Assembly (NCBI GenBank): GCA_964017235.1
Contig: OZ024931.1
Coordinates: forward strand, 120,601,530-120,665,529
Length of the DNA: 64,000 nt
Reading direction: 5' to 3'
Source: Sabellastarte sp. h YS-2021
Lineage: Eukaryota; Annelida; Polychaeta; Sabellida; Sabellidae
The translations under genes were made by a program, and so were the position numbers. This document shows positions 1-64,000 of this stretch, one piece after another; position 1 is the stretch's first letter; every line of letters starts with the position of its first letter. Below the pieces are notes generated by a model that saw nothing but the letters and a program-made list of their open reading frames with translations, had not been told where the DNA came from and made no database searches.

Positions 1-531
1 CAATGTCAAAATATAGTAGGGTCGACGAAGTAATTGATATAATGCCAAATTTAATGAAAATTTGATCTTTATTTTAAGAGTCGAGTGCACGCATATATAT
101 AAACTGTGATATAACTGTAGTGGTAAAGACAGCAAACTGGATAGTTGGTTTCTATTCAATTCATAGAAACGTAAACAAAATCCAGCGACAAGAGTCCAAG
201 AACCAGTTCCAGAAAATTGCATATTTCACAACAGATGTATAACATATTGCACAGAAATGCCTTATTATGTTTAATCGTATCATATTTATCAATATACACT
301 AAATTAAAATCCAAAAAGTTTTGACTCACAAATAGACCGCATTTTAGTTGTGGTTGTGTTTCATGTACATGCGTAGAAGATTTTACAGTTTGGCGTATAC
401 TAATTCAAACATGTCTGGTTTTCATGAAATTTTTGTTTTTTCAGGACCCGGTTTCCAAATTTTCTTTCAGCAGTAACACTAACTGTAGTGGTCGGACCGG
501 TTCCGAATATAAAAATAGGCCAAGGCCTGCT
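1..531. other. AT-rich sequence, no gene seen
   Basis: No supported ORF. A short stretch near 80-115 (a GTCGAGTG core followed by a TATATATAA run) resembles 13,245-13,275, so both may be remnants of one dispersed repeat. Otherwise nothing recognisable before the start of the hairpin element H1. Confidence 0.5.
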
Positions 532-3130
532 GCTTACTGGCGACCCGCATGTTGTTGTGTTTTTCCATTTTTTGCGAAAATTCGAAAATTCAAAATGGCC
601 GCCATTTTTGGGGAGGGGAAAATTTTTTGAAAATTAACAATAGTACATTCTTCTTATACCCTGCGGGTCGAAAATTTCGACGAAATGGCTCTATCTCGCA
701 CGGTTAAGGAGATACAAGCAATTTTGTATTTTTCCATTTTTTGTGAAAATTCGAAAATTCAAAATGGCCGCCATTTTTGGGGAGGGGAACATTTTTTTGA
801 AAATTGCCTACAGTACATTTCTCTTATACCCTGTGGGTCGAAAATTTCGACGAAATCGCTCTATCTCGCACGGTTAAGGAGATAGAAGCAATTTTGTGTT
901 TTTCCATTTTTGGCGAAAATTCAAAATGGCCGCCATTTTTGGGGAGGGGAAAATTTTTTGAAAATTGCCAATAGTACATTCCTCTTATACCCTGTGGGTC
1001 GAAAATTTCGACGAAATCGCTCTATCTCGCACGGTTAAGGAGATAGAAGCAATTTTGTGTTTTTCCATTTTTGGCGAAAATTCGAAAATTCAAAATGGCC
1101 GCCATTTTTGGGGAGGGGAAAATTTTTTGAAACTTGCCAATAGTACACTCCTCTTATACCCTACGGGTCGAAAATTTCGACGAAATCGCTCTATCTCGCA
1201 CGGTTAAGGAGATAGAAGCAATTTTGTGTTTTTCCATTTTTGGCGAAAATTCAAAATGGCCGCCATTTTTGGGGAGGGGAAAATTTTTTGAAAATTAACA
1301 ATACTACATTCCTTTCATACCCTGTGGATCGAAAATTTCGATGAAATCGCTCTATCTCGCACGGTTAAGGAGATAGAAGCAATTTTGTGTTTTTCCATTT
1401 TTGGCGAAAATTCGAAAATTCAAAATGGCCGCCATTTATGCGGAGGGGAAAATTTTTTGAAAATTGCCAATAGTACATTCCTCTTATACCCTGCGGGTCG
1501 AAAATTTCAACGAAATTGCTCTATCTCGCACGGTTAAGGAGATACAAGCAATTTTGTGTTTTTCCATTTTTGGCGAAAATTCAAAATGGCCGCCATTTTT
1601 GGGGAGGGGAAAATTTTTTGAAACTTGCCAATAGTACACTCCTCTTATACCCTGTGGGTCGAAAATTTCGACGAAATCGCTCTATCTCGCACGGTTAAGG
1701 AGATACAAGCAATTTTGTGTTTTTCCATTTTTGGTGAAAATTCGAAAATTCAAAATGGCCGCCAATTTTGGGGAGGGGAAAATTTTTTGAAATTTAACAA
1801 TACTACAGTCCTCTTATACCCTGTGGGTCGAAAATTTCGACGAAATCGCTCTATCTCGCACGGTTAAGGAGATAGAAGCAATTTTGTGTTTTTGCATTTT
1901 TGGCGAAAATTCAAAATGGCCGCCATTTTTGGGGAGGGGAAAATTTTTTGAAAATTAACAATACTACATTCCTTTTATACCCTGTGGGTCGAAAATTTTG
2001 ACGAAATCGCTTTATCTCGCACGGTTAAGGAGATAGAAGCAATTTTGTGTTTTTCCATTTTTGGCGAAAATTCGAAAATTCAAAATGGCCGCCATTTTTG
2101 CGGAGGGGAAAATTTTTTGAAAATTGCCAATAGTAGACTCCTCTTATACCCTGTGGGTCAAAAATTTCGACGAAATTGCTCTATCTCGCACGGTTAAGGA
2201 GATAGAAGCAATTTTGTGTTTTTCCATTTTTGGCGAAAATTCAAAATGGCCGCCATTTTTGGGGAGGGGAAAATTTTTTGAAAATTAACAATACTACATT
2301 CCTTTCATACCCTGTGGGTCGAAAATTTCGATGAAATCGCTCTATCTCGCACGGTTAAGGAGATAGAAGCAATTTTGTGTTTTTCCATTTTTGGCGAAAA
2401 TTCGAAAATTCAAAATGGCCGCCATTTATGCGGAGGGGAAAATTTTTTGAAAATTGCCAATAGTACATCCCTCTTATACCCTGCGGGTCGAAAATTTCAA
2501 CGAAATTGCTCTATCTCGCACGGTTAAGGAGATACAAGCAATTTTGTGTTTTTCCATTTTTGGCGAAAATTCAAAATGGCCGCCATTTTTGGGGAGGGGA
2601 AAATATTTTGAAAATTGCCAATAGTACATTCCTTTTAATACCCTGCGGGTCGAAAATTTCGACGAAATCGCTCTATCTAGCACCGTTTCTGAGATAAACG
2701 CGTTTTTGTTTTTTCAACGTTAAGAAAAATCGTGACATTTAGTAAATCATTAATAAGTCGGCCATTTTGTATTGGATCGTTTCGAAAAGTTATTGATTTC
2801 CAGACATGTATATAACGAACCTACTTGCAAAATTTCATGTGAATAGGTGAAGCGCTTTTTAAGTTATCATCCAGACAAGCACACCCTTTTGAAAAACATG
2901 TTTTTGGTCGTGACTTTTCTGATTGGTGGAAAAACATGCAATGAGGAAAAATGATAGTCCTCCACCCAAGGGAGCTCCATACCAAATTTCAAAGAAATCG
3001 GTGCAGTAGTTTCTGAGGAGAAGAGGCTGGAAAAAAAATTGTTGACGACGCCGACAACAACCACAACAACAACAACAACGAAGACGACGCCAGGCCATGC
3101 CATTAGCTTACGGCCGTTGGCCAGTAAGCT
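532..3130 (-). mobile_element. H1: hairpin-ended satellite-bearing element
   Basis: Written on the minus strand so that the hairpin comes first. The right end (3,105-3,130) is a stem-loop of AGCTTAC-GGCC / GGCCAGTAAGCT type, and the arm GCTTACTGGC recurs in inverted order at 532-541, giving a short terminal inverted repeat. Inside the hairpin lies a (GTT/GTC)-rich tract at about 3,040-3,095, then a subterminal module with GAAATTTGGTATGG near 2,980-3,020. The stretch 2,735-2,920 is clearly related to the equivalent tail of H3a (11,340-11,545). The rest is a 161/169-bp tandem array. No protein is encoded. The layout fits non-autonomous Helentron / pearl-type elements; that assignment is inference. 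Confidence 0.7.
545..2700 (-). repeat. 161/169-bp satellite array with higher-order structure
   Basis: About 13 tandem monomers, each with the palindromic core AAAATGGCCGCCATTTT, a CTCTATCTCGCACGG block and a GGGGAGGGGAAAA block. The AAAATGGCC core starts at 592, 761, 923, 1092, 1253, 1422, 1583, 1752, 1913, 2082, 2243, 2412 and 2573. Spacing therefore alternates 169 and about 161, because every second monomer lacks an 8-bp TCGAAAAT-type segment, making a dimer of about 330 bp. A variant core (CCATTTATGCGG) at 1,422 and 2,412, exactly 990 bp apart, marks a longer six-monomer period. Short ORFs here are array artefacts. Confidence 0.93.
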
Positions 3131-4189
3131 AAAAACCGGTTTCCAGGTCTTTGAAACCGAACGAAATCCGGGATTTTGAAAGTTTGCACTGATATGGCAA
3201 AAATTTAACGCAAGCGTACATAAACTATATTGTCAAGAGGAAATATGTATTTGAGAGATAGTTTTGAAGTTTATAAACTTTATTTACTGTGAATATAGAG
3301 TGTAAATGTAAGATGTTTCCTCAAATTTATATTTTTTGATAGTCTTGAAGAAATATTAACCACAGAAAGCTTACAATGACATTTTCAATTACCAGTACTT
3401 AAATATTATTTGCAGATTTCGTCATTTCTACCTAAACGAAACGAAATGCGGAATGTTGGTTTACCGTTCACACCACTAACTGGTTACGTGTCCAGTAGTA
3501 AAATATTAATAAGACACTTCCTTACTTATAAGGTGATTTCAGCGAATGATTCAAGGCTTTCATGTTTATATATTTTTTGTTTCCTGTCAAAGTGCATACT
3601 AAACTTCATGAGGGCCCAGTGTCAAGGAGAAATTTCATATTATAAACTTCCAGTATATTTTGGTATACAATGGTGCAGTTGGTTGCTTGCAAAAAGATTT
3701 GGGCCCCTTATCGACAAGTACACTGTTTAATATCATTATATCTAGGTTATTACCGGTGCAGATACTGATAGTATATCAATAAAGGTGTCGGATGAAGCCA
3801 TATTTCTTGCTTAACTTACTACTGCTCGGACCCAACACAGAAACCTTATTTGTGCTTGTTTTAAGTATAGTTACTAGGGACGTCACGACTCCAAGTATTT
3901 CATGTCAGCTACTTGCTAAGTACTATTTGTAGTGCTGGGGGATGTTCTGCAGCAATGATCGGTAAAATTTAATTACAACCGATATTTGCTAAACTCATTT
4001 GTTTCAATAAGCCTAATCAGCATTTCGATTCGCGCAAAGCATTATGGAAAGGTATCGGGATAAACAAAAAACGTCTGATAGAAGAACCAGGAAGTAGCAA
4101 ATATTTAATTTATGTGATTTTTGTATATATATATTATATATATGCATTTATCTTATACAAAATTCAATCTCACAATTAAAGTGAGGTCA
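3131..4189. other. No gene seen; dispersed-repeat remnant
   Basis: AT-rich. The segment about 3,985-4,070 (AATAAGCCTAATCAGCATTT through GGGATAAACAAAAA) is an inverted, diverged copy of 11,795-11,880, so it belongs to a dispersed repeat. The reading frame at 3,410-3,730 has no recognisable domain and is not called as a gene. Confidence 0.5.
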
Positions 4190-4756
4190 GCTGAATAATA
4201 CAATAGCTGCAGATTAAAAACTCGATAACTTCGCTGCAAGATGACCATAACTTCATTCATATGGGGACTTTAAGGTGACCATAAAATAAGCATGTCCCTT
4301 TTCTCATCCTTTATAAGTGCATAAAGTTTAGCTCAGGTCATTTGAACAATAAGATAGCTGAAGGCTGAAACTTCCTTTTCACTGTAAGGTGACCATAACT
4401 TCATTCATATTGCGACTTTAAGGTGACCATGATATGAGAATGTCCCTTCAATATCAATATATGTTAGATATGGAAAAAGAAAGGAGCCAGATGGCTTTAT
4501 TCAAATGTTATGACTTTAGGGGGGCCAAAATTATATTAACAGTTTAAGGTCACCTTAAAGTCAGGATAACCCTTTGGTTTGCCATCCTTTATAAGTGTGC
4601 AAATTTAACTGAGGTCAGTCAAACAATAAGATACTTGGGAGGCTGAAAACCCCCTTAGTTCACTTTAAGGTGGTTACAACTCCATTCATACTGAGAGTTT
4701 AAGGTGACCATAAGTATTATTTTATCTACTTTAATACCAGTGATAATTTCTATATA
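4190..4756. repeat. Imperfect tandem units with TTTAAGGTGACCAT motif
   Basis: Diverged units repeat phrases such as TTTAAGGTGACCAT, ACTTCATTCATA and CCTTTATAAGTG. The unit beginning ATGGAAAAAGAAAGGAGCCAG near 4,468 is matched by ATGGAAAAAGAAAGGATCCAG just after H2a (about 6,503). This suggests H2a inserted into an older array that continues on its far side. Confidence 0.6.
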
Positions 4757-6500
4757 AAAAATAGCATCAGAGATGCCCGTACCCCACAGCCTTGGGAAAT
4801 ATTTTCAACACCATGAGATATAGAAGTACTGTACCAGTACAAACTTCAGGATACTTTCAGAGCACTGTCAGTTATATAAAGGTCCAAACAATGTTTAAAT
4901 AGAGAAATAATGTTTAAAAGAAAGATAATGCGTATAAAGATGAAGTATTAAAACAAGATAATTCAATGACAAGATGACAGCATTAATCAGTAGAATAAAA
5001 TTCAACACTCTTTATATACATCTGCATTTCCGAATTATGGTTTAGATGGTTTGAATATTACCATGCATACAGAAGTGGTAATACATTTAATGAATACTTA
5101 TGTGTGGTGTTGGAGTAAAATCTGCGGCTCACTTGATGAAATTCTATCTCTTACAATGGGAAGTTATGAAAGTAAAATTCTTAATAAATTCTAATATGAC
5201 TTTTGCTTAATCTGCATCAAAAGACAGACCCAAAGGTGCAACAAGATTTTAAAGTTCAAGGTCACTACGGCAAGGTAAAAGGTCAAATTAAGGTCACACC
5301 ATGATAATACACACCTATAGCCAATAACCAATGTCCCTTCCAAGTATCAACTTCCTACACCTTACGGTTTCCGAGATACAGCCCTGACAATTTTATAGGT
5401 CAAGGTCACTATGGCAAGGTCAATGGTCAAATCAAGGTCACCCATGATGCTGCACACCTACACCACCTAGCCAATGTCTCTACCAAATATCAACTTCCTG
5501 CACCTAACAGTTTCCGAGATAAAGCCCGGACAATATTTTATAGGTCAAGGTCACTACAGCAAGGTTAAAGGTCAAATCAAGGTCAGACTATGACGTTGCA
5601 CACCTACACCCCCTAATCAATATCCCTACCAAGTATCAACTTCCTACACCTTACAGTTTCTGAGATATAGCCTGGACAACATTTTATAGGTCAAGGCCAC
5701 TACGGCAAGGTCACAGGTCAAATCAAGGTCACACCATGACGTTGCACACCTACACCCCCTAACCAATATCTGTACCACGTATCAACTTCCTACACCTTAC
5801 GGTTTCTGAGATATAGCCCGGACAACATTTTATAGGTCAAGGTCACTACGGCAAGGTCAAATCAAGGTCACACCATGACGTTGCACACCTACACCCCCTA
5901 ACCAATGTCCCTACCAAATATCAACTTCCCAAGCCTTACAGTTTCCGAGATATAGCCTGGACAACATTTTATAGGTCAAGGTCACTACGGCAAGGTCAAA
6001 TCAAGGTCACACCATGACGTTGCACACCTACACCCCCTAACCAATATCCCTACCAAGTATCAACTTCCTACACCTTACGGTTTCCGAGATATAGCCCGGA
6101 CAAGATTTTATAGGTCAAGGTCACTACGGCAAGGTCAAAGGTCAAATCAAGGTCAGACTATGACGTTGCACAACTACACCCCCTAACCAATGTCCCTACC
6201 AAGTATCAACTTCCTACACCTTACAGTTTCCGAGATATAGCCCGGACAAGATTTTCAAACTCAAGGTCACTACGGCAAGGTCAAATCAAGGTCAGACCAC
6301 GATGTTGCACAGCTACACCCCCTAACTAATGTCCCTACCAAGTATCAACTTCCTACACCTTACGGTTTCTGAGATACAGCCCGGACAAACTATTTCCCGC
6401 CGCCCGCCCACCAACCCGCCCAGACGCCCGCCCGCCCGACCATCCGGACACCATGGGTGAAAACAATACCCCAACAGCCATTAAGGGCTGTGGGGTAAAA
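4757..6500 (-). mobile_element. H2a: hairpin-ended element with AGGTCA-rich array
   Basis: Right end 6,467-6,497 is a hairpin (TACCCCAACAGCC / GGCTGTGGGGTA, one bulge). The arm TACCCCACAGCC reappears inverted at 4,780-4,791. Next to the hairpin is a (GCCC)-rich tract (about 6,398-6,450), then an array of about 140 bp, then a unique portion (4,800-5,240). That unique portion is shared in inverted orientation with H2b (about 39,700-40,100). The outer boundary near 4,757 is set by the shared AAAAATAGCATCAGAGATG sequence at both copies. No coding capacity. Confidence 0.75.
5240..6385. repeat. ~140-bp tandem array rich in AGGTCA half-sites
   Basis: About eight monomers, each with CAACTTCCTACACCTTACGG, a GAGATATAGCCCGGACAA block and a run of AGGTCA hexamers. 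Visible arrangements include AGGTCAAGGTCA (no spacer, e.g. about 5,834), AGGTCA-A-AGGTCA (about 6,132), AGGTCA-C-AGGTCA (about 5,708) and AGGTCA-AATCA-AGGTCA (about 5,852). TCAAGGTCA, the extended half-site bound by ERR/NR5A-type nuclear receptors in animals, occurs about twice per unit. Binding is not demonstrated. Confidence 0.9.
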
Positions 6501-7030
6501 ATGGAAAAAGAAAGGATCCAGAGCATTTTATTCCAATTTGATGACTTTAAGCAAGCCATATGTCCATTAACATTTTGAGTTTAAGGTCACCATAAAGTCA
6601 GGATATTCCTTCGGCAAATCTTAATATATGTGCCAAGTTTGGTTGAAAAAAGTGAAAAACTAAGTGAACTGGAGGGCTAAAACCCCGTTTTTTTACATTA
6701 AGGTGTCCTTAAAATTGCAGCTACAGGGCTAAAACTTCAGCAAGTGAAAGATTATCAAAAAGTAGCTGAATAAGTTATTCCAACAAAACGCCGAAATCCT
6801 GACCGTTTTTGAGATACAGACCAAGTACCTATTTTAAAAAAATTTCCGAAAATAAAACGTCTCCCATTCAGGCATCTATGGTCCGATTGATAAGAAAATC
6901 CTTTCCGACCTTGGAAATTTGGTCTAGAATTACCTGATAAATTTTATAGCATAGGTGTGTGCGTCTTTTTCCGAAACGCGATGACGAGGTGTTTTGGAGT
7001 TATGCTTAAGGTTACCTTAAGTAAAGCTTA
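6498..7030. repeat. Continuation of older repeat, with a distant 133-bp-monomer relative
   Basis: The beginning matches units left of H2a. At about 6,728-6,782 the text GGGCTAAAACTTCAGCAAGTG followed by AAGTAGCTGAATAAGTTATT resembles the 133-bp monomer of H3a (GGTCTGAAACTTCACCAAGTG, AAGTAGGTGAATGAGTTATT). No gene. Confidence 0.5.
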
Positions 7031-8200
7031 AGGTCTGCAAAAAGTATTTCAAAAATTAGCTTAATTAGTTCCATGAAGAATACAGAATTTGTGAGATATT
7101 TGTGGCAGTTTTAACATAAATCCCACATGTTCGCCCAGTTGTCATTCATCAAATTCATCAATAAAGCCTAATTTTCTTCGATATTTCCCAAAATATTTAA
7201 CTTACAAATATGTTATATACATCATTGGAAAGGTATTTTAGACAGCTTTTGTTCGATTTATAACATTAAACCCATGGAGAAATGGAGAAGGAATCATAAG
7301 TTATTTTTTAATTTTTTTTAAACTTTTTTTTTGTAATTTCATCCCAAATTTTTTTTCCATTTTCTTATTTTACTGATTATTTAAAGAAACTGGTGGATAA
7401 TAAAGAAAGCACTCAATAAATTGTTTCATATATTTATGTACTTAGTTCCTAATATTTTTGTATATTTTTGAACTATTTTCCTATTATTCTTTTTTCAGCC
7501 TCATTTATTAGCTTTATTATGCATTAATCTTAAGCACATTATTTGACCTTTAGTTCCTTGTTTATTTTTTTTAATTTTAAGATTAAGAACATATTCATTT
7601 AGGACAAGCTGCATATCAAAATATACCTCACATAAAAAAAATATCTGAAACAATAATTTTTAAACGCATGTTATAATTTAAATAATCAATCAAAAGTCAT
7701 CTCCAAAAATAACTGTTCAGATTATGAAACCACATTTTACCCACCTTAGAATAATATTTAAAAGTACTTGTTCTTGGCAAAAAACACTATTCTGTAGATT
7801 TATATGTATATTTTTATAAAAATTAAGATTAGTATGTGTAGTGTACATATTATTTTATCTAAAATTTTCTGAAAATTTTTGTTGATCTTTTTGGCAAATA
7901 CACATGTATTTTCAACTAATTAACATGTATATACCAATTGCTGGTGTTCTCAACCATTTTCCAAATTTATTAGCTAATATTTTAACGTTTATTTCAAATA
8001 AAAAAATATCTGAAACAACAATAGTTTTTAACATATAAATTTAATTTAAATAATCAATGAAAAATCATCTTCAGAAAATATCTGTACATGTTCATAAACC
8101 CTATTTTCGCTCATCTTAGAAGACTAAAAACTATATTTTAAAATATTTTTTCCTGGTGACAAATCTTTGCTTAAAAGATCGTTGGGTATAGTTTTTATAA
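7031..8200. other. Very AT-rich; imperfect direct duplication, no gene
   Basis: Poly-T and poly-A rich. The segment about 7,635-7,760 recurs at about 8,002-8,130 (shared AAAATATCTGAAACAA and ATTTAAATAATCAAT phrases), an imperfect direct repeat about 368 bp apart. Nothing else identified. Confidence 0.6.
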
Positions 8201-8559
8201 AAAACTAGAGGATCGCTCGCAAAAAAAAAAGATAATGTTTTTGCATAGCAAAAACAAAGCGTCCCGAAAAGGATATAAAGGTGAGTGCTAAAGTATTAAG
8301 ACAATGCTTCGTTTCTAGCCTTATACTGTTGTGGCAACCAACGTCAGCGCAGTCTGCTCTATCTAGCACGGTTTTCAAGATATAAGCATTTTTGTGTTTT
8401 GCAAAAACTTTGAAAATTCAAAATGGCCACCATTTTTGGGGAGACAAAAATTTTTGTCAAGGCCACTGCCATGGTGTGTATCTCCCGCCGAGCATTAAAG
8501 CAGAAGAAATAGCTTTTCCGAGATATTCACAATTTTTCATTTTCGTGTGTGAAAGCTCT

Positions 8560-10550
8560 TCCAAAAGTAGGTGAATGAGTTATTTGAGAAAAATTGGCTA
8601 TCTGCAATACTATTAAGAGATAATTCACATTTACTCATTTTGAGTAGGTGAATAATTATCTATGGGTCTGAAACTTCACCAAGTGAAAGCTCTCCCAAAA
8701 GTAGGTGAATGAGTTATTTGAGAAAAATTGGCTATCTGCAATACTTTTAGAGATAATTCGCATTTACTCATTTTGAGTAGGTGAGTAATTAGCTATGGGT
8801 CTGAAACTTCACCATGTGAAAGCTCTCCCACAAGTAGATGAATGAGTATTTGATAAAAATTGGGTATCCGCAATACTTTTACAGATAATTAGCATTTACT
8901 CATTTTGAGTAGGTGAATAAATAGCTATGGGTCTGAAACTTCACAGAGTGAAAGCTCTCCCAAAAGTAGGTGAATGAGTTATTTGAGAAAAATTGGCTAT
9001 CTGCAATACTTTTAGAGATAATTCACATTTACTCATTTTGAGTAGGTGAATAATTAGCTATGGGTCTGAAACTTCACCAAGTGAAAGCTCTGCCAAAAGT
9101 AGGTGAACGAGTTATTTGAGAAAAATTGGCTATCTGCAATACTTTTAGAGATAATTCGCATTTACTCATTTTGAGTAGGTGAGTAATTTGCTATGGGTCT
9201 GAAACTTCACCAAGTGAAAGCTCTCCCAAAAGTAGGTGAATGAGTTATTTGAGAAAAATTGGCTATCTGCAATACTTTTAGAGATAATTCGCATTTACTC
9301 ATTTTGAGTAGACGAGTAATTAGCTATGGGTCTGAAACTTCACCAAGTGAAAGCTCTCCCAAAAGTAGGTGAATGAGTTATTTGAGAAAAATTGGCTATC
9401 TGCAATACTTTTAGAGATAATTCGCATTTACTCATTTTGAGTAGGTGAGTAATTAGCTATGGGTCTGAAACTTCACCATGTGAAAGCTCTCCCACAAGTA
9501 GATGAATGAGTATTTGATAAAAATTGGGTATCCGCAATACTTTTACAGATAATTAGCATTTACTCATTTTGAGTAGGTGAATAAATAGCTATGGGTCTGA
9601 AACTTCACAGAGTGAAAGCTCTCCCAAAAGTAGGTGAATGAGTTATTTGAGAAAAATTGGCTATCTGCAATACTTTTAGAGATAATTCACATTTACTCAT
9701 TTTGAGTAGGTGAATAATTAGCTATGGGTCTGAAACTTCACCAAGTGAAAGCTCTGCCAAAAGTAGGTGAACGAGTTATTTGAGAAAAATTGGCTATCTG
9801 CAATACTTTTAGAGATAATTCGCATTTACTCATTTTGAGTAGGTGAGTAATTTGCTATGGGTCTGAAACTTCACCAAGTGAAAGCTCTCCCAAAAGTAGG
9901 TGAATGAGTTATTTGAGAAAAATTGGCTATCTGCAATACTTTTAGAGATAATTCGCATTTACTCATTTTGAGTAGACGAGTAATTAGCTATGGGTCTGAA
10001 ACTTCACCAAGTGAAAGCTCTCCCAAAAGTAGGTGAATGATTAATTTGAGAAAAATTGGCTATCTGCAATACTTTTAGAGATAATTCGCATTTACTCATT
10101 TTGAGTAGGTGAGTAATTAGCTATGGGTCTGAAACTTCACCATGTGAAAGCTCTCCCACAAGTAGATGAATGAGTTACTTGATAAAAATTGGGTATCTGC
10201 AATACTTTTACAGATAATTAGCATTTACTCATTTTGAGTAGGTAAATAATTAGCTATGGGTTTGAAACTTCACCATGTGAAAGCTCTCCCAAAAGTAGGT
10301 GAATGAGTTATTTGAGAAAAATTGGCTATCTGCAATACTTTTAGAGATAATTCGCATTTACTCATTTTGAGTAGGTGAGTAATTGGCTATGGGTCTGAAA
10401 CTTCACCATGTGAAAGCTCTTCCAAAAGTAGGTGAATGAGTTATTTGAGAAAAATTGGCCATCTGCAATACTTTTAGAGGTAATTCGCATTTACTCTTTT
10501 TGAGTAGGTGAGCAATTAGCTATGGGTCTGAAACTTCACCAAGTGAAAGC
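8560..10550 (-). repeat. 133-bp tandem array with 664-bp higher-order period
   Basis: Fifteen monomers with GGGTCTGAAACTTCACC, GTAGGTGAATGAGTTATT and TACTCATTTTGAGTAGGTGA. The GGGTCTG marker lies at 8664, 8797, 8929, 9062, 9195, 9328, 9461, 9593, 9726, 9859, 9992, 10125, 10258, 10391 and 10524 (133 bp, twice 132). Variants recur five monomers (664 bp) apart: the AATAAATAGC type at 8,929/9,593, the AATTTGC type at 9,195/9,859 and the GACGAGTAATT type at 9,328/9,992. A five-monomer block was therefore duplicated. Confidence 0.95.
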
Positions 10551-11335
10551 TCTTTGGGATAGCTGCTCTGCAGAGATACCCTGAAGATAAAAAATTTCGT
10601 CGAAATCGCTCTATGTAGCACGGTTTTCGAAATATTAGCATTTTTGTGTTTTGCAATTTTTGCGCAAAAATTCGAAAATTCAAAATGGCCGCCATTTTTG
10701 GCAAGACAAAATTTTTTTGAAAATTGGCATGGCTACTCTGCAGAGATACCCAGTGGGTCAAAAATTTCGTCGAAATCGCTCTATCTAGCACGGTTTTTGA
10801 GATATAAGCATTTTCGTGTTTTGCAATTTTGCGAAAAATTCGAAAATTCAAAATGGCCGCCATTTTTTGCGAGAAATTTTTTGTTTGAAAATTGGCATGG
10901 CTACTCTGCAGAGATACCATGCGGGTCAAAAATTTCGTCGAAATCGCTCTATCTAGCAGGGTTTTTGAGATATAAGCATTTTTATGTTTTGCAATTTTTG
11001 CGAAAAATTCGAAAATTCAAAATGGCCGCCATTTTTGGCGAGACAAAATTTTTTTGAAAATTGGCATGGCTACTCTACAGATATACCCTGTGGGTCAAAA
11101 ATTTCGTCGAAATCGCTCTATCTAGCACGGTTTTCGAGATATAAGCATTTTTGTGTTTTGCAATTTTTGCGAAAATTGGGAAAATTCAAAATGGCCGCCA
11201 TTTTGGGCGAGACAAAAATTTTTTGAAAATTGGGAAAACTACTCCGCAGAGATATCCTGCGGGTCAAAAATTTCGTCGAAATCGCTCTATCTAGCACGGT
11301 TTTCGAGATATAAGCATTTTTGTGTTTTCCTTATT
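10551..11335 (-). repeat. ~165-bp array (AAAATGGCCGCCATTTT family) inside H3a
   Basis: About five monomers of the same family as the H1 and H7 arrays, with variant blocks CTCTATCTAGCACGG and TACTCTGCAGAGATACC. Relative to the hairpin the monomers point the same way as in H1, H7 and H3b. ORFs on both strands are artefacts of the repeat. Confidence 0.9.
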
Positions 11336-11849
11336 TGGAAAATTCGTAATGATTAATTTATCATTAATTACTCGGCCATTTCTTGACCAATCAATGCCAA
11401 AATCTAATGATTTCCAGATTTTAATAGAATGAATGTATTTGCCAAGTTTCAGGTGAATTGATAAAATTCCTTTCAAGTTATCATCCGGACAAGCTTCCCC
11501 ATCGAAAAAAGACATTTTTGGTCATGTGACCTCTCTGATTGGTTGAAATGTCACTGCAGAATATTCAAAAAAATTCCCCAAGGCTACTGCCTAAACCTGC
11601 CAAATTTGAAAAGAATCCGCCTAACGGTTACAGAGTTATAAGGAAAACAAAATGCGGAGCCGGCAGAGCCGGAAGCTCTCCCATACACAAACAAGCGTCC
11701 CTTGCGGGACGCTTAATTAGTTTTGTAGAAATTATGTAGTATTTACTCTTTTCTTCATGTAAAAATCACTTCCTGATTCATATCTACGTAGATTTGTTTA
11801 TCCCGAAATGGAAGTTGGGACAATTTGTTCACGCATGCGTACTTGAAAT

Positions 11850-13100
11850 GCTAATTAGGCTTATTCTTCGTAGCCTTTTTATCATGTTAAAAAAAATATT
11901 TGGTGAAAACTTTGTACATTTACCAAATAAACCCACCAAACTAGACGTAAACAGAGAACACTTGGGGGTTTCCCACTGTTATCAAGGTGATCATAAGTCA
12001 GCCAATCACAAAAGAGGACACAGAAAGTATGACATGCAGTGAGGTAGATGCTTGTAAAGTATATTTAGTTTATATTTTGGTTGTATTTGTGATAATTTAC
12101 ATCCATTTTACTTCATTTAATGTTTGATTTTTTATGTCAGGTTTCACACTTCTAACTCCGATTCGAACGTTGACAGCTAAAATAACAGCGATCTCCCAGC
12201 ACTAACTATTTGTGTCAAAACCGAATAACCGGCAAATATTTAAAATTACCAAAAAACACTTGAGATTCGTATTGTAAAAAGCTGTGAAAATGACAAATAT
12301 GTGAAATAAAATGAAAATATATGTCCATAAGCTGTAAAATTCATTAAATTTGCCATTTTCCTGCGACTTCTGATGCATTTTTTTTCATACAGGAAGTGGG
12401 CAATATAAGAGGTATATGGCACATCTGGTTTTATGTGACTGCATAAACAATACAAAAACATGGCTGTCTTTGGATTTTACCTTATTTTCTGTGACAATGT
12501 GCACATATTTGATGGATTCAGACCTTTTGCCATCTTTTACAACATTGAGCGATTGTTCATACTTTAAAATACGAAACCGGTAAATAGCACTATTCTAACC
12601 ATTGTTGTTTAGTCGGCTAGTCGTGACAGCCCTAACAGTTACTAATGCTGGGAGTATGTTTGCAAACTTTGGTATTAACACTTACTGGCTCATGGTTGAT
12701 CAATGATATCAAATGCTATCAGTAGCTACTGAACTCATTTCTTTATAGTCTTTTTGTCACAAAAAACACTGGTTAAAAAACTTGCCAGTTAAAATCCCAA
12801 AACTAGCTGTAAATAAAAAAAAAAAAATCTATAAACAGATAACACCTTGGGTTTTCTCCACTGTTGTCAAGGCGATCACAAAATCAGCCAGTCACAAGTG
12901 AAAGATAGGTAAACTATAGTATGTACTTAGGAAGACGTTTGTGAAAAGTTATATTTTGGTTACACTGATCTGAATCTATTTTCATTGGTTCTAGTTTATT
13001 TTTATTTGTTTTTTTTTGTTCAGTTCAAACTTCTCACTCCATGATCGGCAATGAGCGATTTTTGTTTTTCCTGACACAAACTTCGACAGATAATTCTGTG
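11850..13100. repeat. Diverged direct duplication ~884 bp apart; no gene
   Basis: Text at about 11,946-12,090 (CACTGTTATCAAGGTGATCA, GTCAGCCAATCACAA, TATATTTTGGTTGTA) is repeated at about 12,830-12,975 (CACTGTTGTCAAGGCGATCA, ATCAGCCAGTCACAA, TATATTTTGGTTACA). Upstream parts match more weakly. A dispersed relative lies inverted at 3,985-4,070. A CGTGACAGCCCTAA end near 12,618 looks like the terminus of a hAT-type MITE, but its other end was not found. Confidence 0.6.
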
Positions 13101-13184
13101 GTGATCTGAAAACACTGGTAGTTAAGTAGTTACATGCTTCTTTTGACAAAAATTCAAGTTATTAGTGCTACGACTGGGGGTGCT

Positions 13185-13570
13185 ACCGAGCAGTCTACAC
13201 TCGCCGAGCGAGGCGAATTTCATGAAAATTCGACCCCAATTCTTAGGGTCGAGTGCTCGTATATATATAAGAAGCTATAGAACCGGTTACGTTTCTTAGT
13301 TAATAAAACATAAATAACCTACCTTACTTTCATTAAATCGCATAATCCACCATTTGTAACATAATATTATTGATATTATGTGCTGACAATAGCTAATTCA
13401 AGCGATTCAAAGCTTTTATCTTTATATTTTTTTTCGTTTACGGGAGCCACCATATTGGATGTCGTTTCCTGTTATGGTGGATACTAAATGTCGCGAGGGC
13501 TCGATGTCGAGTCGAGTTTTTATCTGTGAGTAATTGACCCGAATTATTTGTACTCGTCACACCCCTAGCT
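13185..13570. repeat. Possible degenerate MITE / dispersed repeat
   Basis: Right side ends TACTCGTCACACCCCTA, the form of a hAT-like MITE end; the left side (GGGGGTGCTACCGAGCAG) matches poorly. An internal GTCGAGTGCTCGTATATATA stretch resembles window position 80-115. Boundaries are uncertain. Confidence 0.35.
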
Positions 13571-14855
13571 ACAAGTGGGGCGATAACATAATTTCTAATT
13601 TATATTAGTCAATTCAGCCACCTTGTATGGTATTCAATAAACATCCAAAGATGCAGAGTGTTACTGATGACAATATCAACAGTCAATAAACAGTCTGGGT
13701 TCCGGTTTGTCTCATGCAAGCAGTTACAGATCAGGTTCTCGGTGTTTATCGTTATGCATATATGTCGGGTCCCTGGCAAATATTCTAAATATTAGAAATC
13801 AGGTCCCCAATTTTGTGATGTCAGTCCCCAATAAATGGGTAATATTGTACAATGAAATATGCACAAAAGAAAATATGAGGTCATGGAATTCCTCAGGGTT
13901 TCCTAGCAAAATTTTAAAATGTTATATGCAAATAAAGAGATTATGAAGTCACAGAATTCTATGGAGTTTCCCAGCAATATTCTATAAATAGAAGTTGAAA
14001 AGGTGGTTGTTCCTTGAGGCCACAGACTAACAATATTTCAAAAAAATACTGATAATAAAATATGAAGGTTCACAGAAATCAGTGTGGTTTCCTAACAATA
14101 TATTAAAAGGCTGTTGAATACTTCACAGATGGATCAACTCATTAATATTCATAAGGTCTTGTAAGAAATATATAGCGAGGACCCCATGTATATCATAAAT
14201 ATTAAATGTTGCGAAGTGACTCCTGTTAAGGCATCGTGGTTTTAAGTTTTTGTCTAAAGTCATGGCATCACACTAAAATCAACGAGTCTCGACAACATAA
14301 TTAATATATTAGCAGTATATTTGCTTGACAATTGTGTAGAATATATATAAGAGGTCACTGATTTCCTTGGGGTTTCCCAACAATGTATGTAGAAATACTT
14401 TAGTTGAAGATCAAAATTCGCTGACAACCCATTATCGTTGTCTCATGTAACTTCGATGCATATACAACTTTGACGTAATACATATATCATCGTTTTTGAA
14501 GTGTTTCCAAGGGTTTTAAAATAGATTGCAGATATATTTAGACAATAATTGCATATTTTGCTTGTTTATCATTCATTTAAAATCCAGATATTTTAACAAC
14601 TTTTTCAAACTCCCTCCCCCACGGACTTTTTGCTTCCTATTGATGGATCCAAAAAACCAGTACAGAGTGCAAAAATGCCATACTAAACCCCAGATAAGAA
14701 TTAAGTGTTGGCCAAATGTGTTAATTCATTTGGTTCATTTAAAAACATAAATTTGGCATGCCATATTGGTGTAAATATGTTTTAGGTTATGTCATAGTGT
14801 TGTGGTAAACATTTGTTCTCCCATTTTGTATGTTTAAGTGTTTGAAATGTTTCAC
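13571..14855. repeat. Repeated ~100-bp phrases, no gene
   Basis: A phrase of the form AGGTCACAGAATTCC..GGGTTTCC.AACAATATT recurs about six times (near 13,880, 13,950, 14,020, 14,070, 14,355) with irregular spacing. 14,145-14,280 is an inverted diverged copy of 22,750-22,835 (ATGCCATGACTTT, GGAGTCACTT phrases). No coding signal. Confidence 0.5.
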
Positions 14856-14859
14856 CGAT

Positions 14860-15390
14860 GTCTTTGTTTAGGTTTAATCCCTGCAAGGTTAAAACTGGTT
14901 ATAGGAACTATATCAAAGAGAATTTAGAAGAGACAATGTCACTTTTGAAAAGGGAATATCAGTTTAAAAGGCTCAAAGTTGACATGTGTTCCTCAAACTA
15001 CAACCCAAAACAGAAGGAAACAGTGGAAACATACTTCCAAGATTTAAGTGAAATTTTGGAGAAATAGGACATATTTTGGCCCCAGATTAAATATACAACA
15101 TTGACGAAAGTGGCTTCTCTCCTGAACATACCCCCCTAAACTGGCCATTGGCCAAAGAATGCTTGATGAGTTAAAAGTAGGTGCTACCCAAGGGTCCATA
15201 TTCACTAACATGAATCAAGCTGAGCGAAAAATCAGCTCAAGATCAAATCACGATCAAGGAAAATGTTCCAAAATATGCTGAAGAATCAATTCATTAAATT
15301 TACCATGCCAAAAATGACAAACATTTGCTTTTGCTGTATGATAGTTCCTCCACACATTTCAGTGCAGAACTAATATTCCACAATTTATTT
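14860..15390 (+). pseudogene. pogo/Tigger-like DDE transposase relic
   Basis: An open stretch at 14,858-15,067 ends YFQDLSEILEK. Just after it another frame reads PDQIYNIDESGFSPEHTPPK, matching the first catalytic block of pogo/Tigger/Jerky-type transposases (family form: IYNxDExG followed by PPK). Further on, a frame reads HLLLLYDSSSTHFSAELI (about 15,322-15,376), matching the second-Asp block (usually LLxxDGHxSH). Frameshifts and stops separate the blocks and part of the core is missing, so it is dead. Assignment rests on motif recognition only. Confidence 0.6.
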
Positions 15391-15411
15391 TAGTTTTGTG
15401 TTGCATAAAAG

Positions 15412-15809
15412 TAGGGCTGGGACGGGTGCTAAAAAACGACACCGAGTACTAGCCCTCTCACAACCGGCCCAAATTCGAGTAACCGCGAGATTTAGTATCT
15501 AACTATCTACCATTATAAGTCTTCTGTAAACAGATAGTCGGTTCCGGAAATGAAACTTTTGAAGAAAAAAGTCTTCTATTTGACCACATATTAAAGAATA
15601 TGGAGTAAATTATATGATTTCAAGCGAAAATAACAACTCTAATTGATATTATGTGACGGAAATGCTGAAATGTAGCATATCTTACACAAACGTTTCATTA
15701 CGTGGGCGATAATACAATACCTCAGGAGTAACCGAGGATTTAAAATGGACTCGAGTACTAGCAAAGATTGATTCATCTATCGAGGCTCGAGTACTCGCTC
15801 ACAGCCCTA
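15412..15809. mobile_element. hAT-like MITE
   Basis: Starts TAGGGCTGGGACG and ends CGCTCACAGCCCTA, short inverted ends of hAT type. It is flanked by ATAAAAG on the left and ATAAAAAG on the right, consistent with an eroded 8-bp target duplication. Its right 67 bp are included in the tandem duplication that follows. Confidence 0.6.
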
Positions 15810-16340
15810 ATAAAAAGCACTTCAAATCCATTTAACTATTTATGTAGAGTTTTCCATTTCTGTATATTCAGTACATATGTGTAATATATTGTCAATAGTT
15901 TACTAAATTGTACATAAATATTGCTCAATTATAAATTCACAACCTCTAAGCAACTTCTTTTTAAACTTATTTTTGTAAACCTCATGTATAAGCTATAAGA
16001 AGGAACAGGTACCTTTTTCGATAAGTGACAATATAGTAGCAAATGGACTCGAGTACTAGCAAAGATTGACTCATCTATCGAGGCTCGAGTACTCGCTCAC
16101 AGCCCTAATAAAAAGCACTTCAAATCCATTTAACTATTTATGTAGAGTTTTCCATTTCTGTATATTCAGTACATATGTGTAATATATTGTCAATAGTTTA
16201 CTAAATTGTACATAAATATTGCTCAATTATAAATTCACAACCTCTAAGCAACTTCTTTTTAAACTTATTTTTGTAAACCTCATGTATAAGCTATAAGAAG
16301 GAACAGGTACCTTTTTCGATAAGTGACAATATAGTAGCAA
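15743..16340. repeat. 298-bp near-identical tandem duplication
   Basis: 15,743-16,040 and 16,041-16,338 agree at almost every base (one T/C difference noticed near 15,771/16,069). The unit includes the right part of the hAT-like MITE, flanking DNA, the LINE-A target sequence AACTTCTTTTTAAA and the first ~75 bp of LINE-A. It therefore arose after LINE-A inserted and is recent. Confidence 0.92.
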
Positions 16341-16620
16341 AGCAGTTAGTTAACAGATTAATAATTGACGGCAATACTCAACAAAGATTCATGGAAAAGC
16401 ACTGTTCTAAACAGTAACAGCTCTCTGGTTCGAGGCAATTATTTGTCATTAAATATAGCACAATGCTATCAGCGACTAGAAAATAAATATAAAGTACCTG
16501 CTACAATCTCTGTAAAGTTAATTGATGTATATTGGTTTGAAAAAGAAGAAAATAGTGAAAATGTAAAAAATTGCTGAGAAAATTGGGAGTTTGGGAGTAC
16601 TGACAATGACACGCTTTGTT

Positions 16621-17115
16621 GTCTAATACATTAAAGTAATTTAAACAGTAGAATTTTAGTAAAACTGTAGTCGTGTATACCAGTTTAAAATATATGATTC
16701 AGTAACTCACAAATTAGTAAAACATTATGTCCTTGCAGGCACTATATTCTTATATGCATGAATTTGCAAAGAATATGCCACTAATAAGGTACTGCAAATG
16801 CTTATTCACATCATATGTATATAGCCATATTGTTACGGTTCCAACTGACTAGCAAAAATTTCAGAATGTTAGTCCAATACATTAGAGTAATTGAAATGGT
16901 AGAATTTTAGTAAAAGTGTAGTTGTGTATACTAGTTTAAAATATAATTTTCAGCAACGCACAGATTAGTAATAACCTATGTCTAAGTAGGTTCCATATTC
17001 TAGCATGTACTTGCAAAGAATTTGCCACTAATAAGGCACGTAACGGTTATTTACATACTATATTTGTTGTCATATTGTTACGGCTCCAACTGAGCAGAAA
17101 AAGTTTCAGAATTAG
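16621..17115 (+). repeat. ~251-bp imperfect tandem duplication in LINE-A 5' region
   Basis: GTCTAATACATTAAAGTAAT (16,621) and GTCCAATACATTAGAGTAAT (16,872) start two units that share TAGAATTTTAGTAAAA, GTTTAAAATATA, TTGCCACTAATAAGG-like and ATTGTTACGG phrases. Tandem 5' units recall the promoter monomers of some mammalian L1s; a promoter role here is only a guess. Confidence 0.8.
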
Positions 17116-17513
17116 AGTTAACATGTTAGTCACGTACTTAGAAATCTTTATAGTAAACAGGTATGTAGGAAGTAGGAAAAAATGTACTCGTTTGATCGAT
17201 TTACTTTAAAATAATCTGTGCAAATTAAATAGTTAAGGTTGGTCCATATATTAGTTAAACTGATGGACTTTACAAGTGCTAAACAGCAATTTTTATTATT
17301 GATTCAAGTTTCTCATTCGAAATGAGACAGTGGTGCATCTACTATTTGTATTTCAATAGTAATGAAAGTATGTTTAATTATTTGTTTTAGCCTCGTATCT
17401 GTTATACATAGCAACTTATTAGACCACAACATGGGCAAAATACAGTTAAGAAAAATCATAGCTGTAACAAGAAGTTTGGATGTTGTTAAATATATATTTG
17501 ATAGGTTACACCC

Positions 17514-20500
17514 ATGAAGACCAATTTGGATATATGCTCCCTTAATTGTAGAGGATTGCGAAGTAAACAAAAAAGAAACACACTCTTTAAATGGTTAAAT
17601 GATCAAAAAAGAGGTCTGATAATGTTACAAGAAACGCATTCAGATGCGTCAATTGAAGAATTATGGGAAAAAGAATACGAAGGGAAAATTTATTTCTCAC
17701 ATGGTTCTAGCAGTGGTAGGGGTGTTGCTCTTTTAATTCCTAAATATATGAATGAACAAGTACCAATTAAAGCAATTGAGACTGACAAAGAAGGTAGAAT
17801 TTTACTAGTACATACCGAACTGTGCAATAGAGATGTAATTGTAGTAAACATTTATGCACCAACTAAGGACAATACAACTCTACAAAATAATTTCTTAGAA
17901 AATTTAAGAATAATTCTTGAAAATTTTACTGATAAACCTTTGATAATTGGTGGTGATTTTAACACCTACTTAGACTCTGAACTTGATAAAAGAGGAGGGA
18001 TAAGTCCTCAGACTTCATCGTATAAAGATAATCTTATACAGTTTATGGAAGAATTTTTATTAGTCGATATATGGAGATTGAGAAATCAAGACAAACGCCA
18101 ATTCACATGGAGAGGAAAAGGTCGTGGAGGAATAGTTCAAAGTAGGTTGGATTACTTTTTAGTATCAGTCTCTTTAGAGTCTGAAATAGACAATACAACA
18201 ATTAAACCAGGTTTCGGTACAGACCACAGCCTAATTAACCTCAATATAAAATTATTAGAAGGCCAGAAAAGAGGTAGAGGTTACTGGAAATTTAATAACA
18301 GTTTATTAAAAGACAAGGATTATATAAAAATAGTTAAAGAAACCATTGTCGAAGCTTTATCTAATAACCAATTTAATAATAAAAGAGTGCTTTGGGACTT
18401 TATTAAATGTAAAATTAGAACAACTACTATGATTTACTCTAGTGAAAAAGCAAAATCCAGAAATAAGAGAGAGAAAGAAATATGGAACATGCTACTACAA
18501 CTAGAAGAGAACTGTAATCGAACGAACAACCAAAACACGTTTACAGAATATGAGAATTGTAAAACAGAATGGGAGACCATTCAATTAGAAAAAAACAATG
18601 GCGCAATACTAAGATCAAAAGTACGCTTTGCCGAAGAAGGGGAAAAAAACTCAAAATATTTCCTGAATTTGGAAAAACGAAATTATGATAATAAACATAT
18701 GAAATCAGTGATTAATTCTAAAGATATATTGATAGACAAGCCTGATCAAATCTTAGAAGAGCAAGCCATTTTTTTCGAAAAACTTTATACATCAAATATA
18801 TGCGATGAAGAAAGCCAAATTCTGACAAGTGAATTTCTTGAAAAAATTGATATACCAATGTTAAATGAAGACCAAAAGGAATTTTTAGACTGTGAATTAA
18901 GCGTTTCGGAGTTGTCTATGGCCTTAAAAGAAATGTCAAACGACAAGTCACCAGGGCTAGATGGTTTCACTACCAATTTTTATAAGTTTTTTTGGGCTGA
19001 TATAAAACTTGTCGTTCTTGAAAGTTTTAATTACTCTTTAAAATATGGCGAATTAAGTGAAACCCAAAAAAGAGGTGTGCTCTCCCTTATACCAAAAAAT
19101 GGTAAAGATACGCGGTATCTAAAATCGTGGAGGCCAGTCTCACTGCTAGCCACAGATTATAAGATCCTTGCAAAAACATTGGCAACAAGGCTACAAAAAG
19201 TAATCTCAAACTTAATTAATCCTGATCAAGTAGGATATATAAAAGGACGACACATTGGACAAAACATAAGGTCCATAGAGGACATTTTATTACTGAGCAA
19301 AAAACACAATATTAGTGGCTTATTGGTTTTAATAGATTTTGAAAAAGCATTTGATACTGTTGAATGGGACTTTTTATTTGAAACTTTAAAATCATTTAAT
19401 TTTGGCCAGACGTTTAGAGCTTGGATAAAACTTCTATATACTAATATAAGTTCCTGCACAATAAATAATGGTTATTTTTCAAGAAATTTCACACTAGGGA
19501 GAGGAATTCGCCAAGGGTGCCCACTGTCAGCTCTGTTATTTATTTTAGTAGCAGAAATATTATCAATCAACTTAAGAGCCAACAAGGAAGCAAAAGGTAT
19601 TACCATTGACAATTGGGAATACAAGATTTTTCAATTAGCTGATGATACCACTATTTTAGCCAAAGATCTAGAATCCCTGAAACTAATTATAACAGTTTTT
19701 TTTAAATTTCAAAAAATATCTGGCTTAAAACTGAATCTTGATAAATGCGAAATTGTTCAACTTGGGCCAATGATGTTGACAAGAGCAGGATTACCAAATG
19801 AGCTTTCAAATCTTAAAATTAATAAGGGCCCTTTCAAAACATTAGGGGTGTGGTTTTCGCCGGATTCAAATGAAAGCAGTAAACTGAATTATGATGAGCG
19901 TCTTAATAAAATAAACAAAATCTTGCAAATTTGGAGCCAAAGAAGCCTATCTTGGAAAGGACGCATCATGATAATCAAAACATTAGTACTGTCCCAGGTC
20001 GTTCACTTATTCGCAACAACTTTTACACCAAGAGAATTTTTAGTCCAGCTAGACAAAATACTTTTGAACTTTTTATGGAACAAAAAACCTGTAAGGGTCA
20101 AGAGAGAAACTATAATTGCTCCTGTAGAAAGTGGAGGTTTAAAAATGCCCGAAGTGTTTGCCTTTCAAGAGGCACAAAAAATAGCCTTCATGAAAAACCT
20201 ACTTGTAGAAGATGGTAAATGCCTTAACCTCTTCTTAAAAGTCTGTAACTTTAAAAAAGTCATGTTAGACCATAAGCTATCCAGCAGTGTTATAGAAAAC
20301 TATACAAATTCTAAGTTCCATCTCCAGACTTTACAGGCTTGGTTCAAAGTTAAAAATAATCCCCCTGAAGACTTACAAAGTATTTTAAATGAATATATCT
20401 TCCTAAACAGTCATGTAAATATAGATGATTCACCTATTCACCCTAAAGACTTAGGATTAGATAATGATTTACTTGATCTAAAGATTGTAGACCTTTTAAA

Positions 20501-21317
20501 TAAAGAGAAAAAATTCACTACAGCTGAGGAGTTAAGGGTTAGGCCGGGATGGTGTATTAATATTATAAATATATACTCATTGCTGGATGCTATCCCGAAA
20601 CAGTGGAAATTTATTATAAATAATGAAGTATACAGATACACTCCATACCCAAAATTTAGTACATCATTAAACCACAGAATAACAGAAATCAAGAAGGTTA
20701 CAAGCAAGAAAGCATATTTAGAATTAATCAGACATGTAGTTAAAGCACCAACAGCTGTAGAAACCTGGTTGAATTTATTTCCCTTTCTAGAACAAACAGA
20801 ATGGAACTCAGTGTTCACACTAGTATACAAAATAACCAAAGAACCGTATCTACAATCATTCCAGTATAAAATTCTGAATAGAACTCTTAATTGTCGCTAT
20901 AATCTCTACAAATGGAAGATATCTTCCTCCCCTACCTGTATTTATTGCACAGAGAATGATACTATAGAGCATCACCTTTACCACTGCAATGTGACAATTA
21001 ATTTCTGGAGGGAAGTTAGCACATGGCTTTACAAGATAAATCTGATAAAGCTCTCTTTTACAGCGTGTGAAGTAATTTTTGGACTTTGTGAAGCTTCACA
21101 CACTGATGGGTGTATAGAATTTGTGTTTAACTACATTATATTATTAGGAAAATGGTACATTAATAAAAGTCGTTCTAACAATCAGCGAATAACATTTTCC
21201 AACTTTCCTTCTCTAATAAAAGAAAAGTTGGAAATTTTGAGAATGAGTTATATTCTAAAGGAAAATTTAGATATCTTTAACAAGTTCTTTGGCACTTTGT
21301 ATAGGTATTTTGACTAA
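17514..21317 (+). CDS. LINE-A ORF2: endonuclease-reverse transcriptase, intact
   Basis: 1,267 codons, uninterrupted. Residues about 1-240 form an APE-type endonuclease: LNCRGL near 9, QETH near 38, VNIYAPT near 115, GGDFN near 145, SRLDYFLVS near 211 and TDH near 234. Residues about 460-760 form the reverse transcriptase: KSPGLDGF near 478, SWRPVSLLATDYK, QVGYIKGRHIGQN, motif A IDFEKAFDTVEWDF near 605, motif [12 protein letters not shown] near 666 and motif C LADD near 708. The C terminus has CIYC...H...C (near 1,141-1,158), the usual LINE zinc-knuckle-like block. Overall form is that of the L1/Tx1 group. The catalytic box is LADD rather than FADD/YADD; the decayed sibling also has LADD, so this is a lineage trait. 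The element nicks DNA and primes reverse transcription of its own RNA. Start chosen at the ATG just before KTNLDICSLNCRG. Confidence 0.93.
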   Translation: MKTNLDICSLNCRGLRSKQKRNTLFKWLNDQKRGLIMLQETHSDASIEELWEKEYEGKIYFSHGSSSGRGVALLIPKYMNEQVPIKAIETDKEGRILLVHTELCNRDVIVVNIYAPTKDNTTLQNNFLENLRIILENFTDKPLIIGGDFNTYLDSELDKRGGISPQTSSYKDNLIQFMEEFLLVDIWRLRNQDKRQFTWRGKGRGGIVQSRLDYFLVSVSLESEIDNTTIKPGFGTDHSLINLNIKLLEGQKRGRGYWKFNNSLLKDKDYIKIVKETIVEALSNNQFNNKRVLWDFIKCKIRTTTMIYSSEKAKSRNKREKEIWNMLLQLEENCNRTNNQNTFTEYENCKTEWETIQLEKNNGAILRSKVRFAEEGEKNSKYFLNLEKRNYDNKHMKSVINSKDILIDKPDQILEEQAIFFEKLYTSNICDEESQILTSEFLEKIDIPMLNEDQKEFLDCELSVSELSMALKEMSNDKSPGLDGFTTNFYKFFWADIKLVVLESFNYSLKYGELSETQKRGVLSLIPKNGKDTRYLKSWRPVSLLATDYKILAKTLATRLQKVISNLINPDQVGYIKGRHIGQNIRSIEDILLLSKKHNISGLLVLIDFEKAFDTVEWDFLFETLKSFNFGQTFRAWIKLLYTNISSCTINNGYFSRNFTLGRGIRQGCPLSALLFILVAEILSINLRANKEAKGITIDNWEYKIFQLADDTTILAKDLESLKLIITVFFKFQKISGLKLNLDKCEIVQLGPMMLTRAGLPNELSNLKINKGPFKTLGVWFSPDSNESSKLNYDERLNKINKILQIWSQRSLSWKGRIMIIKTLVLSQVVHLFATTFTPREFLVQLDKILLNFLWNKKPVRVKRETIIAPVESGGLKMPEVFAFQEAQKIAFMKNLLVEDGKCLNLFLKVCNFKKVMLDHKLSSSVIENYTNSKFHLQTLQAWFKVKNNPPEDLQSILNEYIFLNSHVNIDDSPIHPKDLGLDNDLLDLKIVDLLNKEKKFTTAEELRVRPGWCINIINIYSLLDAIPKQWKFIINNEVYRYTPYPKFSTSLNHRITEIKKVTSKKAYLELIRHVVKAPTAVETWLNLFPFLEQTEWNSVFTLVYKITKEPYLQSFQYKILNRTLNCRYNLYKWKISSSPTCIYCTENDTIEHHLYHCNVTINFWREVSTWLYKINLIKLSFTACEVIFGLCEASHTDGCIEFVFNYIILLGKWYINKSRSNNQRITFSNFPSLIKEKLEILRMSYILKENLDIFNKFFGTLYRYFD

Positions 21318-21603
21318 TGAACATTCAGTCAAATGTAGACTTAACAATGATTTACCATGCTATGTTCCTGTAAAACAATAAACCTAAACGGTATTTCAGG
21401 ACTTTTAAGAAGATCTAGTATTGTTCTCTGCAACTAAAGGCAGTGTAAATATAATGTAATGGGTAGACAAAATGAAAAGTGAAACTTTTATATTAAATTA
21501 CATAACTTCTTGCTATAGTACTAGAAAATGTACTTAAGTTGTATTCAGACAATTTTGATATTGTATGTTACAGTTTTGCTTTATGTAATGATACAAGAGA
21601 GGC

Positions 21604-21631
21604 AATAAAATATTAAAAAAAAACAAAAAAA
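21604..21631 (+). terminator. LINE-A polyadenylation signal and A-rich tail
   Basis: AATAAA within GGCAATAAAATATT, followed by a run of A interrupted by single C, then the presumed target duplication. Confidence 0.7.
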
Positions 21632-21645
21632 AACTTCTTTTTAAA

Positions 21646-22444
21646 TGTTAGAACTACTTGGATTCAGATTTTGCACCCAGTACTAGATTTTTGAAACAAG
21701 GCTTCTGATATGTCAAAGTTATAAAGTTCCTGTTTACAATATGGCTGCTGGACATGTGATCAAAAATGTGCAAGATTTTTTTCGAATTCTCCATTTCTTT
21801 GCTAGTATTAAGCAAAAACATGGTTGAAAACACTTGGGAGAGTTATGTATTGATGTTTTTATTCATATATTGTGTACACATTGTGTGTTATGCGTTGTTT
21901 TACTGTTATTGCTTCGATTTATTTATTTGGGGTTTTACGTCGCTTTCAACACTGTACATGTCATATCACGACATAGACCGAGTTTTCTGTCCCAAAGTAT
22001 GTCTTTTTAAAACTGATGGATGGCATGTTGGGACAGAGTTCCTTGACACACAAAAAACTTCAATATCTGAAAATTACTGTCACTTTAAACTTTAAATATC
22101 CACTTTCTGCATTAGCAGTATAAAGCATTTAGATGCAGGAACACAATTTTCTGTGTTTGCAGTTATAGAGACACTTTTTCTGCACTTCCTGTTTGTATAA
22201 ACAATGACGAAATTTTGCAAGCGAAATAAATTTTGGAAAATATATCCATTAACTATGCAAAAAGTTTTCGAGGCACATCCTTGATACTTAAGGTGGTAGC
22301 CTAGTACATGTTTAATGTCAGGATGTGTGCCATTTGTTGCCCTTCAAGACGTTTATGTTTTTTGCATACTCATGCCATCGTCTCTCATCAATACATCCAC
22401 CTTTCAAATATTGACGGAGAGACAGATTAATTGGTCTAATCACG
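21646..22444. other. No gene; SINE 3' fragment inside
   Basis: AT-rich flanking DNA. Around 21,905-21,985 (minus) the text TTTATTTGGGGTTTTACGTC and GCTTTCAACACTGTACATG is the reverse complement of the 3' end of the SINE family at 32,549 and 37,604. The 109-codon frame at 21,766-22,095 overlaps this fragment and is not called as a gene. Confidence 0.6.
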
Positions 22445-22627
22445 ATTAGTAGTTGAAAGAGTAGAGGAAACCAGTACATCCAGTTCGTCAGGGTTCTGTA
22501 CTGTAAACTGCTGACCAACGGCAAGCAATTACCAGCTTTCCCACTTTAGGCCATGCCGGGAACCGAACCCCAGCCTCAGAGGTGGGAGGCGAGAGTGTTA
22601 CCACTCTGCCACCATGGCCCCCTGTTA
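22445..22627 (-). mobile_element. tRNA-derived SINE, 3'-truncated
   Basis: Read on the minus strand it begins GGGGCCATGGTGGCAGAGTGG (A box TGGCAGAGTGG) and continues to GGTTCGGTTCCCGG (B box), then GTGGGAAAGCTGGTAATTGC and CAGTACAGAACCCTGACGAA. It lacks the usual tail GTTGAAAGCG...AAACCCCAAATAAAT. Relatives lie at 32,549 and 37,604. Confidence 0.8.
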
Positions 22628-22639
22628 TTGTGTTGAAGT

Positions 22640-22983
22640 TGCATCGGAACGCGCTAATGTTCATAAGGTCACGGATTTCCATGGTGGTTTCTTAACAATA
22701 TTTTCTGCTCTAAGATCAAATAATAGATGGACTACACAGCTTCACAGCATGATTTGCGATGCCATGACTTTCGACGAAAACTTAAAACTATGATACCATG
22801 GCAGGAGTCACTTGGTAAATGTTGGTCACCCGATCCTATCCACTTTGCTGTTTCATGTTATGACAAGTAGTACATTTCTAACATATCTTAGCACCTGCTT
22901 TTAACAATACTCTGAAGAGTTTTGATCAAATTTTAAGATAAGGTAAACATAGACACAAACTGAAAGAATCAACGCGAAAAGAT
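22640..22983. other. Dispersed-repeat copy, no gene
   Basis: 22,660-22,835 is a diverged inverted relative of 14,145-14,280 and of the AGGTCACAGAATTCC phrase family. Nothing else seen before the MITE nest. Confidence 0.45.
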
Positions 22984-23193
22984 TACTGCCTTGCTACCAA
23001 TTATCGCCGGGTACCAATTATCACCAGACAAAATTGAAATAGACATAAGTTGTCCAAAAGTACATCCCAAGTCCAGTAAATAAGGTACTGCTTCTAGGCG
23101 TAAGTTGGCCGCGGTCATAAGTTGGCCGCCATCACCAAATCTTGAAATTGCTAGTGGTGGTGGACCAGTTCACGCCCAGGTACCAATTCACGC

Positions 23194-23929
23194 TGAATAC
23201 CAGATCATTCGCCACATTTCCCGTTCGCCACATATTACTGTAGACGTTTCGCCACAAGATATATTGCAGCAGCCACAAAACAGGGATGAGGAACAGGGGA
23301 TATAAAGAATAAACAGAAAACGTTTGTCAACAGTTTAAAATATTCCGTGGGATTAACCAATGAAAACAATTGTTAAATAAAATATGCAAATTAGAAAAAG
23401 GAATTCCGTGGGGGATTCCTAGAAATATAATAAAATAAAATATGCAACTTAGAAAACGTGTGGCAGTGCAAGGATATGTATTAATTGGTAGTGAGATGTG
23501 GTAGCGAGTTACTGTTAGCGAGTTCCCGTGGTCGATCCTGATTGGTCAATAGCCGTTGTAAAACTGAGCATAACATCACGGCCAGTTTTTCATATGCGTA
23601 TGCAACAAAAATTATCTATATTGTTTATAAATATTCATGAGCAAATCAAAACTATGTGGTGGGAGACGAGACTATTACTGGCAATTTCTATTTGGAGTAA
23701 ATGTCCCTGTAAAATATTTCATTTCACGGGCTAACCCAACAATATATGGTACTTCAAAGAACTTCAAAGAAGTTAGGGTTAATTGTGTAGGTAGCGCCCT
23801 CCCTCTTCAAACAATGGCAACCTGCAAAGAAGTTAGGTTTCTTTGATAATTCCAATTATGTAACTATGTGGCGAAACATCTGAAGTATTTATGTGGCGAA
23901 CGGGTTTTGTGGCGAATGATCTGGTTACC
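23194..23929. mobile_element. N4: insertion in the left arm of N3
   Basis: Inverted ends ACCAGATCATTCGCCAC (left, about 23,199) and GTGGCGAATGATCTGGT (right, to about 23,925), each followed inward by two more CGCCAC motifs. It is flanked by TTCACGC at 23,187-23,193 and 23,930-23,936, a 7-bp target duplication of N3 sequence. Diverged remnants of the same family lie near 44,130-44,285. Confidence 0.85.
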
Positions 23930-24017
23930 TTCACGCCCACCCTCAATTTTCTTGAAGATTTATGATTTTTCATAGAGAAGATGCTTACCACATTATAGAT
24001 AATCATCAAATTGATCA

Positions 24018-24467
24018 TACTGCTTCCCTGCATAAGTTGGCCGCACGTGGTAAGTTGGCCGCCATCATCAAATTTTGAAATTTCTATAAATCTTAAGGCC
24101 TGTGTCATTCTTGAATGGTCTATTATAATAAGATTTATTATAATTAGTGGTGGTGGACCAATTCACGCCCGTGTACCAATTCACGCCCACCCCTAAATTT
24201 ATCAAAAACAATCACATATAAACAGTACATTACAAATTTATATGATCAATTTGATGATTATCTATGATGTGGTAAACATCCCCTCTACAAAAAATTATAA
24301 ATCTTCAAGAAAATTGAGGGTGGGCGTGAATTGGTACCCGGGCGTGAACTGGTCCACCACCACTACCACTTTTAAAACATGTGCAACCACACATTTGTCT
24401 GTTTGATACATTTAAATGAGTGGCGGCCAACTTACGACCCGCGGCCAACTTGTGCAGGGAAGCAGTA
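24018..24467. mobile_element. N5: MITE nested in N3
   Basis: Arms TACTGCTTCCCTGCATAAGT (24,018) and its inverse (24,421-24,467), with the TAAGTTGGCCGC motif doubled. Comparison with N3b places the insertion at a TA in GATCATA. It contains N3b, so a younger copy of the host family inserted into its own invader. Confidence 0.88.
24145..24365. mobile_element. N3b: intact 221-bp MITE inside N5
   Basis: Arms of about 49 bp start TAGTGGTGGTGGACCAATTC and carry the doubled CCAATTCACGCCC motif. The right arm is at 24,315-24,365. The interior (CATCAAATTGATCAT region) matches N3, giving the reference for N3 empty sites. Confidence 0.9.
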
Positions 24468-24540
24468 TACATCTGTAATTTATTGTTTAACTGTGATTGT
24501 TTTGGATAAAATTAGGGGTGGGCGCGAATTGGTACACCCG

Positions 24541-25110
24541 TGTTGCAAACTCAGGACACTTTTTGAACAAATAGTGTAAATACACAACAAAAAATAATGG
24601 AATATCTGCTTATCCTTATCACATGAGAAGAACAGTGACAGTCTAGCAGTCACAGAAAATTATCCTGTATAAAATGCCTCCTTGTCAATTAAACAACAAC
24701 AAATATGTATTTCTGGGATTGTCATTCTGTTTTTAACTCAGGACACTTTTAAAAGATATGTTATTTCCTTAAATCAAAGGTTAAAGTTTTTTTATTATAT
24801 CTTGTGTTTATTGATGTATTTTTACATTATACTATGTCATATAAAACAAAACATTACACAAATTAACAAGGATATACATTGTGCCTAAGGGGCATTGAGT
24901 TCAGCAACGTCACTGTATATCTGCACTGGCTGACATCTTAAAAGTGTCACTCTATCATCTCAGGAATAATATGGTAAAAATTATTCAAAAATATATTATT
25001 TTGGTAGGGTTCTGACAAATACACATGTGTATTATTAATACATTGGTGGTATGATTATTTTGATGAAGTTTTTATCCATTTTATGTTTGGGTGTCCTGAG
25101 TTAAAACCGT
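24541..25110. mobile_element. N6: insertion in the right arm of N3
   Basis: Inverted ends carry AACTCAGGACAC (24,549-24,560) and GTGTCCTGAGTT (about 25,091-25,102). Flanked by CCCG at 24,537-24,540 and 25,111-25,114. The uninterrupted N3b reads GGTACCCGGGCG at this place. A further direct copy TTAACTCAGGACAC at about 24,735 hints at an internal duplication or another nested copy. Confidence 0.75.
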
Positions 25111-25432
25111 CCCGGGCGTGAACTGGTCCACCACCACTACAAATTTAAAAGCTGATTGCAATCGTAAATGGTCCATTATTGTTACATTTATGCTTTTTAC
25201 TCGTTTTAAACACTGTACAGACTTATTTGTCTGTTTGGCCCAATTAAATTAGTGGCGGCCAACTTATGACCGCGGCCAACTTATGCCTAGAAGCAGTAAA
25301 ACTATTTCAACAGTGAATAGAACAGACACACAATGAAAAACTTTCAAAATGTGTGGCCATTACTGAAATATGAATGTTTTATTTTCTGGTGGCGATAATT
25401 GGTACCCGGCGATAATTGGTAGCAAGGCAGTA

Positions 25433-25954
25433 CCCGTTTAACTTCAATTTCGATTCAAGATGTTTTTGCTACTGTGGTGTAGCATATTGAACCGGCTTGT
25501 TATGGTTGCAAGTGTCATAATTATAGCGTGACAAAGTGCAAAAATGATTAAAAGACCGGGCCGATAATAAGTACTGATAGTATAGATACTATCCAAACTG
25601 ATAAACTAGTATCAATCCCTATACTACAGGCTGTTTTCTTAAATAAAACTACCATGCTCTACAACCTGTGAAGTAGCCATGTTGAATGGAGGCAGAATGG
25701 TCACGTGTTTTAAGCTGGTATCTTTAGTTATATTTGGTGTCAGAAAATACAAATGCGGATGTGGCAGTGAGGGTTTCACTTGAACCACAATAAATAGTAA
25801 AACCAAAACCCTTCTCCGTTTGATCCTTTTTCTTCAGTTATAGTAAGTATTAAAATTCTAAGAAGAAATCTTAATCCTGTCCTTTCAAAAAGCAACTACT
25901 ACATGAAGATGGTCAGAGAAAATAAATGATAAGAATAATGAAGTACATGTAAAG
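25433..25954. other. No gene seen
   Basis: AT-rich flanking sequence without recognised repeats or ORFs. Confidence 0.5.
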
Positions 25955-26720
25955 TACCCCCAACTAGATGTAACCTTCTACTAAGGCCCTGAGGTCCAAA
26001 GAGGGATAGTCCAATTAACACAAAGAGGCCGACTTCATGTTAGAAAAATAGAAAAAAATACTTCAAAAGGCACTCAAAGTAGTGCTGCCAGAGTACACTT
26101 CTTTCACTAGCCTAACAAACATATTGGCAACTACTTTACAGAGAAAACAGTTGCTGATACCTCTAAGTCAAGTTGCTTTCAGATTTAATTGGTCTCTTTC
26201 TGATTTTGACTAAAAATAAAATGCTGACAATTATTAAGTCCACCCCTAATAAAAGCTGTAACTTATAGCCAATTCCTACTTCATTGCTCTGCAACTACAT
26301 TGATGTACTCACAATACGAAAACAGCAAACATCATGATTTACTCAGTCAAGAAAATACTCTAAAAATATCATTGTCTAACCTCAGCTGAATTTCAGTACT
26401 CACTATGAAAGCTCTAAATTAACAAAAAAAAATGATTACAACACTCAAGAGTGTATTTCAAACAACGGCAATCAGTCAGTATTTGGAGTCTTTCACCCAT
26501 CTGAGACAGCTTTCTACTTAAAACACATAATGACATTGCCACCTTGATGGACAACACTGGGTATACACTGTTCTCACAATGGTTTTACTTGACCTGCCTA
26601 CAGCCTTTGATGCAAAGGAACCCTCTATCCATCTGAACTGCTTCAGGCACTGCTATGGAAATGACAGTTGAAGCTTACTATTCAATGTAGTAATGCTTTC
26701 CCACATATCATGATCAGACA
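25955..26720 (-). pseudogene. LINE-B copy 3 relic, internally inverted
   Basis: 25,960-26,040 matches the LINE-B 3' UTR at 28,785-28,855 (GATGTAA.CTTCT.CTAAGGC, AAAGAGGGATAGTCCA), reading minus. The next part, 26,060-26,700, reads plus and gives broken pieces of LINE-B reverse transcriptase: LPEYTSFTSLTN, NDIATLMDN and LLDLPTAFDAKEPSIHLNCF (compare [20 protein letters not shown] in copy 1). Opposite orientations with missing sequence between fit twin priming. Many stops and frameshifts. Confidence 0.65.
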
Positions 26721-26744
26721 CTAACATATTGGAGTTGGACTCTT

Positions 26745-26935
26745 TTAACCCCAGCCCATGACTGTTTATTTAGTGTTTTACATCACGTCTGGTACCTATA
26801 ATCAGTTATATTCTGACAGGTAGTTAGAAGGGCAGAGGTTGGGCCAGGATTCGAACTCTGATCTCAGAGGTGGGAGGAGTATGTGTTCAAAGTCATTCCC
26901 TGGTCCATCTGGGTATAAAGTTTGTGGGTATTCCA
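26745..26935 (-). mobile_element. Degenerate tRNA-derived SINE
   Basis: On the minus strand it shows CCTCCCACCTCTGAGATCAG, GTTCGAATCCTGGCC (B box), and at its 3' side AAACACTAAATAAACAGTC in place of the AAATAAAT tail. More diverged than the other copies. Confidence 0.65.
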
Positions 26936-27547
26936 CAGCCTAATTATTAGTCATACATGGGTGGATTTTCACCAAATTTTAAGGCTATGTTAAGGACAAT
27001 ATTTCTTCAGAAGATAATCTAATGCTGCCTTTTTCAACTATGCTGCCTTTTTCAAATTTGACATATAATCACAGGCTGCCACCTCTGTATGAGTTTGATT
27101 CCCACATTTCGCAATGCTGTGGGCCTGTCTCAAAATAACTCTGTCTGTTGAATTGGAAATACATTTAAAAGTAATGTTGTTAAACTACTACATAAATATA
27201 TAGATCAAAATTTGAAGAAATATAATAAAAGTATCAGATTATGCATGTCTATTATCAATCATTAAATTTTTCTGCTTTGATTTTAGGGTTCTCAAAGAAC
27301 ACTTAAAATGTTTTTTGGCTTTTTTGTTTTGTTTTGTTTTACATGATATTTGAAGGTCATAGGTGAATTTTTTAAATTGGTGGTATGAAAGCATCAGATG
27401 ACATTTTAAAAAAATAACATGAAGTGAAGCTAAAAAGTCAACATTGTTCTTTTTATTACAGTGGATGAGTGACAATCTTCTTTTTATCAGCCTCATAGAA
27501 AGGCTCAAATGGAGAAAAAATGTTGGACACTCAGTTCACAAACTATA
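26936..27547. other. No gene seen
   Basis: AT-rich, with T-rich runs near 27,310-27,345. The minus frame at 27,239-27,508 has no recognisable domain and is not called. Confidence 0.5.
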
Positions 27548-30500
27548 TATGATCAATTGATTTTAATGGAATATAATATTCGCTTAAATCTAGAAAAGGA
27601 TAAAAAAGGTGGTACTGTGGATGGTAATAGTACAGAAATATGTTACTCAGCTTTTTAGAAGAAAACGATCGCGTCTTTGTTTATATATGGAGGTGTAGAC
27701 ATCAAAACAAACACCAGCATACTTGGCGAGGGAAAGGTAAAGCAGGACTGGTCCAGTGAAGGCTAGATTTTTTTAATATCAAACTCATTAGAAGAACAAG
27801 TCTGGGATACCGATATCAAACCAGGCCTTAGCTCAGACTATAGTCTTGTAACCTTATCTCTTAAAATCCTGGTGAAGAGAGTTCTACATATATTCTCAAT
27901 CTCAAAAAATGAAACTACAATAAAAAGCATATGAAATCAATAATTAATTCAGATGGGATACAGATAAATGATTCAGAAAAAATCCTAGAGGAACAAGCTT
28001 CCTTTTACCAAAACCTGTATTAATCTAAGAAAATAGGTTCAAATATGATTGAAACAATTGAACACTCTACTCACGAATGAAAAAATACCTAAATTAAGAG
28101 ATGAACAAAATAATTTAGTAAATATGCCACTAAATATTGCTGAATTATCAGATGCTCTAAGGGATATGAAAAACAATAAGTCTCCTGGTCTAGATGGATT
28201 TACAACTAACTTTTATAAATTTTTTTGGTCAGACCTCAAATTGGCATTATTTGAAAGTTACGTATATTCATTTAATAATGGTCAAATAAGTGACGGACGA
28301 AGGACAGGTATACTTGCACTTATACCAAAGAAAGATAGAGACTTAAGATACTTGAAATCTTAGAGACCTGTCTCTTTACTCTCCACAGATTACAAAGTTT
28401 TAGCAAAAGCCTTGGCAAATAAACTACACAAAGTCATTGGTCACCTTATTAGTCAAGACCAAGTAGGCTATATTAAAGGACACTTTATTGGTGAAAATGT
28501 TCGTATCATAGGAGATATGATACAATATACAAAGAAAAATGACATTCCGGGATTTTTAGTTTTGACTGATTTCAAAAAGGCCTTCAATACAATTGAATGG
28601 GATTTTTTGTTTAAAACCTTGAAAAGCTACAATTTTAGCAATACGTTTATTGACTGGATGAAACTTTTTATTTTAATATAACTGCATGTACTGTAAATAA
28701 TGGGCATCTGTCACGTAACTTTACATTAGAAAGAGGAATAAGACAAAGTAAGTAAGTAAGAAACACTTATATAGCGCCGAATTTGATGTAAACATCCTCT
28801 AAGGCGTTGATGTGCAAAAAGGGATAGTCCAGTTCCAGAAAGACGTCCGTTTCCATATTAGCGTCCGGTAGGGGAGATAGGCTATGGTGGAGGGTAAGCC
28901 AATCTAAAAAGGTATACGTTTTCAACTGTTTCCTGAAACCAGAAATGCTTTCTATGGTTCTGATGGCTTGAGGAAGCTTGTTCCACTCTGTGGGAGCCCC
29001 TGCTATGAAACTCTGTAGCCCTGAGCGTTTATTTGGTTTAGATGAGGAAATTGATAGGCGATTGCCCCGTGTGAGATCACTCCGCCTAATTAGAGCGGAG
29101 AGATATGGAGGTTGGCTGAAATGTATTTGCTTTATAAATGAGGAGATTATATTTGAACAGTATACGGTAATGAATGGGGAGCCAGTGTAGTTTGTGCAGG
29201 AAGGGTGTAACATGACAGTATTTATTTAGCTTGCACACCGTCCAACATAAGGCATTTTGAACTCTCTGTAGTCTGCTAGTATATGCCTTTTTTGTGTTGT
29301 AAAGCAGTGAGTTACAGTAATCCAGACGACTGCTTACCAAGGCATTTGCCACCTTTACAGCTGTTTCATGATTTAAGTACCTGCGGACCCTTCGTAGTTC
29401 CCGGAGATGGTAGTAACTTATGCGACATAGATTAGCCACGTGTCTTTGCATTGAATTTTCAGCATCCAGGATGACACCAAGGTTTTTTTACCAGATTCAG
29501 CTGGTTCCATGGTGTTGCCAAGCAAACTCACTGGGAAAGATGACTTCAGGGAACTTCTAATTTGATCATCACCAATCACTATGAATTCTGTCTTGTCAGG
29601 ATTTAATTTAAGCTTATTATTTCCCATCCAAGCCTGGACCGCCTCAAGGCAATTTGTTAATTCAGTGATACTGGAATTGAAGTTCCTAGAGTCGAGTTTC
29701 AAGTAAATTTGTGTGTCATCTGCATGTAAGTGGTGGGTGACATTGAATTTAGATATGACTGAACTGAGAGGGGTTGTGTAAAGGGTAAAAAAGAGTGGCC
29801 CTAGAACTGAGCCCTGGGGAACCCCATAAGGGAGTTGAAAAGCATCTGAAAGATGTCCATCTATTTTGATGCGCTGCTTGCGTGAGTTGAGGTATGACTG
29901 GACCCACTTAAGCACTACCCCATCAATGCCATACCAGTGCTGAAGGCAGTTGAATAGGATTGAGTGGTCTATTGTATCAAAAGCTGCAGATAAGTCCAAA
30001 AGGACTAATCCAACAGCTGCACCCTTGTCCATTGATGTGGCAATGTCATTTTGTATTTTGAGCAACGCCATTTCAGTTGAGTGAAAAGCTCTGTATGCGG
30101 ACTGGTTTTCGTTAGATATACCCTCGTGAGCAATATGCTCATTTATCTGCTTAGCCACAGCTTTCTCTATGAGTTTGGAGATGCAGCTGAGGTTGGACAC
30201 TGGTCGATAATTCTTGAGAATATTCTTGTCAAGACCAGCTTTTTTCAACAAGGGTGTAACATGTGCAGAAGGGAAACTGCCCTCCTGTAGAGAGTAGTTC
30301 ACAATATTTGTAATAGGAGTCAGGAGCACACTGATACATTCAAGGACCAATGATGTTGGGATGGGATCCAAGTCGCATGATTTATTTGGTGTGGACTTTA
30401 TGATTTTAAGGACTTCTTCCTCTGACATGGTCCGGAAAGAAACAAACTTGTTTTTGTATGAACCTGAGACAGGGGGATCGGCATCAGTAGACAGTAATCC

Positions 30501-32425
30501 AGATCTTAATTTAGCAATTTTGTCTGCAAAATACCTGCCAAAAGTGTTGACTAGACTGTTCATGGTGGTATAATCTGGAAGCACCATTTTTGGTGATCTA
30601 TGGAGGACTTTCTTTATGGAATTCCACAAGGCCTTGGGGTTATCCTCATTTTCCCTAACCATATCACTGTAGTGTTTGGTTTTTGCACATTCCATGAGAC
30701 GGTTGAAAAGGTTCACAGCGGCTCTATACCTACTGCGGTTTATGGCAGAGTTGTCCCTTCGCCACTCCCTTTCGAGTTTGCGCTTACGTCTCTTTGCTGC
30801 CAAAATCTCACTGTTGATGAACCCTTTGTTGACATGTTGTGGGGTTTTACATTCATGTACAGGTGCATGCTTGTCAAGTATGTTCCTAAGGGTATGAAGG
30901 TACTGGTGTGAAAGTAAGCTAGCTGTTTTGTAAGGAGCCTGGATAAGCTCAGAATTTACAATGTCAGACATAAATTCAGTTTTATTTATCTTGCGAAGTT
31001 TCCTGATTTTCAACCGTTTTACTCTGCAGGAATTTTTGACAGGGAATGTTGTAGTGAAAAAGACGGCTAGGTGGTCTGATATGCTGTCCTTTACATAATG
31101 GTGAACTGAGGAAGTTAGGGATTTACTAGTGCAGAGTACATCAAGGATATGTCCTTGTATGTGTGTAGGTGTTGACACATGTGGAATAAAATCAAAATCC
31201 AATAGAACTGTGTTGAAATTTTCTGTCCAGCAATTTTGACTGTTAAGCTGGATATTGACATCTCCCAGGATAATATTTTCATGTGGTGACAAAGCAGCTG
31301 CTTCCATGAAACTGTTGAATTCCTCGATAAATCTGCTTTTACTGGTACTTGGAGGTTGGTAAATTACATGTACCAGGAGCTGGCTTGACTGTCGATCTGA
31401 CAGTTTGACGGTAATGTGTTCAAACGTTTCCCGCCGATCAATTTGACAATGCACGCTATCAATGTCATTCCTAACAAGGACAGCAACTCCACCTCCTTTC
31501 TTGTTCTCGTGTGGGACCTGGTGAGATGTCCATTGTCAGCTCTACTCTTTATTCTTGTGGCAGAAATTTTATCAATAAACTTGAGATCAAACCAAAATGT
31601 AAAGGGTATCATAATAGATCAATCAGAGTATAAAATCATTCAATTAGCAGATGACACAACAATTTTCACTAAAGTTCTAGATTCATTACAAGCTTTTATA
31701 GCTGATTTTAAACATTTTGAGAGTGTATCTGGCCTCAACGCAAACTTAGACAAAAGCGAAATAATACCTCTAGGGCCGCTTCGCCAAACAGAATTTGTAA
31801 TACTGACAAAGATAAATATGTTAAAAGTCAACAAAAAAGCATTAAAAACTTTAGGAATTTGGTTTTCCTGTGATTTGAATGAATGCGAAGGCTTGAATGT
31901 ACAATTTTGTTTAGAAAATATTAAAATGCTATTAGGGATTTGGAAACACAGGAAACTTTCATGGATTGGTCGGATCATGATCATTAAAACCCTAATAGTA
32001 CCCCAGATTACACAGCTGTTGAGCACAATTTACATTCCCGATTATTTCTTGAAAGAACTAGTAGGTCTACTATACGGATTCCTATGAAATGATAAAACTG
32101 CAAGAATTAAAAAGGAAACTGTAACGGCGCAAATCAGTGAGGGAGGCTTATAACATACATAAAACATGGTGCAAAAGCTATGTGAGTTAAAAGACTAGTA
32201 ACAAATAGTACCAGCAAGCGGAGCCACTTGTTTCGATTGATGAGTGGAATACAAACAGACATGTTAGACTATAAACTACCAGAGGTATCCTTATTAAAGC
32301 ATCAAAATACAAAATTCCACCATCAAGTCCTCCAATGGTGGTTCCAGATTTAAGGGAGACCACCAGATACTGCTCAGGAAATCTTAAATGAATATATCTG
32401 CTTTAACAAATACATTACAATGTTA
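27548..32425 (+). pseudogene. LINE-A copy 2, decayed and split
   Basis: Homologous to LINE-A ORF2 from the endonuclease GGDFN region (about 27,548; LEKDKKGG against ELDKRGG) onward. It has HTWRGKGKAGLVQ, then an internal deletion, then KHMKSIINS, NNKSPGLDGFTTNFYKFFW (28,171-28,227) and VLTDFKKAFNTIEWDF. It is interrupted after ERGIRQ (28,746) by LINE-B copy 1. From 31,523 it resumes with [29 protein letters not shown] and TLGIWFS, and fades near 32,425 (ILNEYICFN). Stops and frameshifts throughout. Confidence 0.88.
28748..31522 (-). pseudogene. LINE-B copy 1 (L2/CR1-like), inserted in LINE-A copy 2
   Basis: Minus strand. The 5' end is truncated within the endonuclease ([14 protein letters not shown] near 31,515-31,474), continuing [17 protein letters not shown] and ISDH. 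The reverse transcriptase has [40 protein letters not shown] and HADDTQIYL (about 29,710-29,736), where H replaces the usual Y. The main frame (29,418-31,454) ends by a one-base gain in an A run near 29,485; a second frameshift lies near 29,150. The C-terminal part has SSRLDYCNSLLY and LHWLPIHYRILFK. The 3' end has GCGCTATATAAGTG and a (TTAC)n tail at 28,748-28,761, typical of L2-group LINEs. Inactive. Confidence 0.9.
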
Positions 32426-32437
32426 AAGTTTTACATC

Positions 32438-32548
32438 TCATTCACCAAGCAGGGTCATATTGACGCAGGACCTCTGCGTTGCCAGTTGTGAGAATTGAAC
32501 TCACAGTGACAGACTGTATTATTAAATGCCAAACTTTGTTACCACTAG
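32438..32548 (-). mobile_element. Possible second tRNA-like SINE fragment
   Basis: Read on the minus strand it contains GTGAGTTCAATTCTCAC, a perfect T-arm-like stem with a B-box-like loop, followed by CAATATGACCCTGCTTGG. A weaker relative lies at 54,160-54,270. Family not identified. Confidence 0.4.
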
Positions 32549-32792
32549 GGGGGGGCACTGTGACAGAATGGTAACAACCTTGCCTCCCACCTCTGAGGCC
32601 GGGTTTCGGTTCCCGGTACAGCCTCAAGTGGGAAAACTGATAGCTGCTTGCCATTGGTCGGCAGTTTGTAGTACAGAACCCTGACGAACTGTATGTACTG
32701 GTTTCCTCTGCCCTTCCAACTACCCATCGTAATATGACCTGTACAGTGTTGAAAGCGTCATAAAACCCCAAATAAATAAGTAAAGTATATTT
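32549..32792 (+). mobile_element. tRNA-derived SINE, near full length
   Basis: A-box-like TGACAGAATGG, then CTCCCACCTCTGAGGCCGGG, B box GGTTCCCGG region, then GTCGGCAGTTTGTAGTACAG and 3' end GTTGAAAGCGTCATAAAACC with an (AAATAAAT) tail. Short ORFs here are not genes. Confidence 0.8.
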
Positions 32793-33564
32793 ATTAATAT
32801 TTATCTAAACCATACTTGGGTAGTAATTACATTTATTATTTATGTTCTTTATTTATAATGTATTTATTGTTTCCTGTATGTTCTTAACTTTATTATTCAT
32901 AATGATTGTAGAGAATTGAAATAAACTTATCTTAACTTCAATGGACTCGGAAGAAAAATTTTACTTCCGGGAAAAATTTCACGTACAACGGCCATAGTAG
33001 ACACACCACAACACCTTAAAAACAGGAAACCAGCCTAAATTATGGAACTCTTCTATTTTTCCAGCGGAGGCTGGTTTTAGCCTATGAGCTGTCAAAAAGT
33101 GTTTCCGTGTTGTGGTTGTTTGGGTTGTTGTGCATGGATTTTTCACTTAAGCTTCCATAGGTTAGCAATGTTGTGATGTGCTAAAAGCAATCTAGTAGGG
33201 AAAAAATGATGATGCGTTAAAGCCATAATAAAATGGGAAACTGCTGTGATAGGTGTTTTGGACGGTTTGGGAGACGGTGAGTGCAGCTTCTGTTTGAGTG
33301 AGTGATAAACCGGTTGCAATAGACACACCACAGTACACAAGGGTATTGATAATCACAAAAAGAGCATCGGCGTCACATATATGAAAACGAGTTCAATTTT
33401 TTATCTTCTGTATCACCATTGCATTGGATGTATTCTGGTATAAGCCTTGTCGTAGTTTCGAGTGCGCATGTCTGCAAGGAAACTTCCGTCAGCTGATAGT
33501 GGATAAACAATCTACGTATGCGACAGGTGAACCAGGAAGTAGCGACTACTGTATATTAACCTAC
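32793..33564. other. No gene; imperfect palindrome at 32,995-33,125
   Basis: CACAACACC and GGAAACCAGCCT on the left face AGGCTGGTTT and GTGTTGTGG on the right, giving an imperfect fold-back of about 130 bp, perhaps a worn MITE. Other sequence is unremarkable. Confidence 0.45.
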
Positions 33565-33741
33565 GGCGCGACTGTAGAATCCCCCTGACGGAAGTGAAAA
33601 TATGATAATTAGGAAGTTTATAGGAAAAGATAAATAATAATTCTTAAAATTATGCTAATTAGGTAATATTATGAAATAGATAGGTTAAACAGGGTTGACA
33701 GGGTTGACAACATAATTTCCAATGAATCCCTGGTGCCCAAG

Positions 33742-33792
<51 letters not shown>

Positions 33793-34031
33793 TAATTGGT
33801 CGACAGGCCGACAAAATGCTGTAAATATTAATAATAATTAATAAATGAATGCTTGTCAACCTAATTTATATTGTCGACTTTGTCAACCTTGTCAATCAAA
33901 TGTAGTACATGAGTGTTCCTTGGTGAGTGTAATTTATATTCAAGACTTCATATACATAAATATTAATTAGTTTTATTTTACACAAAATTACCATATTTTC
34001 ACTTCCGTCAGGGGGATTCTGCAGTTCAGCC
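33565..34031. mobile_element. 467-bp MITE with 8-bp target duplication
   Basis: About 40-bp inverted ends include AGAATCCCCCTGACGGAAGT continuing to GAAAATATG, perfect over 29 bp (33,576-33,604 and 33,992-34,020). Flanked by TAACCTAC at 33,557-33,564 and 34,032-34,039. An 8-bp duplication suits hAT, P or Merlin type transposases; the ends (GGC...) do not decide between them. A (TA)n run lies within (33,753-33,789). Confidence 0.88.
33753..33789. repeat. (TA)n microsatellite
   Basis: Uninterrupted TA dinucleotide run inside the MITE. Confidence 0.95.
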
Positions 34032-34439
34032 TAACCTACAAATATTATCAGAATTATTAATAGAAATAAAGGAATATATTTTGTACATTAGTTCTTTTTA
34101 CTGTATAAAATTTATGTGAATTATTTGCAGCAGTTTAAACTTTTTATCTTCTATTTTCGCCCACAGTCAATTGGTCCAATAACATTACAAATTCGCCAAC
34201 AATTGCCGATTTTTCTACAATATTTCTGAATATTATATTAATTTTATATATTTATATCCCCAGACGAAAGTCGGGGATATATTGGATTCAGGTCCGTCGC
34301 GCCGCCGCCGCCGTAGAAATTTCCTTGTGGACGCGATAACTCAAAAACAAATTAATATTTTTTTTTCAAACTTGGTACACATGTTAAGGGTGCCCAAAGG
34401 AAAATCCCTATTTTAAGGTGACCTTAAAATCCCAGTAAA

Positions 34440-36000
34440 AAAGAACTTATGGCCACCTTAAGGTCAGAAATTGGACTTTTGGCCACTTAGAGCCCTGTAG
34501 GTCACAAACTATGATGCTCAGCTGGCTGAAATTTTACCTGACAACACATTAATATGTTCTTAGTACATGTGCCGAAGATCACAACTTTAAGTTGAGGAGA
34601 AAATTGTGTTTGAGGCCCATAAATACCCCCACTTAGGGATTTTTTGCTATACTTTTCACATATTTTGCCCTATAATTTGGAAGTGGCAATTCTGATGAGT
34701 CTCAAACTGCGCTAGGTATAACTTTGATATGTAATCCTTGTCCGTAGAAAATTTTAGGGCTGTAGGTTTACCCAAAGGGGTCGACTTAAGGTCTCAAAAG
34801 TGCCCACAGAGACCCAATTTATGCACTTTTTGCCACTTTCAAGCACTGTAGCTTTCAAACTATGTCTCTCATCTAAGTTAAATATCATCTGGGAATATAT
34901 CTATGTGTTTTCTTATATGTGCCCCAACATTTAGGCCTTTAATAGACAGTTAACCTGTGTATCAGGACCATAAACACCCACCCGAGTGACCCTTATAAGA
35001 CATTTTTCACATCTTTTTCCCTGTAACTTGGAAATGGTAAGTCTGAGAAGTTTCAAACTGTATTAGATATATATTCTGTGTGTAATCTTAGTATGTAACA
35101 GATTTTAAGTCTGAAGCTTTAATTTTGAAGGTCAAATTGAGGTCTCTAAAAGGCTCCCAAAGACCCAATATTTGGACTTTTTGCTACTTTTAAGCCCTGT
35201 GACTGTCAAACTATGTGACTGATAGAGCTCAAATCCTATCTGGGAAGATATTAGCATGTTATTTTTATATGTGCCAAAAATTAAGGCTTTAAGAAGACAT
35301 TTAACCTGTGTATGAGGACCATAAATCCCCACCCGAGTGACCATTTTTAGACATTTTTCACATATTTTTCCCTGTAACTTGGAAATGGTAAGTCTAAGAA
35401 GTTTCAAACTATATTAGATGCATATTCTATGTGTAATCTTAGTATGTGACAAATTTTAAGTCTGAAGCTTTAATTTGAAGGCCACATTTAGGTCTCTAGA
35501 AGGCCCCATAAAGACCCAGTATTTGGACTTTTTGCCAATTTTAAGGCCTGTGACTGTTAAACTATGTGACTGATGGAGCTGAAATCCCATCTGGGAATGC
35601 ATTATTATGTCCTTTTTACATATGCCGAAAATCAAGGTTTTTAGTAGACATTTAACCTGTGTATGAGCGCCATACACACTCACCCAAGTGCCTTTTTTGA
35701 CATTTTTTCCGTATTTTGCCCTGTTATTTGGAAATGCTCAGTGTGACAAGTCTTAAACTGTATTATATATAATTTTTGTTTGTTATGTATGTCCCCTAAA
35801 AAGTTTCAGATCTGTAGTTTAATTGCTAAGGTCTCTTTAACAATTGTAAAATGTCCACAGAAACCCAATTTATGGACATTATGCCACTTTAAAGCCCAGT
35901 AACTGTCAAACTATGTGGCTTATAGAGCTGAAATCTTTGAATTTTTAAAAGGAAATGCCTGTCTGTTTAAATTTTGAATATTAATAATGTTATGGCTATC
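34440..36000 (+). repeat. ~350-bp tandem array in H4
   Basis: Markers CCCTATAATTTGG / CCCTGTAACTTGG / CCCTGTTATTTGG lie at 34,668, 35,019, 35,370 and 35,719, spacing 351, 351 and 349. Each unit has GACTTTTTGCCACTTT-type and CTGGGAATATAT-type phrases. About 4.4 units. Confidence 0.9.
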
Positions 36001-36714
36001 TTAGTCTTTTAAGAACTTATTTTTGTGTGTTATACCTCTGCTTGCTGAGTTTTTAACTTTTTAAAATGAAACTGGTTAAACATATTCAAGTAGACAAAAT
36101 GGACACTTTAAGTGAGCTTTAAGTCCCAATATTAATGAAATTATATCCTTATGTAGTAAAACTAGGGGATTTTTAAACCCTCAACTAGCCCAGTTTTATT
36201 CAACTTGCCTCAGTTAATTTTGGCACAGCTCCTACAGTTATGAACTCATTTCAGTTGATAATCACATACTTAAAATTCTCAATTCTTTTTGTATTTGAGT
36301 ACCCCTTTTATATAGATTGTTTGTTTACCATTTATGCTGTAGCAGTCCATCTCTTTGTAGTCCCAACCCACATCCCCCACCCGGATTCCCCCCACCCACC
36401 TCTGGGACCTCCAGCTATATTGAGTGACACTAAATAAACAAAGGTATTTAATGATATCAGATGAGAAACAAAGAACTCAATGGGGTTGCAGATCTTGTGT
36501 AATAGTGAGAGAGGTGTGGAGAAGGGGAGAGGGGTGGGGGTGGGAGGTGGTGGGCTTCATTACATATAACACAAAGGGGAGTCAGAACTGAGATTGTATC
36601 ACATATTTAGGTTGCATATATATGGACCACATATATAGGTATAGAGGAAATGAATAACTGAAAACAATTTGCAAATTCTAAAAATAATATAATAAAATAA
36701 TAATATAAATAATT

Positions 36715-36995
36715 TTTTTTTAAATAATATTTTAGTTGTGAACAAATATAGAAACAGATATGTGCTTTTGGGATTATGAATTTTAGAATGGACATTGAAT
36801 CATCAATCATTTAAATACTTTGAAGGAAGATTGAAAAGTATGATGAGTTAAAAATAATATTTTATTTGTCAACAAATATAGAAACAGATATGCTCTTTTG
36901 GGATTATTATTTTAGAATGGACATTCAATCATCAATCATTTAAATACTTTGACAATAGGTTTAGAGTTATCATTGCAGGAAGATTGAAAATATAA
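36715..36995 (+). repeat. ~130-bp imperfect duplication in H4 distal part
   Basis: AACAAATATAGAAACAGATA followed by CATCAATCATTTAAATACTT occurs twice (about 36,740 and 36,871). A diverged trace of this region (GAAGATTGAAAAT) lies at about 58,775. Confidence 0.85.
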
Positions 36996-37146
36996 TTTGA
37001 GTTATGTATTCGGCGTCTGGGGATACACCATCTTCCTTGGGAAGATATAAACAGAGTAGATTGATGTGCATATAATAATGGGTAATTATGTTTTACAAAA
37101 TTCCCGATCAAAACCTGTGGCGTGAGTGGTGACCTGTCTGGGGATA

Positions 37147-37603
37147 TGTTGGCGCCGAGTTGGCCCAATCTAGTTTTTATTGTACCATGACCAATGCAGC
37201 CTTGTGATATATATAAGCATATATAAAGTTTATTATATTTTCATGAAAAATATTTTGAAAAATTTTACTCCAAAACACCTGCTAATTCATATTAGCATAT
37301 GACATGAAAATCCACAGTGACTGATTTCATATGTCCTTTGTTTTCATAATTTTTTTGACTTTAAAATATTAATTAAAATGAAAGAAAAAAGTATGTACAA
37401 TACAAATATATAAATTTATTATATTATTATCATATTATATATTTTATAATATTCATTATTACCTGTCCAAGAACTCACCTGTACAAGTACTAACTGAGTC
37501 CAGTGCTGCTTAACTTCAGTGATTTGATAGCTACTCATCACACTACACCACATAAGCAGGTTTCCAAATTTAATTCATAGACTTTTTATGGCAGTTAATC
37601 TCT
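37147..37603. other. No gene seen
   Basis: Very AT-rich (TATA/ATTA runs near 37,400-37,450). No feature recognised. Confidence 0.5.
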
Positions 37604-37808
37604 ACATGGTGCCATGGTGACACGGTGGTAGTGCACTCACATCCCAACTCTGAGGTCAGTGGTTCAAACCAGGGCCATATGTGGGAAAGTTGGTAGTTTC
37701 TTACCGATGGTCAGCAGTTTACAGTACAGAACCTTGAGCAACTATATGTACACCATGATATGACCTGTGCAGTGTTGAAAGTGAAGTAAAACCCCAAATA
37801 AATAAATA
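37604..37808 (+). mobile_element. tRNA-derived SINE
   Basis: Begins GGTGCCATGGTGACACGGTGG, then CCAACTCTGAGGTCAGTGG, TTCAAACC (B box), GTCAGCAGTTTACAGTACAG, and 3' end CAGTGTTGAAAGTGAAGTAA with an (AAATAAAT) tail. Lacks the middle CTGGTTTCCTCT segment of the other copies. Confidence 0.8.
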
Positions 37809-38064
37809 CTCTCTACTTTCATTCATTAATATTAAGGGTGATCATAAATTTCTAAAAAATATATTTATTATTGCACTCATAAGCAATATTGGAGGCATAT
37901 GATCTTGGTGAATGTATGCACACTCTTTGAGTGTTCTTATACCCATTTGTATCCCACTGTCAGTGTAAATTGTTAGCCTTTTCTTATTGGTCCTAGGACC
38001 AACCTTCTCACATGGAAAAACAAAAGTCCTGATTTTATTTATTTATTTTTTTTCCAGCCCTGTT

Positions 38065-40157
38065 TACCGCCACACCCTTTAAAGGTTGTGTGGTTATTGT
38101 TTTCACCCATGGCATCCGGCTTGGCAGGTGGAAGGGCGGTCGGGTAGTGGAAAAATAACCTCCAGGCTATATCTCAAATACCGGAACTTGATACTTGGTA
38201 GTGACATTGGTTGAAGGGGATGTAGGTGTACAACTTTGTGATGTGACCTTCATTTGACCTTTGACCTGAATAGTGTGTCCTTGACCCTTAAAACATGTCT
38301 GAATTATATCTTGGAAACTGTAATGTTTGGAAAGCTCATACTTTCTAGCTTTATTACTTGGGGTGTGCAATAGTTTGTCCGGGCTGTATCTCAGAAACCG
38401 TAAGGTGTAGGAAGTTCATACTTGGCAGGGACATTGGTTGGGGGGTGTAGGCGTGCAACGTCATGGTCTGACCTTGATTTGACCTTTGACCTTGCCGTAG
38501 TGACCTTGAGTTTGAAAATCTTGTGTGGGCTATATCTCAGCAACCATAAGGTGTAGGAAGTTGATACTTGGCAGGGACATTAGTTAGGAGTTGTAGGTGT
38601 GCAACGTCATGGTCTGACCTTGATTTGACCTTTGACCTTGCCGTAGTGACCTTGACCTTTAAAATCTTGTCCGGGCTATATCTTGGAAACCGTAAGGTGT
38701 AGGAAGTTGATACTTGGTAGGAACATTGGTTAGGAGTTGTAGGTGTGCAACATCATGGTCTGACCTTGATTTGACCTTTGACCTTGCCGTAGTGAGACTA
38801 GCGACCTTGACCTATAAAACCTTGTCCGGGCTATATCTCAGCAACTGTAAGGTGTAGGAAGTTGATACTGGGTAGGGACATTGGTTAGGGGGTGTACGTG
38901 TGCAACGTCATGGTCTGACCTTGATTTGACCTTTGACCTTGCCGTAGTGACCTTGACCTGTAAAATCTTGTCTGGGCTATATCTCGGAAACCGTAAGGTG
39001 TAGGAAGTTGATACTTGGTAGGAACATTGGTTAGGAGTTGTAGGTGTGCAACATCATGGTCTGACCTTGAGTTGACCTGTGACCATGCTGTAGTGACCTT
39101 GACCTATAAAACCTTGTCCGGGCTATATCTCAGCAACTGTAAGGTGAAGGAAGTTGATACTTGGTAGGGACATTGGTTAGGGGGTGTAGATGTGCAACAT
39201 CATAGTGTGACCTTGATTTGACCTTTGACCCTTGCCGTAGTGACCTTGACGTATAAAATCTTGTCTGGGTTATATTTCGGAAACTGTAGGGTGTAGGAAG
39301 CTGATACTTGGTGAGGACATTGATTGGGGGTAGTAGGTGTGCATCGTCATGGTGTGACCTTGATTTGACCTTTGTACTTGCCGTAGTGAGCTTGATCTAT
39401 AATACCTGGTCTGGGCTATATCTTGGAAACCGTAAGAGGTGTAGGAAGTTGATACTTGTTAGGGACACTGGTTAGGGGGTGTAGGTGTGCTACGTCATGT
39501 GACCTTGATTTGACCTTTGACCTTGCAGTAGCGACCTTGACCTATAAAATATTGTCCAGGTTATATCTCAGAGACTGTAAGGAGTAGGAAGTTTATACTT
39601 GGTAGGGACATTGGTTGAGGGTTTTAGGTGTGCCACGTCTTGGTGTAACACTGATTGACCTTTGACCTTGCTGTATTGACCTTTAAAATCTTGTTGCACC
39701 TTTTGGTCTCCTTTGTTGCAGATTAAGCACTGTTAAAGTCATATTAGAATTCATTAAGAATTTAATTTTGCAAGTTCCCATTGTAACAGATAGAATTTCA
39801 TCAAGTGAGCCACATGCTTTTCTCCAACACAACACATAAGCATTCATTGAATGTATTGCCATTTCTATATGCATGGGTAATATTCAAAACATCCAAACCA
39901 TAATTCAGCCATTTTTGGTTTACTGATAAATGCTGTCATTTTATTATTGAATTGTCTTGTTTTAATACTTCATCTTTATATACATTTCTTTTCCTTAGAT
40001 AGTATTTTCTCTACTTAAGCATTATTTGGACCTTAGTATAACTTACACTGCTCTGAAAGTATCTTGAACTTTGTACTGTTACACTACTTCTATATCTCAT
40101 GGTATTGAAAAATATTTCCCCAGACTGTGGGGTACGGGCATCTCTGATGCTATTTTT
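38065..40157 (+). mobile_element. H2b: inverted sibling of H2a
   Basis: Degenerate hairpin TACCGCCACACCCTTTAAAG with GTTGTGTGGTTA (38,065-38,096). Distal arm CTGTGGGGTA (40,125-40,134) within ACTGTGGGGTACGGGCATCT, identical in context to the H2a left end. The unique part (39,700-40,100) matches H2a 4,800-5,240 inverted. It directly abuts H5. Confidence 0.75.
38160..39690 (-). repeat. ~146-bp TGACCT-rich array (H2 family)
   Basis: About ten monomers. The TAAGGTG marker lies at 38401, 38547, 38693, 38848, 38994, 39140, 39287, 39433 and 39578; the single 155 spacing reflects a 9-bp insertion (GACTAGCGA). Each unit carries TTTGACCTTTGACCTTGCCG and GTGACCTTGACCT, the complement of the AGGTCA repeats in H2a. 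Confidence 0.92.
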
Positions 40158-40199
40158 AGGCGGGTTGCGTGTAACCAACCCGCCTATTAGATTGATGTG

Positions 40200-41470
40200 T
40201 CCGACGTCCGTCTGTCCGTCCACATTTTTCGTTTCCGGACTCTAACTTTAAAATGGTTTGACCAATCAAATTCAAACTTCACAGGGAGATAGATCACCAT
40301 CATAGCTAGGTTCCTTTCAAAATTGGTGAAATTCCGTGTGTTCGTTTGTCCGTTTTTCGTCCGTTTGTCTGTCCATCCATCTGTTTGTCCACATTTTCGT
40401 TTCCGGACTCTAACTTTAAAACGGTTTGACCAATCAAATTCAAACTTCACAGGGAGATAGATCACCATCGTAGCTAGGTTCCTTTCGAAATTGGTGAAAT
40501 TCCGTGTGTTCGTTTGTCCGTTTTTCGTCCGTTTGTCTGTCCATCCATCTGTTTGTCCACATTTTCGTTTCCGGACTCTAACTTTAAAACGGTTTGACCA
40601 ATCAAATTCAAACTTCACAGGGAGATAGATCACCATCATAGCTAGGTTCCTTTCGAAATTGGTGAAATTCCGTCTGTTTGTTTGTCCGTTTTTCCGTCCG
40701 TTTCTTCGTTTTTGTCCGTTTTTCTGTCCATCCATCTGTCCGTCCACATTTTTGTTTCCGGACTCTAACTCGAAAACGGTTACTCCAATCTAATTCAAAC
40801 TTCACAGGGACATACATCACCATCATAGCTAGGTTCCTTTCGAAATTGGTGTAAATCCGTCCGTTCATTTGTCTTGTTTTTCTGTCCATTTGTTCGTTTT
40901 TAGGCGGGTTGCATGTAACCAACCCGCCTATTAGATTGATGTGTCCGACGTCCGTCTGTCCGTCCACATTTTCCATTTCCGGACTCTAACTTGAAAACGG
41001 TTTGACCAATCAAATTCAAACTTGACAGGGACATAGATCAACATGATAGCTAGGTTCCTTTCGATATTGGTGAAATTCTGTCCGTTCGTTTGTCCGTTTT
41101 TCGTCAGTATGTATGTCCATCCGTCTGTTTGTCCACATTTTCATTTCCGGACTCTAACTTGAAAACGGTTTGACCAATCGAATTCAAACTTGATAGGGAG
41201 ATAGATCTCCATCATAGGTAGGTTCCTTTCGATATTGGTGAAATTCCGTCTGTTCATTTGTCTGTTTTTCGTCCGTTTGTCCATCCATCTGTTTGTCTAC
41301 ATTTTCATTTCCGGACTCTAACTCGAAAATGGTTTGACCAATCGGATTCAAACTTGATAGGGAGATAGATCTCCATCATAGCTAGGTTCCTTTCGAAATT
41401 GGTGAAATTGCGTCTGTTCGTTTGTCTGTTTTTCGTCCATTTGTCTGTCCATCTGTCTGTCCGTCCACAT
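40200..41470 (+). repeat. ~168-bp array in H5
   Basis: TTTCCGGACTCTAACTT marks units at about 40231, 40399, 40567, 40754, 40975, 41142 and 41307 (mostly 166-168 bp apart). Units carry (TCCGTCCGTTTG)-type tracts and ACCAATC.AATTCAAACTT. The second hairpin (40,903) splits the array into four plus three units. Confidence 0.9.
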
Positions 41471-41533
41471 TTATCCTGTACATATGGTAAATAATACTAT
41501 GACTTACATTTATTTTAATAAATTATCTTTTGT

Positions 41534-41730
41534 GATTAGGTGCCATGCAATATTATGGTACATTTTGTAAGTATATGCTATAGCCAAATTTCCCAAGTTC
41601 TCACTAAAATAATTTCACCAAATTTTTTGTTATTACCATTTCATAGTTTTTACTCTTTACTTTATTATTTTATAGCATATACTTACATTGTTTTGCAGAC
41701 CCTTATAAAGATAAGAAAAGGCACCTAATC
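41534..41730. mobile_element. 197-bp fold-back MITE inside H5
   Basis: Ends GATTAGGTGCC (41,534-41,544) and GGCACCTAATC (41,720-41,730), with an inner inverted pair GTAAGTATATGCTATA (41,567-41,582) and TATAGCATATACTTAC (41,671-41,686). The 62-codon frame across it is not a gene. Confidence 0.75.
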
Positions 41731-42302
41731 ATATACACTTTTAGCCAAATGAGTTTATTAGTAAATAATTATAGTTACTAACCAACTAGTATTGAATTCC
41801 AAATAATATACCATTTCGGTAACACTTTTTGAGGTTCTGCAATGCATGTCAGCAGCACCTCCTCGTGGTTGTACCGGTAACATGAACAGTGATACATTTT
41901 TCCATTTGCACTAGGTATTGTACAGTTCTTACATTGTCAAAAATGTTTGTTTCTGCATGTATAGTAGTGGTAACGATTTGTACACAAAAGAATAGAAGCC
42001 ACAAGTTGGACCTGGTGAGTTTCGTTCTTAGTTCTTACAAACAGAAACCTTACAACTAGATCATCTGTGGATATTTCAATTTCTGGTGAAAATAAGTGGT
42101 AAATTAATGGTCTTCATTTACTTAGTTTTAGTTCTATATTTATTATAGTATAGATACAATAATGTAACTTAGATTAGAAGTATTACATTTCTTAGCACGT
42201 CGAACACATTTACCTTAAGTGGGTAACCTAACATTTCTTTCCTTGTTCCTAAATTTAATGAGAGCAGTTGCTAACCTTGTTTCCTGCGTGCGCAACCCGC
42301 CT

Positions 42303-43121
42303 TTTGGGGCACCTCTGACCCTCTTGTTAAAAATTATTTTAATTTAAAAAATAAAATGATATAAATATAATTTTAAAATTTTTAATTATTTAAAAAAATA
42401 TAGTAACAATAAGTCTATTTGCTTAGCCAAGAACCATGACAGAATTCTGTGTATATACATGGGTGTTGTGATAACTCAATTATAAATATGATATTTTTAA
42501 TTTTATTTATTAATAAACAGGAGACATAAACCCTACAATTACATATATTTTTAAGTCAGATTTCTGGCATATTTGATGCCTAAAATGCATTATTTTTATG
42601 TCCAGAGACTTTACATTTTATGATAAATTTAATTTTTATCTACTTATTTTGCTGAAATATCCTTATTTATTTAATTATTTATTCTTTTCTCATCCAAAGT
42701 AGTACTTCAGCAATGAAATATTGTCCTTTTGTTGACAAAACATAAAAGTTATTCCCCCAATATAAAGCTGGAAGTCGTCAATTGTTCAGGTGTTCAAAAA
42801 ATTTTGATAAAAATATTTTTAGGATCTATTTATTTTAGCAATTTATTTTATAGCAAAAACACTTCCTGGTTTACGCCAAGAATTTTGTTTATCCACCTTA
42901 ATCCCACATTGCATCGCGGCTTCTGGAACTACGACAATGCTTATTGGAATCAGTTATAGACTGACAGTTTCACTTGTGATTTCCACATTGATTTCTCATT
43001 CATTATTGTACACATGGTTACCTCAGCTCTTCTTTTCTTGTGAGTAAAATAGAACCGTGTTATATCATTATTATTGGATCAATTTTATTGTGCTGTATAT
43101 TTATGTCACTTCGGCATATAT
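42303..43121. other. No gene seen; AT-rich
   Basis: Low-complexity A/T sequence. The 76-codon frame at 42,729-42,959 has no recognisable domain. Confidence 0.5.
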
Positions 43122-43452
43122 AGTGGCTTTCTACCAGTGAATGCCAGCCTACCAGTGAATGCACACCGTATATTTCTTGCTTTGAGGTCAAGGACAAATT
43201 AATGCTTCTATTCATCTACAAAATAGATATTCAATGGTATTTCCGGTTTGCGGTAAAAACGGCTGATGATAGAAATAAATTCGGAAATATAAAACTTTAA
43301 AACAAATGTTACAACATGCACCCCAATTATTAATTTTAAAGTATATCATCAGTTGACAATCTATTGGCAGAAGAATAAACTGTAAAGCTGTTAATATAAT
43401 TTAAATTCAATATATTAACTTCAGCATGGGCGTTTACTGGTAGAATGCCACT
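43122..43452. mobile_element. MITE with doubled-motif ends
   Basis: Left arm AGTGGCTTTCTACCAGTGAA continuing TGCC and then a second CTACCAGTGAATGC. Right arm inverted at 43,424-43,452 (GTTTACTGGTAGAATGCCACT, one copy). The doubled CTACCA...GCC layout matches N1 of the 22,984-25,432 nest. Confidence 0.65.
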
Positions 43453-46098
43453 GCAACTTCAGTGTATTGCACATTTCACTACTTTTGTTATAGCCACAGA
43501 GATAAAAACATTTATAAAGTAAATGATATATTTATAATGGCTTAAAATCATGGAATATTCTAAATATATTTGGTAAATCCTTGCAATTCCAATGTGTTCA
43601 CATAGTATTGATTAAGTTGGTATATTTTCTTTACTTTTTGACATCCTTCTTAAAGATATTTTCAGTTGCTATGACAGGAAATCCATGATTTTATTAGAAT
43701 GTATACAGCAAGGGCTATTGTACCCTTATTACTATGAAGACTGGTATTCAGTTTTTATCAATTTTGAATAAATTGTGCTTAAGTTAATCAGTGCTTTTAA
43801 TAATTATTGCAAGTGACACCACTGACTTTATTATATGGCTTTTCATAAAAGTAGGGTCATTTAATTAAATATTTGTTAGAATACATATGGAAAGACATAA
43901 TTTGTCATGTAGCTTCATTTCATTTAATATTCATACAATTTTTAAATATACATGATAAGCTGCTTAGTATGCTGATCGAAGTTACATAGGAACTCCACAA
44001 CAAAAAATAAACAAAAGTACTGCATGGCATGGTGTTTAAGAGCATAAATTGTATAAACTCATGAATATTTATGAGGGAATACGGTGTCCAATAGGGAACA
44101 ATGAGGGAACAATGTTTACCTTCATAGAACTTATAAGGTTTCTTTGATAATCCATGCAATTGGCTTATTCCATCAAATTGGGTGTCAGGACCAATGCCTA
44201 CCCTCAAAGAAGTTGTATTTCTTTGTGGTGAACAATCTGCTGTAATAAGGGGTTGAACAGAAAATGTGGCAAAACAATCTGATAATCTTCAAATCAAACA
44301 CCACCTGTATACCTTGTTAATTGCATGTGAATCATAGTGCCATTTGTTATTATACTATTCACAAACATTTCCACTCAAAAATCTAACTATTTTATTCAGA
44401 AACTTTGGGGTGATTTGACTGCCAAGGGTAAATTTGGGGTGTTTGTCAGTTGGAGTGATTAATCTGAAGATCAATAACTTTTACTGCCTAAAAATTAAAG
44501 GCTGTTAATGGTTGAAAAAATTTGTATTTTCAACTATTTTCTGTGGAAAATAAATCATTAAAATCATCCATGTTAGAAAGCAGTAAATTAAATCTTTTGC
44601 AATACATGCATGCTGTAAGAATGAGTTTTATTGATATTTTTGCAAATATTTTGCCATTAATTTTCTGGCTTAATGATTATGTATCTCTCTCTCTGGTTTT
44701 ATGCACCTTAAACTGCTTAGAGTATGTCAGTAGATGGAGATAAAGTGCTATAAAAGTACTATAAGAATATGAATTAATAAGTTGCATCCAAGTGCTAAAA
44801 CTCTGGTACGGATTACCGGTACTTGCCATATTGCTCAGAGAGGGTTATAAGGACACAGCTGTCTTGCATGATCATTGTAGAAATAAACATTGGTGACATT
44901 CTACCCAAGAATGCCTGTCTAAAATAAAATACCCAACTCATATTTCTTTGTTTGACAAAGGACAAGTCAAAGAAAGTGATTAACTGCCAGTATATAAAGG
45001 TTGTTCATTGTTGTTTCTGATTTACAGTAACAACAATTGACAATAATTTGCATGAACCACATAAAAATTGTAATTTCACCAAGTGAAGCTTGAATTTTGC
45101 TTACCTGATTAAATCCATTCATTAAAGGTAAAGCATATACATGTAAATGTAGACATTTTAATTTATGGTGTAAAATATTGCAGAATGATGGATTGTATTA
45201 CCCATTTTGACAAAATAACAAGAACATATTAAAACGCATAACCAGGGATCTTTTAGGGATATTTTCATTGTCAAAACTACATACATGGGATTACAGTAGA
45301 GGTTATTCAGAAACAGATTAAAGGATTAAAAGTGAATAAAACATATCATTTATCAAATACAAACTATTATAACATTTACGAATCTTTTTGCATTCTAATA
45401 AATTCCCTTGGTTGTAGGATGTATGAGTTTTGCAAAAAGCCTCATAAACCCTAAAGAAATAGCTTTGTATTTCTCATTGGCAAATTTGCTGTACCAGTAT
45501 ATCAAGTATTTTCATGAATTCAATTTTTTCACATTGGATATGTTTAAAACCTATAGAGATATAGAGGATCATCTGTAATTTTAGACAATCAAATTGTTAT
45601 TGATAATCCATATTTTCATCAACCTTGCTGGAACTGTTGAAGAAAATTGAGTTCAACCTTATTTGGCTGAAAGCATCAAGATTTATCTGATAATATCCAG
45701 GATATTTTTTTCAGCAGTATTTGGAGCTGTATAGTGTTACAAACTAGTGTTTGATTTATGTGTTGTGTGATTATTATCATGTTACGTGGGCAATATATGT
45801 GACATTTTTGACTTTTAAAGATTTTTCCTAAAGTTATTAATCTAAGGCAGTGAATATAGATTATTTTGCATTTAACAGTTTAGTATGCCATTAGACCATG
45901 TTGATATAAAGGACTGAAGTTAGTATTGTACTGATGGTAATTTTCAGCAAAGCATTGTAAGGTGCATGTCCATCCAGCATCTAAGTAATTGCAAGAAGAG
46001 CTTTCGGGCACCACTAAATTTTCTAGAAAATGTGTGTTCATGAAATTGTATAAAATAGAATTTGACCTAAGGGAATTGAACTTCACATTAATCTCGTT
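43453..46098. other. No gene; one N4-like remnant
   Basis: Mostly unique AT-rich sequence. 44,130-44,285 carries diverged phrases of N4 (GGTTTCTTTGATAAT, GTGGTGAACAATCTG). Remaining small frames are not supported as genes. Confidence 0.5.
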
Positions 46099-48490
46099 AT
46101 GTCGGCTGACTTGTCAGTCAGCCGACATTATGTCGTCACTCTGTGGCGTTGGCGTCCGCGTCCGCATGAACAACTTCTCCTCCAAAACTACAAGGCCTAG
46201 AGACATGCTGTTTTTTTAAAAGATACCTTATCTGTCGAAGATGAAAAATTGTTCAAGGCATGCAAATCTGTTTGTTCGTCTGTTTGCTAGAGCCATTACA
46301 AGGGAGGTACCCCCACCAAAAGTGTGAAAAATCTCAACACTTTATCACAATTTTCTCAGTGACTATTGCAGGGATTTCTCTCATATCTTGCATCTATGTA
46401 CTACACCACAAGTAGATTCCGTTGTGTGAGTGTTAGACCTGGATCTTTCTTAATTATTTTTTTATGAATTTTTAAAATAATTTTTAATGCATTAAAATTA
46501 ATGAAATCATGCACTAAATCATTTACAACTAGAAAAGTATTGCATTTAGAGCATTTTGTTAAAATATGTTGTTCAGCTACTTTTTCCATACCTACAACAT
46601 GGAGAGTAACTTGGGTATCTATCTCAAAGCTAAGTGAGTAATAGCTACTTTTGGACTTTTCTGTAACTTCCTTCATGAGTAAAATCACTTGTAACTTGAA
46701 AACTATTGCATTTAGAGAATTTTGTGTAAATATGTTATTCAGCTACTTTTGGGTCAGCTATAACATAGTAAAATTTCAGATCTGTAGCTCATGGCATAGC
46801 TGAGTAATAGCTACTTTTAGGTTATCACTGTTGAGTAAATCACATATAACTTGAAAAGTATTGCATTTAGAGTATTAAGTTGCAATATGTTATTCACCTA
46901 TTTTGGGGTCTTAACATAGTAAAATCCCAGACCTGTGGCTCATTGTATAGCTGATTAATAGCTACTTTGAGGTTCTTACTCAACACTAAATCATTTATAA
47001 CTTGAAAAGTATTGCATTTAGAGCATTTTGTTAAAATATGTTATTCAGCTACTTTTTCCATAGCTACAACATGGTGAGTAACTTGGGTGTCTATCTCAAT
47101 AGCTAAGTGAGTAATAGCTACCTTTGGACTTTTCTGTAACTTCCTTCATGAGTAAAATCACTTATAACTTGAAAACTATTGCATTTAGGGAATTTTGTGT
47201 AACTATGTTAGTCAGCTACTTTTGGGTCAGCTATAACATAGTAAAATTTCAGACCTGTAGCTCATGCCATACCTGAGTAATAGCTACTTTTAGGTTATCA
47301 CTTGAGTATTTAGCTTCAGTATGTTATTCACCTATTTTGGGGTCAGCTATAACATAGTAAAATCCCAGACCTGTGGCTCGTTGCATAGCCGAGTAATAGC
47401 TACTTTGAGGTTCTAACTCAACACTAAATCATTTATAACTTGAAAGGTATTGCATTTAGAGCATTTGGTTAAAATATGTTATTCAGCTACTTTTTCCATA
47501 GCTACAACATGGTGAGTAACTTGGGTGTCTATCTCAATAGCTAAGTGAGTAATAGCTACCTTTGGACTTTTCAGTAACTTCCTTCATGAGTAAAATCACT
47601 TATAACTTGAAAACTATTACATTTAGGGAATTTTGTGTAACTATGTTAGTCAGCTACTTTTGGGTCAGCTATAACATAGTAAAATTTCAGACCTGTAGCT
47701 CATGCCATACCTGAGTAATAGCTACTTTTAGGTTATCACTGTTGAGTAATTCACTTATACCTTGAAAACTATTGCATTTAGAGTATTTAGCTTCAGTATG
47801 TTATTCACCTATTTTGGGGTCAGCTATAACATAGTAAAATCCCAGACCTGTGGCTCATTGCATAGCTGAGTAATAGCTACTTTGAGGTTCTTACTCAACA
47901 CTAAATCATTTATAACTTGAAAAGTATTGCATTTACAGCATTTTGTTAAAATATGTTATTCAGCTACTTTCTCTATAGCTACAACTTGGTGAGTAACTAC
48001 GGTGTCTATCTCAATAGCTAAGTGAGTAATAGCTACTTTTGGACTTTTCAGTAACTTTCATCATGAGTAAAATCACTTGTAACTTGAAAACTATTGCATT
48101 TAGAGAATTAAGTGTAAATATGTTATTTAGCTACTTTTGGGTCAGCTATAACATAGTAAAATTTCAGACCTGTAGCTCATGGCATAGCTGAGTAATACCT
48201 ACTTTTAGGTTATCACTGTTGAGTATATCGCTTATAACTTGAAAACTATTGCATTTAGATTATTTAGTTTTAGTATGTTATTCACTCCCTATTTTGGGGT
48301 CAGCTATAACATAGTAAAATTAAAACTATTGCATTTGCAATATTTTCTTTAAATATGTTTTTAACTTACTTTTTAAACCTTAACAGTTACTTTCTTACTT
48401 TCCTTCTGAACACCATTTCCAGGGCACAACTTTTGTGTCCCTTTTCTTCTGTCACTTCTACTCTGAAACTCAAAACACAGTCAGCTGACA
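46099..48490 (+). mobile_element. H6: hairpin-ended element with ~155-bp array
   Basis: Perfect 12-bp stem ATGTCGGCTGAC / GTCAGCCGACAT with loop TTGTCA (46,099-46,128), then a GC-rich GGCGTCCGCGTCCGCATG tract, a module-like ACTTCTCC..AAAACTAC, a 155-bp array and the distal arm GTCAGCTGACA (48,480-48,490, one mismatch). Confidence 0.8.
46400..48335 (+). repeat. ~155-bp array with trimeric period
   Basis: Marker AACTTGAAAA at 46693, 46848, 46999, 47166, 47438, 47604, 47760, 47914, 48081 and 48236. Spacings 155-151-167 recur as a trimer of about 475 bp; one trimer carries a deletion around 47,300. Units contain GTAATAGCTAC and TCAGCTATAACATAGTAAAA. Confidence 0.9.
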
Positions 48491-49029
48491 CAGAGCCCAT
48501 TCATGGACACTGATTGCTTGTTTTTAATATACAGTTATAATGACTTTAATTTTTAATTCCTTTTGTAAAAATAAATATAATACTTTTCTGGTGGTTTATA
48601 TTAAAACAAATTATAATTAACAAAATAATGTTAAGTGTTTTATTAAGCGTCCCGCAAGGGACGCTTGTTTGTGTATGGGAGAGCTTCAGGCTCCGGCGGC
48701 TCCGCCGGCTCCGCCAGCTCCGCCAGCTCCGCATTTTGTTTTCCTTATAACTCTGTAACCGTTAGGCGGATTCTTTTCAAATTTGGCAGGTTTAGGCAGT
48801 AGCCTTGGGGAATTTTTTTGAATATACTGCAGTGACATTTCAACCAATCAGAGAGGTCACATGACCAAAAATGTCTTTTTTCGATGGGGAAGCTTGTCCG
48901 GGTGATAACTTGAAAGGAATTTTATCAATTCACCTGAAACTTAGCAAATACATTCATTCTATTAAAATCTGGAAATCATTAGATTTTGGCATTGATTGGT
49001 CAAGAAATGGCCGAGTAATTAATGATTAA

Positions 49030-49719
49030 TTAATCATTACAAATTTTCCAAATAAGGAAAACACAAAAATGCTTATATCTCGAAAACCGTGCTAGATAGA
49101 GCGATTTCGACGAAATTTTTGACCCGCAGGGTTTCTCTGCAGAGTAGTTTTCCCAATTTTCAAAAAAATTTTCTCTCGCCCAAAATGGCGGCCATTTTGA
49201 ATTTTCGAAATTTTCACAAAAATTGCAAAACACAAAAATGCTTATATCTCGAAAACCGTGCTAGATAGAGCGATTTCGACGAAATTTTTGACCCACAAGG
49301 TATCTCTGCAGAGTAGTTATCCCAATTTTGAAAAAAATTTTATCTCGCCAAAAATGGCGGCCATTTTGAATTTTCGAATTTTTCGCAAAAATTGCAAAAC
49401 ATAAAAATGCTTATATCTCGAAAACCCTGCAAGATAGAGCGATTTCGACGAATTTTTTGACCCACAGGGTATATCTGCAGAGTAGCCATGCCAATTTTCA
49501 AAAAAATTTCTCTCGCCAAAAATGGCGGCCATTTTGAATTTTCGAATTTTTCGCAAAAATTGCAAAACATAAAAATGCTTATATCTCGAAAACCCTGCTA
49601 GATAGAGCGATTTCGACGAAATTTTTGACCTGCAGGGTATCTCTGCAGAGTAGCCATGCCAATTTTCAAAGAAAAAATTTCTCGCAAAAAATGGCGGCCA
49701 TTTTGAATTTTCGAATTTT
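49030..49719 (+). repeat. ~165-bp array in H3b
   Basis: About four monomers with ATGGCGGCCATTTTGAATTTTC (split here as ATGGCGGCC and TTGAATTTTC) and AACCGTGCTAGATAGAGC. Same family as in H1, H3a and H7. Confidence 0.9.
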
Positions 49720-51300
49720 CAGACCCATAGCTAATTACTCACCTACTCAAAATGAGTAAATGCGAATTATCTCTAAAAATATTGCAGATAGCCAATTTTT
49801 CTCAAATAAATCATTCACCTACTTTTGGGAGAGCTTTCACTTGAAGTTTCAGACCCATAGCTAATTACTCACCTACTCAAAATGAGTAAATGCGAATTAT
49901 CTCTAAAAGTATTGCAGATAGCCAATTTTTCTCAAATAACTCATTCACCTACTTTTGGGAGAGCTTTCACTTGGTGAAGTTTCAGACCCATAGCTAATTA
50001 CTCACCTACTCAAAATGAGTAAATGCAAATTATCTCTAAAAGTATTGCAGATAGCCAATTTTTGTCAAATTAATCATTCACCTACTTTTGGGAGAGCTTT
50101 CACTTGGTGAAGTTTCAGACCCATAGCTAATTACTCACCTACTCGAAATGAGTAAATGCGAATTATCTCTAAAAGTATTGCAGATAGCCAATTTTTGTCA
50201 AATTGATCATTCACCTACTTTTGGGAGAGCTTTCACTTGGTGAAGTTTCAGACCCATAGCTAATTACTCACCTACTCAAAATGAGTAAATGCGAATTATC
50301 TCTAAAAGTATTGCAGATAGCCAATTTTTCTCAAATAACTCATTCACCTACTTTTGGGAGAGCTTTCACTCTGTGAAGTTTCAGACCCATAGCTAATTAC
50401 TCACCTACTCAAAATGAGTAAATGCGAATTATCTCTAAAAGTATTGCAGATAGCCAATTTTTCTCAAATTAATCATTCACCTACTTTTGGGAGAGCTTTC
50501 ACTTGGTGAAGTTTCAGACCCATAGCTAATTACTCACCTACTGAAAATGAGTAAATGCGAATTATCTCTAAAAGTATTGCAGATAACCAATTTTTCTCAA
50601 ATAACTCATTCACCTACTTTTGGGAGAGCTTTTCACGTGGTGAAGTTTCAGACCCATAGCTAATTACTCACCTACTCAAAATGAGTAAATGCGAATTATC
50701 TCTAAAAGTATTGCAGATAGCCAATTTTTCTGAAATAACTCATTCACCTACTTTTGGCAGAGCTTTCACTTGGTGAAGTTTCAGACCCATAGCTAATTAT
50801 TCACCTACTCAAAATGAGTAAATGTGAATTATCTCTAAAAGTATTGCAGATAGCCAATTTTTCTCAAATAACTCATTCACCTACTTTTGGGAGAGCTTTC
50901 ACCCTGTGAAGTTTCAGACCCATAGCTATTTATTCACCTACTCAAAATGAGTAAATGCTAATTATCTGTAAAAGTATTGCGGATACCCAATTTTTATCAA
51001 ATACTCATTCATCTACTTGTGGGAGAGCTTTCACATGGTGAAGTTTCAGACCCATAGCTAATTACTCACCTACTCAAAATGAGTAAATGCGAATTATCTC
51101 TAAAAGTATTGCGGATAGCCAATTTTTCTCAAATAACTCATTCACCTACTTTTGGGAGAGCTTTCACTTGGTGAATTTTCAGACCCATAGGTAATTATTC
51201 ACCTACTCAAAATGAGTAAATGTGAATTATCTCTTAATAGTATTGCAGATAGCCAATTTTTCTCAAATAACTCATTCACCTACTTTTGGAAGAGCTTTCA
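49720..51300 (+). repeat. 133-bp array in H3b
   Basis: About twelve monomers (CAGACCCATAGCTAATTACT marker near 49720, 49850, 49983, 50116 and so on), collinear with the H3a array but without its clear 664-bp duplication. Confidence 0.93.
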
Positions 51301-51806
51301 CACACGAAAATGAAAAATTGTGAATATCTCGGAAAAGCTATTTCTTCTGCTTTAATGCTCGGCGGGAGATACACACCGCGGCAGTGGTCTTGACAAAAAT
51401 CTTTGTCTCCCCAAAAATGGTGGCCATTTTGAATTTTCAAAGTTTTTGCAAAACACAAAAATGCTTATATCTCGAAAACCGTGCTATATGGAGCGAACTC
51501 AACAAAATTTTGGACCTGCTGGGTATCTCTGCAGAGTAGCCATGCCAATTTTCAAAATATTTTTGCCTCGCCAAATATAGCGGACATTTTAAATTTTTTT
51601 ATTTTTTGCAAAACACAAAAATGCTTATATCTTGAAAACCGTGCTAGATAGAGCAGACTGCGCTGACTTTGGTTGCCACAACAGTATAAGGCTAGAAACG
51701 AAGCATTTTCTTAATACTTTAGCACTCACCTTTATATCCTTTTCGGGACGCTTTGTTTTTGCTATGCAACATTATCTTTTTTTTTTGCGAGCGATCCTCT
51801 AGTTTT

Positions 51807-52091
51807 ATTTGCTTAGATGCTTCTTGAAATTTCTGACTTTTCTCTATTTAATGTCTAAATTGATCTTTTAGTGTCTATATATACAAATAAGGTAAATTTA
51901 GGTAATGCTGATAAAGCAATTAAGTAAGACCATTTAAATTTAACATTCTAATAATGGTTACAAATATCTTACTTGTCTGGTAAAACAATTCTAATATATT
52001 TTATCCTTATGTAAATTTCAGAAAATATCTCAGGACCAGATACAATGTTGAAAGGGACTTTTCGATAGAAGTAAGTATTTGTTATCCTTAT
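51807..52091. other. No gene seen
   Basis: AT-rich spacer between H3b and H7. Confidence 0.5.
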
Positions 52092-53356
52092 TATGTCCAC
52101 CCCACTGGGGGGTGGACATATTATTTTTGCTTTTTCCGCAGTCCGCTGTCCGCCGTCCCACTTGGTTTCCAGACATTTTAGCCAACAGTTCTTGTCCTAT
52201 CTTTACCAAATTTGGCATGCAGGTTTATTGGGTTAATAGCTTGTATGGGATTGCTTTTGGTGATGATAGCTCTATAGCTAACTGAGTAATAGCTACTTTG
52301 CTACTTTTGAGTATCTCTTTGGTTTCCAGACATTTTAAGGAATGCTATTAAGCCTAGCTTTCTGAAATTTGATATGGAGGTTCATTGGGTTAATAGCTTG
52401 TATGGGATTGCTTTTGGGGGGAATTGCTTCATAGATGAGTGAGTTATTAATTAAATAAATGAGTAATTGGCTATTTTGAATTCTCAAAAAGACAAATGTG
52501 CTCATATCTCCTAAACCGTGCGAGATAGAGCGATTTCGTTGAAATTTTCGACCCACAGGGTATCTAAGTAATGTACTCTTTGTAATTTTTAAAAAATTTT
52601 CCCTCCCCAAAAATGGCGGCCATTTTGAATTTTTCCCAAAAATGACAAAACACAAATTTGCTTCTATCTCCTTAACCGTGCGAGATAGAGCGATTTCGTC
52701 GAAATTTTCGACCCACAGGGTATCTAAGGAATGGACTCTTTGCAATTTTCAAAAAAATTTCCCCTTCTCAAAAATGGCGGCCATTTTGAATTTTCCAATT
52801 TTTGCCAAAAATGGCAAAACACAAATTTGCTTCTATCTCCTTAACCGTGCGAGATAGAGCGATTTCGTCGAAATTTTCAACCCATGGGGTAACTAAGAAA
52901 TATACTCTTGGCAATTTTCAAAAAATTTTCCTCTACCCACATATGGGGGCCATTATGAATTTTTTGAATTTTTGCCCAAAATGGAAAAACACAAATTTGT
53001 CTTAACCGTGCAAAATCAAGTTATTATTTCGTTGAAATTTTCGACCCATAGGGTATCTAAGAAATGTACTCTTGGCAATTTTCAAAAAATTTTCCTCTTC
53101 CCAAAAATGGCGGCCATTTTGAATTTTCAAATTTTTGCCAAAAATAGAAAAACAGAAATTTGCTTCTATCTTCTTAACCGTGCAAGATAGAGTGATTTCG
53201 TCAAAATTTTCGACCCAACCAATGCAAAAAGACATGAAGCTGAAATAATTTACATGTACACTAAATATTTAAGCATCATTGATATATTTTACAAATGAAA
53301 CAGGGTCTTGTAAGAGTACTGTACAATTTTGGCAAAAGGTTCATGGGGTGGACATT
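52092..53356 (+). mobile_element. H7: hairpin-ended element
   Basis: Perfect 12-bp stem TATGTCCACCCC / GGGGTGGACATA (52,092-52,120), then GCAGTCCGCTGTCCGCCGTC, a module with CAAATTTGGCATGCAGG (about 52,208), a ~165-bp array, and distal arm GGGGTGGACAT (53,345-53,355), an 11-bp perfect inverted match. Short frames on both strands are array artefacts. Confidence 0.8.
52490..53225 (+). repeat. ~165-bp array in H7
   Basis: About 4.5 monomers of the AAAATGGCGGCCATTTT family, closest to those of H1 (shared CTTCTATCTCCTTAACCGTG and GACCCACAGGGTATC) although the H1 and H7 hairpins are unrelated. Confidence 0.9.
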
Positions 53357-53449
53357 ACACATGATAATGTGTGTTCTTCTATGCTATCCTGTTTCTATTC
53401 ATATGTCGCAGCTACTATCAACAGGGAGTCCTATTTCTAGTTAATTCTT

Positions 53450-53800
53450 TTACCCCATAGCATTCAAAGGCTGTTTGGTTATTGCTTTTCACCCATGGCA
53501 TCTGGTTAGGCCAGTGGGTGTGTGGGTTCCTAGGATGTTGATACTTAGTAGGGACATTGGTTGGGGGGGGGGTGTAGGTGTGCATTGTTGTGGTGTGACC
53601 TGGATTTGACCTTTGGCTTTGCTCTATTGACCTTGACCTTCAAAATCTTGTCCTTGCTAAATCTCCGAAAATGTAACATGTAGGAAGTTGATACTTCTCA
53701 GTGAAATAGGTTCTGAGGTGTAGGCGTGAACTTTGTGTGACCTTTGACCTTGGCTTCTATTCAAAGAATTTGGTTTCACTTTTGGCTAACTTTAAGTTAT
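53450..53800 (+). mobile_element. H2c: truncated H2-family copy
   Basis: Degenerate hairpin TTACCCCATAGCATTCAAAG / GCTGTTTGG, then TTTTCACCCATGGCATCTGG as in H2b, and about two monomers with GTAGGAAGTTGATACTT and TTTGACCTTTG. The GC-rich tract and distal end are missing. Confidence 0.65.
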
Positions 53801-54866
53801 TTCTAGGTAATTACTGCGTTTCTGGTTTTAGACCTCAAAAGTGTGTCCAGTTTCTACTTTAGTTTGACTCACACCGACTCCACTGACTATATTTATACCG
53901 TCTACTGCATATTATGCAGTGCATAACTTTATTAAATACCAGATAATAAAATAGTAATTGCTTCCTCGAGGCTCTAAATGGAATAGGTTGGTCATACAGT
54001 TTGTTAAAGACTTGTACATGATAGTGAATTTTACACAGTGGTCGGCTTGAGTATGAACCTTGATGAACATATATTTTTGTTTTAAAGTGGCTGATATACC
54101 TCATTTCTGAGTTTAAAGTTCAAAGTTGGTGTGTTACATCCCATTCAACAGCCAGGGTCATATTGGGACAGGTCCTCAACATTGTCACTTTTGGGTGGTC
54201 AAGCCAAGAGGTGATAGTAGTGGTTAAGTGCCAAGCCTGCTAACTCACTAGGTCACTGAGGACCTACCTCATTTCTGAGTTGTTGTGCACCATGGTAAAT
54301 TATCTGAGGCACAATATTTTAATCATTACTCAAAGAGGACAAAAAAGAAGGAAGAGATTTGTCAGGAAAAATTCTGGAAATTATATTTGCCTTATTTGGC
54401 CAAAAGATTTTTATTATTAATATTAATGGAACACATCAGGAAAATTTTCAATTTTTGTATATGTATCTTGTAAAATTTCAGTGAAGTCTGATATTTGTTT
54501 TGTTGAATCACAAATGTTTTTTCATATATCAGATAAATAGATTTTCAATGAATCTTCTTATTTTAGAAAAGGCTATGATGTTTTAATATTGTCTTTCTGA
54601 TTTTCACTTAAAACTTGAGCTGTTTTTCTTTGGATGATAATATATATCCTGAATATTTTATCATATCTGTCCGGTAATTGTTAGTAAACCTGCCAATAGA
54701 TATCCAGGCAGATAAACCCTGTCAGATGGATATAAAATGTAATGAAAGTTAAAACATAAGTACATGTTGATATTATTTATAACCTACTGTTAATGCACTC
54801 GTCGTTTATAGAAATTTTGGCAAAGGAAAAAAAATAACAACAAAACTCATGAATGAGCTATGAAAG
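53801..54866. other. No gene; possible tRNA-like SINE fragment
   Basis: 54,150-54,270 (CAGGGTCATATTGGGACAGG) resembles the fragment at 32,438-32,548. Otherwise unremarkable AT-rich sequence. Confidence 0.45.
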
Positions 54867-55318
54867 CTATGGAAATACTTCAAAAATATAGAGTCCAGAA
54901 GCCTGATGACTGAAGACACAAAAAGTTGTGCGAGTCCTTTTCTCTCTTTGAGTTTGTTGACTGCAATCGATGACAGCATCAGCTAAATCTATTAACATGC
55001 TGGTCCTGCTTCCCTGTGCTCTATCCCCAAAGTAGCCATTGACAGTGATGTATGTGTCCCCGCATTGAGATTCTGCACCATCAGAAGAGTCACTTGAAAT
55101 ACTTGTAATAACCAAAAAGGCCCAGCCCCCTAGAATACCCCAGTAGTTACCCTATCTAAGTCCCCTCTTTCTGCAAAAGCTTTTTATATATTGACACCCC
55201 ATCTGGATCAATGGAAATTAAGTATGCTTTGTCATTACAGGTTTTAAGATTGTATTTTTGATTGATCACTCCAAATTCTCTGGGTAAAACAGTTTCTTGG
55301 AATTGTGAACTTATATAG
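54867..55318 (-). pseudogene. Coding-like fragment, unknown protein, disrupted
   Basis: Minus strand. The upstream piece (about 55,318-55,159) reads QFQETVLPREFGVINQ and continues KAYLISIDPDGVSIYK to an in-frame TAG. After a one-base shift the text NYWGILGGWAFLVIT continues in an open frame to a stop at 54,867 (TYITVNGYFGD, ADAVIDCSQQ, TTFCVFSHQASGLYIFEV). Base composition and amino-acid texture are unlike the surrounding AT-rich noise. It could be a terminal exon with a sequence error, two exons, or a decayed gene. I do not recognise the family. Confidence 0.4.
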
Positions 55319-56038
55319 ATTGAGTAGATCATGGCATGTAGCTTAAAGCTATGTTGTCATGGTTCATATTTAAGCTGAGTATGTTTCCCTTGGGATTCCC
55401 AACGTCCTGTTATCCAGACTTGGTGGTCATCCTGCATTTAAGCCCACTCTTTCAACAGGGTCACATACTTCTCATTTTAATGCAAAACAAAATTCCAATA
55501 AATTACTTAAGGAATGGTGAGACTTCTCTTATGATTTTACAAATGAAAGAGTGATACTAAAATTTTATATTTGTGTCATAATGGAAATTATAGCCAACTG
55601 GATGTTTCCAAGGATGCAGTTGTATCTTTTTGATCATTGATCAAAAGGATCAGTTTCATTAGAAAATGTAATAAAACAGAGACAGTAGCCAATCCAGGAC
55701 ACTTGAAGCCCTTGGCTGACAGACAAATATGAATATAGTGCCAAGGATATACACACATGATAAATAGAGGAAACAATTGAGCAGCTGAAAATGCTTGATG
55801 CTCATAAAAATAAGAAAATATCCCAAAGGATGATTTGACTTGTTTCTAAAACAACATGCACTGTTTGAGCATTCGTATAGCATTGTCTACTGTCTAGACA
55901 TGGAGTGTTGTCATTTTTGTTTTCTCAGCAGACAAGGTTGCTGTCATATTAATCTGTTAACATTACTTACCGGTATATTCAAACTGTAGTTTGTTAGATC
56001 CAGTATTGTTGACATCTATATCTATGTGATCGTCTTAC

Positions 56039-56181
56039 CTCAAGAGAACCACAAGCATAAGAGAAATAGTGATTGAGATATATGTTATTGATTTGATACT
56101 TTGCTGTTATGGCTAAAAAATCTTTCAAGTTTTGATACTTTAATTTGCCCTCTTCAGTTTTAATTATTGGTATCCAGAGAG
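56039..56181 (-). other. Candidate internal exon, unknown gene
   Basis: Minus strand, 143 nt, open in one frame (LWIPIIKTEEGKLKYQNLKD and on to FSYACGSLE). Preceded by ACATAACACAG (acceptor form) and followed by GAG|GTAAGA (strong donor consensus). A following TTTTCAG near 55,784 could open the next exon. Function unknown; chance cannot be excluded. Confidence 0.3.
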
Positions 56182-57161
56182 CTGTGTTATGTTTGGCAGA
56201 AAACATGTAAACTGGAATCCAAAACTATTCTGGAAACAAATTTTGAATGCGAACCTGTTTTTATTGCATTGTTAATAGACTTGTGCTTTAAAATAAACAA
56301 GTGTTTTATACATTTTTTGAAAACCCACAGTAAAAACATTGGAATAAACTTACACAGAATACACAAATTAATTTGATATTGTTGGTAAACCATGTTATTT
56401 TGGTTAATTATGGCAATCTTAAAGTCAATGCATTTGATCAGAATCCAACCAATCTGGACACAATCAAACAAGTGAATTATTTAGTGCAATTCATTATATT
56501 ACATATATCAGGGTAATATTGTTTAAATTGAATTTAACATTTTTGAGTTCAGAATCCACGGTTCATCGAGTCTTTAAAAAATCATCTAGTCTAAGTGACA
56601 GCAATAGAAAGAAATTGTTTTCAGATTGTTTTAAAACTGCCATGATTGTTTTAAACCTGCCATGATACAAAATAATAAGTAGATTTTTGTCTTGTGCCCA
56701 ATAGAATTCTAAAAAAAAATAAGAATTTGTAATTTTAAAAAAAAAGGAAAAATGTTTCACCAGGTTTGAGCAACTACTTTCTTTGAAGTAAATGTTTGAG
56801 GATATTAATGGTATTCAGTTTTCCCTATTAAGAGTCTACTTTATTGTAGTTATCCTGTCTTTATTGACTTACTAAAAGAGAAAAAAATAAGTGACCTCAT
56901 CAAAATTGCTTTCCTTATAATTGTATCAGTGTAACTGGTGCAACCTGATCATCTTTGAATTATCTTCAACATTCTCCAATGATTTAAAAAAATTAATAGC
57001 TTACACAGTCTTTGATTTGGAGATAACGTTTCTCACAAAGTGGTAGTGACAGGGGATCCTTTATAACCACCTAGGAGCTACTTTATGATTGGATCTTAAA
57101 ACATCCAACCAACTTTTCTTGTCATTGATCAGTCACATTTTAGTAATCCATAAAAATGAAA
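56182..57161. other. No feature supported
   Basis: AT-rich; a small local repeat (ACTGCCATGATTGTTTTAAA / CCTGCCATGATA) at about 56,636-56,668. Nothing else seen. Confidence 0.5.
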
Positions 57162-57697
57162 TACCGTAAATGACCTATTTAGCGCATCCGCCCTTGTAAC
57201 CGCACCCTATCTCTTTTCAAAACAATATACTTGACAACTTCTAGTGGGTGGACGATTAGACAGTGACAGTGTACAATCGCGGTTGATTACAAAAGGTTAC
57301 TAATGATCGATTATTCAGCTTAAATCTTACCTTTCTTAATTGTTCTCAATATCCACATTTTTTAATATAATTTACGTATTTTACCTTAAATCTTACCTTT
57401 CTTAATTGCTCTCAATATCCACATTTTTTTATATAATTTACGTATTTTTACTTAATAAATTGACATTTTTGCCATGGATTTCGAGATTGTTTTTATCTAC
57501 CGCCATATTTACAGGAAGTGGGTGCTTTTGGTAGATTCTAAATGTCAGAACACCGTTATTCTTACCGGATTGACCTATACTTCATCCGGAAAGGGTTTCA
57601 TGATGGGTGCGCTAAAAGGGGAATTTTTTCCCACCAAAAATTGAATAAAAATAGACTTTCCTTAGCGCACTGTGCGATAAATAGGTCATTTACGGTA
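57162..57697. mobile_element. 536-bp MITE
   Basis: Ends TACCGTAAATGACCTATTTA (57,162) and the inverse ending at 57,697, about 25 bp with one mismatch, with TA at both outer edges. Contains a 66-bp tandem duplication (about 57,319-57,450; CTTACCTTTCTTAATTG and CAATATCCACATTTTTT twice). Confidence 0.8.
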
Positions 57698-57751
57698 AAT
57701 GTTTATTTAGATTGTAAAAATCTTGCTTTTTGTAATTGTTTTGCCACAGAT

Positions 57752-58035
57752 CAGTTGACCCGATACCCACCTAAACTTACGAAGTTCACCACTTTGTTCT
57801 TCGTAAAATCTTTAGGAAATGTGAAAATATTTTCCAGCAAAATAAACTAAACATTTTACATAGAATAGAGATAGGAAATTATTCAGAAGTGCTCAGTGTT
57901 GTTTAATATGGTCATCTTCCTATAGACCTAAAAACTGCACTGTCCCCCAAACACACATTTAAAGAGCTTCTAGCTATTGCCTTGTCACCTTCACAGTCTC
58001 AAGAGATTTGTGGATATCTCATTAGGACCTGACAC
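57752..58035 (+). pseudogene. Coding-like fragment, unknown, disrupted
   Basis: After a pyrimidine-rich TTTTGCCACAG the text reads LTRYPPKLTKFTTLFFVKSL in one frame. A shift then gives LNILHRIEIGNYSEVLSVV, a TAA, and YGHLPIDLKTALSPKHTFKE followed by LLAIALSPSQSQEICGYLIRT. The continuous sense across a shift and a stop suggests a decayed coding region. Family not recognised. Confidence 0.35.
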
Positions 58036-58899
58036 TTGTTTGGTTTAATTCCAGGCCAAAGGAAAAAAAAAGTTAGCCTTTGTCAAGAATTAAATTCTGT
58101 CGGCAACTATACAGGGCTGTTACATCAAAGACTGATGTTAATTGCAGCTTTGGTTTTAATTAGTCATGTCAGTGAATACATACTGAAAATAAAGTAAACC
58201 TGACTATGTATCTTGAAAAGTAACAGAACATAATAATATTTAGATTTGAGGACTACTGTTGAAGTTATATTGTCTGACAAAACTCTGGAGCCAAAAAGAC
58301 AGAAAAACGACCTAAAATAGAAAAAAAAAGGAAAAAAAGTGATCACTAGAAGAGCGAGCCTCGCTAGAGCTCACATTTAACAAATGAACACACCCAAAAA
58401 AACCTACTGGTTAAGGTAATAATCAAGAAATACAAATTTAGTAAAGGGAAATGAGTGAAAAAGTAAAATACACAGATACTGGGATTTGGGAGAATATGTT
58501 TTTCTCTATCATCCTGAAAGGCTAGGCGTGTTCTGTCGCTATTATAAATGATGTGGCACAAGAAGAAAGAACCTATTAATTCTTAAATGGTGGAGGCAGT
58601 AGAAGGGCAAGAAACAGATAATTAATCTGGAAAATGGAACAAAGCATATTAAATGGTCTGTAGAAATTGGGAAAACTTCTCTTGTATAGTCTATGTCTCC
58701 AGACGACTGGATTCTGGACAGTATGTCGTTAGAATTTAGAATACTTTGAAAAAAAAGGATCAAAGTTATCCATGCATGAAGATTGAAAATGTAACAAATC
58801 AAATTCAAAGTTTTTAATAACAGTTTTTTTCCCACACTAAAAATAGCTTTGTTTTACCCTTTTTTTGACAATAGCCAGTTAACAACCCTCCATTGGGGA
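58036..58899. other. No gene; trace of H4 distal sequence
   Basis: 58,740-58,800 (TACTTTG, TTATCCATGCATGAAGATTG) weakly matches H4 36,945-36,990. No ORF supported. Confidence 0.4.
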
Positions 58900-59279
58900 T
58901 TAACAAGTCAAGCCAGTTCTTAGTACATGTCATCTAAGCACCAGTAAAAGCAAATTCATTGAGGAATTTAATTGTTTCATGGAAGTGGCTGCTTTGTCAC
59001 CACATGAAAACATCATCCTGGGAGATGTCAATATTCATCTAGACAGTCAAAGCTTCTGGACAGATAATTTCAACACAGTTCTGTCAGATTTTGATTTTAT
59101 TATCTCCCGCCTGCGGCCGAAGGTCGTTGTCGGGAGATTATAAAACGCCTTCCGTACATGTGTGCGTCTGTCCGTACGTGCGTCTGTTCGTCACTTTTTG
59201 CATAAACCTTAATAACTCATTCATTTATAAAGATATTTTCACCAAATTTGCAGGGAATGTTTATGACTATGAAAACCTG

Positions 59280-61700
59280 TCTCTGCAAAATTTTAGCCTC
59301 ACTTGTGAAAACAAAATGGCCGCCATAGCTAATTGTTTGAAAATCGTAAAGGTGCTCTAAATCTTGAAATATTCCAGCTAGCTTCATCGAATTTGCACAA
59401 AAGCTATATGGCTAGAAAAGCTAGCCTGATAGTAATTTTGGCCTAGTTCAAAAACAAAATGGCCGCCATATCACATGTTTAATGTCAAACAGGGTTATCC
59501 TATTAAAAAGGCCTTATATCTCCCCAAATATTGCTCCTAGAGGTTCGGAATGTGAAAACAACTTGTAGGAAGTCATGGCCTGGGAATCTTTTCCAGGTGT
59601 TGAATTTGACCTTTGACCCCTGCTTCAAGGTTAAATGAGGTCATCAAACTAAAAACATCCTTATTTCTCCCTTATTATTGGTGCTATGGCTTCAGAATAT
59701 AAAGACAGACCATCAAAAGTTCTGGCCTTCAAATGTTTTGCCTGAGAAAAATTTTGGCCTTATTTTGAAAAACAAAATGGCCGCCATAGCCAATTATTTA
59801 AAAATCATTAAGATGCTCTAAAACTTGAAATATTGCAGCGAGGTTCATCAAATATGTGCAAAATATATATGGCTAGGAAAGTCAGCCTGATAGTAATTTA
59901 GCCTAGTTTCAAAAACAAAATGGCCGTCATATCACATGTTAAATGGGATTATCCTATTAAAAAGGCCTTGTATCCCTTATCATTAATATATTGCTTTATG
60001 CAGATGATATTGTTCTTGTTGCACAAAATGAAAACATATTACAAAAATTATTAGATAAATTGTATGAATGGTGTAGCCGTTGGCATTTAGAAATCAATGA
60101 ATCAAAATCTAATGTAATGCACTTCAGGAAATCTAGGAAACTTCGTTCTTACATTGCATTTAAGATAGGAAATACGAAACTAGACTATGTTAAAACATAC
60201 AGGTATCTAGGGGTCTCATTAGATGAAAATCTAACCTTTAACGCAGCATGCCAAGAATTAAGTGATGCAGGTGGGAGAGCGTTTGGTGGCATTGTAGCCA
60301 AATTTAAGCAATTTAAGCATCTTTCATTTAAATGTTTCACAAAACTCTTTGATACAGGAGTAGAACCAATATGTACTTATGCCTCTAGTGTATGGGGGTT
60401 TCAATAAATTCCAGTTAGGACAGAAGCTCCATCTCAGGGCAATAAGATATTTTCTTGGAGTGCACAAATGAACACTAACCTTAGCATTAACTGCAGACTT
60501 TGGTTGGCTAGACAGGAAGTATAAATATAATCTTAATATACTTAAATTTTATAATCGTCTTTTATCAATGAACAATGACAGACTGACAAGGCAAGCGTTT
60601 GAAGCAGATCAAAGCCATATGTCAAGCACTAACTGGTCAGGAATGGTTAAGCAAATTTTAAGTGACATAGGCAAAGAAAGAAACATTGAAAACTTCGAAA
60701 AGATTGACATCAATCTTGCAAATGAGAAATTCAAAGAGTTATCTAATAGAGAATTTCAAGAAAATGTTGAAATCAAACCAAAATTACGGTCTTATAATAA
60801 ACTATTTAAAAGACATGTAGAAACTGAAAAATATGTCACCGCTAACTTAAGTAAATATGAAAGGTCACTAATAGCTAAGTTTAGGTCGGGTACTCTCCAG
60901 CTTGCAATTGAGACTGGGAGATTTAGAAATACAGAAATTAACAATAGACTATGCATTTTGTGTAACCAAAATCAAGTTGAAAATGAAATTCATTTTTTGT
61001 GCTTTTGTCCTTTTTATCATGACCTGAGACAGAAACTTTACAGCGATCTTAAAATAGACCCGGAATCTTTTGAGAATAATTATGACTTATTCATAGAGAT
61101 AATGCGTTCTGAAAGAATGTATTGCCTGTCATCTTTCATTGTTAGTGCTTGGGGAAAAAGAAGAGATTTCATTTATAATTCTGACTCTTAACTTTTTAAA
61201 TCTAAATACAAATGTTAACTGTTGATGCGATGTAATAAGATATATGTATGTAACAAGATTACACTTTACCTGGTTCATTTTGCTTGCTTCCTTTGTTGAA
61301 ACTTTCTTGTTTTAAATATATTTTAAATAGTAGCAAATGTGTCTATATTAAATTTGTTCACCACTTTTTGTTTGCCAAAATGTCATTTAATGATATTTCA
61401 ATAGTTTAAAGTGTCTTATAAGCCCGAATGAGGCTGGGTTTGTATTTTGATTTTGTATTTCATGTATATATGTATTTGTAAATCAAACAGGACACTATAA
61501 TAAACGATTCATCATCGTCATCATCATCATCATTGCTACTAGGGGTTCCAAAAGTGAAAACAACTTATACGAAGTCAAGGCCTGAGACTATTTTCCAATT
61601 GCTAACTTTTACCTTTGACCCCTTCTTCAATGTCAAGTGGGGTTATCTTACTACAAATGCCTTATGTCTCCTTTAGTTCTTCATTATTACTGATTCTAAG
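59280..61700 (+). repeat. H8 internal repeats (interrupted by LINE-C)
   Basis: CAAAATGGCCGCCATAGC and CAAAATGGCCGCCATATCAC occur at about 59,310, 59,454, 59,774 and (GCCGTCAT variant) 59,918, with shared phrases TCTAAA.CTTGAAATATT, GCTAGAAAAGCTAGCCTGAT and TTATCCTATTAAAAAGGCCT. Two unit types alternate; the period is irregular (about 460 bp per pair). Confidence 0.75.
59996..61531 (+). pseudogene. LINE-C: 5'-truncated non-LTR element inside H8
   Basis: Flanked by ATTGCT at 59,990-59,995 and 61,532-61,537, a target duplication in H8 (sibling H8 unit reads AATATTGCTCC near 59,528). It starts within the reverse transcriptase at YADDIVLVAQNE and continues WCSRWHLEINESKSNVMHFR and KTYRYLGVSLD. 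The frame breaks near 60,400 (one-base shift) and has a TGA near 60,470; the last frame (60,568-61,191) ends with CILCNQNQ...H..C, a LINE C-terminal zinc-like block. 3' end has AATAAA-like text and an (ATC)n tail (about 61,508-61,531). Clade not assigned. Confidence 0.85.
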
Positions 61701-64000
61701 GCGGGAATTAACCGCTGCGACAGTGGCCTTGTTCAACATGTGTCAACACCTACACACATACAGAAACATATCCTTGATGTACTCTGAACTAGTAAATCCC
61801 TAACTTCTTCAGTTCATCATTATTCAAAGGATGGCATATCAGACCGCCTGGCTGTCTTTTTCACCACAACATTTCCGGTAAAAAATTCCGGCAGAGTAAA
61901 ACAGTTAAAAATCAGAAAACTTGGAAAGATAAACAAAACTGAATTCATGTCTAATATTGCAATTTCTGAGCTTATCCAGGCTCCTTACAAAACAGCTAGT
62001 TTATTATCACACCAGTATTTTCATACCCTTAGGAACTTACTTGACAAGCAGGCACCTATACATGAACGCAAAACTCCACAACATGTCAACAAAGGGTTCA
62101 TAAACAGCGAGATTTTGGCAGCAAAGAGACACTAACGCAAACAACTCTGCCATAAATCGCAGTAGGTATAGAGCTGCAGTGAACCATTTCAACCACCTAT
62201 TGGAATGTGTGAAAACCAAATACTGTAGTAACATGGTTAGGGAAAATGAGGATAACCCCAAGACCTTGTGGAATTCCATAAAGAATGTCCTCCATAGATC
62301 ACCAAAAATCAGAGTTGCTTTAGAGTCATCAGTGCCTGTTTCCCTCACAATACCGAAGAGTAATAGCAGTGCCCTGACCTCTTTTGAGCCTGTATCTGAG
62401 GATGACATCCTCAAAATCCTAAGGTCATCCAACACCAAATCATCCGACCTGGACCCAATCCCTACCGCACTAGTCAAAGAGTGTGCGGACATTTTGGTCA
62501 CTCCAATCACCAATATTATAAACTATTCACTCAAAGAAGGGAGTTTCCCAAACTGTTTCAAAACAGCATATGTCACCCCTCTTCTCAAGAAACCAAACTT
62601 AGACAGAAATCTCCTAAAAACTATAGACCGGTATCCAACCTTAGTTTCTTATCCAAACTGATCGAAAAAGTAGTTGCCAAACAGTTAAATAATTATATCG
62701 ATAGCGAGGGGCTCTCCAATGTCAACCAATCCGCTTACAGGAGACTCCATTCCACAGAAACAGCGCTGTTGAAAATCCAGAATGACATTGCTGCTTCGTT
62801 GGACTCTGGTAAGGCTGTTGCACTCACACTGCTAGACCTCTCAGCGGCATTCGACACTATCGACCATGACATTCTTTTTAATTCCCTAAGAGATTGGTTT
62901 GGGGTTGATGGCACTGTGTTGAGGTGGATCAGATCCTATATCTCAAACCGGAAACAGAAGGTTAAATTAGGAAATAGCTTTTCAGATGTGTTCTCACTTC
63001 CGTATGGTGTGCCTCAGGGTTCTGTCCTGGGCCCCCTCCTTTTTACCCTTTACACAACCCCTCTCAGTAATATCATTTCCAATTTCAATGTCACCCACCA
63101 TCTTTATGCTGATGACACCCAAATATATCTAGCATTGGACAATAGGAATTTTGATTCCAGTTTCGCTGAGCTTACAGAGTGTCTCACATGTATCCAAAAC
63201 TGGATGGCTGGCGTGAAATTGAAACTCAATCCCGAGAAAACTGAATTTATTATAATAGGTGATAGACAAGCCAGAGAGTCCCTCATAAATAAATTCCCTA
63301 CTCAACTTCTCGGAAATTCTATTTCCCCTACTGATACAGTCAAGAACCTGGGTGTAATTTTTGACTCTGGAAACACCTTTTCCAACCACATAACTAATAT
63401 GTGTCGAGCCTGCTACTACCACCTTAAGGACCTAAGACATATTCGTAAATTCCTCAGTGTGGAAACTGCAGCCTTGCTTGCAAACTCAATGATCAGTAGT
63501 CGACTTGACTACTGCAATTCCCTACTTTATGGCATCAGTAAGTACAATGTTGCTAAACTCCAAAAGATACAAAATGCCCTTTGTAGAATTGTTTTTAGAC
63601 TTGATAGAACTAGCCATGTCACTCCTTTTCTTCAAAAACTACACTGGCTTCCTATCACTTACCGTATATTGTTTAAGTACAATCTAATTACTTTCAAGGC
63701 TATAAATTTCTCTCAACCCATATACCTATCATCCTTGATCAAAACCAGTTGTCTAACACGTGGAAATCGTCTTTCTCTTTCCTCAGCCTCTCACAAAAAG
63801 GCCATCGGTAGGAGAGGTTTTGTAGTGGCTTCCCCCATAGAATGGAACAGACTCCCACAATCAGTACGATCACAACAAACAATAACAGGTTTCCGTAGCC
63901 AGCTAAAGACCTACTTGTTTAGATTAGCATATCCTCCACCATAGGACATCTGGCGGGCGCTAACCTTGGATCATGACCTCGAACGTCCCTCGACTTTCCC

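Follow-up and report, generated by a model that had tools for sequence, protein, structure and literature searches.

Hairpin-ended, satellite-carrying elements of HINE type in a 64-kb window of a Sabellastarte genome, and an autonomous partner of one family

What kind of element recurs in this stretch of 64,000 nucleotides (the window), and what moves it? The sequence-only reading had counted eight families in eleven copies, and our count gave the same figures: one copy each of families A, D, E, F, G and H, two of C and three of B (B1 to B3). We are highly confident that these copies are HINEs, non-autonomous rolling-circle transposons of the Helitron/Helentron type, mostly with satellite arrays. 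The hairpin at one end is the 5' subTIR with its IR, and the arm found at the far end, behind which a palindrome often follows, is the 3' subTIR. The HINE/Helentron reading had been proposed from the sequence alone and was right; in family D, a Rep-helicase-endonuclease element with the same ends supports it. The plan itself is already published, for Cg_HINE in Crassostrea gigas and DINE-1 in Drosophila.

Structure of the window copies

On the minus strand, the family A copy (512..3136, ends approximate) had its 5' hairpin at 3103-3134, a 3' arm at 532-541 (GCTTACTGGC on the plus strand), the 3' palindrome AGGCCTTGGCCT and an array of the 169-bp type (555-2715). B1 (4762..6496, minus) contained the hairpin ACCCCACAGCC, a 146-bp array (5241-6388) and the 3' palindrome GCATC/GATGC. 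The first C copy (8205..11715, minus) contained the hairpin AAGCGTCCC (11693-11714), 133- and 169-bp arrays, a 3' palindrome (8236-8256) and a 3' arm (8257-8265), and ended in CTAG/TT. The other copies were on the plus strand. The G copy (34254..37173) had the subTIR ATATCCCCAGAC, its perfect 12-bp 3' partner GTCTGGGGATAT, a 351-bp array (2 x 176; 34789-35771) and the end CTAG/TT. B2 (38056..40150) retained an intact 3' end and a 146-bp array (38375-39683) behind a degraded 5' hairpin, and directly after it started the D copy (40154..42328), a HINE that has the TAGGCGGGTTG hairpin twice in tandem (40157, 40901), a GTCY-type microsatellite, a 168-bp array and the 3' arm CAACCCGCCTT at 42293. 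The E copy (46097..48520, inferred 3' end) contained the hairpin ATGTCGGCTGACT (46099-46128), a degenerate array (46507-48320) and the 3' arm AGTCAGCTGACA at ~48480. The second C copy (48644..51802) contained a hairpin (48645-48666), a GC-rich microsatellite, 169- and 133-bp arrays, a 3' arm at 51745 and the end CTAG/TT, and the F copy (52090..53384, inferred 3' end) contained the hairpin TATGTCCACCCC (52092-52120), an array of the 169-bp type (52486-53217) and a 3' arm at 53345. B3 (53447..53760) consisted of a 5' hairpin and ~310 bp only, with no 3' end seen. Finally, the H copy (59100..61731), inserted in a LINE, had the hairpin TATCTCCCG...CGGGAGAT, the 3' arm AGGCGGGA (61699-61706) and the end CCTTG/T.

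Under strict criteria (a perfect stem of at least 8 with at least 4 G/C, a loop of 3-12 and, at a distance of 1-4 kb, an inverted 9-mer from the arm), the window contained 8 hairpins, 6 of them with an inverted arm, compared with a mean of 1.6 hairpins and of 0.25 with an arm (maximum 2) in 20 dinucleotide shuffles. The inverted match between the 5' and 3' ends scored 9-12 in 8 of the 9 copies tested, and the 68 cross-family control pairs gave a mean of 5.96 and a maximum of 8. Pairing was free of mismatches in five copies (10 bases in A; 12 bases in B1, D, F and G); both C copies had 10 contiguous paired bases plus a mismatched extension, and E paired over 12 bases with one mismatch. Paired subterminal inverted repeats, as in HINEs and Helentrons, were thus found; published ones measure 11-15 bp, and A and both C copies are slightly short at 10. 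The 10-12-bp far-arm match claimed in the sequence-only reading stood in 8/9 scored copies, but not in B2 (pairing score 5), in B3, where no far arm was seen, or in H, where ~8 matching bases were judged by eye outside the nine-copy scoring. The proposal of one plan for all copies fared likewise: a hairpin at one end, a tandem array and, usually, an inverted arm at a distance of 1-4 kb were confirmed, with B2, B3 and H as exceptions. The 5' hairpin was degraded in B2 and B3 and imperfect in A, B1 and H, and tandem arrays were listed in A, B1, B2, both C copies, D, E, F and G and none in B3 or H.

We also observed far-end palindromes that the earlier reading had not mentioned, for example TGTTTTTGC/GCAAAAACA in the first C copy and ACACAT/ATGTGT in F. 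Their stems measured 5-9 in A, B1, B2, the first C copy and F and 4 in the second C copy and G. The best 3' palindrome of E overlapped the subTIR, with a short CCAT/ATGG seen by eye, and the 3' end of the window D copy had no clear palindrome. The statement that none of the copies encodes protein was accurate for Rep-like frames, none of which was seen in the window copies, but open frames of 113-200 aa lay in or over several copies. Two frames in the H copy, 148 and 239 aa long, were LINE-fragment-like by eye (~59961-61500). An Rfam scan of the window gave no match at the gathering score.

The number of unrelated termini had suggested an undescribed radiation, a claim that is unsupported as such, because eleven satellite-carrying HINE elements on the same plan, several of them sequence-unrelated, are described in Crassostrea gigas (PMC7492417). 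As presented there, Cg_HINE resembles the window copies in its 5' subTIR, complementary IR, microsatellite, 3' subTIR and 3' palindrome, in its arrays of ~140-180 bp monomers in one orientation, in its sequence-unrelated families, and in a T-rich target without target duplication. In that account, ten autonomous elements are known and none is relatable to the HINEs, whereas family D has such an element; group-3 of Cg_HINE is described as unrelated in all modules, whereas most families with unrelated ends have a common core motif here. DINE-1/HINE elements of Drosophila, mites and mosquitoes are likewise described with subTIR and IR, GTCY microsatellite, terminal hairpin, a ~90-bp conserved core in the 5' block, central repeats, TT preference and a Rep-helicase-endonuclease partner (PMC4067079, PMC2374699). 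Their central repeats are given as non-homologous between species, with a link to the core unmentioned in the relevant passages of these papers, in contrast to the monomers of B, D, G and array K here, which hold the core motif. Pacific oyster Helitrons share the 3' CTAG with C and G, and 257/751 have subTIRs, a third of those with a 5' IR; unlike here, that survey reports no autonomous element detected and a microsatellite in one subTIR element only (PMC7992393). By description only, the window copies can also be likened to the bivalve BIV160/Cg170/HindIII satellites, whose ~160-170 bp monomers are tied to Helitron-type elements and keep two motifs conserved despite divergence (PMC5139131, PMC8268682), although the motif here also occurs outside arrays and across different monomer families. 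The same holds, again by description only, for Pearl (CvA, CvE, CvG), a bivalve non-autonomous element with ~160-bp central repeats (PMC7492417, PMC11136912).

An autonomous family D element and its deletion derivative

A Rep-helicase ORF bounded by window hairpins, the check proposed in the sequence-only reading, was found for family D only. Two autonomous-type elements of 12.3-12.5 kb, on contigs C3 and C2, contained the D hairpins, the D 3' arm and the D array, and one of the two had an open Rep-PIF1-endonuclease frame of 2245 residues. The frame on contig C3 contained DUF6570, Helitron_like_N and PIF1 domains (Pfam), and its C-terminus matched Exo_endo_phos at 23.1 bits, just below the Pfam cut-off of 24.5. 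In the PDB, the PIF1 part matched the Helraiser transposase (E 1.7e-9), and the N-terminal half gave no match at E 0.01. Ends in common with a Rep-helicase element that also has a C-terminal AP-type endonuclease were found for family D only.

The window D copy is an internal-deletion derivative of this autonomous element (~99% identical). It matched the element on contig C2 at 99.2% over 1769 bp and those on contigs C2 and C3 at 99.2-99.4% over 356-357 bp, and the two aligned segments met at a deletion junction (41960..41985, plus strand) at which ~10.3 kb of the autonomous element is missing. A 121-bp stretch over this junction matched three other places at 99-100%. Of 108 candidate places (window included), 40 were scored, and four of these, on four contigs, spanned the junction; the 5' flanks of these copies differed in 4/4 and the 3' flanks in 3/3 with the 3' end found. 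The deletion copy was itself copied again after the deletion.

We propose that an autonomous partner supplies the Rep (HUH) nuclease, which would recognise a family-specific ~12-bp site that is inverted at both ends, namely the 5' subTIR within the hairpin and the 3' subTIR ahead of the second palindrome. Rep would then replicate one strand through the element, presumably by way of rolling-circle intermediates, and this strand would be joined into a T-rich target, leaving no target duplication. In family D, this partner is the 12.3-12.5 kb Helentron, from which the window copy arose by internal deletion before being re-copied. The arm sequence would differ per family because each family follows its own Rep, and the other families would have partners as well. 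Several distant lineages of Rep gene occur in the genome, and the flanks of four lineages other than that of D (represented by L011, L012, L020 and L023) revealed no convincing bounding hairpin/arm pair. In particular, two B copies lay beside the L011 Rep without bounding it, the L012 region contained only C- and E-type arrays in reverse orientation to Rep, the L023 region had no window-family end, and one weak hairpin/arm candidate in the L020 region was not trusted. The remaining Rep lineages were viewed with 1.5-kb flanks.

Ends, target sites and modes of movement

Three empty sites were found, and none had a target duplication. B1 had an empty site on contig C1 with flanks ~89% identical, a G copy on contig C11 interrupts a D-type Rep gene that is uninterrupted on contigs C3 and C2, and the empty site of H is the second LINE copy of the window. 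The sequence-only reading had named two observations that would speak against it, fixed-length target duplications and hairpins internal to longer elements. The former were not seen at these three sites, and the latter were not seen either, as copies diverged just past the ends of C (3' end), D (both ends), and F and G (5' end, among the copies listed); the ends of A and E are defined from the window copy alone. Among the copies listed, the base before the hairpin was T in all 47 of F and all 48 of G, and A preceded the terminal T in 43/47 and 42/48, respectively. The 3' end was CTAG in C and G and CTTG in H, as in D. The targets were TT or T-rich, as for HINEs and Helentrons, and those of C, F, G and H may also be read as A|T. 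As for canonical Helitron signs, the CTAG ends of C and G and the possible A|T sites were present, and the 5' ends seen did not start with TC. Genome-wide, the family C hairpin occurred 7238 times per strand as an exact match, and hairpins with at most one mismatch numbered 8652/8660 (G), 6575/6557 (F), 3334/3314 (D) and 195/199 (B) per strand; reversed-pattern controls gave 0 for all five.

Pearl and DINE-1 were both first described as MITEs (PMC7492417 and PMC2374699, respectively), and the window copies might similarly be cut-and-paste MITEs with chance palindromic ends. The empty sites without target duplication, the asymmetric ends, with a hairpin on one side and a single arm on the other, and the Rep-PIF1-endonuclease of the family D parent make this extremely improbable. 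A mixture of two kinds is a far more serious alternative, to which we give slightly less than an even chance: A, B, D and E would be true Helentron derivatives in T-tracts, and C, F, G and H would be moved by another Rep-helicase. The cut sites of the latter families would be Helitron-like, 5'-TT...CTAG or CTTG-3', between A and T. The CTAG ends of C and G, and the A before the terminal T in most listed F and G copies, also fit canonical Helitron A/T insertion, and C, F and G may be Helitron/Helentron intermediates; the empty sites of G and H are equally readable as A|T insertions. The distance between the Rep lineages of the genome points the same way, as do the Helitron/Helentron mixtures reported in oyster (PMC7992393) and for a Phytophthora element (PMC4067079). 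Against a mixture, all eight families have the hairpin and inverted-arm plan in common, C, F and G have the internal motif in common with D, and H ends in CTTG like D. The HINE reading itself faces a partner found for D only, the missing clear 3' palindrome of D, the lack of a good pair in B2 and B3, and pairing over only 10 bases in A and C and ~8 in H.

A common ~60-bp motif and the satellite arrays

The hairpin sequences do differ completely between families, as the earlier reading stated, but the modules behind them do not: families with unrelated ends have a common strand-specific motif of ~60 bp after the microsatellite (for example, 48733..48792, plus strand, in the family C core). We found the motif also inside the monomers of B, D and G and of array K, on the sense strand only and at a spacing of ~140-220 bp. 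Trained on families A-D, F and G, the model used for coordinates gave further hits on the minus strand within 2823-3036, 5334-6389 and 11439-11652 and on the plus strand within 34323-35936, 38374-39608, 40229-41363 and 52163-52378. Additionally, A, C and F have a 169-bp monomer type in common. In the autonomous D element, all motif hits lay in the 5' array, and the ~10-kb coding part had none.

In a held-out test that was not fully blind, as a run that included every family had supplied the training positions, A, B, C, D and F scored above all shuffles. The G maximum (16.6) was below the best shuffle (18.7), with six peaks above the mean + 2 sd, and E (14.3) was below its best shuffle (16.6); with a later model, E reached 16.7 against 12.6 for the best of 200 shuffles. 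Family H had no motif (best score -5.1, equalled by 39/200 shuffles). Array K, which was untrained, carried the motif; outside the motif, it also matches G over 51 bp (90%) and over shorter stretches, so it may be related to a trained family. Detection of the 169-bp type in A, C and F required a model that includes these monomers; a model without the 169- and 133-bp monomers detected no 169-bp monomer at E 0.1 and one 133-bp monomer (E 0.043). A genome-wide motif pattern gave 38,902 places and 26 in the reversed control, a count that is not an independent test, as the listed places were mostly D-array copies. Beyond this genome, a lepidopteran repeat scored 16.7 bits against the motif model (best of 500 shuffles, 5.9), and the Drosophila INE-1 core did not score. 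Words from these two insect repeats had no match in the literature, viral contigs or genome contigs, so that the lepidopteran similarity is a lead only.

Does the motif do anything? Cross-family information per site, in 10-nt bins, averaged 0.59-0.85 bits in the motif and 0.20-0.51 in the flanks, where the block value is raised because the instances were picked for the motif. Within arrays, variability was 0.131 in the motif and 0.116 outside for B (108/145 circular shifts as large) and 0.048 and 0.080 for D (15/167), and the shifts as large numbered 45/144 for K and 60/174 for G; the arrays of B, D, K and G thus gave no clear sign of purifying selection on the motif. This similar variability, together with the 169-bp type common to A, C and F, which implies that modules move or persist between families, and with the absence of the motif from H, makes it somewhat more likely than not that the motif is a functionless remnant of one ancestral Helentron core or of modules exchanged between families. 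Its conservation across families above the flanks (in motif-selected instances), its confinement to the sense strand and its maintained spacing argue for a function. We also consider, as an unlikely idea, that the satellites of at least some HINEs are not captured passengers and arise by amplification of the transposon's own ~60-bp control motif. The motif would then be an old functional component of the Helentron replicon, amplified in the arrays of B, D, G and K to one copy per ~140-220 bp, and might serve as iteron-like Rep/helicase-loading sites or as nucleosome-positioning sites. The idea is weakened by A, C and F, whose 169- and 133-bp monomers were hardly or not detected by the model without them.

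Two oyster papers (PMC7492417, PMC7992393) do not settle which autonomous element drives the satellite-carrying HINEs of bivalves, and here one such driver was found together with a descendant HINE. The D pair makes transposition, end recognition and satellite spreading directly testable. If the motif is functional, the birth of satellites would be linked to the transposon's own replication signals.

Hairpin-ended families and their layout

The window lies on contig C5 (155 Mb) of the 1.79-Gb genome, and its repeats resemble elements published for oyster. We recovered the eight families and 11 copies of hairpin-ended elements counted in the sequence-only reading (A, three copies of B, two of C, D, E, F, G and H). 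A strict scan of the window revealed 8 hairpins, 6 of which had an inverted arm 1-4 kb away, compared with a mean of 0.25 and a maximum of 2 hairpins with an arm in 20 dinucleotide shuffles. When the 5' end of a copy was aligned with the 3' end of that same copy, values of 9-12 were obtained for eight of nine copies, against a cross-family maximum of 8 (68 pairs); H, outside this nine-copy alignment, had about 8 matching bases between its ends. The proposed plan of a hairpin and a distant inverted arm held for those eight aligned copies, while B2 was a degraded copy and no 3' end was seen for B3.

The feature described as a hairpin was found to combine the 5' subterminal inverted repeat (subTIR) with the inverted repeat complementary to it; the distant arm corresponds to the 3' subTIR. 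A second palindrome, previously overlooked, was often present near the far end (TGTTTTTGC/GCAAAAACA in family C copy 1 and GCATC/GATGC in B); none was evident in D. In the available text of two reports (PMC7492417, PMC4067079), the plan of HINEs, protein-less Helentron-derived transposons, comprises a 5' subTIR, a complementary inverted repeat, a microsatellite, tandem repeats, a 3' subTIR and a 3' palindrome. Neither this plan nor the existence of multiple families was new, and the suggestion of an undescribed radiation found no support as such.

Genome-wide, the exact C hairpin pattern matched 7238 times per strand; with one mismatch allowed, the two strands gave 8652/8660 matches for G, 6575/6557 for F, 3334/3314 for D and 195/199 for B. 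Reversed-pattern controls gave 0 for all five. Because the hairpin patterns are palindromic, a per-strand count approximates the number of places, and the low B count arose at least partly because imperfect hairpins are common in B, also in the window. Nine B-type hairpins in one orientation, spaced about 4.5-5.7 kb apart, formed tandem units near a contig end (C2:189741-232143). We also observed adjacent HINEs in the window: D began at the B2 3' end (40150-40154) and B3 began about 60 bp past F (53384-53447). The T-rich ends of HINEs may be targets for other HINEs. Additionally, two 99% identical copies of a 298-bp unit containing CTCGAGTACTCG-like palindromes were located at 15743-16341 (plus strand).

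An autonomous partner and a multiplied deletion copy of family D

Across the genome, 24 matches to the Rep family PF14214 were present. Two of these loci were flanked by the D 5' hairpin and, about 12 kb further, by the D 3' arm, delimiting elements at about C3:168666687-168678959 and about C2:137358596-137371143 that were 98.5% and 99.0% identical in their two main aligned blocks. The contig C3 element contained an open frame of 2245 residues, stop to stop, with DUF6570, Helitron_like_N and PIF1 helicase domains and a C-terminal endonuclease/exonuclease/phosphatase match that, at 23.1 bits, fell just below the 24.5 cut-off; the helicase part also matched Helraiser. The gene on contig C2 was broken into two frames (1783 and 394 residues), and further D-type gene copies were found on contigs C11 (interrupted by a G copy) and C4. 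An autonomous Rep-helicase frame bounded by a window-family hairpin, for which the sequence-only reading had proposed a search, is thereby identified for D, open on contig C3 and split on contig C2. For oyster, the available parts of two reports relate none of ten known autonomous elements to HINEs (PMC7492417) and detect no autonomous element (PMC7992393); no bivalve report of an autonomous HINE partner was found in the portions of the literature searched.

The window D copy had two 5' hairpins (40157 and 40901). D elements often carried two, separated by about 410-780 bp (in the window, the autonomous contig C2 and C3 elements and several listed contig C1 places). In the window and autonomous copies the second hairpin was followed by a second array, the arrangement of a tandem 5'-end duplication.

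The window D copy was 99.2% identical to the contig C2 element across 1769 bp on the 5' side and 99.2% across 356 bp on the 3' side. Window D is therefore an internal-deletion derivative that retained the termini, microsatellite and satellite array. The deletion junction was spanned at 99-100% in 4 of 40 scored places (108 candidates), namely the window and contigs C4, C18 and C7, all with different 5' flanks. Their 3' ends, again with differing flanks, were found in the window and on contigs C4 and C18; that of the contig C7 copy was not found. One junction in different flanks indicates that the deletion copy itself has been multiplied.

Insertion sites and a proposed mechanism

The G copy on contig C11 interrupted a D-type Rep gene whose counterparts on contigs C3 and C2 were uninterrupted and read GTTTATTTTGGATAG. 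At the filled site the left junction read GTTTATT-ATATCCCC and the right junction CTAG-TTTTGGATAG; comparison of the filled and uninterrupted sequences indicated that two T's belonged to the element and that nothing was duplicated. B copy 1 (4762-6496) was absent from a contig C1 sequence that otherwise matched at about 89%, the only difference being T-run lengths. H interrupted a LINE (61729-62142 and 62406-63944, plus strand), whose other copy in the window (29418-31535, minus strand; 88% identity across 414 bp) was uninterrupted and read GATTTTGATTTTATTCCACATG. Fixed-length target duplication, which had been named as evidence against the proposal, was absent from all three empty sites (B copy 1, G and H). 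A different, full-looking LINE ORF2 occupied 17505-21317 (plus strand), with an open frame of 1270 residues that was endonuclease- and reverse-transcriptase-like by eye.

Among the matches listed, a T preceded the hairpin in all F (47) and G (48) copies, and the base before it was A in 43 of 47 and 42 of 48, respectively; T|T and A|T insertion are inseparable here because the elements begin with T. CTAG formed the 3' end of family C in window copy 2 and in 10 examined places (one being window copy 1, and two, L004 and L005, having a common flank) and that of G in two copies. This end is Helitron-like, and a CTAG-type Helitron-like end is also described for oyster elements in the available text of PMC7992393.

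As the most likely mechanism, we propose that the Rep of each lineage would recognise a lineage-specific ~12-bp site, found at either end of the element, and nick the DNA, one strand being displaced, presumably by rolling-circle replication, with the PIF1 helicase assisting. Replication would halt at the 3' arm or palindrome, and the displaced strand would be joined to a T-rich target. The ends and the duplication-free target were observed, as were the partner and the re-used deletion copy of D; the seven other families would likewise have partners.

A motif common to the internal modules

A Gibbs sampler was applied to the 260 nt after the hairpin in one copy per family A-G. It scored 127.3 at width 36 (mean 64.1 and maximum 75.8 in 40 shuffled sets) and 123.8 at width 24 (mean 72.2 and maximum 84.5 in shuffled sets), revealing a common motif far above chance. 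In a held-out test, a 60-nt matrix whose training left out the family under test was compared with 100 shuffles; the test was not fully blind, as training positions came from the all-family run. The sense-strand maxima of A (31.2), B1 (38.1), B2 (34.7), B3 (15.6), C (31.6), D (31.6) and F (16.8) exceeded all shuffles. G (16.6) fell below its best shuffle (18.7), although it showed six regularly spaced peaks, and E (14.3) also fell below its best (16.6). Elsewhere in the window, including H, maxima were 7.4-10.3, and antisense scores stayed below zero. Hits were spaced at 154 in A and 158 in C (two hits each), 139-155 plus gaps about twice that in B, 164-221 in D, 157-177 in F and 175-176 or 336-351 in G. 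Within the block, information per column was 0.59-0.85, compared with 0.20-0.51 in its flanks (10-nt bins).

The motif thus lies in the post-microsatellite module of most families and, in B, D and G, in the monomers too. It occurred six (contig C3) and seven (contig C2) times in the 5' array of the autonomous D elements; their coding part and two LINE frames were negative. With a later model, E scored 16.7 (0 of 200 shuffles as high), whereas the motif was not detected in H, whose best score was equalled by 39 of 200. K, a tandem array of 130-146 bp units beside the autonomous D element of contig C3 (starting at about base 4400 of region L036, C3:168679400) that was left out of training, scored 53.3 bits (0 of 200 shuffles as high). 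K matched the window only in short stretches (25-51 bp), mostly to G, and a common 51-bp stretch outside the motif means that it may not be wholly independent of G. In A, C and F, the 169- and 133-bp monomers could be aligned to the motif, but a model built without them found no 169-bp monomer and one 133-bp monomer, weakly, which leaves their link to the motif putative.

In the window, A, C and F had different ends and yet a related 169-bp monomer type in common, which suggests that internal modules were exchanged or are of common descent. For the motif as a whole, shared descent or module exchange explains the data as well as selection does, and within arrays the motif was not clearly less variable than the remainder. 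In the available text of earlier reports, the bivalve satellites BIV160 and Cg170 have two conserved motifs (PMC5139131), and DINE-1 has a conserved ~90-bp core suggested to matter for transposition (PMC2374699). Within the literature searched, what is new in this work is the link between a bivalve-type HINE and an autonomous partner whose frame is intact, the multiplication of a deletion copy of that partner, and a single motif that occurs in the cores of families whose ends are unrelated and also in the monomers of several of these families.
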